NCBI GenBank assembly: GCA_023667185.1
Contig: JAMPAP010000001.1
Location: 808,712 to 853,751 of the forward strand
DNA: 45,040 nucleotides
Direction of reading: 5' to 3'
Source of the DNA: Lachnoclostridium sp.
GTDB taxonomy: Bacteria; Bacteroidota; Bacteroidia; Bacteroidales; Muribaculaceae
Below are positions 1-45,040 of the stretch, piece after piece. The notes beneath the pieces are model-generated. The model saw only the letters and a program-made list of their open reading frames with translations. It did no database searches and was not told where the DNA came from. A program made the position numbers and the translations under genes. How positions within the stretch are numbered: position 1 is the first letter of the stretch; every line of letters starts with the position of its first letter.

Positions 1-60
1 GCGGGCTATTATGAGCCAAGCATTCGTCAAGGGTGACGCATTGACAAAGTCAGGATCGAA

Positions 61-265
61 GGAGGCGCGGAGCGCCGAGGTTGTCGGAAACCCCACATTT
101 ATGTGGGGAAAGCTATCTATCTGATACTTAGGCTCGGAGAGCCGATGTTGTGGTAATGAATTAGTCGTTACCACAACATCGCCTCTCCGAGGCTCAATTG
201 CCTGAGTATCCGCTTTTCCCCACATAAATGTGGGGTTTCCGACAACCTCGGCGCTCCGCGCCTCC
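61..265. repeat. 205-bp nested inverted repeat (palindrome)
   Basis: The outer arms at about 61-113 and 212-265 are nearly perfect reverse complements of each other, with one extra A in the right arm. They contain the self-complementary stretch CCCCACATTTATGTGGGG. Inner arms at about 130-156 and 168-194 pair with few mismatches around a short centre, so almost the whole segment could fold as one long hairpin or cruciform. A decayed relative of one half occurs at 44872-44938. The element lies 5' of a small gene whose paralog sits beside that second copy. No ORF of interest was seen here. The role is unknown; a mobile or REP-like palindromic element is possible. Confidence 0.85.
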
Positions 266-401
266 CTCGATGTAATTTCTTTTGGAGTGCATCCCGACAT
301 TAATTTAACATTATGCCACATAGGGTAAAGTTGAGGATACCCATTTTATTTTTTTATGATCACCTAGCGCTATTACGGACTCTTCAACTCTCATACAATA
401 A

Positions 402-429
402 CTAAAAACTAAAAACTAAAAACTAAAAA
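402..429 (+). repeat. Heptanucleotide tandem repeat (CTAAAAA)x4
   Basis: Four exact CTAAAAA units are followed directly by CTACTTC. They lie about 45 bp upstream of the -7 box of the small gene at 499-933. The same position upstream of the paralog at the right end holds 20 units of a related heptamer (CTAACAA or CTAACGA in gene orientation). The remaining sequence from 266 to 401 shows no gene or recognisable site. Confidence 0.85.
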
Positions 430-472
430 CTACTTCATGCCACTATGGTCATTTTCGGGTGAAAGAGCTATG

Positions 473-480
473 TATTTTTG
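473..480 (+). promoter_or_regulatory. -7 promoter box TATTTTTG
   Basis: This fits the Bacteroidetes -7 consensus TAnnTTTG and lies 19 nt before the ATG at 499. The flanking block from about 430 to 480 is conserved upstream of the right-end paralog, for example CTACTTC, GCCA(C/T)TATGGTCA and GTATTTTTGC. That conservation supports a real promoter. Confidence 0.65.
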
Positions 481-498
481 CAAAAATTACATAGCATT

Positions 499-933
499 AT
501 GAAACAGTTAGCAGTATCGCGGAGGTTCCGCACAAGTATTATCGAGAAAATTTCGTCATCTTTTTCTGGAGAGATGGCAGAGCATCTTATCACCTTGGCT
601 GATAGCCTTATGACAGAAGGCGTTATGCCTGACCTGTCAAAGGAAAATCAGATGACCCAGTCGATATTCCGTTACATATCATCGGACATCCTGACAGCCA
701 TCGAGCGCTCCCGCAAAGCACGCCAGCGTGCAGCAGAGCGCAAGCAGAAGAAGGGCGAAAGTCAGCCAAAGACCATCTATGTGGCTAACCTGGGCATGAC
801 ACTCATTGAGGGCAGAGACTTTGTGAAAAATGGTTGCAAATTTTCGATAAATCCCAACGTAGGGCTGACGCGGCAGCAGCGACGCCAGGCTGAGCGCCAG
901 CTTGAGCAAACCGAGCGCTCCCGGCAATACTAA
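499..933 (+). CDS. Small basic protein of unknown function, paralog of the gene at 43976-44500
   Basis: 144 aa from the ATG at 499; an upstream TTG in frame at 478 is less likely because the paralog aligns from this methionine (MKQLAVSRRF versus MKKLAVSRKF). Residues 1-80 are helical and end in a strongly basic stretch (ERSRKARQRAAERKQKK). The C-terminus is also basic (LTRQQRRQAERQLEQ). Between these ends, about 45 residues share nothing evident with the paralog. The N-terminal pattern (GEMAEHL, a spacer, PDLS, then a basic helix) loosely resembles DUF6291-type proteins, but I do not recognise the family with certainty. There is no signal peptide or membrane segment, and the charge suggests nucleic-acid binding (inference). 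The gene is monocistronic, with its own promoter, a tandem repeat and a palindrome upstream. Confidence 0.75.
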   Translation: MKQLAVSRRFRTSIIEKISSSFSGEMAEHLITLADSLMTEGVMPDLSKENQMTQSIFRYISSDILTAIERSRKARQRAAERKQKKGESQPKTIYVANLGMTLIEGRDFVKNGCKFSINPNVGLTRQQRRQAERQLEQTERSRQY

Positions 934-944
934 GGCTTTGAGAT

Positions 945-975
945 TTTGAAAATTGAAGGGATTTTGTTATCTTTG
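945..975 (+). promoter_or_regulatory. Promoter of the parC operon
   Basis: TTTG at 945-948 and TATCTTTG at 968-975 are separated by 19 nt, an excellent match to the Bacteroidetes housekeeping promoter. The start codon is 21 nt further on. Confidence 0.8.
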
Positions 976-996
976 CAGTCTAAGTAATCTTGATAC

Positions 997-3714
997 ATGA
1001 GCGAAGATATCACACCCAACGAAATCCCTGACGATGAGCTGAATGTAGAGCCGACTGCCGACAAAGAGCCGACTGCCGACGAGCTGCTTCCTACTGATGG
1101 CTTTGACCCTCAAATAATTGTAGACATGACCGATGACACGGTGCGTCACCGGTTGCGCGGTATGTTTCAGAGCTGGTTTCTCGACTATGCGAGCTACGTT
1201 ATTCTCGAACGTGCCGTGCCGCATATCGATGATGGTCTGAAACCTGTGCAACGACGTATCCTGCACTCGATGAAGATACTTGACGATGGCCATTTCAACA
1301 AGGTGGCCAACATCGTCGGTCACACCATGCAGTTTCATCCTCACGGTGATGCTTCAATCTACGAGGCTCTCGTGCAGCTTGGCCAGAAGGATCTGCTTGT
1401 GGAGACTCAGGGTAACTGGGGAAATGTGCTGACTGGTGCATCAGCGGCTGCCGGCCGTTATATCGAGGCGCGTCTGTCGCCGTTTGCCCTCGATGTGATC
1501 TACAATGCCAAGGTAACGGAATGGACTCCCAGCTACGACGGCCGCGCCAAGGAGCCGGTGGTCTTCCCGGTGAAGTTTCCGCTGCTCCTGACCCAGGGCG
1601 TCGAAGGTATTGCCGTAGGCCTCAGCTCAAAGATTCTTCCTCATAATTTCAATGAGATTATCGATGGCGCTATAGCATATCTCAAGGGTGAAGATTTCAC
1701 GTTGTATCCTGACTTTATCACCGGCGGCTCCATTGATGTCAGCCGCTATAACGATGGCGAGCGCGGAGGCGCTGTAAAAATCCGCGCCAAGATCGAGAAA
1801 CTTGACAACAAAACCCTTGCCATCACCGAGATACCTTACGGAAAGACCACTGCTACGGTCATCGAGTCGATCCTCAAGGCTTTCGAATCAGGCAAGATCA
1901 AGATACGTAAGGTGGAGGATATGACCACTGACCATGCATATATCCTCGTCCACCTCCTCCCGGGTACATCGAGCGACCGCACAATCGACGCTCTCTACGC
2001 ATTCTCTGACTGCGAAGTATCAATATCGCCCAACTGCTGCGTGATCTCTGACAACAAGCCTCATTTCATAGGGGTCAGTGACGTGCTCCGCCACAACGTA
2101 GACAACACCCGCGAGATTCTCCGCAAGGAGCTCACCATACAGCTCGACGAGGTAAACCTTCAGCTGCATTACCTGTCGCTGGAGCGTATATTCATCGAGA
2201 AGCGCATCTATAAGGACAAGGGTTACGAGGAGAGCGAAAACCGCGAGCAGGCCATAGAGCATATCCGCGGCCGCCTCGAAAAGTATGCCAAAAATCTTCT
2301 GCGCCCCATCTCTGACGATGACATCATACGCCTCTTCGATATCAAAATGGGTCGCATCCTGAAGTTTAATGCCGCTAAATGCGATGAGCAGATTGCGGCT
2401 CTCAATGCCCGCGCTGACGAGCTGAAGGCTCATCTGGCTACGTTGACCGAATATACCATCCGCTGGTTTGAAACCCTGAAGGAGAAATATGGCCATGCGT
2501 TCCCGCGCCGCACTCAGATTCGCAGCTTTGACTCCATCCAGGCTGCCACTGTGGCCGAGGCCAACGAGAAGCTTTACATCAACCGCGAGGAGGGATTCAT
2601 AGGCACCGGACTGAAGAAAGATGAGTTCCTGTGTAACTGCTCTTCGATTGATGATGTGATAATCTTCTACAAGGATGGCCGATACAAGATAGTGAAGGTG
2701 GCTGAAAAGCTGTCGGTTGGCAAGAATGTGCTTTATGTCAATGTGTTCAAGCCCAAGGACAACCGCACCATCTACAACGTGATTTATCAGAAAGGGCGTG
2801 GCGGCACTTATTACATGAAGCGATTCTCCGTAACCGGTATCACACGCGACAAGGAATACAACATCATCCCCGGCGATGTAGTTGCAGGACAGCGCGTTGC
2901 TTGGTTTACGGCTAATCCCAACGGTGAAGCCGAGATAGTGAAAGTAACCCTGAAGCCCAAGCTGAGGCTCAAGACGCTGCAGTTTGACGTCGACTTCTCA
3001 GGCATTGCCGTCAAAGGGCGTGGAGCCATGGGTAACATCGTAACCCGCAACGAAGTACACCGGTTCTCTCTCAAGGAGAAGGGTGGCTCGACACTGGGCG
3101 GACGCAACGTATGGTTTGATCAGGATGTCAACCGTCTCAACTACGATGGCCGCGGCCGGCTCCTAGGCGAGTTCAACTCCGGCGACCTTATCCTGGTGAT
3201 ACTCAACAATGGAGAATTTTTTACCACCTCATTCGAGGCGTCCAACCACTATCCGGAGAACATCCTCCGTATCGAGAAATTTGACCCCAACAAGATATGG
3301 ACCGCCGTGCTCAACGACGCTGACCAGGGGTATCCTTACTTGAAACGATTTAAGTTTGAGCCGGTCAACCGCCCGCAGCGTTACCTTGGCGAGAATGAAA
3401 AATCCACCCTCATCCTGCTCACTGACGAACCGGGCGCACGATTAGAAGTGACATTCGGCGGCGGCGATTCGTTCCGCGAGAAGATGGAGATCGTGGCTCA
3501 CGAGTTTATCGCCGTGAAGTCATACAAAGCTAAAGGTAAACGATTGACTATGTACACCTTGGGCGAAGTTACCGAGCTTGAACCAGTGGAAATGGAAGCC
3601 GAGCCTGATGAGGCTGATGATAACGAACCTGTGGACGTAGAGCCCATCGAGCCTGAACGTAGCGACGACGAGGTGCGCGATGAAATCACCGGACAGCAAC
3701 GACTTTTTGACTGA
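997..3714 (+). CDS. parC: DNA topoisomerase IV subunit A (ParC)
   Basis: 905-aa type IIA topoisomerase A subunit, which cleaves and rejoins DNA for decatenation together with ParE (not in this window). The winged-helix region carries SYVILERAVPHIDDGLKPVQRR and FHPHGDASIYEAL, and the catalytic tyrosine is Tyr155 in GRYIEARLS. The C-terminal half is the DNA-wrapping domain, followed by an acidic tail. An acidic N-terminal extension contains the repeat EPTAD twice. The last residues, GQQRLFD, resemble a sliding-clamp-binding QxxLF peptide. Length and sequence style fit Bacteroidetes ParC rather than GyrA, though gyrase A cannot be excluded by eye. Its TGA overlaps the next ATG (TGATG), implying translational coupling to the DUF3316 gene. 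Confidence 0.93.
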   Translation: MSEDITPNEIPDDELNVEPTADKEPTADELLPTDGFDPQIIVDMTDDTVRHRLRGMFQSWFLDYASYVILERAVPHIDDGLKPVQRRILHSMKILDDGHFNKVANIVGHTMQFHPHGDASIYEALVQLGQKDLLVETQGNWGNVLTGASAAAGRYIEARLSPFALDVIYNAKVTEWTPSYDGRAKEPVVFPVKFPLLLTQGVEGIAVGLSSKILPHNFNEIIDGAIAYLKGEDFTLYPDFITGGSIDVSRYNDGERGGAVKIRAKIEKLDNKTLAITEIPYGKTTATVIESILKAFESGKIKIRKVEDMTTDHAYILVHLLPGTSSDRTIDALYAFSDCEVSISPNCCVISDNKPHFIGVSDVLRHNVDNTREILRKELTIQLDEVNLQLHYLSLERIFIEKRIYKDKGYEESENREQAIEHIRGRLEKYAKNLLRPISDDDIIRLFDIKMGRILKFNAAKCDEQIAALNARADELKAHLATLTEYTIRWFETLKEKYGHAFPRRTQIRSFDSIQAATVAEANEKLYINREEGFIGTGLKKDEFLCNCSSIDDVIIFYKDGRYKIVKVAEKLSVGKNVLYVNVFKPKDNRTIYNVIYQKGRGGTYYMKRFSVTGITRDKEYNIIPGDVVAGQRVAWFTANPNGEAEIVKVTLKPKLRLKTLQFDVDFSGIAVKGRGAMGNIVTRNEVHRFSLKEKGGSTLGGRNVWFDQDVNRLNYDGRGRLLGEFNSGDLILVILNNGEFFTTSFEASNHYPENILRIEKFDPNKIWTAVLNDADQGYPYLKRFKFEPVNRPQRYLGENEKSTLILLTDEPGARLEVTFGGGDSFREKMEIVAHEFIAVKSYKAKGKRLTMYTLGEVTELEPVEMEAEPDEADDNEPVDVEPIEPERSDDEVRDEITGQQRLFD

Positions 3715-4574
3715 TGAAACGCATTTATAACCTTCTAATCGCAGTCATCGTTGCTGTAACAGCCCTGCCCGTGATGGCTGCCGAGGCTGACTCTGTAGAG
3801 ATTCTGCGACCGGTAAGAGCAGCTTATACAGCTGAGATTGGCTCCTCGCATCTTGCTGACACTTACCTCACTCCCCTACGCTATGACGGTATTCACGCCG
3901 CTCTGGCTTATCAGCGCTACCAGGCCATGAAGTTTGCCCCCGAGCGCTGGACTATGAGCCTGACGCTTAACCTTGGCCTCGATAAGGCTGACAACCCGGC
4001 GCGTAACGCCACGATGTGGAACCTCGCCTTGGATGCCGACTGGGGCATGATGCACCGCTGGCGCGTGCATCCGCTGCTTACTCTTGCGGCCGGCGGCTCG
4101 ACAACCATCAGTGCCGGAGCACTTTACAATGCCCGCAACGGTAACAATCCCGTGTCAGCAAAAGCCTCATGGACAGTGGATGTCACCGGATATGCTGCTT
4201 GCCATCTCACGATCGGCCACCTGCCCGTGACAATAGTCTACCGTCCTACAATTCCGGTAACCGGCGTTTTCTTCTCGCCCGACTACGGCGAGCTGTATTA
4301 CGAGATCTATCTCGGAAACCACTCCGGGCTCTGCCACGGTGCATGGTGGGGCAACTATTTCCGCATGGACAATCTCCTAACGGCCGACCTGGAGTTTGGC
4401 GCCACCTACCTCCGTGTAGGGTATCACGGCGGCATCTTCTCAAGCAAGGTCAACGATATCACTACCAATGTTTTCACTCACTCGTTTGTCGTAGGTATCT
4501 CGGGCGAATGGTTGAGTCTTAACCCGCGCAAGCCCCGGAGCTGCAAGTCGCGTATTGTTCAAGCCATTTACTGA
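3714..4574 (+). CDS. DUF3316-like secreted/outer-membrane-associated protein
   Basis: 286 aa with an N-terminal signal peptide ending near VMAA (residues 1-23). The rest is rich in aromatic residues and alternating polar/hydrophobic strands (for example TADLEFGATYLRVGYHGG), suggesting an exported beta-rich, possibly outer-membrane barrel protein. The sequence resembles the Bacteroidetes DUF3316 family, whose function is unknown. It overlaps parC by one base and the downstream S41 peptidase gene by one base; both junctions read CTGATGAAACG. The three genes therefore appear to be one translationally coupled operon. Confidence 0.75.
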   Translation: MKRIYNLLIAVIVAVTALPVMAAEADSVEILRPVRAAYTAEIGSSHLADTYLTPLRYDGIHAALAYQRYQAMKFAPERWTMSLTLNLGLDKADNPARNATMWNLALDADWGMMHRWRVHPLLTLAAGGSTTISAGALYNARNGNNPVSAKASWTVDVTGYAACHLTIGHLPVTIVYRPTIPVTGVFFSPDYGELYYEIYLGNHSGLCHGAWWGNYFRMDNLLTADLEFGATYLRVGYHGGIFSSKVNDITTNVFTHSFVVGISGEWLSLNPRKPRSCKSRIVQAIY

Positions 4575-5593
4575 TGAAACGTTATCTGCCACTGCTATTG
4601 CTGTCACTGATTCTCAGCATCGTGACCGCGTCGTGCCATAAACTCGAAAATCCCGCTAATGATCCCATAGGCAACTTCGAAGCACTATGGACTATCCTTG
4701 ACGAGCATTACTGCTTCTTTGCCGAGAAGGATGTCGACTGGGAAGCGGTTCACGCCAAATATCGCCCCCGCATCTCGGATGAGATGACATCCGAGGAACT
4801 TTTCAACGTGTGTGCTGATATGCTTGACGAGCTCCGCGACGGCCATACTAACCTCATATCGTCGTTCAACACCTCTTACTATCACGACTGGTGGAGCAAC
4901 TATCCGCAGAATTTCTCCTGGCGCCTTGTCGAGCAATACTATTTCAACTTCAACTATCTATCGGCATCAGGACTCATTTATGGATATCTGAATGATAATG
5001 TGGGCTATATCCGCTATTCGTCATTTGCCCAGCCTGTAGGTGAGGGCAACCTTGACAATGTGCTTTTCTACCTGCGCGGCGCCTCAAGGCTGATCATTGA
5101 CATCCGCGACAATGGTGGCGGCGACATGACTAATGTGGAGACGCTCGTGGCGCGATTCATCGACGCTCCTACCCTCGCCGGATATATTGTCCACAAGACA
5201 GGCCCGGGTCACAAGGATTTTTCCGAACCGTTTGCCTACACTTACAATCCTGCCGGTGCAGGGCGCATCCGCTGGGCTAAGCCGATAGTGGTGCTTACAA
5301 ACCGCTCTACATTCTCCGCGGCCAACAACTTTGCCTCGATAATGAAGCTGCTGCCTCAGGTGAAGATCGTGGGAGCTCCTACCGGTGGCGGTTCAGGTAT
5401 CCCTTACAACTCGGAGCTGCCCAACGGCTGGGGTGTGAGATTTTCAGCCTGCCCGGTATATGATGCACAAATGGTATGCACCGAGCCGGGAATCACCCCT
5501 TCGGATGGTTGCTACGTGGATCTCGAACCGCAGGCCGCACTTGAAGGCCACGACACCATGCTTGACTTTGCAATAAATCTTATCAACAATTGA
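4574..5593 (+). CDS. S41-family peptidase lipoprotein
   Basis: 339 aa. A lipoprotein signal peptide with lipobox TASC places the acylated cysteine at residue 21, so the protein should be anchored in an envelope membrane. The body matches the tail-specific/tricorn-like S41 fold: an N-terminal helical region, then IDIRDNGGGD and TNRSTFSAANNFAS. Ser248 is the probable nucleophile. I see no clear PDZ domain, as in other short Bacteroidetes S41 lipoproteins. It is the third gene of the parC operon, with its start overlapping the DUF3316 stop. The substrate is unknown. Confidence 0.85.
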   Translation: MKRYLPLLLLSLILSIVTASCHKLENPANDPIGNFEALWTILDEHYCFFAEKDVDWEAVHAKYRPRISDEMTSEELFNVCADMLDELRDGHTNLISSFNTSYYHDWWSNYPQNFSWRLVEQYYFNFNYLSASGLIYGYLNDNVGYIRYSSFAQPVGEGNLDNVLFYLRGASRLIIDIRDNGGGDMTNVETLVARFIDAPTLAGYIVHKTGPGHKDFSEPFAYTYNPAGAGRIRWAKPIVVLTNRSTFSAANNFASIMKLLPQVKIVGAPTGGGSGIPYNSELPNGWGVRFSACPVYDAQMVCTEPGITPSDGCYVDLEPQAALEGHDTMLDFAINLINN

Positions 5594-5647
5594 CGAACCA
5601 TTATCACCGGCCATTTGTTATAAAAGGGATATCAATTGTTTATTCTT

Positions 5648-6502
5648 ATGAGACTCAACGGCCGACGTGAAAGTAATAATGTGGATGACCGACGCCGGTC
5701 ATTCGGAGGTAAGGCGGGATTAGGTATAGGTGGCGTGATTGTCGCGGCGCTAATAGCCTGGTTTATGGGTGGAAACCCGCTCGATGTACTGATGTCTAAC
5801 TCCGGATCGCTTTTCTCCGGGCAAGAGCAAGAGTATACACCTACGGAGCAGGATGAGGAGCTTGCACGGTTTTCAAGCCAGATCCTTGCCGGAACGGAGG
5901 ATGTGTGGAGCGAGATTTTCAACCAGATGGGGATGACCTACGAGCCGCCGAAATTAGTGCTCTACACCGGCTCTATACAGAGCGGCTGTGGAGGCGCAAG
6001 TTCGTCTATGGGGCCATTTTACTGCTCGGCTGACCCGACGGTGTATATTGACCTGTCGTTTTTCACGCAGATGAAGCAGACTCTCGGAGCCGATGGCGAC
6101 TTTGCTTACGCCTACGTCATAGCCCATGAGGTGGGACATCATGTGCAATATCTTCTCGGCATACTCGACGATGCCCATAGCCTGATGGCGCGCCAAAGCG
6201 AAACGGAGGCTAACCGTACGAGCGTAAAAATCGAGCTGCAGGCCGACTTCCTTGCCGGAGTGTGGGCTCACCATGACAATGCGCGATTTTCTTCCCTTGA
6301 GCCGGGCGATCTGCAGGAGGCTCTTGACGCTGCCCACAAGATAGGCGATGACTATCTGCAGCAGAAGGCGCAAGGTTACACCGTGCCCGAGTCGTTCAAC
6401 CATGGTACATCTGACCAGCGCTACCGCTGGTTCAGCAAAGGCTTCACCACCGGCGACTTGCAGCAAGGCGACACCTTCGCCCTTCCCTACAATAGCCTTT
6501 GA
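5648..6502 (+). CDS. YpfJ-type neutral zinc metallopeptidase
   Basis: 284 aa from the ATG at 5648; a TTG at 5636 is in frame but less likely. A short basic N-terminus (MRLNGRRESNN) precedes a glycine-rich membrane segment at roughly residues 25-45. The catalytic zinc motif is HEVGHH (His160, Glu161, His164), and the downstream LQADFLAGVWAHH is the conserved second block of the family. The usual family features are intact: a single N-terminal membrane anchor and one metalloprotease domain. The physiological substrate is not known. It is separated from the S41 gene by 54 bases and is probably transcribed separately. Confidence 0.88.
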   Translation: MRLNGRRESNNVDDRRRSFGGKAGLGIGGVIVAALIAWFMGGNPLDVLMSNSGSLFSGQEQEYTPTEQDEELARFSSQILAGTEDVWSEIFNQMGMTYEPPKLVLYTGSIQSGCGGASSSMGPFYCSADPTVYIDLSFFTQMKQTLGADGDFAYAYVIAHEVGHHVQYLLGILDDAHSLMARQSETEANRTSVKIELQADFLAGVWAHHDNARFSSLEPGDLQEALDAAHKIGDDYLQQKAQGYTVPESFNHGTSDQRYRWFSKGFTTGDLQQGDTFALPYNSL

Positions 6503-6528
6503 TAAATAGCTGGAAAGTGCTATCTTTG
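6498..6528 (+). promoter_or_regulatory. Promoter of the 6536 membrane-protein gene
   Basis: TTTG at 6498-6501 and TATCTTTG at 6521-6528 are 19 nt apart. The upstream box overlaps the stop codon of the metallopeptidase gene. The ATG follows the -7 box by 7 nt, giving a very short leader. Confidence 0.75.
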
Positions 6529-6535
6529 CAGCATC

Positions 6536-7162
6536 ATGAAAAATCAACCCTTTAACGTCATCGAGGGTGTGATCATCCTCGTTGCAGTCTTGACCTTTAT
6601 TATCATTGCCAGCAGCTGCGGGCTGGCAGTAGGATTCTCTACGGTTTGGTTGCTGATATTACTCGTAGCCCTCGGTATATATGATCTCATTCCTAAAAAG
6701 AGCGGCAATACCTTTTGGCAGACCGTAGCGAGCTTCTGGAAATCAGACGATAGCCTCAGCCTAAAGCTCAAGCGCACTATCGCCATAATCATGATACCGG
6801 TGGCTATCTCAGGGCTTGTGGCCTCCTTCCTGATTACTATTGTTCTCCCAAACAAAATCACGGTCTACAACGACGGCAGCTACGACCGGAAATACTGCTT
6901 TTTCAGAGCGAAACATGACGACAAGATCATCAGTATGGATTTCGGCCAAGCCCTGATGATAAATCTTGGCGACCACATCCTCGAATACACCGAAGTGAAA
7001 TATAAGGATCACTGGGGACCCTTTGAGTATGGTCAGGAGACACTCTTCACCATCGAAAAAGGTCAATATCGCGTAGGTCGACGCCCCGAGTACATCATGC
7101 GTGAAGCCCCCGACTACATTAAGACCGAAAGAGCCACAAAGACCGTCTACGAGCTCCGCTAA
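6536..7162 (+). CDS. Membrane protein of unknown function
   Basis: 208 aa. Three hydrophobic segments are visible, at about residues 10-30, 35-50 and 83-108, followed by a soluble C-terminal domain of about 100 residues rich in charged and aromatic residues. I do not recognise the family. The gene has its own promoter and ends immediately before the stop codon of the convergent ATPase gene (no gap). It could be a small envelope protein whose C-terminal domain lies outside or inside the membrane; topology is not clear from the sequence. Confidence 0.7.
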   Translation: MKNQPFNVIEGVIILVAVLTFIIIASSCGLAVGFSTVWLLILLVALGIYDLIPKKSGNTFWQTVASFWKSDDSLSLKLKRTIAIIMIPVAISGLVASFLITIVLPNKITVYNDGSYDRKYCFFRAKHDDKIISMDFGQALMINLGDHILEYTEVKYKDHWGPFEYGQETLFTIEKGQYRVGRRPEYIMREAPDYIKTERATKTVYELR

Positions 7163-8446
7163 TCAATCCTTCAGGCTTCCTATTGGGACCACAAGGACAC
7201 CGTCTTCCCTGCGGAAAGCATAATTACCGGCTGCAGTCAATACCATCAAAAATGAAGGAACCTTCATTTTCGTAGTATCAATCTTGTTAGCAAGTTCTTT
7301 CAGCGTTGCAGCTCCCTCTTCAATCAGCTTTTCACCCCCTAATTTGATCTCCACAAGCCCATATCGGCCATCTCGCAAGTGGATTACTGCGTCACATTCC
7401 AGTCCATTTTTATCGCGATAATGAAACACGTTTCCATTTAGGGATTCGGCAAAAGTCCTTAAATCACGGATACATAGAGTCTCAAAGATAAGCCCAAAAG
7501 TATTCAAGTCTGACATCAGGTCGTTAGGGCCAATCCCAAGAGCAGCTGTTGCTATTGATGGGTCAGTAAAATATCGAGTGTCCGAGGAACGAATTGCCGT
7601 CTTGGATCTTAAATTAGGGTTCCATGCTTCGACATCTTCGATAACAAATATATCTTTAAGAGCATTTATATATGATGCAACAGTATCGATATCAAATGTT
7701 TCTCCCTCGTTGTTAATCAGATCATTTCTTATAGCAGTATTTGCAACCTGAGCACCTTGATGACGTGCATACGACCGCAACAATCTATGCACACGAGCAG
7801 GATCCCTTGCTACATTGTCTACTCTTTGTATATCTCTATTTTGGACAGCATCAATATAGTCAAAGGCTTGATCAAGAGCGATATCATCTTCCATATTTAC
7901 AGCCATAGGCCATCCACCTCGACATATAATGAAGGCCATTCGCTCTAATTCAATATTAGAAATACCGGAAATATCAAGTCCCCCATTAAAAATTTCGGAC
8001 AGAGAGACCTCGCCTGAGGAATCTCCGGATTCCCATAATGTCATAGGACGCATTCTTACCCAGGCAAATCTACCCGTTCCTGTATGAATAATCTTACTCA
8101 TATCCGGTGGAACTGAAGACCCTGTTAATATAAATAGCCCTACCTGATGACGATGGTCGGCTTCAAATCTAATTGAATCCCAAAGTTGTGGAGCAATCTG
8201 CCATTCATCAATAAGTCGTGGATTCTCTCCCTTCAAGAGTAGTTTCGGATTGAGTGTGGCAAGTTGTATATTCTGTTCTACTTTTCCAGGTTCTGACATA
8301 TATAATATACTGTTTGCTTGTTGTTCAGCAGTGGTGGTTTTTCCGCACCATTTAGCTCCCTCAATAATTACCGCACCCTTTCCTTTTAACTTGCGTTCAA
8401 GTATCTTGTCGGCAATCCTTGGTCTATATGAATGTCTAACAGCCAT
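7163..8446 (-). CDS. AAA ATPase with DUF4143 C-terminal domain
   Basis: 427 aa. The N-terminal AAA_14-type ATPase has Walker A GAKWCGKT (residues 30-37) and Walker B RLIDEWQ, with sensor LFILTGSS. The C-terminal DUF4143 region carries LECDAVIHLRDGRYGLVEIK, an Asp...Glu-x-Lys arrangement like a PD-(D/E)xK nuclease fold. Such proteins are common and often multi-copy in Bacteroidetes, with unclear function. Base composition is lower in GC than the neighbours, consistent with transfer. The gene is preceded by a -7 box (8467-8474) and then by five 23-bp direct repeats. A second family member is at 35157-36371. Confidence 0.88.
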   Translation of the reverse strand: MAVRHSYRPRIADKILERKLKGKGAVIIEGAKWCGKTTTAEQQANSILYMSEPGKVEQNIQLATLNPKLLLKGENPRLIDEWQIAPQLWDSIRFEADHRHQVGLFILTGSSVPPDMSKIIHTGTGRFAWVRMRPMTLWESGDSSGEVSLSEIFNGGLDISGISNIELERMAFIICRGGWPMAVNMEDDIALDQAFDYIDAVQNRDIQRVDNVARDPARVHRLLRSYARHQGAQVANTAIRNDLINNEGETFDIDTVASYINALKDIFVIEDVEAWNPNLRSKTAIRSSDTRYFTDPSIATAALGIGPNDLMSDLNTFGLIFETLCIRDLRTFAESLNGNVFHYRDKNGLECDAVIHLRDGRYGLVEIKLGGEKLIEEGAATLKELANKIDTTKMKVPSFLMVLTAAGNYAFRREDGVLVVPIGSLKD

Positions 8447-8466
8447 AATGATAATGTTTTTGACTG

Positions 8467-8474
8467 CAAATATA
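8467..8474 (-). promoter_or_regulatory. -7 box TATATTTG of the DUF4143 ATPase gene
   Basis: On the minus strand TATATTTGC lies 20 nt before the ATG. The -33 region falls at the edge of the 23-bp repeats and lacks a clear TTTG, so the repeats may replace or modulate the upstream element. Confidence 0.6.
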
Positions 8475-8490
8475 ATACTTTATTTTTATA

Positions 8491-8600
8491 ATTCCGTGAT
8501 TTGGCCGATTTTTATTCCGTGATTTGGCCGATTTTCATTCCGTGATTTGGCCGATTTTCATTCCGTGATTTGGCCGATTTTCATTCCGTGATTTGGCCGG
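8491..8600. repeat. Five 23-bp direct repeats upstream of the DUF4143 ATPase
   Basis: The unit begins ATTCCGTGATTTGGCCGAT followed by TTTC or TTTT. Copies start at 8491, 8514, 8537, 8560 and 8583 (the last is incomplete), an exact 23-bp period. The array fills the space between the ATPase promoter and the 3' end of the MATE gene. A short open frame across it is only the translated repeat. The shared TTGGCCGATT core resembles the TTGCCGATT sites in front of the second DUF4143 gene. Confidence 0.95.
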
Positions 8601-8605
8601 TGGAG

Positions 8606-9964
8606 TCAATCGGGCTGGGGGAGGTGAGCCCGGAAGGCTTTGTGAGCCACATAGATGGCAGCAGCTGATACGAGAATACCGGTGACAGTCCATGTAACGG
8701 GATACACCATCAGAAGCGCGGGGAATGTGTGGTGGTAAGGGGTGACGGTAAATACCCAAAGCAGTCGGAGCACGCAGGTGCCGAAGATAGTGAGCAGCAT
8801 CGGGGTCATTGACCAGCCGAGGCCTCGCATGAAGGCTCCCGTGATTTCATAGCTTACGGCTATGAATTGAAACATCAGTGCCGTGTGCATACGCTCTTTT
8901 GCAAATTCGGCCACTGTAGCATTATCGGTGAAGAGTCCGATAAAGAATGAGTCGTTGAGCGATATCGTAAGGTTGGCCGCAGCCGAGATAATGGCTCCGA
9001 GGCCAAGGCAGATAAACACTACCCGCTTGCAGCGATCGTAAAGTCCGGCGCCATAGTTCTGGCCTGTGAACGCGATCGTGGCTGCACCGAAGGAGCTGAT
9101 AATGTAGTAGCAATAAGCCTCGTAGGTATTTGCCGCAGCCGAGCCTGCCACAGCAGCCGAGCCGAAAGAGTTGACAGTAGCCTGGATGAAAATGTTGGAG
9201 GTGGAGAAGATCATACCTTGCAACCCGGCCGGTATACCTATCTTGAGCATCTTGACCATGTCGCCACGGTAGATTTTCAGGGTTTTCAAAGTATATGGAG
9301 CCGGTTCGCGCATCAGCCAGTAGACTATAAATGCAGCATTTACGGCATTAGCTATGACGGTGGCGATGGCCACACCCTCGATACCCATCCCGAGCCAGGC
9401 CACGAAAGCGAAGTCAAGGATGAGGTTGACCACGGCTGCAAAGATCAGCGAGTAGAAAGGATGCCATGTGTCGCCCATACTTCTCATGATGGCCGAGCCG
9501 AAGTTGTAGGCCATAATAAAAGGCATACCGAGGAAGTAGATGCGAAGGTAGGTCTCGGCGAGGTCTATTACATCCTCCGGGGTACTCATGGCCTCGAGTA
9601 TAGGTCGTGCAAGGGTGCATCCGGCCACGAGAAGAATAATACCACTGATTATTGACAGCATACCTACGGTGGCAATCGAGTGAACTACGCCGTCGCGGTT
9701 TTTCATACCGATATAGTTGGCAATCACCACATTGGCGCCTATCGCTATGCCCAAGAAGAGGTTTATCAGAATGCTGATAATCATGCCGTTGCTACCGGCT
9801 GCCGCCATGGCTTCCGGGCCGGTATAGCGACCCACTACAGCTACGTCGACAGCATTAAACGACTGCTGGAGCATACCCGAAGCAATAAGCGGGAGTGCAA
9901 AGATGAAGATTTTACCCGTCAGCGGGCCGTGGAGCATGTCCACGTTATGGGTTCCGGTAGCCAT
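8606..9964 (-). CDS. MATE family multidrug/organic cation exporter
   Basis: 452 aa with about 12 hydrophobic segments in two homologous halves. The N-terminal block (PLIASGMLQQSFNAVDVAVVGRYTG) is the typical MATE opening, and GQNYGAG near residue 300 is the matching motif in the second half. It probably exports cationic drugs or metabolites using an ion gradient across the inner membrane; the substrate cannot be inferred. It starts 8 nt after the stop of the 5'-nucleotidase gene on the same strand, so the two are likely co-transcribed. Confidence 0.92.
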   Translation of the reverse strand: MATGTHNVDMLHGPLTGKIFIFALPLIASGMLQQSFNAVDVAVVGRYTGPEAMAAAGSNGMIISILINLFLGIAIGANVVIANYIGMKNRDGVVHSIATVGMLSIISGIILLVAGCTLARPILEAMSTPEDVIDLAETYLRIYFLGMPFIMAYNFGSAIMRSMGDTWHPFYSLIFAAVVNLILDFAFVAWLGMGIEGVAIATVIANAVNAAFIVYWLMREPAPYTLKTLKIYRGDMVKMLKIGIPAGLQGMIFSTSNIFIQATVNSFGSAAVAGSAAANTYEAYCYYIISSFGAATIAFTGQNYGAGLYDRCKRVVFICLGLGAIISAAANLTISLNDSFFIGLFTDNATVAEFAKERMHTALMFQFIAVSYEITGAFMRGLGWSMTPMLLTIFGTCVLRLLWVFTVTPYHHTFPALLMVYPVTWTVTGILVSAAAIYVAHKAFRAHLPQPD

Positions 9965-9972
9965 ACCGATTG

Positions 9973-11508
9973 TTACATTGAGGTCATTCTACGGGTATGG
10001 TCGGGAGAGTTAAGTAGCTTGTCGAGACTTCCGTTACTGATTTTGTTAATAAGGATCTGGTAGAGCACCTCATTACTTCGTGCCAGGATTTTTCCCTCTT
10101 TGAGCGGCTCCATATAGTCATTTCCGTCAGCAAGATAGTCGATAGTGGCGAGGATATACCGGCGGTCAGGGTCAATAGGCTTGCCGTCGATAGTTACTGA
10201 ATTCAGTTCATGAGTCGACGGATCGTAAAGTGCTTTCACATTTGAGCTTACGCCCTGTCCTTCCTGCGCGGCCATGACCTTGAAGTTATCTATCAGATCC
10301 TCACCTTTAATCTCCATCACCACGATCGAATTATCAAACGGCGCTATGTCAATCACTGCCCCTGCAGTGATGTCGCCTGCGGGGAGCGAGTTGCGGAGGC
10401 CACCCTTGTTCATAATCGCGAGGTCAACCTTGCCTGAAGGCGAGAGCTCGCGGCCGCGCATCATCACGAAGTCGCTCATAAAGTTAAGCAGTTCAGGCGA
10501 TTTGCGTTCCATCTCAGCAGGATTTGTTCCGATTTTTATTGAGCGGATTGAATCAACCTTCTCGCGATAGGGAGTGATAAGGGCTGTAAATGTGGTGTCG
10601 ATACGTGAGTCGAGGCGATCGGTCACCGGGATAACCCGTGCGCTGACGTCACGAGATTTAAGATCTATATCTATTTCGCCGAGGTAAGTACCTGTAGAGC
10701 CGGTCTGCACGATCGTGACATTCTTGCCGTCAGCATTGGGCACTATCCATTTCGGAGCATCGGGGTTATCCGTAGGAGTGACCAACGTATGGGAGTGGCC
10801 ACCTATTATCACGTCAATATCGTGAGAGCGGCGAGCCAGAGTAAGATCATCATAATCATGCTCGTTGTCATAGCCGATGTGAGAAATGGCAATCACCATC
10901 TCAGCGCCCTCTTTCTTCAGGCGGGCTGCCTCCTTGTTGGCCTCCTCGATGGCATCTTCGTATTCCATCTCGCCATAATTATCCTCTACGATAATACCCT
11001 TGGGATCAAGGTTTACACCTATGAATCCTATCTTGTGGCCGTTATATTCCTTGATTACCGAAGGAACAAAGAGACCATCAAGAGGAGTGTCTTCAAAATC
11101 ATAGTTGGTGGACAAGCGAGTACCATCAATCTGTTTCCATTCACGGGCGAGGACATCAAGACCCTTGTCAAACTCATGATTTCCAAGGATACGAATGTCA
11201 TACCCCATCTCGTTCATCAGCTTGCGTTCAACTTCACCGCCGAAAATGGTGTAGTACAGGGAGCCCTGGACGGCATCACCGGCATCCACGAGCAGCACGT
11301 TTTGGCGCTCAGCTCTTACGCTGTCTACCAGCACTTTGCGTCGTGCAATTCCGCCGAGGTTGTGACGGTCAGGGTCAATCTGTGAGTGAGTATCGTTGGT
11401 GTGAAGTATCACCAGATGATCGGCATCACTGTCAGATGCCGAGGGGGCGCAAGCTTGAAACATGGCCATCGCCATGATGCCCGAGAATATGGAAATAACA
11501 GATTTCAT
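9973..11508 (-). CDS. 5'-nucleotidase/UshA-like metallophosphatase lipoprotein
   Basis: 511 aa. The lipoprotein signal peptide has lipobox FQAC (Cys20). The N-terminal calcineurin-like phosphoesterase domain carries ILHTNDTHSQ, DAGDAVQG, ILGNHEFD and IGGHSHT, all expected metal ligands. The C-terminal 5'-nucleotidase domain (about residues 320-490) includes NKGGLRNSLPAGDIT and FDNSIVVMEIKG. It should hydrolyse extracellular or periplasmic nucleotides to nucleosides and phosphate. Some Bacteroidetes carry these two domains as separate genes; here they are one. A -7 box (TATATTTG, minus strand, 11528-11535) lies just upstream. Confidence 0.9.
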   Translation of the reverse strand: MKSVISIFSGIMAMAMFQACAPSASDSDADHLVILHTNDTHSQIDPDRHNLGGIARRKVLVDSVRAERQNVLLVDAGDAVQGSLYYTIFGGEVERKLMNEMGYDIRILGNHEFDKGLDVLAREWKQIDGTRLSTNYDFEDTPLDGLFVPSVIKEYNGHKIGFIGVNLDPKGIIVEDNYGEMEYEDAIEEANKEAARLKKEGAEMVIAISHIGYDNEHDYDDLTLARRSHDIDVIIGGHSHTLVTPTDNPDAPKWIVPNADGKNVTIVQTGSTGTYLGEIDIDLKSRDVSARVIPVTDRLDSRIDTTFTALITPYREKVDSIRSIKIGTNPAEMERKSPELLNFMSDFVMMRGRELSPSGKVDLAIMNKGGLRNSLPAGDITAGAVIDIAPFDNSIVVMEIKGEDLIDNFKVMAAQEGQGVSSNVKALYDPSTHELNSVTIDGKPIDPDRRYILATIDYLADGNDYMEPLKEGKILARSNEVLYQILINKISNGSLDKLLNSPDHTRRMTSM

Positions 11509-11619
11509 ATACTGTTGAAATTTTCTGCAAATATACCACTAATTTTCCAAACCCCGGCTCGACAACATATACCTATTTATTTTTAGAATACTTAACAACC
11601 AAAATCTGAGAAATATTTG

Positions 11620-11627
11620 TAACTTTG
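11620..11627 (+). promoter_or_regulatory. -7 box TAACTTTG of the toxin-antitoxin operon
   Basis: A perfect TAnnTTTG box lies 32 nt before the antitoxin ATG at 11660. Antitoxin autorepression here would be usual for this class, but no operator palindrome is obvious. Confidence 0.6.
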
Positions 11628-11659
11628 TACTATTGTCACACACGAAAAAATCCACGATT

Positions 11660-11863
11660 ATGACTCAGATTACTTTAACAATCACAGATCCTAAGGAAGC
11701 CTCTCTTTTAAAAAAATTACTGGCAAAATTCGATAGTGTCACAATCTCTAAACCGAAGAAAAGCCGCAAGACAGGCCTTGATGAAGCATTGGAAGACGTC
11801 GCCGCCGGCCGCGTATCAAGATATGATTCAGTTGATGACTTCTTTAGGGAGATGGGCGTATGA
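11660..11863 (+). CDS. Antitoxin of a YafQ-type toxin-antitoxin pair
   Basis: 67 aa from the ATG at 11660 (an earlier TTG is in frame). The protein starts with a beta strand (MTQITLTITDPKEASLL), has a basic linker (KPKKSRKTG) and ends in an acidic helical tail (SVDDFFREMGV). This is the usual size and charge pattern of antitoxins that cover a RelE-fold toxin. Its stop overlaps the toxin start (ATGA), the classical arrangement. The family name is uncertain; the antitoxin call depends on the partner gene. Confidence 0.8.
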   Translation: MTQITLTITDPKEASLLKKLLAKFDSVTISKPKKSRKTGLDEALEDVAAGRVSRYDSVDDFFREMGV

Positions 11864-12147
11864 ATAAGTATACCATTGAGGTCTCTAACAGGTTTAAAAA
11901 AGACTTCAAACTTTGTATTAAGCGAGGTTTGCCTATTGAAAAAATTCAGGAAGCAATGCATCTCCTTCAGGAGACCGGGTCATTGCCTCCAGAATATAAG
12001 CCTCACAAACTTTCAGGCAAGTATGCGGGTAAATGGGAATGTCATATAAATGGGCATAACAGCGACTGGCTAATGGTATGGGAACAAAACGATAACACTC
12101 TCACCCTATTATTCCTTCGTACAGGCTCGCATTCCGACATATTTTAA
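11860..12147 (+). CDS. YafQ-family mRNA interferase toxin
   Basis: 95 aa RelE/ParE-superfamily toxin. The YafQ catalytic residues have counterparts: His49 (HKLSG), His62 (ECHINGH), Asp69-Trp70 (SDWLMVWE) and His91 (TGSHSDIF). Toxins of this family cleave mRNA within the ribosome, and the active site looks intact. Two extra residues between His62 and Asp69 are seen compared with the E. coli protein as I recall it. It is translationally coupled to the antitoxin by a 4-nt overlap. Confidence 0.92.
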   Translation: MNKYTIEVSNRFKKDFKLCIKRGLPIEKIQEAMHLLQETGSLPPEYKPHKLSGKYAGKWECHINGHNSDWLMVWEQNDNTLTLLFLRTGSHSDIF

Positions 12148-12198
12148 GCGGGTGTGTTAAATTTTGAGAGGGGTGTTGGATTATGGAGATAATTTTCA

Positions 12199-12206
12199 TA
12201 ATTTTG
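12199..12206 (+). promoter_or_regulatory. -7 box TAATTTTG of the PurF-like gene
   Basis: This matches TAnnTTTG and lies 31 nt before the start codon at 12238. It separates the PurF-like gene from the toxin-antitoxin operon. Confidence 0.6.
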
Positions 12207-12237
12207 CACCTTAATTTTTCAAAATTTCATACACATT

Positions 12238-13647
12238 ATGGGAGGATTTTTCGGAATAGCATCCGCCAAGCCTTGTCGCAATGATCTGTTTTACGGCGTT
12301 GACTACAATTCACATCTCGGAACACGCCGCGGCGGCATGGCGACTTACGACAGTGAGAATCATCAGTTTTGCCGCTCGATTCATAGTCTGGAAAGCACAT
12401 ATTTCCGTACAAAATTTGAGAAAGAGCTTGGAAAATTCAAGGGGAATATGGGTATCGGCGTTATCAGCGACACTGACCCACAGCCTATAATAATCAATTC
12501 ACATCTGGGCAAATTTGCCATCGTTACTATTGCCAAGATATGCAATCTTGACAAGCTCGAGAAGGAGCTGATAGACGAGGGCAAGCATTTTGCAGAGTTG
12601 AGCTCGGGCAAAACTAATCAGACGGAGCTTGTGGCGCTTCTGATTACCCAGGGCAAGACGTTTGTCGACGGTATTAAAAATGTATACGACAAGATTGAGG
12701 GCTCATGCTCGATGTTGCTTCTTACGGAGCACTCGGTGATAGCCGCACGCGACAAGCTCGGCCGAACGCCTATCATTCTCGGTCATCGCGATGGCGCTTA
12801 CGCGCTTTGCTCCGAGTCAACAGCGTTTCCCAACCTTGACTTCAGGACTGTACGCGACCTCGGCCCGGGTGAGATAGTGGAGATAACCGCCGACGAGGCC
12901 GTGACTCTTAAGGAGCCGGGCGAGGAGATGCAGATATGCTCATTCCTCTGGGTTTACTACGGATTCCCCACGTCAAGCTACGAAGGACAGAACGTTGAGG
13001 ACGTGAGATTCAAGTCGGGCTACGAGGTTGGCAAGGCCGACGATACGGAGGTGGACTGCGTATGTGGTATCCCTGACTCGGGTGTAGGCATGGCGCTTGG
13101 TTATGCGGCCGGAAAGGGTGTCCCCTATCGTCGCGCAATTTCGAAATATACTCCTACCTGGCCTCGAAGCTTCACTCCGAGCGATCAGTCGATGCGTGAC
13201 CTTGTGGCAAAAATGAAACTCGTGCCTAACCGTGCAATTCTCGAAGGCCAGCGCGCACTGTTTTGCGATGACTCTATAGTGCGCGGCACTCAGCTCAACG
13301 ATAATGTGAAGGTGCTTTACGACTGCGGTGCCCGCGAGGTGCATATGCGTATAGCGTGCCCGCCGCTGGTGTATGGTTGTCGCTATGTAGGGTTCACTTC
13401 ATCGAAATCTGACATGGAGCTGCTGACCCGCCGCATCATAGGTGAGCTCGAAGGTGACCCTGACAAAAACCTCGAGGCATACACCAAGACCGGCTCGCCT
13501 GAATATAACACCCTCGTAGAGAAGATACGCGAGCGCTTCGGCCTGACTTCGCTGAAGTTCAACTCTATTGAAAATCTCATCAAGGCCATCGGCTTACCCA
13601 AGTGCAAGGTGTGCACTCACTGCTTTGACGGCTCAAGCCACTTCTGA
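12238..13647 (+). CDS. PurF-like phosphoribosyltransferase with degenerate glutaminase domain
   Basis: 469 aa, alignable from end to end with amidophosphoribosyltransferase. The PRPP-binding loop is intact: CDDSIVRGT, with Asp344-Asp345 and Arg349-Gly350-Thr351. Cysteines at 234, 381, 459 and 462 sit where Bacillus-type PurF binds its Fe-S cluster. The N-terminal glutaminase is not normal: the start reads MGGFFGIAS where active enzymes have MCGI(V)G. The usual HNGN is replaced by TIAK, the GHxRYST arginine motif by GIGVISDT, and the SSDTE aspartate is missing. It is therefore unlikely to use glutamine. It may use ammonia or have another role, and a canonical purF is expected elsewhere. Its own promoter precedes it, and a hairpin separates it from convergent glmS. 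Confidence 0.85.
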   Translation: MGGFFGIASAKPCRNDLFYGVDYNSHLGTRRGGMATYDSENHQFCRSIHSLESTYFRTKFEKELGKFKGNMGIGVISDTDPQPIIINSHLGKFAIVTIAKICNLDKLEKELIDEGKHFAELSSGKTNQTELVALLITQGKTFVDGIKNVYDKIEGSCSMLLLTEHSVIAARDKLGRTPIILGHRDGAYALCSESTAFPNLDFRTVRDLGPGEIVEITADEAVTLKEPGEEMQICSFLWVYYGFPTSSYEGQNVEDVRFKSGYEVGKADDTEVDCVCGIPDSGVGMALGYAAGKGVPYRRAISKYTPTWPRSFTPSDQSMRDLVAKMKLVPNRAILEGQRALFCDDSIVRGTQLNDNVKVLYDCGAREVHMRIACPPLVYGCRYVGFTSSKSDMELLTRRIIGELEGDPDKNLEAYTKTGSPEYNTLVEKIRERFGLTSLKFNSIENLIKAIGLPKCKVCTHCFDGSSHF

Positions 13648-13666
13648 TTTCACTGACATCAGTAAA

Positions 13667-13698
13667 CGCGCCTGATTCCTTGTAAGGAGTCAGGCGCG
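13667..13698. terminator. Bidirectional terminator hairpin between the PurF-like gene and glmS
   Basis: The arms CGCGCCTGATTCCTT and AAGGAGTCAGGCGCG pair over 15 bp with one G-T wobble. The hairpin lies 19 nt after the PurF-like stop and 35 nt from the glmS stop on the opposite strand. Flanking T-tracts are weak. Confidence 0.75.
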
Positions 13699-13733
13699 CT
13701 TGCTATTTATATATGATATTGTGAGGCTGGGGA

Positions 13734-15581
13734 TTATTCTACAGTCACTGACTTGGCAAGGTTGCGGGGTTGATCCACGTCTTTACCCTTGTTGACAGCA
13801 ATGTAGTAAGCAAGAAGTTGCAGAGGTATTGAGGCCACGATAGGAGTAAGACACTCGGGCACTTCGGGAATCTCAAGGCAGAAGTCAGCGATATCGTTCA
13901 TCGACTTGTTGCCATGGCTTACGATGGCCACCACGTGACCGCCGCGGCTCTTGACTTGCTGAACATTAGAGATAATCTTGTCGTAGAGACTGTCGCTCGG
14001 AGCAATAATCACGCTGGGCATCTCATGGTCTATAAGAGCGATGGGGCCATGCTTCATCTCGGCTGCGGGATAACCTTCAGCATGGATATAAGAGATTTCC
14101 TTGAGCTTGAGAGCGCCCTCGAGAGCGGTCGGGTAATTGTAGCCTCGACCGAGGTAGAGGAAGTTGTGAGCGTAAGTGAACATCTGCGCAAGATTCTTGA
14201 TCTCCGGAGCGAGCTTTAGAGCCTCCTGAATGGTCTCGGGCATCTCAGTGAGTGCTGATGCTATATCATGCACGGTGTGAGGTAGCACGGTGCCGCGGAT
14301 CTGACCTACGGCAAGAGCGAAGAGCGTCAGCACCGTGACCTGGCCGGTAAAGGCCTTGGTAGAAGCCACGCCTATCTCGGGACCTACATGGATATATGTA
14401 CCTGAGTCAGTGTTACGGGGAATTGACGCGCCGACAACGTTACAGATGCCGTAGACAAACGCACCCTTGCTCTTGGCGAGCTGGATGGCTGCGAGAGTAT
14501 CAGCAGTCTCGCCCGACTGTGATATCGAGATGACCACATCATCGGGCGTAAGATACGGGTTGGAGTAACGGAACTCTGAGGCATATTCCACTTCCACGGG
14601 GAGGTGGCACATTTCCATGATAAGACGTTTGCCGATGAGGGCAGCGTGCCACGATGTACCGCAAGCCACGAGGACTATGCGCTTGCATTTTGCAAAGACC
14701 TCGCGATTAAGGTCAACACCCGAGAGCTGCACACGCGAGCAGTTGTCGACGATACGGCCGCGGATGCAGTCGCGTAGCGTAGCGGGCTGCTCGAAGATCT
14801 CCTTAAGCATGAAGGTGTCATAACCACCCTTTTCGAGCTGGGCAAGCGAAAGCGCCAGCTGCTGGATGCTCACCTTCGAAGGCTTGCTGTCAAGGAGGTT
14901 CAAGATTTTGATGTTACCACCTCGCTTGATGATAGCTATTTCGTTATCCTTCATGTAGATAACTTTATCGGTATAGCCTACTATAGGGGTAGCATCAGAA
15001 GCGATAAACGTTTCGCCGTCGCCTACGCCAATCACCAGCGGTGAAGCCTTGCGAGCCACGATAAGAGTATCAGGGTCGTTAACCTCAATAACGCCGATGG
15101 CGAATGCGCCTTCCACCTGACGGAGAGCCTCGGTGACAGCATCGAGAAGAGAGCAGTTATTTTGGGTCTTGATGTATTCGATAAGCTGAACGAGCACCTC
15201 CGTGTCAGTTTCCGAGCGGAATTCGATGCCGTGCTCGGATAGAGCCTTCTTCAGAACGGCATAATTCTCGATCGTACCGTTGTGCACGATAGCCAATTTG
15301 CCATCCTGCGACAGATGGGGGTGAGCGTTGATATCATTAGGTTCACCGTGGGTGGCCCAGCGGGTATGGGCAATACCGAGAGAGCCTGACAGATTCACAC
15401 CTGCCGCAGCCTGCTCGAGGTTGGCGACTTTACCCTTGGATTTACAAATCTCAAGAGATCCGTTATCATTAACCACTGCAACGCCGGCGCTGTCATAGCC
15501 ACGGTATTCGAGGCGATGCAGGCCTTTGATTAATATGTCCAAGGCCGGACGTTGGCCGAGGTATCCTACTATTCCACACAT
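13734..15581 (-). CDS. glmS: Glutamine-fructose-6-phosphate aminotransferase
   Basis: 615 aa enzyme making glucosamine-6-phosphate, the entry step to UDP-GlcNAc for peptidoglycan and lipid A. The N-terminal class II glutaminase begins MCGIVGYLG with nucleophile Cys2, followed by HTRWATHGEP, HNGTIENY and ETDTEVL. Two SIS domains follow, with SQSGETADTLAA in the first, and the protein ends in the family terminus KSVTVE. The contrast with the neighbouring PurF-like protein is clear: here all glutaminase residues are present. No glmS ribozyme is apparent in the roughly 100-nt leader. glmM lies a few kilobases away on the other strand. Confidence 0.97.
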   Translation of the reverse strand: MCGIVGYLGQRPALDILIKGLHRLEYRGYDSAGVAVVNDNGSLEICKSKGKVANLEQAAAGVNLSGSLGIAHTRWATHGEPNDINAHPHLSQDGKLAIVHNGTIENYAVLKKALSEHGIEFRSETDTEVLVQLIEYIKTQNNCSLLDAVTEALRQVEGAFAIGVIEVNDPDTLIVARKASPLVIGVGDGETFIASDATPIVGYTDKVIYMKDNEIAIIKRGGNIKILNLLDSKPSKVSIQQLALSLAQLEKGGYDTFMLKEIFEQPATLRDCIRGRIVDNCSRVQLSGVDLNREVFAKCKRIVLVACGTSWHAALIGKRLIMEMCHLPVEVEYASEFRYSNPYLTPDDVVISISQSGETADTLAAIQLAKSKGAFVYGICNVVGASIPRNTDSGTYIHVGPEIGVASTKAFTGQVTVLTLFALAVGQIRGTVLPHTVHDIASALTEMPETIQEALKLAPEIKNLAQMFTYAHNFLYLGRGYNYPTALEGALKLKEISYIHAEGYPAAEMKHGPIALIDHEMPSVIIAPSDSLYDKIISNVQQVKSRGGHVVAIVSHGNKSMNDIADFCLEIPEVPECLTPIVASIPLQLLAYYIAVNKGKDVDQPRNLAKSVTVE

Positions 15582-15689
15582 ATTTAAAGTAGTTCTGTTG
15601 AGGGCTATTCATTGGTATGCCGTCAAGTTCGACGTCATAATCCTGAGAATGCCTGGTGTAAGTGATAAATCGATTTATTAATTTGAGTG

Positions 15690-15721
15690 CAAATTTACGA
15701 ATAATTCGCCTATTTGTCAAA
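15690..15721 (-). promoter_or_regulatory. glmS promoter
   Basis: On the minus strand TTTG (15718-15721) and TAAATTTG (15690-15697) are 20 nt apart. The predicted transcript has a leader of about 100 nt before the glmS start. Confidence 0.7.
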
Positions 15722-15781
15722 TGTTAATTGTTAAATCATCGGTTTATCAGCAACAAGAGGCATAAAATCGGAGAAAATTCA

Positions 15782-15789
15782 TAATTTTG
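15782..15789 (+). promoter_or_regulatory. -7 box TAATTTTG of the DUF3822-rsmD operon
   Basis: A perfect TAnnTTTG box lies 9 nt before the ATG at 15799, giving a leader of only a few nucleotides. Confidence 0.65.
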
Positions 15790-15798
15790 CAAAGAAAT

Positions 15799-16629
15799 AT
15801 GAATAATCACGACAAAATACTTGACAAGGATCTCATCGAGGATACGTCGATGTGGACGCTTGCCATGCAGTTTTCAACCACGGGGGTCGAAGTTGCCGCC
15901 TATAGTGAGATTGAGGACAATTCTCTAATATATCGCACGTTACCTCTCGTAATTGACGGCACAACTCCACTCGGGGCAATAGAAGATGCCGTATATGAAA
16001 ATCCGTTTCTGCTGCGCGAGTTTCGCCGCACATTTGTTATCGTGGAGCCGGAAGCATCGATGCTGACGCCTTCTGAGGCCGACACAGCCGCGGCTGCTCG
16101 GATAGCCGCAGAAACACTCGGGCATGATGGGCGAGAGTGGACGGCCGACGACTCCGGAGCGCGTAATGCGCTGATTGCCTACGGTTTTGCTGATGGCTTC
16201 CGCCGGTTCGTAAGGCGCACATTCGGCAACGATGTCACTCCGATGAGTCACCTCGCAGTGCTCTCGCGGTATTTTCTGCGCAAAGTGCAGCGCGGCAAGC
16301 CGGCCGGTATGCTCGTCAACCTCCGCAAAGGGGCAATTGACGTGATCGTGGTAGAAGGGGGCAACCTGCTAATGGCCAACACATTCACTTGTCGTGAAGC
16401 AGCCGACATGGCCTATTATGTGATGGCATGCCGAAGATTCACTGCCATGGAGCCTGATGCCGACCTCTATCTGTGCGGCGACATTGAGCTTCGCGAGCCG
16501 CTGGCAGCGATGTTGCGGCGGTTTCTATCATCAGTCAAGCCTCTGATCTTCCCGCCCGCCATGTTCAGAGTGGGGCGAGAAGCTATGCAAGTTCCTTTCT
16601 CATTAATTGTCAGTCCAATATGCGAATAA
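15799..16629 (+). CDS. DUF3822 family protein
   Basis: 276 aa from the ATG at 15799; the in-frame TTG at 15787 falls inside the promoter box. The sequence (TLPLVIDGTTPLGAIEDAVYENPFLLREF, a middle block ending in RYFLRKVQRG, then CGDIELREPL) fits the Bacteroidetes DUF3822 family. These proteins appear to have an actin-like/ASKHA-type ATPase fold, and their function is unknown. The gene overlaps rsmD by 10 nt, the pairing usually seen in Bacteroidetes, so a role linked to ribosome maturation is possible but unproven. Confidence 0.8.
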   Translation: MNNHDKILDKDLIEDTSMWTLAMQFSTTGVEVAAYSEIEDNSLIYRTLPLVIDGTTPLGAIEDAVYENPFLLREFRRTFVIVEPEASMLTPSEADTAAAARIAAETLGHDGREWTADDSGARNALIAYGFADGFRRFVRRTFGNDVTPMSHLAVLSRYFLRKVQRGKPAGMLVNLRKGAIDVIVVEGGNLLMANTFTCREAADMAYYVMACRRFTAMEPDADLYLCGDIELREPLAAMLRRFLSSVKPLIFPPAMFRVGREAMQVPFSLIVSPICE

Positions 16630-17168
16630 TCCGAGGTAAATATGGGCGTCGCAGATTTGACGTACCATCCAATATCACAGCCCGCCCCACCACTGACTTT
16701 GCGCGCGAAAACATATTTAACGTCATCGAAAATATGGCCGACATCGAGGGAGCGCGATGTCTGGATCTTTTTGCCGGCACAGGCGCGGTATCGTTTGAAT
16801 TTCTATCACGAGGCGCAGCCTCAGTGACTGCCGTTGAGAAGTCGGCTGTGCAGGCTCGATTTATAGCCAAAGTGGCCGCCGAGCTCCATGATGACAATCT
16901 GCGACTCGTCCGCGGCGATGCGTTCCGTTTCATCAACAGCGGCAGCGACCCGTATGATATAATTTTCGTTGACCCACCCTACAATCTGCCGGAGTTTGAC
17001 ACCATAGCACCGGCTATTCTCAAGAGCAGTCTCGTAAAGGAGGGGACACTCTTCATCATGGAGCACTCGCGTGAGCGCGACTACACGGAGCTTCCCGGCT
17101 TTGTAGACCACCGCTCTTACGGCAGCGTCAACTTCTCGATATTCGAGATTCCCTCCCAGGAATCATAA
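16620..17168 (+). CDS. rsmD: 16S rRNA (guanine966-N2)-methyltransferase
   Basis: 182 aa Rossmann-fold methyltransferase. It begins MRIIRGKYGRRRF with the conserved RPTTDFARENIFN block. The SAM-binding motif is CLDLFAGTGAVSFE, and the catalytic N-methylation motif is DPPY within IIFVDPPYNLP. Length is normal for RsmD, which modifies 16S rRNA in the small ribosomal subunit. It is the second gene of the DUF3822 operon and is followed by a cluster of TGACA palindromes. Confidence 0.93.
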   Translation: MRIIRGKYGRRRFDVPSNITARPTTDFARENIFNVIENMADIEGARCLDLFAGTGAVSFEFLSRGAASVTAVEKSAVQARFIAKVAAELHDDNLRLVRGDAFRFINSGSDPYDIIFVDPPYNLPEFDTIAPAILKSSLVKEGTLFIMEHSRERDYTELPGFVDHRSYGSVNFSIFEIPSQES

Positions 17169-17213
17169 TGTCATGATGACATCATGTCAAATTGACAATT
17201 TGACAATTTGACA
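17168..17213. repeat. TGACA-rich palindromic repeat cluster after rsmD
   Basis: ATGTCATGATGACAT is followed by TGTCAAATTG-A-CAATTTGACA, an almost perfect palindrome, then another TTTGACAT. The cluster sits directly after the rsmD stop and may act as its terminator or be a short intergenic repeat. No T-rich tail follows. Confidence 0.7.
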
Positions 17214-17226
17214 TAAAGAAACCAGA

Positions 17227-17252
17227 GACAGACACCATCAATGGTATCTGTC
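17227..17252 (-). terminator. Terminator of the tRNA-Glu/rpsT unit
   Basis: GACAGA-C-ACCAT and ATGGT-A-TCTGTC form a tight hairpin. On the minus strand it follows the CCA end of the first tRNA-Glu by 7 nt and is trailed by a T-rich stretch (TCTGGTTTCTTT). Confidence 0.75.
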
Positions 17253-17259
17253 CCGGAAA

Positions 17260-17334
17260 TGGTAGCCCATAGGAGAATCGAACTCCTCTTTCAAGAATGA
17301 AAATCTTGCGTCCTAGCCGATAGACGAATGGGCC
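17260..17334 (-). tRNA. tRNA-Glu (UUC), copy 1, with encoded CCA
   Basis: The minus strand reads GGCCCATTCG...ATGGGCTACCA. The anticodon stem CAAGA/TCTTG holds loop TTTTCAT, giving anticodon UUC. The T arm has GTTCGATTC. The acceptor pairs with a G1-U72 wobble, and the CCA end is encoded (17260-17262). It is identical over 72 nt to copy 2, exactly 400 bp away. Confidence 0.95.
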
Positions 17335-17365
17335 CCTTGTCGAAGGGTTTAGCCTTCAGAATATC

Positions 17366-17623
17366 TTAAGCAGCGAGCTTGGCGATGTGGTGAGCCAGCT
17401 TGCTCTTGAGGTTAGCAGCTTTGTTCTTGGAGATGCTCTTCTTGGAAGCAAGGCGGTCAAGCATAGCTGATATCTTAACGAAAGCAGCCTGAGCCTCGGC
17501 TTTATCTGTCATCTTGCGGAGGTTGCGCACGGCGTTGCGGGCGGTTTTAGCGTAGTAGCGGTTGCGGAGTCGACGTGACTCAGTCTGGCGGATGCGCTTG
17601 ATGGATGATTTATGATTTGCCAT
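17366..17623 (-). CDS. rpsT: 30S ribosomal protein bS20
   Basis: 85 aa, start at the ATG ending at 17623. A longer open frame upstream is excluded because it would run through the antisense of a tRNA gene. [18 protein letters not shown] is the typical basic N-terminus of S20, followed by long basic helices. The protein binds 16S rRNA early in small-subunit assembly. The gene lies between two identical tRNA-Glu genes on the same strand, and all three seem to form one transcription unit. Confidence 0.97.
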
Positions 17624-17662
17624 TATAAAATCTGATAATTGATATCTTGTGTTAATTATTTG

Positions 17663-17734
17663 TAGCCCATAGGAGAATCGAACTCCTCTTTCAAGAATGA
17701 AAATCTTGCGTCCTAGCCGATAGACGAATGGGCC
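17663..17734 (-). tRNA. tRNA-Glu (UUC), copy 2, without encoded CCA
   Basis: This is identical to copy 1 across the 72-nt body, with anticodon UUC. The genomic sequence after the discriminator A is CAA rather than CCA, so the CCA end must be added enzymatically. It is the first element of the tRNA-rpsT-tRNA unit. Confidence 0.95.
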
Positions 17735-17748
17735 TTTGAAAGCGAGGG

Positions 17749-17780
17749 CAAAGTTATGGATAATATATTTATTGTGCAAA
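17749..17780 (-). promoter_or_regulatory. Promoter of the tRNA-Glu/rpsT unit
   Basis: On the minus strand TTTG (17777-17780) is followed after 20 nt by TAACTTTG (17749-17756), just upstream of tRNA-Glu copy 2. The upstream TTTG is itself part of a second possible box, TAAATTTG (17777-17784). Confidence 0.75.
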
Positions 17781-17889
17781 TTTATTTTGAAAAATTTTTG
17801 TCGGTTTTTTATTCGCCATACCTATACCGCTAATATTCAGGGCGATAAACATTGTAAAGAAATCGTTGGAATAATCACGAAAAAAGCGT

Positions 17890-17897
17890 AACTTTGC
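17890..17897 (+). promoter_or_regulatory. -7 box TAACTTTG of nrnA
   Basis: A perfect box lies about 5 nt before the start codon. The transcript would begin at or next to the ATG (leaderless or nearly so). Confidence 0.65.
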
Positions 17898-17901
17898 ACT
17901 C

Positions 17902-18954
17902 ATGATTGAACGACTACAGCAACGATTCCGCACAGTGATCCCCGATGAAGCCGTGGAGCGCGTCAAGACCCTCATTCTTGCTGCGCGCCACATCGTGATA
18001 ACCTGCCATCTCACCCCCGACGGCGATGCCATTGGCTCATCGATGGGATTATGTCAGGCTATCAAGGCTTTGGGCAAGGATGCCGTGGTGGTTACGCCTG
18101 ATGCGGCTCCCCGCCAGCTTCATTTCCTCCCGGGAATGAAGGATGTGGTGGTGGCCTCGCGCCAGCCTGACGAGGCTGCGGAGCTCCTGAAGAATGCTGA
18201 CCTGCTCTTCTGCCTCGATTTTAACGACCTCAAGCGGCTCGACAAGTTTCAGGAGCCGGTAGAGACGCTCTGCCGTGCACGCCGGGTGGTAGTAGACCAT
18301 CATCTCGGGCCAAACATCGAGGCTGAAGTGCTGATATCTCATCCTGAGGTGTCGTCGACGTCGGCTCTCGTATATATATTATTGTGGCAGATGAAAATGA
18401 CGCGCCAGCTCAACCGCAGCGGAGCCGCCTGCATCTTCACCGGCATGATGACCGACACCGGCAACTTCTCTTATAACTCCAACGACCCTGACCTCTATAT
18501 CATAATTGCCGACCTGCTCCGCAAAGGGATCGACAAGGACAAGCTCTACACCCTTGTATGCAACACCAATAGCGAGACTCGCGTCAGAATATGCGGATAT
18601 GCCCGCTCGAAAATGGAGATACTGAAGAAACACAAGGCGGCACTGATGACTCTCTCGGCCTCAGAACTTAAGGAGTTCGAATACTCCAAAGGTGACACCG
18701 AGGGACTCGTAAACGTACCGCTCAGCATTCCGAGCGTGGTCTACTCCGTATATATGCGCGAGGATGACGTAGACTACGTAAAAGTGTCAATGAGGTCAAA
18801 GGGCAACTTCCCGGTCAACACCTTCTGCGAGGAGGTTTTCGGCGGCGGCGGGCACCTCAATGCAGCCGGAGGGGAGTTTCACGGCTCGCTGTCAGATGCC
18901 GTGGAGCGGCTCATAAAGGCCATGCCCGATTACGACAAATATCTCGAACAGTAA
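17902..18954 (+). CDS. nrnA: DHH-family oligoribonuclease/pAp phosphatase (NrnA-like)
   Basis: 350 aa DHH-DHHA1 phosphoesterase. Metal-binding motifs are HLTPDGDAIGSS, a central Asp block (CLDFNDLKRLD), VVVDHHLG and MMTDTGNFSYN. The C-terminal DHHA1 domain ends in the nucleic-acid-binding GGGGHLNAAGG. The family degrades short oligoribonucleotides and dephosphorylates pAp; some relatives hydrolyse cyclic dinucleotides, so substrate choice is inferred. It is followed 27 nt downstream by the DUF4827 lipoprotein gene on the same strand. Confidence 0.88.
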   Translation: MIERLQQRFRTVIPDEAVERVKTLILAARHIVITCHLTPDGDAIGSSMGLCQAIKALGKDAVVVTPDAAPRQLHFLPGMKDVVVASRQPDEAAELLKNADLLFCLDFNDLKRLDKFQEPVETLCRARRVVVDHHLGPNIEAEVLISHPEVSSTSALVYILLWQMKMTRQLNRSGAACIFTGMMTDTGNFSYNSNDPDLYIIIADLLRKGIDKDKLYTLVCNTNSETRVRICGYARSKMEILKKHKAALMTLSASELKEFEYSKGDTEGLVNVPLSIPSVVYSVYMREDDVDYVKVSMRSKGNFPVNTFCEEVFGGGGHLNAAGGEFHGSLSDAVERLIKAMPDYDKYLEQ

Positions 18955-18981
18955 AATCACACACATTATATAATATAGAAA

Positions 18982-19554
18982 ATGAAGATTACAAAAATCA
19001 TATTTGCAGCCATGGCAGCGATGCTCGCCCTGACCATCGCATCCTGCAACGATTCGCAAAGCTACGCTGACCTGCTCAACGATGAAAACAAGGTGGTGAA
19101 TGAGTTTCTGTCGCAACACAGGGTGATTGACGAAATCCCGGCCGACTCAGTGTTTGAGGTAGGCCCCGATGCGCCTTACTACCGCATGGACGAGGAGGGC
19201 AACGTATATATGCAGGTACTTGACAAGGGCTCTGACGAGAAGCCGCTTCTGAATGCCCGCGTCTACTTCCGCTATATGCGCTACAACCTCTACTCCTACG
19301 TAGTAGGCTCTGACGACAACACCGGCAGCGGCAACGCCGACAACCTCGGCTACCAGTCGACATTCTTCCTGCTCGGCAACATAAGCATCTCACAGTCTAC
19401 CCAGTATGGCACAGGTATTCAGGTGCCGATGTACTACCTCGGCTATAACGCCAAGGTCAACCTCATAGTAAAATCACAGCAGGGCCTGACCTCCGAAATC
19501 TCTAACGTAGTGCCATATCTCTACACAATCAGCTACTTCAAGAGTCAATTATAA
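18982..19554 (+). CDS. DUF4827-like lipoprotein
   Basis: 190 aa. A lipoprotein signal peptide with lipobox IASC places the lipid-modified cysteine at residue 22. The mature part begins with a helical YADLLNDENKVVNEFL segment, then a beta-rich domain. It resembles Bacteroidetes DUF4827 proteins, which have a distant FKBP-like character, though I see no catalytic signature. It sits between nrnA and glmM with short gaps (27 and 18 nt), so the three may share a transcript. Function is unknown. Confidence 0.78.
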   Translation: MKITKIIFAAMAAMLALTIASCNDSQSYADLLNDENKVVNEFLSQHRVIDEIPADSVFEVGPDAPYYRMDEEGNVYMQVLDKGSDEKPLLNARVYFRYMRYNLYSYVVGSDDNTGSGNADNLGYQSTFFLLGNISISQSTQYGTGIQVPMYYLGYNAKVNLIVKSQQGLTSEISNVVPYLYTISYFKSQL

Positions 19555-19572
19555 ATAATAGATATCGAAATC

Positions 19573-20964
19573 ATGTCACTTATCAAATCTATTTCAGGAA
19601 TACGCGGTACCATAGGCGGACGCGCCGGAGAAGGCTTGTCGGCAGTGGATATCGTGAAGTTTACAGCAGCTTACGCCCAGTTTATCCGTCAGAAGACCTC
19701 CAAGCAGTCAAACGTTATCGTCGTAGGACGTGATGCCCGCCTGAGCGGACCTATGGTAGAGCGCCTCGTCACCGGAGCACTCTGCAGCATGGGATTTGAC
19801 GTTGTAAACATCGGTCTTGCTTCGACCCCCACCACTGAGATCGCCGTAACCGGCGAGAACGCCTGCGGTGGCATCATCATCACCGCCAGCCATAACCCTA
19901 TACAGTGGAACGCCCTTAAACTCCTTAACGAAAATGGCGAATTTCTCAACGATGCCGAGGGCAAGGAAGTGCTCCGCATCGCCGCTGAGGACGGCTACGA
20001 ATTTGCTCCCGTAGAGAAGCTCGGCCACGAATACACCAACAATACTTACAACCGCAAGCATATCGACCAGGTACTCGCCCTTGACCTCGTGGACGTTGAA
20101 GCCATCCGTAAAGCCGGATTCAAGGTAGCCGTAGATGCCGTCAACTCAGTAGGCGGCGTGGTAATCCCGCAGCTGCTCCACGCCTTAGGCGTAGAGACCG
20201 TGATCGAGCTCAACTGCGAGCCCAACGGACACTTTGCCCACACGCCCGAGCCTATCCCCGAAAACCTCACCCAGATATCCGACTTGATGAAGAAGGGCGT
20301 GGCTGATGTAGGCTTCGTGGTTGACCCTGACGTCGACCGCCTCGCCATCGTGATGGAAAACGGCGAAATGTTTGTCGAGGAATACACTCTCGTATCCGTG
20401 GCTGACTATGTGCTCAGCAAGACACCCGGCTCCACAGTATCAAACCTCAGCTCATCACGCGCCCTGCGTGACGTCACTGAAGCTCGTGGCTGCACCTACA
20501 ATGCAGCAGCCGTAGGCGAAGTGAACGTGACCACCCTCATGAAGCAGACCGGCGCCGTGATAGGCGGCGAAGGCAACGGCGGAGTCATCTACCCTGCCGC
20601 CCACTATGGCCGCGATGCCCTCGTAGGAGTAGCGCTGTTTCTGACGCTCCTTGCCAAGTCAGGCAAGAAAGTCAGCGAGCTCAAGGCCGGCTACCCTGCC
20701 TATCAGATTGCAAAAAACAAGATCCAGCTCACCCCTGACCTCGACGTAGATGCCGTACTTGCAGCAGTGAAAGACAAATTCAAGAACGAGAAAATCACTG
20801 ACATTGACGGCGTGAAGATCGACTTCCCCAACTCATGGGTTCACCTCCGCAAGAGCAATACCGAGCCGATCATCCGCATCTACAGCGAAGCCGCAACGAT
20901 GGAAGAAGCTGACGCTTTAGCCGACAAGATCAAGGCCATCATCGCCGATATTGTCGCTAAATAA
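19573..20964 (+). CDS. glmM: Phosphoglucosamine mutase (phosphohexomutase family)
   Basis: 463 aa alpha-D-phosphohexomutase. The phosphoserine is Ser106 in ITASHNPIQWNALK. The metal loop is DPDVDRLAIV, the sugar-specificity loop is GGEGNGGVIYP, and the phosphate-binding loop is RKSNTEPIIRIYSE. GlmM converts glucosamine-6-phosphate to glucosamine-1-phosphate, the step after GlmS. Bacteroidetes enzymes of this length are often annotated as GlmM or phosphomannomutase; GlmM is favoured but a dual role is possible. A strong terminator follows. Confidence 0.85.
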   Translation: MSLIKSISGIRGTIGGRAGEGLSAVDIVKFTAAYAQFIRQKTSKQSNVIVVGRDARLSGPMVERLVTGALCSMGFDVVNIGLASTPTTEIAVTGENACGGIIITASHNPIQWNALKLLNENGEFLNDAEGKEVLRIAAEDGYEFAPVEKLGHEYTNNTYNRKHIDQVLALDLVDVEAIRKAGFKVAVDAVNSVGGVVIPQLLHALGVETVIELNCEPNGHFAHTPEPIPENLTQISDLMKKGVADVGFVVDPDVDRLAIVMENGEMFVEEYTLVSVADYVLSKTPGSTVSNLSSSRALRDVTEARGCTYNAAAVGEVNVTTLMKQTGAVIGGEGNGGVIYPAAHYGRDALVGVALFLTLLAKSGKKVSELKAGYPAYQIAKNKIQLTPDLDVDAVLAAVKDKFKNEKITDIDGVKIDFPNSWVHLRKSNTEPIIRIYSEAATMEEADALADKIKAIIADIVAK

Positions 20965-20984
20965 CTCCATTTAAAGTAGTTATA

Positions 20985-21025
20985 ATAGCTATAATAGCTA
21001 AATTTGCTATTATAGCTATTTTTTT
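20985..21025 (+). terminator. glmM rho-independent terminator
   Basis: ATAGCTATAATAGC (20985-20998) pairs perfectly with GCTATTATAGCTAT (21006-21019) around a 7-nt loop, followed by six T residues. Confidence 0.9.
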
Positions 21026-21029
21026 GCAT

Positions 21030-21250
21030 AAAAAAAGTGCCCGCTACATCACGCAGAAGGCACTCCATAATTATAATCATCAATTCTAATTATCGGTATA
21101 AGTTTTTCAAACCCACTTATTCACCGAATTTCGTTGTTTTTCATCGGGACATCAACACCCTCCGGGTTGAGGAGAGGGAGAATGTTGAAGGGTACGTTTT
21201 ACAGGTTGATTGAATAAAGACTGGAATATATTAATGGATATTTTTGTGAG
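21030..21250 (-). ncRNA. Candidate structured small RNA, about 220 nt
   Basis: The minus strand has a -7 box (TAATTTTG, 21253-21260) and, about 210 nt on, a terminator: AGTGCC/GGCACT with a run of seven T (21030-21064). No ORF lies between. The interval contains hairpins: CGGT-GA-ATAAGT pairing with ACTTAT-ACCG, and CAACA...CCCTC pairing with GAGGG...TGTTG. Near the ends TCCAT can pair with ATGGA to close the molecule. Size, closed ends and central stem recall 6S-like RNAs, but I cannot assign a family. The stretch from 20965 to 21452 otherwise holds only the two flanking terminators. Confidence 0.5.
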
Positions 21251-21398
21251 TGCAAAATTAGCCATTATTTCCATTTTTACCTAACTGATTAACCTATTTT
21301 GGCCAATTAATTAGGATCTTTAACTTTATAGTTCCCAAACATACCAATCCAAAGAGCCAATAAAGAAATTTTTAGCAAATATTTGTCAAGAAACAGAA

Positions 21399-21427
21399 AG
21401 CGCCGGAAACTGTGAGCTTCCGACGCT
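21399..21427 (-). terminator. Terminator hairpin after rnfC
   Basis: AGCGCCGGAA and TTCCGACGCT pair over 10 bp with one mismatch, 25 nt after the rnfC stop. A T-rich stretch follows on the minus strand. It suggests that transcription ends here rather than continuing into further rnf genes. Confidence 0.7.
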
Positions 21428-21452
21428 ATAGGGATAATTGAATAGACAGGGA

Positions 21453-22802
21453 TTATTTCTTGGCAGCGGCAGCGCGAGCACGGAGCAGACCCATGCCGGC
21501 AGCTTTACCTATGCGGATGTAGTCGAGGATGGGGCGATTGGCCGGGCATGAATATGAGCAGCAGCCACATTCTATACAGTTGACCACCTTCTCTTCGAGA
21601 GCTGACTCAAACTCTTTCAGGCGAGAGAGCGTAGAGAGCAGGAATGGCTCAAGACCCATCGGGCAAGCGTCAACGCATTTACCACAACGGATACAGGGTT
21701 CGGGCTCGAGGCGTGCTGCCTGTGACTCGTCGAGGAGCAGGATGCCTGAAGTACCCTTGATCACGGGAGCATCGAGAGTAATACCGGGACGTCCCATCAT
21801 CGGGCCGCCAAGGATGATCTTGGCAGGCACGGCTGCATCGGCAGCGAGAAGTGACTTCATAGGGGTACCGACAGCCACGAGATAGTTTTCAGCCGTATCG
21901 TCACCGGTGTTGACCAGTGTAAGCATACGCTCGATCAGAGGCTCGCCATAGCGGGCAGCGCGAGCTACGGCTGAGGCGGTAGCCACGTTTTGCACAATAG
22001 CACCTGTGGCGATAGGCAGTCCGCCCGAGGGAACTTCTTTACCGATAGTAGCTTCGATGAGCTGCTTTTCACTACCCTGGGGATATTTCATCTTCATGGT
22101 CACGACTTCCATACCGGGCTTGCCGGCAGCGGCTTTAGTCATGATTTCGATAGCTTCGGGCTTATTCTCCTCGATAGCGATGATGGCACGATCCACCTTG
22201 GCCGCACGCATGAGGAGCTCTACTCCGAGGAGCACTTCCTCAGCACGCTCGCGCATCAGCATATCGTCGCAAGAGAGGTAGGGTTCACACTCTACGGCGT
22301 TGATGATCAGCACCTCGGCAGTGTTTCCGGGAGGAGGGCAGAGCTTCACGTGAGTGGGGAATGTTGCACCACCCATACCTACGATACCGGCACCTTTTAC
22401 GATGTCGACGATCTCCTTGGAGTCAAGGGCTGCAAGGGCAGCAGCATCGCGGAGTACCTTGGGATTGGCGCGCTCTTCAGTATCTTTAGCATGGTCAGCC
22501 TCGTCAGCTTTGATGAAGATAGCTTCGGCGGGCAGACCTTGGGGAGTCTTGTACTTGTCGACTTTCACTACTGTACCCGAGATGGGGGCATGAACGTTGG
22601 CCGACACGAAACCGCCGGCCTCAGCTATGAGCTGACCGCGATCCACATGGTCGCCTTTTGCCACTTTGGCAACAGCGGGAGCACCGATGTGCTGCGACAG
22701 AGGCACCACTACTTCAAGAGGAAGTTCGACAGTCTTGACGGCTTTTCCGGCAGCCGGCTTGAATTCGCCGGGGTGAATACCACCTATTTTAAAAGTCTTC
22801 AT
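21453..22802 (-). CDS. rnfC: Electron transport complex subunit RnfC
   Basis: 449 aa peripheral subunit of the Rnf ferredoxin:NAD+ oxidoreductase. An N-terminal barrel-sandwich segment (GGIHPGEFKPAAG; VHAPISGTVVKV) precedes the NADH/FMN-binding region with GMGGATFPTHVKL and INAVECEPYLSCD. Two [4Fe-4S] motifs follow, CIRCGKCVDACPMGLEP and CIECGCCSYSCPANRP. The length suits Bacteroidetes RnfC, which lacks the long repetitive tail of enterobacterial forms. It starts 2 nt after rnfB. Genes for the membrane subunits D, G, E and A, expected to follow, are absent; a hairpin terminator comes next. Confidence 0.95.
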   Translation of the reverse strand: MKTFKIGGIHPGEFKPAAGKAVKTVELPLEVVVPLSQHIGAPAVAKVAKGDHVDRGQLIAEAGGFVSANVHAPISGTVVKVDKYKTPQGLPAEAIFIKADEADHAKDTEERANPKVLRDAAALAALDSKEIVDIVKGAGIVGMGGATFPTHVKLCPPPGNTAEVLIINAVECEPYLSCDDMLMRERAEEVLLGVELLMRAAKVDRAIIAIEENKPEAIEIMTKAAAGKPGMEVVTMKMKYPQGSEKQLIEATIGKEVPSGGLPIATGAIVQNVATASAVARAARYGEPLIERMLTLVNTGDDTAENYLVAVGTPMKSLLAADAAVPAKIILGGPMMGRPGITLDAPVIKGTSGILLLDESQAARLEPEPCIRCGKCVDACPMGLEPFLLSTLSRLKEFESALEEKVVNCIECGCCSYSCPANRPILDYIRIGKAAGMGLLRARAAAAKK

Positions 22803-22804
22803 GA

Positions 22805-23680
22805 TTATTCAGCTTTTTGTGTTTCAGGTTTAGCCTCGGCAGTGGCCTCGGGCTGCACTTTCTTAACGGGGAAATTAATTGAAAGGATAGCGTGGGTAGG
22901 ACATACGTCGACACACTTGCGGCAGAGCTTGCACTTCTCGAAGTCGATGTAAGAGAGATTGTTGGTCACGGTGATTGCATCGTGAGGACAAACTTTCTGA
23001 CACTTCATACATCCGATACAAGCTGCCTTACATTCCTTGGAGGCTATGCCGCCCTTTTCAGTGTTGGAGCAGGCAACCCATACACGCATACCGCGCGGAC
23101 CCTTGTAGCGGAGCTCGACAAGATGGCGGGGACAGGCCTTGACGCAGGCGCCGCAACCCACACATTTGTCGCCGTCAAACACGGGCAGTCCGGTCTCGGT
23201 ATCGATATGGATAGCATCGTAGTTACAAGCCACCACGCAGTCGCCGCAGCCGAGACACCCAAACGGGCATGTGCCTTCGCCGGTGCCGGCCATAGCAAGC
23301 ACGGCGCATGACTGTGCACCATCGTAGCGGGCTACGCGGGGACGAACATCACATGTACCGTTACATTTCAGCACGGCCACTTTAGGTTTGGTCTCTACAG
23401 CGGCAAGGCCTACGATTTCACCGATCTTTGCCATTACAGCGCTGCCTGACACGGGGCAGGCAAGACCCTCAAGAGTGGAAGCTTTGACACACGCTGTAGC
23501 GAAGTCGTGGCAACCGCTGCGTCCGCAACCGCCGCAGTTAGCGCCGGGAAGGATGGCTTCAACCTGGGCGATACGGGGATCCTCAACCACGTTGAACTTA
23601 CGCGAGATGAAATAGAGCAGTATGGCGGCAATCACACCGATGCCACCAAGCACTAAGATTGAAATTAGAAACAGGTTCAT
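22805..23680 (-). CDS. rnfB: Electron transport complex subunit RnfB
   Basis: 291 aa. An N-terminal membrane helix (residues 3-26) anchors the protein. A GANCGGCGRSGCHDFA cluster-binding segment comes next, then several ferredoxin-type CxxCxxCxxxCP motifs (such as CVGCGACVKACP, CIGCMKCQKVCP and CKLCRKCVDVCP). RnfB passes electrons from ferredoxin into the complex. A charged tail rich in Glu, Ala and Lys ends the protein. It lies between rseC and rnfC with gaps of 9 and 2 nt. Confidence 0.95.
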   Translation of the reverse strand: MNLFLISILVLGGIGVIAAILLYFISRKFNVVEDPRIAQVEAILPGANCGGCGRSGCHDFATACVKASTLEGLACPVSGSAVMAKIGEIVGLAAVETKPKVAVLKCNGTCDVRPRVARYDGAQSCAVLAMAGTGEGTCPFGCLGCGDCVVACNYDAIHIDTETGLPVFDGDKCVGCGACVKACPRHLVELRYKGPRGMRVWVACSNTEKGGIASKECKAACIGCMKCQKVCPHDAITVTNNLSYIDFEKCKLCRKCVDVCPTHAILSINFPVKKVQPEATAEAKPETQKAE

Positions 23681-23689
23681 AATAAAAGG

Positions 23690-24121
23690 TTAACAATGTC
23701 TTATTTGCCAATGCACTGACATGGCAAGATCTTTACGAAATAGGAATAATATCAGGTCATATACGGCCACAGCCGCTACCGCCAGCAGTACGATCCAGAA
23801 TCCCCAGCCGGGATGAGTGGAGTAGAGCGACAGTATCACAGCCGCGAGGATGATCGTAGGGAGAATGAAGCTGAAGAAGGTAGCCCGAAGCTGCGAGCCC
23901 GACGTAGCCTCGAGAGCCACACGGTCACCCACATTAAACTGTCGGTCTCTCGGGCGCGGTATCACAATCACTTCGCCCGAATCCTCCCCTTCAGTCTTGC
24001 CTGAGCACACAACAGCGATGGCACATCCCTGGCATTGGCATGGCTCATCTACTCGTATAACGATGGAATTGAAGGTCACTTTTTCCACAATTCCTTTATG
24101 TTCCACATGGTCACTGTGCAT
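23690..24121 (-). CDS. RseC/MucC-family SoxR-reducing system protein
   Basis: 143 aa. The N-terminal domain has the cysteine-rich motif PCQCQGCAIAVVCSG and the family barrel (NVGDRVALEATSGSQL). Two transmembrane helices follow at about residues 82-100 and 105-125. RseC-like proteins accompany Rnf in Bacteroidetes and in reduction of SoxR in Proteobacteria. A ribosome-binding AGGAG lies ahead of the start, and the promoter (minus strand TAACTTTG, 24163-24170) begins the rseC-rnfB-rnfC transcript. Confidence 0.88.
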   Translation of the reverse strand: MHSDHVEHKGIVEKVTFNSIVIRVDEPCQCQGCAIAVVCSGKTEGEDSGEVIVIPRPRDRQFNVGDRVALEATSGSQLRATFFSFILPTIILAAVILSLYSTHPGWGFWIVLLAVAAVAVYDLILFLFRKDLAMSVHWQIRHC

Positions 24122-24162
24122 CAGTTGAAACTCCTGAATGATTGGTTTTGGTTATCTGACTG

Positions 24163-24170
24163 CAAAGTTA
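24163..24170 (-). promoter_or_regulatory. -7 box TAACTTTG of the rseC-rnfBC operon
   Basis: A perfect box on the minus strand lies about 40 nt before the rseC start. From here to 24355 the sequence becomes strongly AT-rich and holds no gene. Confidence 0.65.
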
Positions 24171-24342
24171 ATTATTTTTCCCAATCTATAAGAATATATA
24201 ACCAACTTTTTTCTTTGCCAAAATTTAAAAAAAATATCAAGATATGCCATTAATGTATAATACTTCATTACAAAATTATTCAAATACGAAAATACATGTT
24301 GCATAACATGTATTTTTTCTTTTAGATATTTCTCTAAATCAG

Positions 24343-24350
24343 TAAATTTG
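24343..24350 (+). promoter_or_regulatory. -7 box TAAATTTG before the transglutaminase-like gene
   Basis: A perfect box lies 5 nt before the ATG at 24356. This supports 24356, not 24457, as the original start of the downstream gene. Confidence 0.65.
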
Positions 24351-24355
24351 CAAAC

Positions 24356-25356
24356 ATGAAAAAAATTTTTTATATCTATTATTATCAATCTCACAACTAT
24401 CCATCTATTCTCAAACTAAGATAGCTGAAGATTTCTATATCGATGCATTTAATGAAATGTCAGATATGCTTACAGGTAGAGATTCTCTTTCAATAAAACG
24501 AGCCGTCTTTCTTGCAGAATGGGCTTATTCCGAAGGTAATCTTGATTATAAAACAGATTTCTGTGACGAGATAGAGCGAATAACCGTATTTTTAAATAAG
24601 TTATACCATGTTAATGGATTAAATAAATATAAAACCGGTAAGCAAATGGCGCTAAATGAATATTTTTTCAGGCCATATTCAGGGAATCAATACCGGCCAT
24701 ACACTTATGATTTCGAGTCCATGTCATTATACGAAAATCAGTGGGAGCATCAATTTGTAACAAAAGTCCTTAAAAGCCACAAAGGACAATGTAGATCGTT
24801 GCCATGGTTGTATAAAATTCTTGCCAAAGAAACAGATACAGACGTATATATAACATATGGGCCAAGTCATTGTTATATCATGTACAAGGACGAGGATAAT
24901 CTTACTCCTGAAGATTGGATAAATCTTGAACTGACTGCTCATCAAATGCAACCTTCATGGTGGATAAAAGAAGACCTTGAGATTAGCGATTCAGCCATTC
25001 ATGCTGGAACATATATGAAACCATTGACTGATATAGAAACAGTAGCGAGCCAAATGTCCGATTTAGCTTCCGGTTATAAAGAAAAATTCAATAGATATGA
25101 TGAATTCACTTTATATTGCGCAATTAGATCATTAGAATTTTATCCAATGAATCCAAATGCATGGATTATAAAAGGGAAATCACTCGAAAGTATAATTCAC
25201 AATCATTTAGAAACTACAGGTTACTTTATTGACGAATATGCTTCTCATCTAATATATTTAATGGAAAAAACGAAGTTACAACTTGACAACACCCACATGA
25301 CCATTGAAAAAGATGAAGACCGTAAAAGAAGAATACAACAACTTATTAAGAATTAA
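24356..25356 (+). pseudogene. Transglutaminase-like secreted protein, frameshifted at a poly-A run
   Basis: The intact frame covers 24457-25356 (299 aa) and begins abruptly inside a domain. In the same frame the sequence can be read back to 24364. The ATG at 24356, right after a promoter, is one base out of phase because of a run of seven A then six T (24359-24371). With eight A the N-terminus would read MKKNFLYLLLSISQLS, a signal peptide, running into the long frame. The body has KGQCRSLPWLYKIL (Cys112 counted from 24457), SHCYIMYK (His138) and WINLELT, a Cys-His-Asn/Glu arrangement like transglutaminase-like proteases. This could be phase variation, a true mutation or a sequencing error. 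It is AT-rich and heads the island's gene cluster. Confidence 0.65.
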
Positions 25357-25384
25357 TGCGTTACCTTTAATACTTTCACTAAAC

Positions 25385-26089
25385 ATGAAACACTTTTTTT
25401 CAATATTTATAAATCTATTAATTTCCCTTTCTCCGATAAATGCTTGGGCTTATCGCCATCTCTCTCCATACTCATATTGCGCTAACAATCCGGTCAATTG
25501 CATTGATCCGAATGGACAAGACGTTGTTGTTCTCAATTACACCAATGGGGAACATATGGCAATGTTGATACAGGATGAAAACAAGAAGTGGCAGTATTAT
25601 TCTGTAAATGGGAATAATGTTGTCATCCCAATAATAAAGCACCACACGGGTGGACGAGAGTTTAATGATATTGCTGTAGGATCTTGGGACTCTCCTCAGG
25701 ATTTCTTTTATTCATCTTACAATAAAGAAACTAAAGACGGTAAAGACGACGTAACAGAGAGTCATTTTGAATATGAAGAAGGTTATCTAATTCAATCTAC
25801 ACCGGAACAAGACACAATTATAAGAAATAGTTTTTCCGGGACTGCACAAACATCATATAACCCGGCCACAAATAATTGTACAACAGCTGTTCAAAATGCA
25901 TTAATTAAGGCAGGAATCCCTGTTTCCGAACCGACATTCAAGCCATCATTTAAACCGACACCATCATCTTACGGCATAATCGATGTATTTGACGGTTATA
26001 AAATAGAATGCCGAACAACAATGTGGCCAAGCATTGCATTTGAATCTATAATGCAATGGAATCCATCAGGTACTTACCTGCACAAATAG
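25385..26089 (+). CDS. Secreted Rhs-tip effector with His/Cys peptidase-like domain
   Basis: 234 aa from the ATG at 25385, 28 nt after the previous stop. Residues 1-22 form a signal peptide. They are followed at once by SPYSYCANNPVNCIDPNG, the motif that closes Rhs/YD-repeat cores, here without any YD repeats. The C-terminal domain has EHMAMLIQDENKKWQYYS (His57) and a later NNCTTAVQNAL (Cys165). This order is seen in circularly permuted NlpC/P60 or LRAT-like peptidases of polymorphic toxins. I infer a stand-alone toxin or displaced Rhs tip acting in the envelope, on peptidoglycan, protein or lipid. Two membrane proteins directly downstream are candidate immunity proteins. Low GC supports transfer. 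Confidence 0.7.
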   Translation: MKHFFSIFINLLISLSPINAWAYRHLSPYSYCANNPVNCIDPNGQDVVVLNYTNGEHMAMLIQDENKKWQYYSVNGNNVVIPIIKHHTGGREFNDIAVGSWDSPQDFFYSSYNKETKDGKDDVTESHFEYEEGYLIQSTPEQDTIIRNSFSGTAQTSYNPATNNCTTAVQNALIKAGIPVSEPTFKPSFKPTPSSYGIIDVFDGYKIECRTTMWPSIAFESIMQWNPSGTYLHK

Positions 26090-26093
26090 TTAA

Positions 26094-26438
26094 ATGAATA
26101 TGCTAAATAATCGAATGAATAAATTCTTTAAGATAAAGCCAACACGGTTTAATAAGATATGCGCATATATATATCTTTATGTAGTCTATGCAATTATGTT
26201 TTATATGTTTTCATATAAAACACTGGTTATGGCAAGACCAATAGGCACGATGCTAATATTCATTTATTTACTTTTATTTGCTACTATATACATTCTCTTG
26301 AATCGTATTTTTATAAAGAGAATTATAGGATTAAGAACGATTCAAATATTTGAAACTACTTTATTATTAGGTACATTCATATTAAACGCAATTTATGCTT
26401 CCATTGAGAACGGTGAAGGATTCAATTTTTTATTTTAA
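26094..26438 (+). CDS. Small three-helix membrane protein, candidate immunity protein 1
   Basis: 114 aa, starting 4 nt after the effector stop. Three hydrophobic segments are visible at about residues 19-42, 48-68 and 83-103. The stretch between helices 2 and 3 (LNRIFIKRIIGLRTIQIFETTLLL) matches that of the next gene (INHIFIQKIVGHKIVLIFESILLV), so the two are paralogs. Tight linkage to a secreted effector and membrane location fit an immunity protein protecting the envelope. That role is inferred from position only. Confidence 0.65.
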   Translation: MNMLNNRMNKFFKIKPTRFNKICAYIYLYVVYAIMFYMFSYKTLVMARPIGTMLIFIYLLLFATIYILLNRIFIKRIIGLRTIQIFETTLLLGTFILNAIYASIENGEGFNFLF

Positions 26439-26451
26439 AATATAACTTTAA

Positions 26452-26823
26452 ATGTACACAAAAGTCGAGATAAAACGGATTTTAATTAAATCATTTGTTT
26501 ATACTTTTCTATACTTAGTATTTTTTAAAATTATGCATTTTTGTGCATACTTCGCTAGGCCTTCCAGTTCGGAATATCTTTTTCCGGCAATATGCCATAC
26601 GTTAATCCTTTTCGCATTATGGGCAATAATAAATCATATATTCATACAAAAAATAGTTGGTCATAAGATAGTTCTAATTTTTGAGTCAATATTATTAGTA
26701 ACAGTTACGATTATCATTTGCAGTTACATAGCTTACGATAGAAAATATCCGAACTATTTTCATCATAGGATAGAGAATGCTAGTCTAAAAAAAACAGACG
26801 ATCTATTAAGTAATAGCTTCTGA
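26452..26823 (+). CDS. Small three-helix membrane protein, candidate immunity protein 2
   Basis: 123 aa, 13 nt after its paralog. Three hydrophobic segments lie at about residues 10-32, 44-63 and 78-100, followed by a short polar tail. It shares the IFIQKIVG...IFES core with the preceding protein but has diverged elsewhere. Duplicated immunity genes after one effector are common in polymorphic toxin loci. It is the last gene of the AT-rich island; GC content rises sharply after about 26870. Confidence 0.65.
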   Translation: MYTKVEIKRILIKSFVYTFLYLVFFKIMHFCAYFARPSSSEYLFPAICHTLILFALWAIINHIFIQKIVGHKIVLIFESILLVTVTIIICSYIAYDRKYPNYFHHRIENASLKKTDDLLSNSF

Positions 26824-26876
26824 AAAGTTTGCCAAGTTATTTTTCATAGTCACTTATATTTTTTTGCAATTTTTAT

Positions 26877-26884
26877 TATCTTTG
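26877..26884 (+). promoter_or_regulatory. -7 box TATCTTTG of the RsmI-like gene
   Basis: A perfect box lies only 4 nt before the ATG at 26889, so the mRNA is probably leaderless. Confidence 0.7.
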
Positions 26885-26888
26885 CAAA

Positions 26889-27653
26889 ATGAAAGTAGAA
26901 ACTGAGAGCAATGACGCGCCCGGCCGGGGAGCAACTGCGACAGTGGCACCGGCTCTATATCTTATACCGTCGACTATGAGCGACTCCGCAGTGAGCGACG
27001 TTATGCCGCAGCGGAATATTGATATCATCCACGGTATCAAGCATTTCGTTGTGGAGAATGTGCGTACGGCCCGACGGTTTCTTAAGCGCGTGGATCGCAA
27101 TATCGACATTGACTCTCTTTCCTTCACCACTCTCGATGAGCATACCCGTCCTCAGGATGTGGCTGCAATGATAGCACCACTTGAAGCCGGAAACCCCATA
27201 GGGATAATCTCCGAGGCCGGATGTCCGGCCGTGGCTGACCCGGGCGCCGACCTCGTGGCCGTGGCTCAGCGTAAAGGCCTGAAGGTAGTGCCTTTAGTAG
27301 GGCCGTCAAGCATCCTTTTGGCTCTCATGGCTTCGGGATTCAACGGCCAGTCATTTGCCTTCAACGGCTATCTTCCCTACGACACGAAAGCCCGCACCGC
27401 AAAGTTCAAAGAGATGGAGCGCAACATCCGCGGCGGCCAGACCCAGATTTTTATCGAAACGCCCTATCGCAACACCAAGCTCATAGCCGAGCTCGCGGCA
27501 GCGATGGGCGGCGAGATGATGCTATGTGTGGCAACAGATATCACAGGGTCCGGCGAACGAATCGTCACCCGCAAGCTCTCATGGTGGAAGAGCCATCTGC
27601 CTGAAATTGACAAGATTCCTTCAATTTTCTTACTGTTTGACAATCATTTGTAA
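26889..27653 (+). CDS. RsmI-family SAM-dependent methyltransferase
   Basis: 254 aa tetrapyrrole-methylase-fold enzyme. Recognisable blocks are ALYLIPSTMSD, GIISEAGCPAVADPGADLVAVA, VVPLVGPSSILLALMASGFNGQSFAFNGYLP and IFIETPYRN. RsmI 2'-O-methylates C1402 of 16S rRNA. This form lacks the usual PIGN-type opening and may be a Bacteroidetes paralog rather than RsmI itself, so the exact substrate is uncertain. It is followed 3 nt later by an MBL-fold gene in the same operon. Confidence 0.82.
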   Translation: MKVETESNDAPGRGATATVAPALYLIPSTMSDSAVSDVMPQRNIDIIHGIKHFVVENVRTARRFLKRVDRNIDIDSLSFTTLDEHTRPQDVAAMIAPLEAGNPIGIISEAGCPAVADPGADLVAVAQRKGLKVVPLVGPSSILLALMASGFNGQSFAFNGYLPYDTKARTAKFKEMERNIRGGQTQIFIETPYRNTKLIAELAAAMGGEMMLCVATDITGSGERIVTRKLSWWKSHLPEIDKIPSIFLLFDNHL

Positions 27654-27656
27654 CCG

Positions 27657-28676
27657 ATGGCACGTTCACGCAAAAAAATAAATACGGATGCCCAGCCGGG
27701 GCTGTTTGACGACTTGGATATTTTTCAGGAGCGCGTCGACGGTGACTTCGAGCTGATTCCACCTGAGAAGATGGAGAAAATAGCCGCATCGGTCAAGCCC
27801 CGGGAGGAGATTGACCGGATGACGCCCGTGACTCGCGACAATCCTACGGTGTTGATGAGCTTCGGCAGCGGCAGCAGCGGCAACTGCATGTATATCGGAA
27901 CCCGTGACGAGGGTGTACTTGTCGACGCCGGAGTAGAGCTCGACCGTGTACTTAAGGGACTGCATGATAACGGATTATCAATTTCTGCAGTAAAGGCCAT
28001 AGTGCTGACCCATGATCACGGCGACCATATCAAATATGCCTATCAGATCGTACGGAAATATCGCCATATACTGATTCACTGCACTCTGCGTGTGCTCAAC
28101 GGCATCCTACGCCGCCACAACATCTCGCGCCGCATCAAGGACTACCACCACCCTATCTACAAGGAGTTTCCCTTTACGGTGGCCGGCATGGAGCTGACCG
28201 CCTTTGAAGTGAAACATGATGGCATGGACAACGCCGGATACTTCATCCGCACCGCTGATCGCACCATTACCGTGGCTACTGACCTCGGCTGCATCTCTGA
28301 CCGTGCCGAGCACTATATGCGCCAGTCGTCTACGATAGTCATCGAGGCCAACTATGACCATGATATGCTTCGCGAAGGCCCCTACCCCGAGTATCTGAAG
28401 TCACGCATAATATCTGACTGCGGGCATCTTGACAATGAGGTATCCGCGCGATTCATCGCATCTATAGTCTCGCCAGCGCTGACCCACGTCTTCCTGTGCC
28501 ACCTCAGCCATGAGAACAACACGCCCGAGAAAGCTCTCGAGGCTATGACCACCCATCTGGCTCAAGCCGGAGTGACTCTCATAGGCGACGGCCTCGATCC
28601 TCTAAGCATACCACGTCCGCAGCTCCACCTCATCGCGCTGCCCCGTCAGGAGGTAACACCTCTTTATATACTTTGA
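27657..28676 (+). CDS. MBL-fold metallo-hydrolase (YycJ/WalJ-like)
   Basis: 339 aa. After a polar N-terminal extension of about 65 residues, the metallo-beta-lactamase fold begins at VLMSFGSGSSGNCMYIG. Metal ligands are THDHGDH, with further His and Asp in VATDLGCIS and LCHLSHENN. The GSSGNC opening is typical of YycJ/WalJ-like proteins, proposed exonucleases of DNA repair. The extension contains QPGLFDDLD, which resembles a sliding-clamp-binding peptide. It overlaps the convergent lpxB by 13 bp at the 3' end. Confidence 0.83.
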   Translation: MARSRKKINTDAQPGLFDDLDIFQERVDGDFELIPPEKMEKIAASVKPREEIDRMTPVTRDNPTVLMSFGSGSSGNCMYIGTRDEGVLVDAGVELDRVLKGLHDNGLSISAVKAIVLTHDHGDHIKYAYQIVRKYRHILIHCTLRVLNGILRRHNISRRIKDYHHPIYKEFPFTVAGMELTAFEVKHDGMDNAGYFIRTADRTITVATDLGCISDRAEHYMRQSSTIVIEANYDHDMLREGPYPEYLKSRIISDCGHLDNEVSARFIASIVSPALTHVFLCHLSHENNTPEKALEAMTTHLAQAGVTLIGDGLDPLSIPRPQLHLIALPRQEVTPLYIL

Positions 28677-29839
28677 CAGATGATTTTTGCGGCATTGGCT
28701 GCAGCCGAGCTGTCAGTCATCAGGCGGCTGCGCATCAGCCGGTATCCCTCGCGCTGGCTCTGAGCACCCTCGCTGCCGGGAAGTATCTTCACGAGCTCAC
28801 GGTTCACCTCATCCACATTGCAGTGATGCACAAGCATTTCCGGAATGATCAAGCCTCGCGCCTGATCAGGGCCCTTGCTATTTTCATGGCGGCGTGACTC
28901 AGCGTCGATCCGCCCGGCCACAAGGTTAGGCAGCGACACGTATGGTATCTTAAGAATGTGCATGAATAAATCGTGGGCAAATTTCCACCCTACCGAGCGG
29001 TAGCACACCACCTGCGGCGTGCCGGCAAGCGCACATTCAAGCGAGGCCGTGCCCGAGGTGACCAGTGCCACATCAGCATGGGCCATCAGTTCGAGTGTAG
29101 TGCCTCCGACCACCGGAAATGATGTCAGCCCTTTATAAAAATCAGGATCTATACCCGGAGCGGCGGCCACCACCGGCTGCAGACCGGGGTGCAGTGAGGC
29201 CACGCCATCCATCACCGGGAGGTTGCAGCTGATTTCCCCCTTCCGACTACCGGGAACGAGTGCCAATATCGGGCGGCTGTCAAGGCCGTGACGAGCTCGG
29301 AACTCTTCACCGTCACCCATGGCGGCAAGCGATGCATCCATCTCTTCTACCGACGGATTGCCTACATAATCCACAGTCACTCCGCGCGAGGCAAACCAGT
29401 CTTTCTCAAATGGGAGGATTGACAGAATCCGGTCAGTGACCTTGCGGAGCTTCTTAACACGGTATTCCTTCCATGCCCACACCTTAGGTGCGATATAATA
29501 GAAAACTTTTATGCCGAGGCTACGGGCATATTCGGCCAACTTAAGGTTGAACCCCGGATAATCTACGAGCACCACAGCGTCAGGGCGCAGCTCCGAGATG
29601 GTCTTGCGAGCCCTCTTCATGTTGCCCAAAATCTGCGGCAGATGCTTGATCACTTCAGTGAAGCCCATATAAGCCATGTCGCGATAATGGACCACCGGCT
29701 CCTTCCCGGCGGCACGTGCCATAAGGTCACCTCCGAAGAAAGTTACATCGGCCTCAGGGTCGATTTTCTTCAGTTCTTCTATCACTTTTGAGGCATGCAG
29801 ATCGCCGGAAGCCTCTCCCGCTGAAAAAAAATACTTCAT
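28664..29839 (-). CDS. lpxB: Lipid-A-disaccharide synthase
   Basis: 391 aa GT19 glycosyltransferase. It starts MKYFFSAGEASGDLHA, the signature of the family, with VLVDYPGFNLKLAEYA, YYIAPKVWAWKEYR, VPGSRKGEI and SGTASLECALAGTPQVVCYR. It joins UDP-diacylglucosamine and lipid X to form the lipid A disaccharide at the inner-membrane surface. Length is normal. The promoter on the minus strand (TACTTTTG, 29847-29854) is only 7 nt from the start, in a 47-nt divergent gap shared with the helicase gene. Confidence 0.95.
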   Translation of the reverse strand: MKYFFSAGEASGDLHASKVIEELKKIDPEADVTFFGGDLMARAAGKEPVVHYRDMAYMGFTEVIKHLPQILGNMKRARKTISELRPDAVVLVDYPGFNLKLAEYARSLGIKVFYYIAPKVWAWKEYRVKKLRKVTDRILSILPFEKDWFASRGVTVDYVGNPSVEEMDASLAAMGDGEEFRARHGLDSRPILALVPGSRKGEISCNLPVMDGVASLHPGLQPVVAAAPGIDPDFYKGLTSFPVVGGTTLELMAHADVALVTSGTASLECALAGTPQVVCYRSVGWKFAHDLFMHILKIPYVSLPNLVAGRIDAESRRHENSKGPDQARGLIIPEMLVHHCNVDEVNRELVKILPGSEGAQSQREGYRLMRSRLMTDSSAAANAAKIICQSI

Positions 29840-29846
29840 GATAAAG

Positions 29847-29885
29847 CAAAAGTAAGAATTTTTCCCGGAAAGTTGTTTATATTTG
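29847..29885. promoter_or_regulatory. Divergent promoters of lpxB and the helicase operon
   Basis: On the minus strand TACTTTTG (29847-29854) faces lpxB; on the plus strand TATATTTG (29878-29885) faces the helicase gene. The plus box ends 4 nt before the second of two ATGs (29890), so that transcript is probably leaderless. Confidence 0.65.
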
Positions 29886-29886
29886 T

Positions 29887-31206
29887 ATGATGAAAAATCA
29901 GGAAATAATACGAAACATCAGCAGCCGGCTCGGAATCAGCCGGCTCAACGATATGCAGCAGCGCATGGCGGCGGTAGAGACCACCGGCGCGGTGACCCTT
30001 GCCGCCCCTACAGGTTCGGGCAAAACCATAGCTTTTGTCATCCCCTTCCTGCGGAGCCTGGGCACCCCTGACGGCCATATCAGAGGGGTAGTAATCGCTC
30101 CCTCGCGCGAACTCGTGCTGCAGATTGCCGACGTAGTGCGCCCCGTGGCCACAGGCTTCAAGACCGTAGCCTTCTATGGCGGACATCCAATGGCCGATGA
30201 GGAAAACTCCCTTTCAGTCACCCCCGACATTATAATTGCCACCCCGGGCCGACTGCTTGACCATGCCCGCCGCGGGAATGTGGATCTGTCGACAGTGGTG
30301 ACCGTGGTGCTTGATGAATATGACAAGTCACTCGAGCTCGGCTTTGCTGACGAGATGAAGCGTATAGTCAAGCGGATGACCCGCGTACGCTTTTACATTC
30401 TTACCTCAGCCACGCCCATGGCTCAGCTTCCGGAGTATTTCCCCCGCTTGAAGAGGGTGGACATCGTGGCTGAAGACGCCACTCGGAAAGAAGGTAAAAT
30501 AATGACATTTCGCGTCATAAGCCCCTCGCGCGACAAGCTCGACACCCTTGTCGAACTCCTGCGTGGTCTCGATAATACTACAGGTATAATCTTTGTAAAC
30601 CATCGCGAGAGCGCCGAGCGCGTCTACGACCGTCTCCGCAAAGAAGGTTTACCCATAGGGCTCTACCATGGCGGCCTGCAGCAGAATGAGCGTGAAAATG
30701 CCCTCGAGATGCTCGCCAACGGCACTACCCCGCTGCTTGTCTCCACTGACCTTGCCGCCCGAGGTATTGACATCCCGGCTCTCGGCATGGTGATTCATTA
30801 CCACCTCCCGGTGGATGAAGCTGCATGGACCCACCGCAACGGACGCACTGCACGTCAGGATGCCGATGGCATGGTATATATGATCACCACCGAGGAGGAT
30901 GGCATCCCTGAATTTGTGAAATGGGATAAGGAAATATACCCTTCAGCGCCCTCGGCTGACCCCATCGCCTCTGACAAAGCCACCATCTACCTTAACGCCG
31001 GCAAGAAAGAGAAGATTTCGCGAGGCGACATCGTAGGGTTTCTTGTGGCAAAGGGGGGACTTGACGGCAAGGAAATAGGCCGTATCAGCCTGCGCGACCA
31101 CTCGGCACTCGTGGCCGTGCCGCGCGACAAAGCCGCTGATGTGCTCCGCAAAATCTCGTCAGAGAAGATTAAAAACACCCGCGTGAAATTCTCACTCATG
31201 AAATAA
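29887..31206 (+). CDS. DEAD-box RNA helicase with DbpA-type C-terminal domain
   Basis: 439 aa. Two in-frame ATGs occur (29887, 29890); the second fits the promoter spacing better. Helicase motifs include PTGSGKT, PSRELVLQI, TPGRLLDH, LTSATP, GIIFVNHR, STDLAARGIDIP and HRNGRTAR. Motif II is DEYD (residues 143-146) instead of DEAD. The last 75 residues (RGDIVGFLVAKGGLDGKEIGRI) are the DbpA RNA-binding domain, which in E. coli targets 23S rRNA hairpin 92. A ribosome-assembly role is therefore likely. It is the first gene of a four-gene set ending in tnaA. Confidence 0.88.
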   Translation: MMKNQEIIRNISSRLGISRLNDMQQRMAAVETTGAVTLAAPTGSGKTIAFVIPFLRSLGTPDGHIRGVVIAPSRELVLQIADVVRPVATGFKTVAFYGGHPMADEENSLSVTPDIIIATPGRLLDHARRGNVDLSTVVTVVLDEYDKSLELGFADEMKRIVKRMTRVRFYILTSATPMAQLPEYFPRLKRVDIVAEDATRKEGKIMTFRVISPSRDKLDTLVELLRGLDNTTGIIFVNHRESAERVYDRLRKEGLPIGLYHGGLQQNERENALEMLANGTTPLLVSTDLAARGIDIPALGMVIHYHLPVDEAAWTHRNGRTARQDADGMVYMITTEEDGIPEFVKWDKEIYPSAPSADPIASDKATIYLNAGKKEKISRGDIVGFLVAKGGLDGKEIGRISLRDHSALVAVPRDKAADVLRKISSEKIKNTRVKFSLMK

Positions 31207-31215
31207 CTTACAGCC

Positions 31216-32805
31216 ATGAACCTCCAGCTCCCTGACCGAACTTCGGGCAAACCGATCACCATCAACACCGAGGAAAACCGCCAGATACTCATCATCGGCG
31301 CCAACGGCTCGGGCAAGACCCGCTTTGCCCGGCAGCTCGAGAAAAGCGTCGGCGACAAGGCTTTCCGCCTCTCGGCTCTGAAGGCCGCCTACGACCGCAC
31401 CACCGAGGATCCGTCGGCCACCTCCGTCGACTCGCAGTATCATGTCATGGCGTCATCGTCAGGAATAATCCGCGCTGACATCAAAGGGGAGCTTGAGCGC
31501 ATCATAGCCATGCTGATCAATGAGGAGATGATCACACTGATGACTGACAAGTATATTCCGGCCGAAAAGCCAAAGCGCACCCGCACAAAGCTTGACCTGC
31601 TCATCAAGACCTGGACTGAGATCTTCCCGGAAAACCGTATACTCGTAGAGCGCGGCAAGCTGCTCATAGGCGGGGTGGATAACGATGACTTCTATTCTTC
31701 GTCCAAGCTATCAGCCGGCGAGAGCGCCGCCATGTACTATATCGCTGCCTCGCTCTATGCCCCGCCCGGAGCTGTGATATTCGTAGAGTCACCCGAGACA
31801 TTCCTTCACCCATCGACCATGCGCCAGATATGGGACAAGGTGGAGCAGCTGCGCGCCGACTGCACATATATATATGTGACCCACGACCTGAGTTTCGCCA
31901 CATCGCGCGGCGAGAGTATGACTGTATGGGTAAAAAGCTACGACCCGGAAAATTCCGCCTGGGATTATGACACTCTACCCTCCACCGAGGATATCTCCGA
32001 GGAGGTATATATGGCTATTGTAGGCGCACGCAAGCCGGTGCTGTTTATTGAAGGCGACGGTGTAAACTCCATTGATTCAAAACTTTATCCACTAATCTTC
32101 GACAAATTCACCGTAAAGTCGCTCGGCGGATGCGACAGGGTGATCGAAGCTACCCGTACATTCAACTCCCTCAAAGGGTTTCACAACCTCGCGGCCGCCG
32201 GCATAGTGGATCGCGACCGCCGTGACTCAGGCGAAGTCAACTATCTGCGCGAGCGCAACGTATATGTGCCTGAAGTAGCCGAGATCGAAAACATCTTCAT
32301 GATCGAGGAGGTGGTCAGAACCGTAGCCGCACACTTCCACCGTGATGAAGATGAAGCATTCGCCCACGTATCACGCTCGATAATACGCCTCTTTGAGACT
32401 GATCTCCACAACCAGGCGCTCCAGCACACCCGCCAGCGGGTGAAAAAGACCGTGGAGCACCGTATCGACGGACGGTTTGCCAACATCAACAAGCTCGAAG
32501 AACATATCAACGACCTTGCCCAGGCCATAAACCCGCGCGGCATGTACGAGCAATTCTGCCGCGAGTTTCGCCACTACGTTGCCGAGAAAGATTACCGCTC
32601 CATTCTCCGTGTCTACAACCGTAAATCGATGCTCTCCGAGAGCCATGTAGCCAAAGCCTGCGGCTTGAAGCGCGACGACAAGAAGGATTACATCCGCGCC
32701 ATCCTCAATATATTAAAAGAAAACCGTCATGAAGCCCGGCGTATCCGTCAAGCCATATTCCGCTGCTTCGGGCTCAATGATGAAGTAGACATAAATCTTG
32801 AATGA
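31216..32805 (+). CDS. Fused ABC-type ATPase and DUF4435 (TOPRIM-like) protein, PARIS-like
   Basis: 529 aa. N-terminal half: Walker A GANGSGKT (28-35), ABC signature LSAGES (165-170), Walker B-like VIFVESPETFLHP (Glu191-Ser192 in place of Asp-Glu) and switch VTHDLSF. C-terminal half: LFIEGDG (Glu279) and IVDRDRR (Asp332, Asp334), the acidic residues of a TOPRIM-like DUF4435 domain, then a helical tail. Separate or merged ATPase plus DUF4435 is the composition of the PARIS anti-phage system (AriA/AriB). Defence is inferred; it is embedded in what looks like a housekeeping operon, 9 nt after the helicase and 1 nt before menA. GC content matches its neighbours. Confidence 0.75.
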   Translation: MNLQLPDRTSGKPITINTEENRQILIIGANGSGKTRFARQLEKSVGDKAFRLSALKAAYDRTTEDPSATSVDSQYHVMASSSGIIRADIKGELERIIAMLINEEMITLMTDKYIPAEKPKRTRTKLDLLIKTWTEIFPENRILVERGKLLIGGVDNDDFYSSSKLSAGESAAMYYIAASLYAPPGAVIFVESPETFLHPSTMRQIWDKVEQLRADCTYIYVTHDLSFATSRGESMTVWVKSYDPENSAWDYDTLPSTEDISEEVYMAIVGARKPVLFIEGDGVNSIDSKLYPLIFDKFTVKSLGGCDRVIEATRTFNSLKGFHNLAAAGIVDRDRRDSGEVNYLRERNVYVPEVAEIENIFMIEEVVRTVAAHFHRDEDEAFAHVSRSIIRLFETDLHNQALQHTRQRVKKTVEHRIDGRFANINKLEEHINDLAQAINPRGMYEQFCREFRHYVAEKDYRSILRVYNRKSMLSESHVAKACGLKRDDKKDYIRAILNILKENRHEARRIRQAIFRCFGLNDEVDINLE

Positions 32806-32806
32806 T

Positions 32807-33685
32807 ATGAAAACGATTAAAGCATGGATCGAAGCGATGCGCCTGCGCACCTTGCCGGTGTCAGTTGCCGGAGTGCTCTTCGCTATAGGCATAACCGTCA
32901 CCGGAGGCACCTTTGCATGGCCGCAAGCCATACTATGCATGGTATTTGCCGTGCTTGCCCAGATCTCCTCCAATTTCGCCAACGAATACTATGACTTCCG
33001 CGACGGGCTCGACCGCCCCGGCCGCGAGGGTCCGCGCCGTGGCGTCACCGAGGGCGACATCTCCCCGCGAGCCATGCTTTATGCCTCCCTTCTGACTCTT
33101 GCCGTAGCCTGCCTTTTAGGGCTCTATCTTGTTGATCGTTACGGCTATTGGTGGATGTATGCCGTCGGGGTTGCCACTGCACTCGGAGTGGTAGCCTACA
33201 GCGCCGGTCCCTGGCCACTGTCGCGTATGGGTCTCGGTGAAGTAGCCGTGGTGATATTCTTCGGGGTAGTGCCCGTCAACCTCACCTGCTTGCTCATGCA
33301 ACCCTCGATTACCGCCGGGGTCGTATGGTCATCGGTGGGCGTAGGACTTATGGGTGCAAACGTATTGATAGTCAACAACTACCGCGATGCCGACGATGAT
33401 GCCGCTGTAGGTAAGAAAACCCTTGCCGTGCGCCTTGGCAAGAAAGCCATGCCCGGGCTTTACCTCGTCAACGGACTTCTGGCGCTCGTGCTGACCTTCA
33501 GCCGCTGGCTCTACCTCCCCACAGGGTCATGGATCTTCCCGGTGCTCTATCTTGCCGGACACATAGCCCTCTATATGTCGCTCAAGTCAAAGACCGGCCG
33601 CGACCTTAATCCCCTCCTTGGAAAGACCGCCATGCTGATGCTCTTCTACAGCCTCGGCCTTCTCATTTCCGCCCTTTGGAAGTAA
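32807..33685 (+). CDS. menA: 1,4-dihydroxy-2-naphthoate polyprenyltransferase
   Basis: 292 aa from the ATG at 32807; an earlier TTG would overlap the preceding gene. It is a UbiA-family integral membrane prenyltransferase with about eight or nine helices. The two aspartate-rich motifs are NEYYDFRDGLDR and NNYRDADDDAAVGKKTLAVRLG, as in MenA, which attaches the isoprenoid tail in menaquinone synthesis. It follows the ATPase-DUF4435 gene by 1 nt and precedes tnaA by 43 nt. Confidence 0.92.
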   Translation: MKTIKAWIEAMRLRTLPVSVAGVLFAIGITVTGGTFAWPQAILCMVFAVLAQISSNFANEYYDFRDGLDRPGREGPRRGVTEGDISPRAMLYASLLTLAVACLLGLYLVDRYGYWWMYAVGVATALGVVAYSAGPWPLSRMGLGEVAVVIFFGVVPVNLTCLLMQPSITAGVVWSSVGVGLMGANVLIVNNYRDADDDAAVGKKTLAVRLGKKAMPGLYLVNGLLALVLTFSRWLYLPTGSWIFPVLYLAGHIALYMSLKSKTGRDLNPLLGKTAMLMLFYSLGLLISALWK

Positions 33686-33728
33686 TTTCAACAAAACATT
33701 ATATAATCCTTAAATCTATTACACAATT

Positions 33729-35102
33729 ATGGAACTTCCCTTTGCCGAATCATGGCGTATAAAGATGGTAGAACCCATCCGTAAAAGCACTCGCTCCGAG
33801 CGTGAAGAGTGGATTAAAGCGGCTCACTACAATGTATTCCAACTACCTGCTGACCAGGTGTATATCGACCTCCTCACTGACTCCGGGACAGGCGCTATGA
33901 GCGACCGTCAGTGGTCAGCCATGATGATGGGCGACGAAAGCTATGCCGGAGCACGCTCTTTCCACACCATGCGTGATACCATCGAGCGCATTACCGGCTT
34001 CAAATTCGTCATTCCCACCCACCAGGGGCGTGCCGCAGAAAATGTCCTCTTCAGCGCCCTTGTAAAGCCCGGTGATGTAGTGCCCGGCAATTCCCAATTT
34101 GACACCACCAAGGGGCACATCGAAAGCCGCGGCGCCTTTGCCGTAGACTGCACCATCGACGAAGCGCGCGACACCCAGCTCGAGCACCCCTTCAAGGGTA
34201 ATGTCGATGTGGATAAGCTCGAAAAAGCCATCGCCGAAGCATCTCATGTGCCATTCATCATCGTCACCATCACCAACAACACCGCCGGCGGCCAACCTGT
34301 ATCTATGGCCAACCTCCGCGCCGTGCGTGAAGTGGCTGACCGTCACGGCATCCGCGTGATTTTTGACTCGGCACGCTTTGCCGAAAACGCTTACTTCATC
34401 AAGATGCGTGAGCCCGGCTACCGGGACAAGACCATCAAGGAGATAGTCCGTGAAATGTTTGACCTCGCTGACGGCATGACTATGTCGGCTAAAAAAGACG
34501 CCATCGTCAACATGGGCGGATTTATAGCCACACGTCATGACGACTGGTACGAAGAAGCCAAGAAATATGCCATCCCCTTCGAGGGCTATCTCACTTATGG
34601 CGGTATGAACGGCCGCGATATGGAGGCACTGGCAGTAGGTTTCGACGAAAACACCGAGTTTGACAACCTCCACACCCGTATCCATCAGGTAGAATACCTC
34701 GCCTCGCTGCTCGACGAGTATGGCATACCTTATCAGCGCCCTGCAGGCGGCCACGCCATCTTTGTCGACGCCGGCAAGATACTCACCGAGATACCTAAAG
34801 AGGAATTCCCTGCCCAGACACTCACCATCGAGCTATACCTTGAGGCCGGCATACGAGGCTGCGAGATCGGCTACATCCTTGCTGACCGTGACCCCGTGAC
34901 ACGCGAAAACCGCTTCGGAGGCCTTGACCTGCTCCGCCTGGCCATACCTCGCCGCACCTATACTGACAATCACATGAAAGTCGTGGCAGCCGCCCTCCGC
35001 AACGTCTACGAGCGCCGCCACAGTATCACCCGCGGAGTGCGTATCACCTGGGAGGCTCCCCTTATGCGCCACTTCACCGTCCGGCTCGAGCCGTTAGGCT
35101 AA
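33729..35102 (+). CDS. tnaA: Tryptophanase
   Basis: 457 aa PLP-dependent beta-eliminating lyase making indole, pyruvate and ammonia from tryptophan. DLLTDSGTGAMSDRQW, PTHQGRAAENVLFS, DSARFAENAYFIK, MSAKKDA (PLP lysine at 255/256) and RPAGGHAIFVDAGKI are present. The DSARFAENAYFIK and EIGYILADRDP blocks favour tryptophanase over tyrosine phenol-lyase. No TnaC-like leader peptide or dedicated promoter is evident in the 43 nt upstream, so it may be co-transcribed with menA. A strong hairpin follows. Confidence 0.9.
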   Translation: MELPFAESWRIKMVEPIRKSTRSEREEWIKAAHYNVFQLPADQVYIDLLTDSGTGAMSDRQWSAMMMGDESYAGARSFHTMRDTIERITGFKFVIPTHQGRAAENVLFSALVKPGDVVPGNSQFDTTKGHIESRGAFAVDCTIDEARDTQLEHPFKGNVDVDKLEKAIAEASHVPFIIVTITNNTAGGQPVSMANLRAVREVADRHGIRVIFDSARFAENAYFIKMREPGYRDKTIKEIVREMFDLADGMTMSAKKDAIVNMGGFIATRHDDWYEEAKKYAIPFEGYLTYGGMNGRDMEALAVGFDENTEFDNLHTRIHQVEYLASLLDEYGIPYQRPAGGHAIFVDAGKILTEIPKEEFPAQTLTIELYLEAGIRGCEIGYILADRDPVTRENRFGGLDLLRLAIPRRTYTDNHMKVVAAALRNVYERRHSITRGVRITWEAPLMRHFTVRLEPLG

Positions 35103-35122
35103 CATCCTGCCGCTAAACCGCT

Positions 35123-35170
35123 TAACCCAGCTTTAACACCGAAAAAAAAGGCAGAATTAAAGCTGGGTTA
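35123..35170. terminator. Bidirectional terminator between tnaA and the second ATPase gene
   Basis: TAACCCAGCTTTAA (35123-35136) pairs perfectly with TTAAAGCTGGGTTA (35157-35170) around a 20-nt loop with an A8 run. The right arm is the last 14 nt of the minus-strand ATPase gene, including its stop codon. Confidence 0.8.
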
Positions 35171-36371
35171 TTTTGAGGAAATCCCTCAACCGGATGTGAT
35201 TTATACCGGGATAGCCATCTACTTCTCCACCTATAGGGTCCATCGACACAACGTACTTGGGATATTGGTCGTCAATGTTCTTAAGATTGCCGAATTCTCT
35301 GTCAATTGTTTCTTGTGAACCCAAAAGATATGTAACCTGAAAATACATACGTTTTTCTCCTCGTTCGGCCACAAAGTCCACTTCTCCGTTTCGGAGTTCA
35401 CCGACGGTAACCTCATACCCCAATGTGCGTAGATGATTCCACACTACAGTCTCCATTATTTTCTCTATTGATTGACGCACCTTGAATCCACATAGGAAAT
35501 TACGGATTCCATGGTCAGTGAAGTAGTATTTGAAGTTCTGCTCGAAGAGACGTTTTCCGTGGATATCATAACGCATAACCGGTTTAATTACCAATGCGTT
35601 AGACATATATTCTAAATAATCCGTTGTTATGGCTTTCGTAATTTTATAGCCCTGACTTCGCATCGTATTTGCAATGTTCGTAGGAGAAATCGGTTTGCCT
35701 GTTGTATCAGCTATGAATTTGGCGAGATTAGTAAGGAATGTGGCATTTCTGATGTTTGCTCTCTCTACCACATCCCGCATCATTATAGTAGTATATACGC
35801 CCTGTATATAATCCGCCATTTGCCTATCGTCCGTAATATCAAAATGGCGAAGACCGGGCAATCCTCCTATTCGAAGATAGTACTGAAGGCTTTCCTCTGA
35901 GTCAAGCAAATTATGGAAAGTGAGAAACTCAGAATAAGACAGGCTATAAACAGGAATTTCAATATACCGTCCACCAAGCCGTGTCCCCAGTTCTGAAGAA
36001 TAGATATAGGCATTACTGCCCGTCACGATGATCTGGCAACGCTGTTCGGCATATAGACTTCTGAGTGCATCTTGATAATCAGTAATATTTTGCACCTCGT
36101 CAATCAAGAGATAGTTGCGACCTCCCATTGGAAGCTTTTCAGCCGCAATCCGGTAAAGATTGTCAGCATTCATTATTTCATCCCCGATTTTGTGTTCCTT
36201 ATCAATATAAAGCACACGCGAATCAGGATCGTTTTCAGAAATCCATTCTTTTAGGTCCAATAATATATAGCTTTTGCCAACACGCCGCTGACCGACCAAA
36301 ACGAGCATCATACCCTTATTAATGACTGAGATTATATGGTCAATGTATCTCTGTCTGCGAATTATTTCCAT
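35157..36371 (-). CDS. AAA_14/DUF4143-type ATPase, second copy
   Basis: 404 aa. Walker A is GQRRVGKS (about residues 27-34), Walker B LLIDEVQ and sensor IIVTGSNA. The C-terminal part aligns with DUF4143; the nuclease-like motif is partly degenerate (GEVDFVAERGEKRMYFQVTY, where a Lys would be expected after Gln-Val). It is the second such gene in the window and only distantly similar to the first. GC is lower than the flanking tnaA and GH31 genes, suggesting acquisition. The promoter contains three 40-bp repeats with TGCCGAT/ATCGGCA half-sites. Function of the family is poorly known. Confidence 0.87.
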   Translation of the reverse strand: MEIIRRQRYIDHIISVINKGMMLVLVGQRRVGKSYILLDLKEWISENDPDSRVLYIDKEHKIGDEIMNADNLYRIAAEKLPMGGRNYLLIDEVQNITDYQDALRSLYAEQRCQIIVTGSNAYIYSSELGTRLGGRYIEIPVYSLSYSEFLTFHNLLDSEESLQYYLRIGGLPGLRHFDITDDRQMADYIQGVYTTIMMRDVVERANIRNATFLTNLAKFIADTTGKPISPTNIANTMRSQGYKITKAITTDYLEYMSNALVIKPVMRYDIHGKRLFEQNFKYYFTDHGIRNFLCGFKVRQSIEKIMETVVWNHLRTLGYEVTVGELRNGEVDFVAERGEKRMYFQVTYLLGSQETIDREFGNLKNIDDQYPKYVVSMDPIGGEVDGYPGINHIRLRDFLKITQL

Positions 36372-36392
36372 AGGCTAATATTTTTCATCTGC

Positions 36393-36425
36393 AAAAATAA
36401 GCATTTATACCTGCCGATCCAAACA
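36393..36425 (-). promoter_or_regulatory. Promoter of the second DUF4143 ATPase with embedded repeat half-site
   Basis: On the minus strand TTTG (about 36422-36425) and TATTTTTG (about 36393-36400) flank the first GCCGAT half-site (36412-36418). A protein bound at the repeats would therefore sit inside the promoter. Confidence 0.6.
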
Positions 36426-36505
36426 AATTTGTGACAATCGGCAGATATACTTGCCGATTATTACAAATTTGCGAGAATCGGCAGGTAAACTTGCCGATTT
36501 CCACA
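36405..36505. repeat. Three 40-bp repeats with alternating TGCCGAT/ATCGGCA half-sites
   Basis: TGCCGAT occurs at 36412, 36452 and 36492 (exact 40-bp period), and ATCGGCA at 36437 and 36477. Between them ACAAATTTG is also repeated. The half-sites alternate in orientation, so the array contains nested inverted repeats. It occupies the divergent space between the ATPase gene and the GH31 gene. Confidence 0.93.
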
Positions 36506-36537
36506 ACTAAATTTATTTGCATATTTCTGTGAGGTTT

Positions 36538-36545
36538 TATATCTT
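36538..36545 (+). promoter_or_regulatory. -7 box TATATCTTTG of the GH31-GH27 operon
   Basis: The box TATCTTTG lies about 77 nt before the GH31 ATG at 36623. It is only about 35 bp from the last repeat half-site of the divergent ATPase promoter. Confidence 0.6.
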
Positions 36546-36622
36546 TGGGCTATAAAACCTCACATTTCTACCGACGTCTGGAATATTTTTTCGGCCTAAC
36601 ATATCAATCATTATCTATAAAC

Positions 36623-38821
36623 ATGAAAATCAAACTATTAGCAGGCATTGCCATGATAGCCTGCATCAGTATCGGAGCCGCAGCGGATAGTCCGGTGGCT
36701 CGCGACAAGGCTACCGTCACCGCCGGGAATGCCCGATTTACCGTACTTACCCCGAGGATGATACGTATAGAATATAGCGACAAGGCTACATTCGAGGATC
36801 AACCCACATTCACAGTAGTCAATCGTGATCTTCCCGTTCCACATTTCACCGTATCACGCCACGACGGCGTGATGACCATCAGCAGTGACAGCCTTGTGCT
36901 CTCCTATCGCGAAGGGCTCGACCCGCGCATCGGCGACCGCGCCCTAACCATCCGCCTCAATGACGGCACCGAGTGGCACTACGGCAAAAAAGACTCGCTC
37001 AACCTCAAGGGCACAACCCGCACGCTCGACGGCTACGATGGCGGCAAGGCAGCTCTGCCCCTTGACGATGGCATAATCTCGCGCTCAGGATGGGCGGTGA
37101 TCGACGACTCGCCCGCTACGGTGCGCTCTGACGGTAGCCGCTCGCTGGCGTTTGGCGACTCGGTGCAGGGTGTACCCTGGGTAACCAAGCGCACTGATCC
37201 TGAAGCTCTTGACATCTATTTCCTCGGCTACGGCCATGATTACACCGCCGCATTGGGCGACTATACCCGCATAGCCGGAAAGATGCCGATGCCTCCGGTG
37301 TATGTCCTCGGCTACTGGTATAGCAAATTTGCCCCATATTCAGCTGAGGATTACCGCACTATGATAGCTGACCTTGACGCCAATGATATCAATATTGATG
37401 TGATGATCCTTGACGTGGACTGGCACTGGGACGGCGGCGAGCCTTACAGCACCGGACGCGGCGCCTGGACCGGCTGGACCTGGAACACTAACCTCATCCC
37501 CGATCCCGAAGGGCTGCTGAAACATATCCATGACCGCGGACTTCACCTGGCACTCAACCTCCATCCTGCCGATGGCGTAGCCAGCGACGAAGACGGCTAT
37601 ACTGACATCTGCGCTGACCTCAGCATGGATGCAGCAGCCGGAAAGCAAGTGCCCTGGGCTCTTCATGACAAGGACTTCTACCAGACATTCTTCAAGCATA
37701 TCATGCGCGCACGCGAAGAGCAGGGTGTAGACTTCTGGTGGCTCGACTGGCAGCAGAAACTCACCAACGACAGCGTGGATGGCCTCGGCCAGACATTCTG
37801 GTGCAACCACGTGTATTTCAACGACATGAAGAACAATCGCCCTGACAATCGCCCCCTGATCTATCACCGCTGGGGCGGTCTCGGCAGCCATCGCTATCAG
37901 ATAGGCTTCTCGGGCGACACTTATATCAACTTCGAGACCCTCGCTCAGGAGCCTCTCTTCACCGCCACAGCATCCAACGTATGCTACGGCTATTGGGGTC
38001 ATGACCTCGGCGGTCACCTGCTCGCCCCCAACGATCCTAACGATCCCGAGCTCCTTATCCGCTGGATGCAGTTCGGCGTATTCACCCCCATCTTCCGCAC
38101 CCACGCCTCAAATCAAGGCAACATCGAGCGTCGTATCTGGAAATATGCCGAGATGCCTGCGATGCGTGACGTAGTGAAGCTTCGCTACCGCCTGCTCCCC
38201 TACATCTATGCAGCCGCCCGCGAGAGCTACGATACCGGAGTGGGTATATGCCGCCCGATGTATTATGCTTATCCCGAGCTTGAGGAGGCTTACAACAATC
38301 CCGGCCAATACTTCTTCGGCAACGATATCATCGTAGCTCCGGTCACCCGCGCAGCTGAAGGAGCTACCGTTAGCAAGGATGTATGGCTTCCCGAAGGGAC
38401 ATGGTATTGCCCTGACCTGGGCCGCAGCTTCGAGGGTGGACAACACATAAATGCCGACTTTACCCTCGCGCAGATCCCCTACTTTATCCGCAAGGGTGCT
38501 GTAATACCGGCCAATCCGGCCGATGTAAAGCGCGCCAATAGCGTGTATCCTCACATCATCCTCGACGTAATCGCCGGTGCTGACGGCGAGGCCACGCTCT
38601 ACGAGGATCCGGGCGACAACCGCGACTATGCCACTGAATATTCCACTACCAAGCTTCTGCATAACAATGGCCGTCTGACCGTGCAACCGCGCCGGGGCAC
38701 ATTCAAAGGGATGCCCGATAGCCGCAGCTACACCATCCGTGTCCATGACGGCAACGGCGACATCCGTACCATCGAAGTACCCTCATCTCCTTGCAACGAA
38801 CCACTCGAAATAAGCTTATAA
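36623..38821 (+). CDS. GH31 alpha-glycosidase, secreted
   Basis: 732 aa from the ATG at 36623; the in-frame TTG at 36545 lies in the promoter. A signal peptide covers residues 1-21. An N-terminal beta-sandwich precedes the (beta/alpha)8 domain. The catalytic nucleophile is Asp375 in FWWLDWQQK and the acid/base Asp432 in FSGDTYINFE. A C-terminal beta domain with a DUF5110-like segment follows. The family includes alpha-glucosidases, alpha-xylosidases and alpha-galactosidases; substrate is not certain. Its stop overlaps the next start by one base (TAATG), so it is coupled to the GH27 gene and probably acts on the same glycan in the periplasm. Confidence 0.9.
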   Translation: MKIKLLAGIAMIACISIGAAADSPVARDKATVTAGNARFTVLTPRMIRIEYSDKATFEDQPTFTVVNRDLPVPHFTVSRHDGVMTISSDSLVLSYREGLDPRIGDRALTIRLNDGTEWHYGKKDSLNLKGTTRTLDGYDGGKAALPLDDGIISRSGWAVIDDSPATVRSDGSRSLAFGDSVQGVPWVTKRTDPEALDIYFLGYGHDYTAALGDYTRIAGKMPMPPVYVLGYWYSKFAPYSAEDYRTMIADLDANDINIDVMILDVDWHWDGGEPYSTGRGAWTGWTWNTNLIPDPEGLLKHIHDRGLHLALNLHPADGVASDEDGYTDICADLSMDAAAGKQVPWALHDKDFYQTFFKHIMRAREEQGVDFWWLDWQQKLTNDSVDGLGQTFWCNHVYFNDMKNNRPDNRPLIYHRWGGLGSHRYQIGFSGDTYINFETLAQEPLFTATASNVCYGYWGHDLGGHLLAPNDPNDPELLIRWMQFGVFTPIFRTHASNQGNIERRIWKYAEMPAMRDVVKLRYRLLPYIYAAARESYDTGVGICRPMYYAYPELEEAYNNPGQYFFGNDIIVAPVTRAAEGATVSKDVWLPEGTWYCPDLGRSFEGGQHINADFTLAQIPYFIRKGAVIPANPADVKRANSVYPHIILDVIAGADGEATLYEDPGDNRDYATEYSTTKLLHNNGRLTVQPRRGTFKGMPDSRSYTIRVHDGNGDIRTIEVPSSPCNEPLEISL

Positions 38822-40014
38822 TGAACCGAATAGCTCTTATTCTGCTGGCAGCACTGATGATGCTGCCGGCAGCTGCCCAGAAACAGGAAGGCCTCGTGAT
38901 GACTCCCCCGATGGGATGGAACAGCTGGAACAAATTTCATACTGACATTGACGAGGATAAAATCAAAGGCGTGGTGGATGCCCTGATCGAGACCGGGCTG
39001 CGCGATGCCGGTTACATATATGTAAACCTCGACGACGCATGGCATGGTCAGCGTGACTCGCTCGGGTTCATCCAGTGTGACCCCGTGAGATTCCGCTCAG
39101 GCATGAAAGCGCTTGCTGACTATATCCATGAGCGCGGCATGAAATTCGGCGTCTATAGTGATGCCGGCGAGCAGACCTGCGCGCTCTATCCCGGCTCACG
39201 CGGCCACGAATACCAGGACGCCATCCAGTATGCCCGCTGGGGCGTGGACTACCTGAAGTTTGACTGGTTTCGCCAGCCTTACGTAGGCGCTCAGGGCGCA
39301 TATACACTGATGCGTGACGCGCTGTATTCCACAGGCCGCCCTATCGTGTTCAGCATCTGCGAATGGGGCGAAAACAATACCCGCGACTGGGCACCCTCGG
39401 TGGGGCATCTGTGGCGCACCGGCGGCGATATCGGAGCATATTTCTCCGAATCACCCTGCCACGAGAAGCCGATACTTTGGTGTATCGAAAACAACAATAC
39501 CTACCGCGAATGTGCAGGTCCTAACGCCTGGAACGACCCTGACAACCTTGAAGTGGGCAACGGCATGACCGCAAATCAGGATCGTGCCCACTTCTCGATG
39601 TGGTGCATAATGGCCTCGCCGCTTATCCTTGGCAACGACGTGCGCAGCATGAGCGATGAGACTCTTGCCATCGTGAAAAACCGCGACGCCATAGCCATTG
39701 ACCAGGATCCCCTCGGCATTCAGGGATTGCGTTACAAGAATGAAAACGGGCTGCAATACTGGTTCAAGCCGCTGATGAATGGCGACTGGGCAGTGTGTGT
39801 GCTCAATACCAACAAAGTACCCGCGCAAGTCACCCTCGACTGGAAAGCTGACTTCGACTTCACTGACGACCTCAGCCGCCGCGCCACTGACTTTGCCAAC
39901 ATCGACTACCGCCTTTACAACGTGTGGACCGGCAAGACTGACGGCAATACCGCCAAGCCCCTCACCATCACCATCCCCGGCGAGGACGTAGCAATGTACC
40001 GCCTCCGCCGCTAA
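38821..40014 (+). CDS. GH27 alpha-galactosidase, secreted
   Basis: 397 aa from the ATG at 38821 (1-nt overlap with GH31). A signal peptide covers residues 1-19. The GH27 opening TPPMGWNSWNKF and NLDDAWHG are clear. The nucleophile is Asp148 in YLKFDWF and the acid/base Asp203 in RTGGDIGAYF. A C-terminal beta domain ends the protein. It should release terminal alpha-galactose from oligosaccharides such as raffinose-type sugars or galactomannan. Together with GH31 it forms a two-enzyme operon without an adjacent SusC/D pair in this window. Confidence 0.92.
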   Translation: MNRIALILLAALMMLPAAAQKQEGLVMTPPMGWNSWNKFHTDIDEDKIKGVVDALIETGLRDAGYIYVNLDDAWHGQRDSLGFIQCDPVRFRSGMKALADYIHERGMKFGVYSDAGEQTCALYPGSRGHEYQDAIQYARWGVDYLKFDWFRQPYVGAQGAYTLMRDALYSTGRPIVFSICEWGENNTRDWAPSVGHLWRTGGDIGAYFSESPCHEKPILWCIENNNTYRECAGPNAWNDPDNLEVGNGMTANQDRAHFSMWCIMASPLILGNDVRSMSDETLAIVKNRDAIAIDQDPLGIQGLRYKNENGLQYWFKPLMNGDWAVCVLNTNKVPAQVTLDWKADFDFTDDLSRRATDFANIDYRLYNVWTGKTDGNTAKPLTITIPGEDVAMYRLRR

Positions 40015-40022
40015 AGCGACAT

Positions 40023-40052
40023 TACACCCCGCCCGCCTCCGGGTGGGGTGTA
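40023..40052. terminator. Terminator after the GH31-GH27 operon
   Basis: TACACCCC-G-CCCG pairs with CGGG-T-GGGGTGTA around a very short loop, followed by TTGTATTATATT. It lies between the convergent GH27 and DUF262 genes. Confidence 0.8.
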
Positions 40053-40067
40053 TTGTATTATATTATA

Positions 40068-42176
40068 TTATAGGTAGTTGGGCAGTAGAGAGCGAAGGAG
40101 GGCTACACGGTCAACGAGGTCAGAGTCGCCATCGTGAGGTATCTCGATGGTTTCCAGGTCCTGATGTTGATCGTCACCGATGGTTTCACGGAATATGGCT
40201 GAATGGCGGTCGTTATCGAGGTATATTTTCGTTCCTTCAAGGGTAAGACCGTTGCCATACTCGCCGAGGTTCCATCCCGGCTCGCCCGAGAGGGCGAGAA
40301 GGATACCTTCCCAGTGGCGGCCGCCGGTGCTGAGAGCCGTGTGCATCGTATAGAAATGGCATCCTTTGGTATCACCGGGGAAATAATACTTTCCATACTG
40401 CGACTTGAGGATTACGACGGGATATTTGATGAAATAGTATCGCCAGTCAAACTTGTCCAGCTGATTGCCAATCCACTTTTCGACAATTCCGGCGCAGGTA
40501 TCACCCTCATTTATATCCTTAAGTAATCCGGAGATGGCACTGCCGGCTCGTTGGCGGAAGTTAACATGGGTGTTCGGGCCGAAAAAGTCACGCCATATCT
40601 TCTGGTCCTTGCCCGGGATGAGTACTCGCCATCGGTTTTCCCTATAGGATATATCTCCATAGGTCAGCAAGGCGCGTGACAGTTCAATCCACTGCTCCTC
40701 AGCATAAGAATCACTGAACGTAGAGTTGAATGTCTCGAAGTAGTCGTAATTATCGGTACCGATCAGGCATGTTGAGCCAAGCAGGAGGTTATTGTTTTCG
40801 AGAAAGGCAAGGTGGAGCTCGTGCTCTTCATCGTTAGCTTCGATCCATTCTAATTTTGCGGCTTCCTCAACTTTCTGCTGCTGGTTGAAGGAATTTGATT
40901 CAAGCCCAATCGAGCCTGACAGGATCAACCGTTCAGTCTCATTGACCATTGCTGCGTAACGTTCCTTGCGGTATTCATTTTCAGAGTTATACACCAAGTT
41001 TCTAAGCACCCTTATTCTCGTGCGGAACTCTTGCTCGGTGACCGTCGACTTGTGGGTCAGATAGGTGATGCAGCCCCACAGCAGCAGAATGTTCGGCATA
41101 GTCAGCTTATCGCCGCGGCTGAGTCGCCTCAGGAGGTTGACCGGCTGATGGAGGTTGACAAGAAATGACTTCTCAGCAGGCTGATTGTCAGCAAACCATC
41201 GGCTGAAAAACTCATCAGAGTCAAGTCCGACCCATACATCAAGAGCCTTCTCAAGCAATCGCTGGTTATCCTTGCCGGAATATACGGCCTCGATCATCTC
41301 AAAATCATCGGCCGGGGCATCATTGCCTGACTCTTTGAGGCATATAATGTCAGCAATATAATGGATATACCGCAAAAGGCTATCGTCGATCACCGGCAGC
41401 TCCCGGCCATCCTCTTCACGTATATCCCAGAACACGTCGATCCATACGGTATCAATCTTTTCAGAGAAGTCAGCGTCGTCCACCACGCTGTCGAGTTCGG
41501 CCTTGAAGTGCTCAAACGGAGTCAACGGCTTGCCTCGCGAGTTCATTTTTATATAGATCTCATCGGAGATTCCGAGCTCGTCAAGGTCAGCGAAGAAGAA
41601 AGAGATTTTTGGAAGTTTGTCCCAATACTTCGCTTCCGGATTTTCGCCATAGAAATTATCATTAAGTGCATCGAGCATCACGAGCATACCCTCCACGGTA
41701 GGGTCATTTTTCCACAGCAGGATAAACCGTGGATCCTCCTTTATTTCGTGGGATAAGGAGCCGATAAACTCCGGAGTAAATCTGCGGGTGAGAAACTCGC
41801 AAAAAGCGCGGGTGGTGTGGCGCGTCATGTAAGTAAAGCGCTCTATGAAGTCACACCCCTCGGTAACGTTTTCGCGGCGCGCCACCAGCCAATGCAGCAG
41901 GAAAAGAGTGGTCAACCGCTGCTGGCCATCAAGGGGTATAAAAGCCACATTATCATCAATTTTCTCGTAGGAACCGTAGACGAAGTCAAGATTCAGCTCC
42001 TGACCCGCCGACACTGCATCATGAATAGCCTTCACAAACGACTTTCTGATCTCCGAGGCCGAGCTGCGTCCTTGGGCATAATCCCTCTGAATCATAGGGA
42101 TTACGATAGGGATGTTATGCTCCACGCCGCGCTCGTCAGTATATCTGAATATCTCTTTAAATGTTTTCTTATCCAT
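40068..42176 (-). CDS. DUF262 protein (GmrS-like), second gene of the pair
   Basis: 702 aa from the ATG at 42176; an in-frame TTG at 42200 overlaps the upstream gene. DUF262 is marked by MIQRDYAQGR and PLDGQQRLTTL (residues 83-91), the nucleotide-handling motif of GmrS/DndB-like proteins. No HNH motif of the DUF1524 type is visible in the C-terminal part, which ends in a domain I do not recognise. DUF262 proteins occur in GmrSD-type modification-dependent restriction and in phage defence. It follows the first DUF262 gene by 7 nt and is presumably translated from the same mRNA. Confidence 0.82.
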   Translation of the reverse strand: MDKKTFKEIFRYTDERGVEHNIPIVIPMIQRDYAQGRSSASEIRKSFVKAIHDAVSAGQELNLDFVYGSYEKIDDNVAFIPLDGQQRLTTLFLLHWLVARRENVTEGCDFIERFTYMTRHTTRAFCEFLTRRFTPEFIGSLSHEIKEDPRFILLWKNDPTVEGMLVMLDALNDNFYGENPEAKYWDKLPKISFFFADLDELGISDEIYIKMNSRGKPLTPFEHFKAELDSVVDDADFSEKIDTVWIDVFWDIREEDGRELPVIDDSLLRYIHYIADIICLKESGNDAPADDFEMIEAVYSGKDNQRLLEKALDVWVGLDSDEFFSRWFADNQPAEKSFLVNLHQPVNLLRRLSRGDKLTMPNILLLWGCITYLTHKSTVTEQEFRTRIRVLRNLVYNSENEYRKERYAAMVNETERLILSGSIGLESNSFNQQQKVEEAAKLEWIEANDEEHELHLAFLENNNLLLGSTCLIGTDNYDYFETFNSTFSDSYAEEQWIELSRALLTYGDISYRENRWRVLIPGKDQKIWRDFFGPNTHVNFRQRAGSAISGLLKDINEGDTCAGIVEKWIGNQLDKFDWRYYFIKYPVVILKSQYGKYYFPGDTKGCHFYTMHTALSTGGRHWEGILLALSGEPGWNLGEYGNGLTLEGTKIYLDNDRHSAIFRETIGDDQHQDLETIEIPHDGDSDLVDRVALLRSLLPNYL

Positions 42177-42183
42177 AGCCAGT

Positions 42184-43908
42184 TCACTTAGAATATACAA
42201 TGCGCATTATCTCATCGTAGTAGGCATCACGATCCCTGTCCGTCCAGAGGTAAGGCTGATTTTCACCTGCCGGGGAGTAGTATTTTGTGAACACATTGCG
42301 TGTGCACACCGGGATAAAATACCCCTGACGGTCAAGGTTAGCTATATCGTTACGTTTCACCTCAAAGACTGAATTATTGAGCGAGGCGTTGGCGTCAGTC
42401 TTGAGCAGAGCGAGATTTTTTATAGAATGCATATTGGCATCCTGATCCTCGTCTTTGAGATTAGCCGTAAAGAGAGCGGTGACCCTACCGAAAAGGTCGT
42501 TAAACAGCACACCTCCTATTGCCTCCATCTCGATGGCACTCTCCACATCAGCCTTGATCTTCATTATCTCATCTGACTGAGGAAGAGCGTCAATGGCGGC
42601 CAACTGACGGGAAAGCCAGCTATGGCGCTCGCGTTCAAAGTGCAAGCCCTCAGAGTTTTGGGCATGGATATGCTCGAGACTCCATCCGGGCGCCTTCTTA
42701 AACCGGTAGAAGGGAAAGCGCTCTTCGGAGTTATCCATGGTCTTGATATTGAACCATGTGAGGATGTTTTTGATACTCGTATTGTCAGCTACGGTGCCGT
42801 AACGTAAAGAGAGGACATCATCAGCATTTACCAGCCTGTGCTGTATCCTGCCCTCAAGAAACTTGAGCCGGGCTGTCTTTTTCATATCCTTTGTATCCTC
42901 GATCAGAGAAGAGATCTTATCTCCGAAAATCACCAGACAGCCGGCTCTGTTATATAGCTCCCTGTCCTCGAACCACACCTTCAGGGTGTCAAAATAATAG
43001 ACTATCTCATCCCACAGCTCCTCCACTGTCTTCTTGCCGCCGGTGATCAGGTCGTTGAAATAGAAGAAAGTGTAATATTTCTCGCGCTCGTTGGTTCGCT
43101 TCTTCGACATCATGTCAAAGATAAGCTCCAGGCGTGTAGGATATTTGCCTGGCTTGGCATTGGTAAGGAAAGCCCAGAATTCCGAATTTCTCAGCTCTTG
43201 CTCCATCCTCTCCCAGAGGAGAGCAATCTCGTGTTGATTAAGGTTCTTTTCAGAGCGAACGGATTTAAGACTGTTTCTGTTGAGGAAGAGCGCCTTGATA
43301 AGCTCGGCATTCGTCAGCGGGATGCGGCCGATGTTAAGACGCTTGAACAGCTCGTGTCCATTCTCAGTTTTATCCACCTCATACCATAGCACCTTCACCT
43401 TCGTTGACAGAAGCTGGTAGAGGTCGATACCTACACTTGTAGGGTCCACCTTATCATTCAGCCATTTCTGGATGGTCCGGTAAGCATTATACAGGTAGCG
43501 GTAGTCGATATACCGGTTCATTTCGCTTTCAGCCTGCTGCGGGTCAGTAAAAAGCGAGTTGAGGTAAGTCCAGCTTGACTCCCTTGTATCGTAAGCAATT
43601 GAATAATTAGGGTTAACCTTAGGAATCCACTCCTTCAGCGAGCTGATGATCAGATAAAGCGTGGTGAGACGCTGCTGACCGTCGATCAGTTCATATTCCG
43701 CAAGGTCATCTATCACATCTTCATTTGAAAGTCGCTTGACGACAATAGGTTGAAGATAATACGAATTCTGATTATCCCTATGCTCATAGATATCATCCAG
43801 CAGACGGGTAACCTCATCTGAAGTCCAACGGTATCCGCGCTGATACGAGGGTATTCTGAAAACGCCCGTAATCCGGGTCACCACCCTTTTTCCGAAGTCA
43901 TTAGCCAT
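42184..43908 (-). CDS. DUF262-DUF1524 protein (GmrSD-like nuclease), first gene of the pair
   Basis: 574 aa from the ATG at 43908; the ORF extends to a less likely TTG at 43938, inside the promoter. N-terminal DUF262: RIPSYQRGYRW and DGQQRLTTL (residues 76-84). C-terminal DUF1524: SLEHIHAQN (His413, His415) and the later NLALLKTDANASLNN, an HNH-type nuclease site. This is the fused GmrSD arrangement known from type IV restriction of modified phage DNA. The promoter lies directly upstream on the minus strand. Next to it is the right-end repeat module. Confidence 0.87.
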   Translation of the reverse strand: MANDFGKRVVTRITGVFRIPSYQRGYRWTSDEVTRLLDDIYEHRDNQNSYYLQPIVVKRLSNEDVIDDLAEYELIDGQQRLTTLYLIISSLKEWIPKVNPNYSIAYDTRESSWTYLNSLFTDPQQAESEMNRYIDYRYLYNAYRTIQKWLNDKVDPTSVGIDLYQLLSTKVKVLWYEVDKTENGHELFKRLNIGRIPLTNAELIKALFLNRNSLKSVRSEKNLNQHEIALLWERMEQELRNSEFWAFLTNAKPGKYPTRLELIFDMMSKKRTNEREKYYTFFYFNDLITGGKKTVEELWDEIVYYFDTLKVWFEDRELYNRAGCLVIFGDKISSLIEDTKDMKKTARLKFLEGRIQHRLVNADDVLSLRYGTVADNTSIKNILTWFNIKTMDNSEERFPFYRFKKAPGWSLEHIHAQNSEGLHFERERHSWLSRQLAAIDALPQSDEIMKIKADVESAIEMEAIGGVLFNDLFGRVTALFTANLKDEDQDANMHSIKNLALLKTDANASLNNSVFEVKRNDIANLDRQGYFIPVCTRNVFTKYYSPAGENQPYLWTDRDRDAYYDEIMRIVYSK

Positions 43909-43937
43909 TATGATAAAAATAAGTGAACACTGTGACA

Positions 43938-43970
43938 CAAATTTACATATAATATATGTATAGTCACAAA
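43938..43970 (-). promoter_or_regulatory. Promoter of the DUF262 operon
   Basis: On the minus strand TTTG (43967-43970) precedes TAAATTTG (43938-43945) by 21 nt. The start codon at 43908 is about 29 nt further. Confidence 0.7.
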
Positions 43971-43975
43971 ATATT

Positions 43976-44500
43976 TCACGTATTTTTTACATTATTTTTT
44001 ACAATGTACCCTTTGCTATCGATATGGTACATTTTATCGATAGCGCGCTGACTTTTACGGCGCAACTGGCGGGAAAGAAACTTCCCGTTATCAGCAATAA
44101 TCTTATAATCGTCAGGGTCGAAATCCGGACCTATTTCGGTAATACGATATACTATATGACCGTCACTTTTTGTCGACGAAGTAATCAATACATCTTCACC
44201 GGTGTGAATATTACGAATTGAGAAACAAGGTCTTTGGGTTAATATGAGTCTATCCTGCGCATCGCGAACACGTTCTCGCGCCTTGCGGCTGCGAGCCACA
44301 GCCTGCTGTATCTCCGCTGATATATAAGTGAATATAGATTTCACCATCTGATCCTCAGCCGAGAGATCCGGCATAGTACCCTCTGTCATCATTGAGTCAG
44401 CAAGCGACACAAGACGCTCGGCCATCTCACCGGTGAAAGAACTGTTAATTTTGTCAAGAACTTTGATGCGGAACTTCCGCGACACTGCTAACTTTTTCAT
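43976..44500 (-). CDS. Small basic protein of unknown function, paralog of the gene at 499-933
   Basis: 174 aa from the ATG at 44500; the upstream in-frame TTG is not conserved in the paralog. Residues 1-80 match the left-end protein closely (LAVSRKFR, SSFTGEMAERLVSLADSMMTEGTMPDLS, IFTYISAEI, ARSRKAR). The C-terminal block LSRQLRRKSQRAIDK also matches. The middle, about 60 residues, is unrelated and of different length. There is no signal peptide or membrane segment. The promoter region and upstream heptamer array are shared with the paralog, so the whole unit appears duplicated in inverted orientation. Function is unknown; nucleic-acid binding is inferred from charge. Confidence 0.75.
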   Translation of the reverse strand: MKKLAVSRKFRIKVLDKINSSFTGEMAERLVSLADSMMTEGTMPDLSAEDQMVKSIFTYISAEIQQAVARSRKARERVRDAQDRLILTQRPCFSIRNIHTGEDVLITSSTKSDGHIVYRITEIGPDFDPDDYKIIADNGKFLSRQLRRKSQRAIDKMYHIDSKGYIVKNNVKNT

Positions 44501-44569
44501 ATTCGTATATTTTTTCAGCAAAAATACACAGCAGCATCACGCAAAAGTGACCATAATGGCAGGAAGTAG

Positions 44570-44709
44570 TTGTTAGTTGTTAGTCGTTAGTTGTTAGTTG
44601 TTAGTCGTTAGTTGTTAGTTGTTAGTTGTTAGTCGTTAGTTGTTAGTTGTTAGTTGTTAGTTGTTAGTCGTTAGTTGTTAGTCGTTAGTTGTTAGTCGTT
44701 AGTTGTTAG
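44570..44709. repeat. Heptanucleotide tandem repeat, 20 units
   Basis: Twenty consecutive 7-bp units run without interruption: 14 TTGTTAG and 6 TCGTTAG (units 3, 6, 10, 15, 17 and 19). In gene orientation they read CTAACAA or CTAACGA, closely related to the CTAAAAA units at the left end. They end at the same conserved CTACTTC/GCCA block upstream of the gene promoter. Confidence 0.95.
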
Positions 44710-44871
44710 ATGGTAACTGTTAGCCCTTTAGGGCGGTATCGTCTATAACCCCACGCGACTGCAGGAGCGTGGGGCACAGGGCCAACATCAATTGGAGCCT
44801 CGACGAGGCGATATCGTCAGTGATAGTTTTGCTATGATAGTCGTGCTCATAAGAGGTGTCGCTGTAATTTT

Positions 44872-44938
44872 GTCGTTACCACGACATCGTTTTTCCGAGG
44901 ATCAATCACCTGAGTATCAGCTTTCCCCAACATAAATG
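44872..44938. repeat. Diverged copy of half of the left-end palindrome
   Basis: GTCGTTACCACGACATCG, then TCCGAGG, then CCTGAGTATC and CTTTCCCCAACATAAATG match positions 164-230 in order and spacing, with scattered substitutions. The matching other half is missing or too altered to recognise. From 44710 to 45040 I see no gene. Short GC-rich hairpins occur, such as GCCCTTTAGGGC and CCCCACGC...GCGTGGGG. Confidence 0.75.
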
Positions 44939-45040
44939 CAATGCAGTTAAAATAACGACGAAAGAGGCTCGGAGAGCCAGGGGTTAGTGTAACCCCACCC
45001 GGAGCTTGCGGAGGCCACTGAAAAAGATATCAAATTTCGG

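Follow-up and report, generated by a model that had tools for sequence, protein, structure and literature searches.

Inverted modules at the ends of the window

The window, a 45,040-nucleotide stretch of a Muribaculaceae genome, carries at each end a palindrome or its relic, a heptamer array, a promoter block and a small gene, the two sets being inverted relative to each other, and the question that it raises is what these paired modules do. A sequence-only reading had taken them for a dispersed repeat family that carries its own gene, comparable to REP elements, and had suggested that they could invert the segment between them. The modules are real, each part being located at both ends (Table 1), and the right-end palindrome was fairly called a relic, as an inverted repeat of at least 25 nt was not reported there. 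Aligned in inverted orientation, the two ends agree at 72% over 293 bp, a stretch that covers heptamers, promoter and gene start, and their longest exact inverted match measures 11 nt. Comparison of the ends did not reveal the near-identical long inverted repeats of an invertible segment, and inversion between the copies is unlikely from the sequence. Both ends are directly flanked by 100-N scaffold gaps (C11:808612-808711 and C11:853752-853851), and the modules at both ends therefore mark assembly breaks: the end symmetry reflects where the assembly broke rather than any organisation of the 43-kb segment.

Table 1 Features at the two ends of the window (window positions)
Feature	Position	Strand	Remarks
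Long palindromic element, nested inverted repeats	55..271	none	Genome-wide repeat, not gene-specific; cores elsewhere without gene
Outer arms of left palindrome	55-111/215-271		98% complementary
Inner arms of left palindrome	130-159/165-194		90%
Heptamer array AACTAAA x4.7	400..432	+	Left end
Regulon promoter TGCCACTATGGTCA...TATTTTTG	438..480	+	2 mismatches to search consensus
Small-family gene, 144 aa	499..933	+	N-terminal region weakly DUF6291-like, C-terminus basic
Small-family gene, 174 aa	43976..44500	-	Right end
Regulon promoter TGCCATTATGGTCA...TATTTTTG	44519..44561	-	Right end
Heptamer array (AACTAAC) x20.4	44567..44709	-	Right end
Palindrome relic, approximate bounds	44740..45000	none	Right end
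Diverged promoter-like sequence within palindrome relic	44831-44875 (C11:853542-853586)	+	3 mismatches

A promoter shared with phage-derived genes

The promoter CCATTATGG-N24-TAnnTTTG has 23 matches in the genome and none in the reversed control, and its spacing is 24 bp at all 23 strict sites, though 20-32 was allowed; the promoter 14-mer, with at most one mismatch, is matched 31 times, versus 0 for the control. Fifteen of the 23 sites precede small genes and five precede the genes of the capsid protein (MCP), the portal, an amidase, a DUF6808 protein and a small membrane protein, while three (C1, C17, C39) lack a clear target. The targets other than small genes are scattered among host genes, and the 80-aa membrane protein of the regulon has no family match. 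The conserved unit is the promoter with its gene. That genes for the phage head, for packaging and for lysis carry the same promoter block had escaped the earlier reading.

Relatives of the same genus have a drifted form of the motif, at near-constant spacing, in front of the MCP at 14 of 18 fetched loci, the portal at 15 of 22 and small genes at 24 of 25, whereas the two control readings of these 95 kb each gave 0 matches; the motif expression was written after seeing the promoters. These counts cover all 90 fetched loci and replace those of a chosen subset (MCP 11/13, portal 11/14, small 24/25). Among the four MCP loci that were missed, two have only 76 and 201 bp upstream, and one of the seven missed portal loci has 29 bp. 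In other genera the motif was found at 1/11 MCP, 0/7 portal and 0/2 small loci, so the motif itself is established for this genus only. A 16-bp form has 28 sites in relative G117 and 46 in G184, with 0 and 3 in the controls. Thirty of these 74 sites were fetched, of which 21 were assigned to small, capsid, portal, holin, tail-terminase or AAA_25 genes and nine have no clear target; a Phage_holin_4_1 gene is a regulon member in G184, and an AAA_25 ATPase gene in G117. The motif was not found directly upstream of the terminase at eight loci, where it presumably acts through the gene in front. It drifts between lineages within the genus, yet unlinked genes of one genome share it.

From these sequences, it is likely that the small genes serve as accessories, present in many copies, of a podovirus-like particle that has been domesticated and dispersed and is probably a gene transfer agent (GTA). 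The phage-derived head, packaging and lysis genes lie one by one or in short operons at separate places on the host chromosome, and the two end genes belong to a dispersed, fast-evolving family of at least 17 small genes, the likely accessories in this regulon. One common regulator probably binds a near-palindromic site that sits some 28 bp upstream of the -7 box TAnnTTTG, and would switch these promoters on together, one candidate being the XRE-S24 protein encoded divergently from the portal operon; particles would then assemble, package host DNA and transfer it. The on-switch shared with genes of an ancient domesticated virus suggests that these gut bacteria make virus-like particles carrying DNA.

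The small gene family

The genome holds 17 copies of the small gene, which bears out the proposal of a dispersed family with its own gene and promoter. In the proteins a conserved N-terminal region of about 75 aa is joined by a variable linker to a C-terminus that is short and basic, a layout that would suit nucleic-acid binding or a place inside a particle, their actual job being a guess. DUF6291 (PF19808) matches 20 of 32 family members at E up to 1 (best 2e-5), with bit scores of 12.3-17.7 for the members whose score was displayed, versus a Pfam cut-off of 27.2, and neither Pfam nor PHROGs gave a confident family. Known structures matching the family were not found (best E 0.61), nor did one small protein match annotated phages. 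Around eight small genes of G184, the only common k-mers are the promoter itself and a flanking CCTTTT. At E 1e-5 the family was detected in only 14 of 27 same-genus genomes and was not matched in the three closest relatives by MCP (G142, G170 and G201); it is either not universal or diverging too fast for detection.

Alternatively, the family might be a selfish gene or an immunity gene that has acquired the regulon promoter and travels as cargo of the particle, with no help in making it. Such a gene would explain the many dispersed copies, the local expansion, the fast divergence and the 13 of 27 same-genus genomes without a match at E 1e-5. We nevertheless consider it unlikely, as the promoter is kept at 24 of 25 same-genus sites tested and the copies look selected: two local paralogues differ by 8.8, 7.4 and 29.7% at codon positions 1, 2 and 3, the signal being less clear in the one between-species pair (6.3, 1.9 and 10.1%).

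A role of the family as small terminase is disfavoured. A 124-aa protein of the portal operon is the better candidate, because it resembles (33% over 60 aa, E 3e-5) the 140-aa protein just upstream of the large terminase (TerL) in the phage- or prophage-like contig L397, whose TerL identity was confirmed. On contig C1 of genome G177 the small-gene copies are evenly spaced (11 places, gap CV 0.44, simulated P 0.004), a post hoc result from one genome with incomplete candidates (12 of 21 scored) that is not used as evidence; such spacing is not visible by eye in the studied genome.

Conservation of capsid, portal and terminase genes

The portal is of the P22/SU10 type (phrog_156, E 5e-28; P22_portal, 1e-14), the MCP of the SU10 type (SU10_MCP, 6e-46) and the amidase matches phrog_822 (lysis, 4e-59); a tail-like protein is also among the scattered phage-derived genes. 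The MCP and portal operons lie amid ordinary host genes, and no integrase or phage replication genes were noticed around them when the ORFs were read by eye. The MCP is present in 270 of 297 family genomes and 29 of 30 genera, mostly in single copy (239 genomes at E below 1e-70 by our own count of the table; 31 of the 270 weak, at E 1e-5 to 1e-20), and also occurs in the record titled Muribaculaceae bacterium Isolate-110. The portal is found in 277 of 297 genomes and likewise in 29 of 30 genera. At the level of the order, 33 of 393 matched at E 1e-30, and seven families account for 31 of these. Within the genus, 18 of 19 genomes have the large terminase, counting as a fragment that of the studied genome, where the C-terminal part alone lies beside an assembly gap; it is whole in relatives, and a search of 12 genomes from other families did not find it.

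The codon-position differences of gene pairs, which between G142 and G201 are 2.5, 1.5 and 27.4% at positions 1, 2 and 3 for the MCP and 3.0, 2.0 and 28.9% for the portal, indicate that MCP, portal and TerL are kept by purifying selection. Divergence of the MCP correlates with that of the portal (15 genomes, r 0.61, 0/2000 permutations), and that of the portal with the terminase (8 genomes, r 0.79, 5/2000), the correlation of MCP and terminase being weak (8 genomes, 123/2000). As in a GTA, the phage-derived genes for capsid, portal and large terminase lie in the host chromosome, with the local terminase incomplete, follow the host lineage rather than occurring sporadically like prophages, and are under purifying selection.

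A functional set with its regulon could also serve another purpose, such as killing of kin by lysis, or a particle with a fixed cargo, for example the small proteins. The regulon does include lysis genes (the amidase here, the holin in G184), and the basic C-termini could be cargo or capsid contacts; however, portal and large terminase imply DNA packaging and would be needless for a tail-only killer, and we regard this reading as rather improbable. It is very unlikely that the genes are the remains of decaying prophages, in which nothing functions and the common promoter merely reflects one ancestral phage. Their scattering, the incomplete local terminase and the existence of related phages would agree with decay, but not the spread of a mostly single-copy MCP, and of the portal, over 29 of 30 genera, nor the strong purifying selection; and decay would not give a motif that drifts between lineages while staying common to unlinked genes.

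Heptamer arrays and palindromes

The earlier reading holds in part, for the dispersed family but not for a module of gene, heptamers and palindrome. Heptamer 21-mers give 557 matches in the genome and their reversed control none, and 14 of the 23 strict promoters of this species have heptamers at most 70 bp upstream. The repeats are nevertheless far more frequent than the gene: a 400-kb genome sample contains 25 heptamer arrays and many palindrome cores versus one gene copy. The sequence-only reading had itself stated that repeats occurring without regard to the gene would break the module, and this is the pattern observed. In relatives the genes occur without the repeats: heptamer arrays were not found in 230 kb + 176 kb, nor was any of the three palindrome cores searched for in 230 kb + 180 kb, loci of the same genes included; 57 of their loci contain 32 tandem arrays, none consistently at promoters by eye. 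The palindrome moves on its own, since at gene copy C22:88296 it sits between promoter and gene.

REP elements with RAYT proteins likewise combine dispersed palindromic repeats with a multi-copy gene. A Y1 (HUH) transposase was not matched in Pfam among the window proteins, nor for the 32 small-family members among the 25 of 30 matched families listed, and the REP analogy fails on this and on the independence of the repeats from the gene. That the gene mobilises palindromes and heptamers as a REP/RAYT-like mobile family, for which the joint presence of heptamers, promoter and gene at 14 of 17 copies (by reading of loci) could speak, is rejected as extremely improbable, since the repeats turn up without the gene and the gene without the repeats, no transposase match was obtained for the protein and unrelated phage genes use the same promoter.

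Comparison with known systems

The domesticated particle proposed here resembles RcGTA and CcGTA of Alphaproteobacteria, in which phage genes are likewise conserved with the host at several loci under dedicated control; those agents are mostly encoded in one main cluster and have a tail of the siphovirus type, and we know of no accessory family of 10-20 copies in them. To our knowledge, such a gene under a GTA-like promoter has no counterpart in any known system. BaGTA of Bartonella uses run-off replication from a single origin; like the GTA proposed here, it is tied to another phage-derived chromosomal function, and the replication link is that of BaGTA. The Bacteroides phages BS-TP4, BKO1-TP3 and BF1-TP2 are related to the genes studied here (portal about 32%, MCP about 35%), as is contig L397 (MCP 43%), and the TerL resembles BS-TP4 gp7 and that of L397. 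In the three phages the genes lie together in one genome of 64-68 kb, whereas here they are scattered; phages of this kind likely represent the ancestor type.

FpGTA of Faecalibacterium (PMC12946183) is described as a likely podovirus-like agent of a gut anaerobe with portal, capsid, scaffold, TerL and lysis genes, divided between two operons that lie some 125 kb from each other in one strain, with operon I in all twelve Faecalibacterium genomes examined there and with particles and packaged DNA demonstrated. The system described here shares with it the gut anaerobe host, the likely podovirus-like type, portal, capsid and TerL, separate loci and lysis genes, a likeness of description. FpGTA belongs to Bacillota, with two operons and demonstrated particles, whereas the present system belongs to Bacteroidota, has more loci and a predicted particle; the regulon motif and the many small accessory copies are further differences from what that source describes. 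No description of a GTA in Bacteroidota was found in the literature searched, which included PMC12946183, PMC7947584, PMC10172136 and PMC10892684 and lay outside most subscription journals and bioRxiv.

A more far-reaching proposal, which we put forward as a speculation with little probability, is that the small protein binds nucleic acid and that its 10-20 scattered copies are distributed start points for replication or packaging, within what would be the first Bacteroidota GTA, conserved throughout Muribaculaceae and in several further families of the order. Headful packaging, formerly begun at one phage site, would now cover the whole chromosome, and the heptamer arrays at most copies in this species could be binding sites of the protein.

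Muribaculaceae are dominant bacteria of the rodent gut. If the GTA reading is true, a capsid system kept by almost every sampled member would provide a permanent channel for exchanging genes within a widely used model community, and Bacteroidota would join the phyla with GTA-like systems. The lineage-specific shared promoter motif offers a handle to list the gene set, parts of unknown function included, and makes the question of DNA-carrying particles directly testable in cultured isolates.

A shared promoter for small genes and phage-like genes

The promoter of the small genes at the two window ends is a regulon promoter. The motif CCATTATGG-N24-TAnnTTTG has 23 matches in the window's own genome and none in the reversed control, and the spacing between its parts, for which 20-32 bp was permitted in the search, is exactly 24 bp in all 23; a looser form gives 56 matches versus 3 in the control. 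Small genes, which form a dispersed multi-copy family, lie downstream of 15 of the strict matches. Other targets, at the remaining 8, include capsid, portal and lysis genes (see table), while three sites (contigs C1, C17 and C39) have no clear target. The left window gene and the copy on contig C27 have promoters with two and three mismatches, respectively. The 813-aa protein is called tail-like because it is homologous (E 2e-49, 3e-45) to proteins encoded directly upstream of the terminase in relatives.

Features discussed, with their locations (C, contigs of the window's genome)
Feature	Location	Strand	Remarks
Operon with SU10-type major capsid protein	C11:256 kb		strict motif upstream
Operon with P22/SU10-type portal	C41:24.7 kb		strict motif upstream
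N-acetylmuramoyl-L-alanine amidase, phage lysis class	C11:492 kb		strict motif upstream
80-aa membrane protein, holin-like by eye, without family match	C11:347 kb		strict motif upstream
DUF6808 protein	C12		strict motif upstream
813-aa protein, tail-like by position	C11:634 kb		motif upstream with one mismatch
XRE-S24 (CI/LexA-type) repressor	C41:23085-23768 (L152:4585-5268)	-	divergent from portal operon
Terminase, C-terminal part	C11:853854-854210	+	aa 510-634 of query
Palindrome between promoter and small gene	C22:88037/88296		one copy
Regulon-promoter-like sequence, e.g. GCCATGATGGTCGTGC...GTAATTTTGTCG	window 44831-44875	+	recurs at C11:303002, C17:10480, C17:9124, C23:12262
GCCACGATGGTC-like block, GC-rich hairpin, TAnnTTTG	C11:575079, C11:606447, C23:2341, C23:97		distinct recurring promoter-like block
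23-bp tandem repeat	window 8491-8599		4.7 copies, 98% alike
Two tRNA-Glu (ttc) genes	window 17260-17334 and 17662-17734		identical over 73 nt, ~400 bp apart

Separability of the gene and the repeats

The sequence-only reading had described two mutually inverted ends, both made up of a palindromic element or its relic, a heptamer array, a promoter block and a gene for a small basic protein. This anatomy stands, with the relic at the right end. The window corresponds to C11:808712-853751, and both its edges abut 100-N scaffold gaps, so the symmetric placement reflects assembly break points. The idea of a gene-plus-repeat module, likened to REP elements, does not hold, as gene, promoter and repeats are separable, and the repeats far outnumber the gene and were not found in the relatives' DNA searched. 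Across the 2.29-Mb genome the small gene gives 17 matches and the heptamer 21-mers give 557 overlapping ones; 400 kb of C11 contain 25 heptamer arrays of at least two units, 18 matches of one palindrome core and 15 sites of another, versus one small-gene copy. Neither the heptamer array nor any of three palindrome cores was found in other genomes, within 13 stretches (230 kb) and 176-180 kb of small-gene and motif loci.

Heptamer arrays lie at most 70 bp upstream of 14 of the 23 strict promoters, among them the capsid and DUF6808 promoters. Arrays have thus become linked to promoters in the window's own species, but they do not belong to the conserved unit. In two relatives, G117 and G184, 8-bp tandem arrays (e.g. 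AAGGTTAT; loci L287, L284) replace the heptamer, by eye unlinked to promoters. The GCCATGATGGTCGTGC...GTAATTTTGTCG type of promoter-like sequence passes directly into a palindromic repeat core in at least two cases, as if the promoter had once been carried by the palindrome.

The motif in relatives

Despite drift of the motif, co-regulation appears, from the upstream sequences, to hold within the genus. The site in same-genus genomes is often GCATTATCGCACC, with lineage-specific flanks and a near-constant distance to TAnnTTTG. A regular expression for this drifted motif, written after the relatives' sites had been seen, was applied to the complete set of 90 retrieved loci of capsid, portal and small genes. 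It matched upstream of 14/18 capsid, 15/22 portal and 24/25 small genes of the same genus, and of 1/11, 0/7 and 0/2, respectively, in other genera; the own motif stands upstream of the capsid (1/1), the portal (1/1) and small genes (3/3) of the own genome. For the same-genus loci (95 kb) there was no match on the opposite strand or in the reversed sequence. For three of the same-genus misses the upstream DNA spans just 29-201 bp, in one missed small-gene locus the site contains an N, and misses are enriched for G142, G170 and G201, which by capsid are the nearest relatives.

In 230 kb of surrounding DNA the regular expression gave 5 matches, ahead of capsid, portal and holin-type genes (1 in the reversed sequence). 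No motif site lies directly upstream at eight terminase loci; in G117 and G184 a site precedes the tail-like gene, which itself precedes the terminase. The 16-bp site occurs 46 times in G184 (control 3) and 28 times in G117 (control 0). Of these 74 sites 30 were retrieved: 13 were assigned to small genes, 2 each to capsid, portal and tail-terminase genes, 1 to a holin (Phage_holin_4_1, with a score exceeding the cut-off) and 1 to an AAA_25 ATPase, and 9 have no clear target.

Spread and maintenance of the phage-like genes

The phage-like gene set is old and maintained. The capsid is found in 270/297 genomes of the family (192/204 good ones, 29/30 genera), with 239 matches at E < 1e-70 and 31 weak ones, 25 of them in one genus, and the portal in 277/297 (194/204 good ones, 29/30 genera). 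At the order level 33/393 genomes have the capsid, 31 of them in seven families. The terminase was matched in 18/19 same-genus genomes and in 0/12 genomes of other families. In all three genes codon position 3 differs far more than positions 1 and 2. Identity to the nearest annotated phages is ~35% for the capsid and ~32% for the portal; the capsid's closest named records (72%) are titled Duncaniella sp., a genus of Muribaculaceae.

Outside the window's genus, three genomes (G005, G022 and G219) have the capsid, a ~180-aa protein and the portal in one short operon amid host genes, which in G022 adjoins tail-like and terminase genes. In the window's genus capsid, portal and terminase lie apart (e.g. 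at 1.176, 1.073 and 1.307 Mb on one contig of G130), and in the single-contig genome G173, which belongs to a different genus, ~534 kb separate capsid and portal. Just the C-terminal part of the own terminase is assembled, starting right behind the scaffold gap at the window's right edge (position 45040); the remainder was not found in the own assembly. In L217, a locus of G006, the portal gene is followed ~1.3 kb downstream, on its own strand, by a homologue of the regulon amidase (64% over 67 aa). A 9.4-kb IMG/VR contig classed as viral (L394) shares with host genome G022 the gene order tail-like, terminase, capsid, portal, and such host loci may be filed wrongly as phages.

The small family

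At E 1e-5 the small family is present in 14/27 same-genus genomes and in a single genome from outside the genus, with per-genome matches reaching at least 12. G142, G170 and G201 have no match at this threshold, which argues against an essential role. Among 32 sequences, an N-terminal stretch of ~75 residues has invariant S7, A67, R70, S71, A74 and R75 and nearly invariant F57 (left window protein numbering), followed by a variable linker and, in most members, a basic C-terminus. DUF6291 gives weak matches in 20 of the 32 (best E 2e-5), and a search of solved structures found no relative. On contig C1 of G177, at least 11 matches are spaced more evenly than expected by chance in a post hoc test (gap CV 0.44, simulated P 0.004).

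Proposed regulation and function

One candidate regulator is the S24-type repressor encoded divergently to the portal operon, its candidacy weakened by the lack of a homologue in those loci of relatives that were searched. Near it lie genes named, by eye, as Y-family polymerase and UmuD-like. We propose that one dimeric regulator would recognise the near-palindromic site and jointly turn on the capsid, portal, tail-terminase, lysis and small genes. The resulting particles would pack DNA and exit by lysis. Since a portal and a terminase are present and a dedicated phage genome was not seen, these particles are expected to carry host DNA, as gene transfer agents do.
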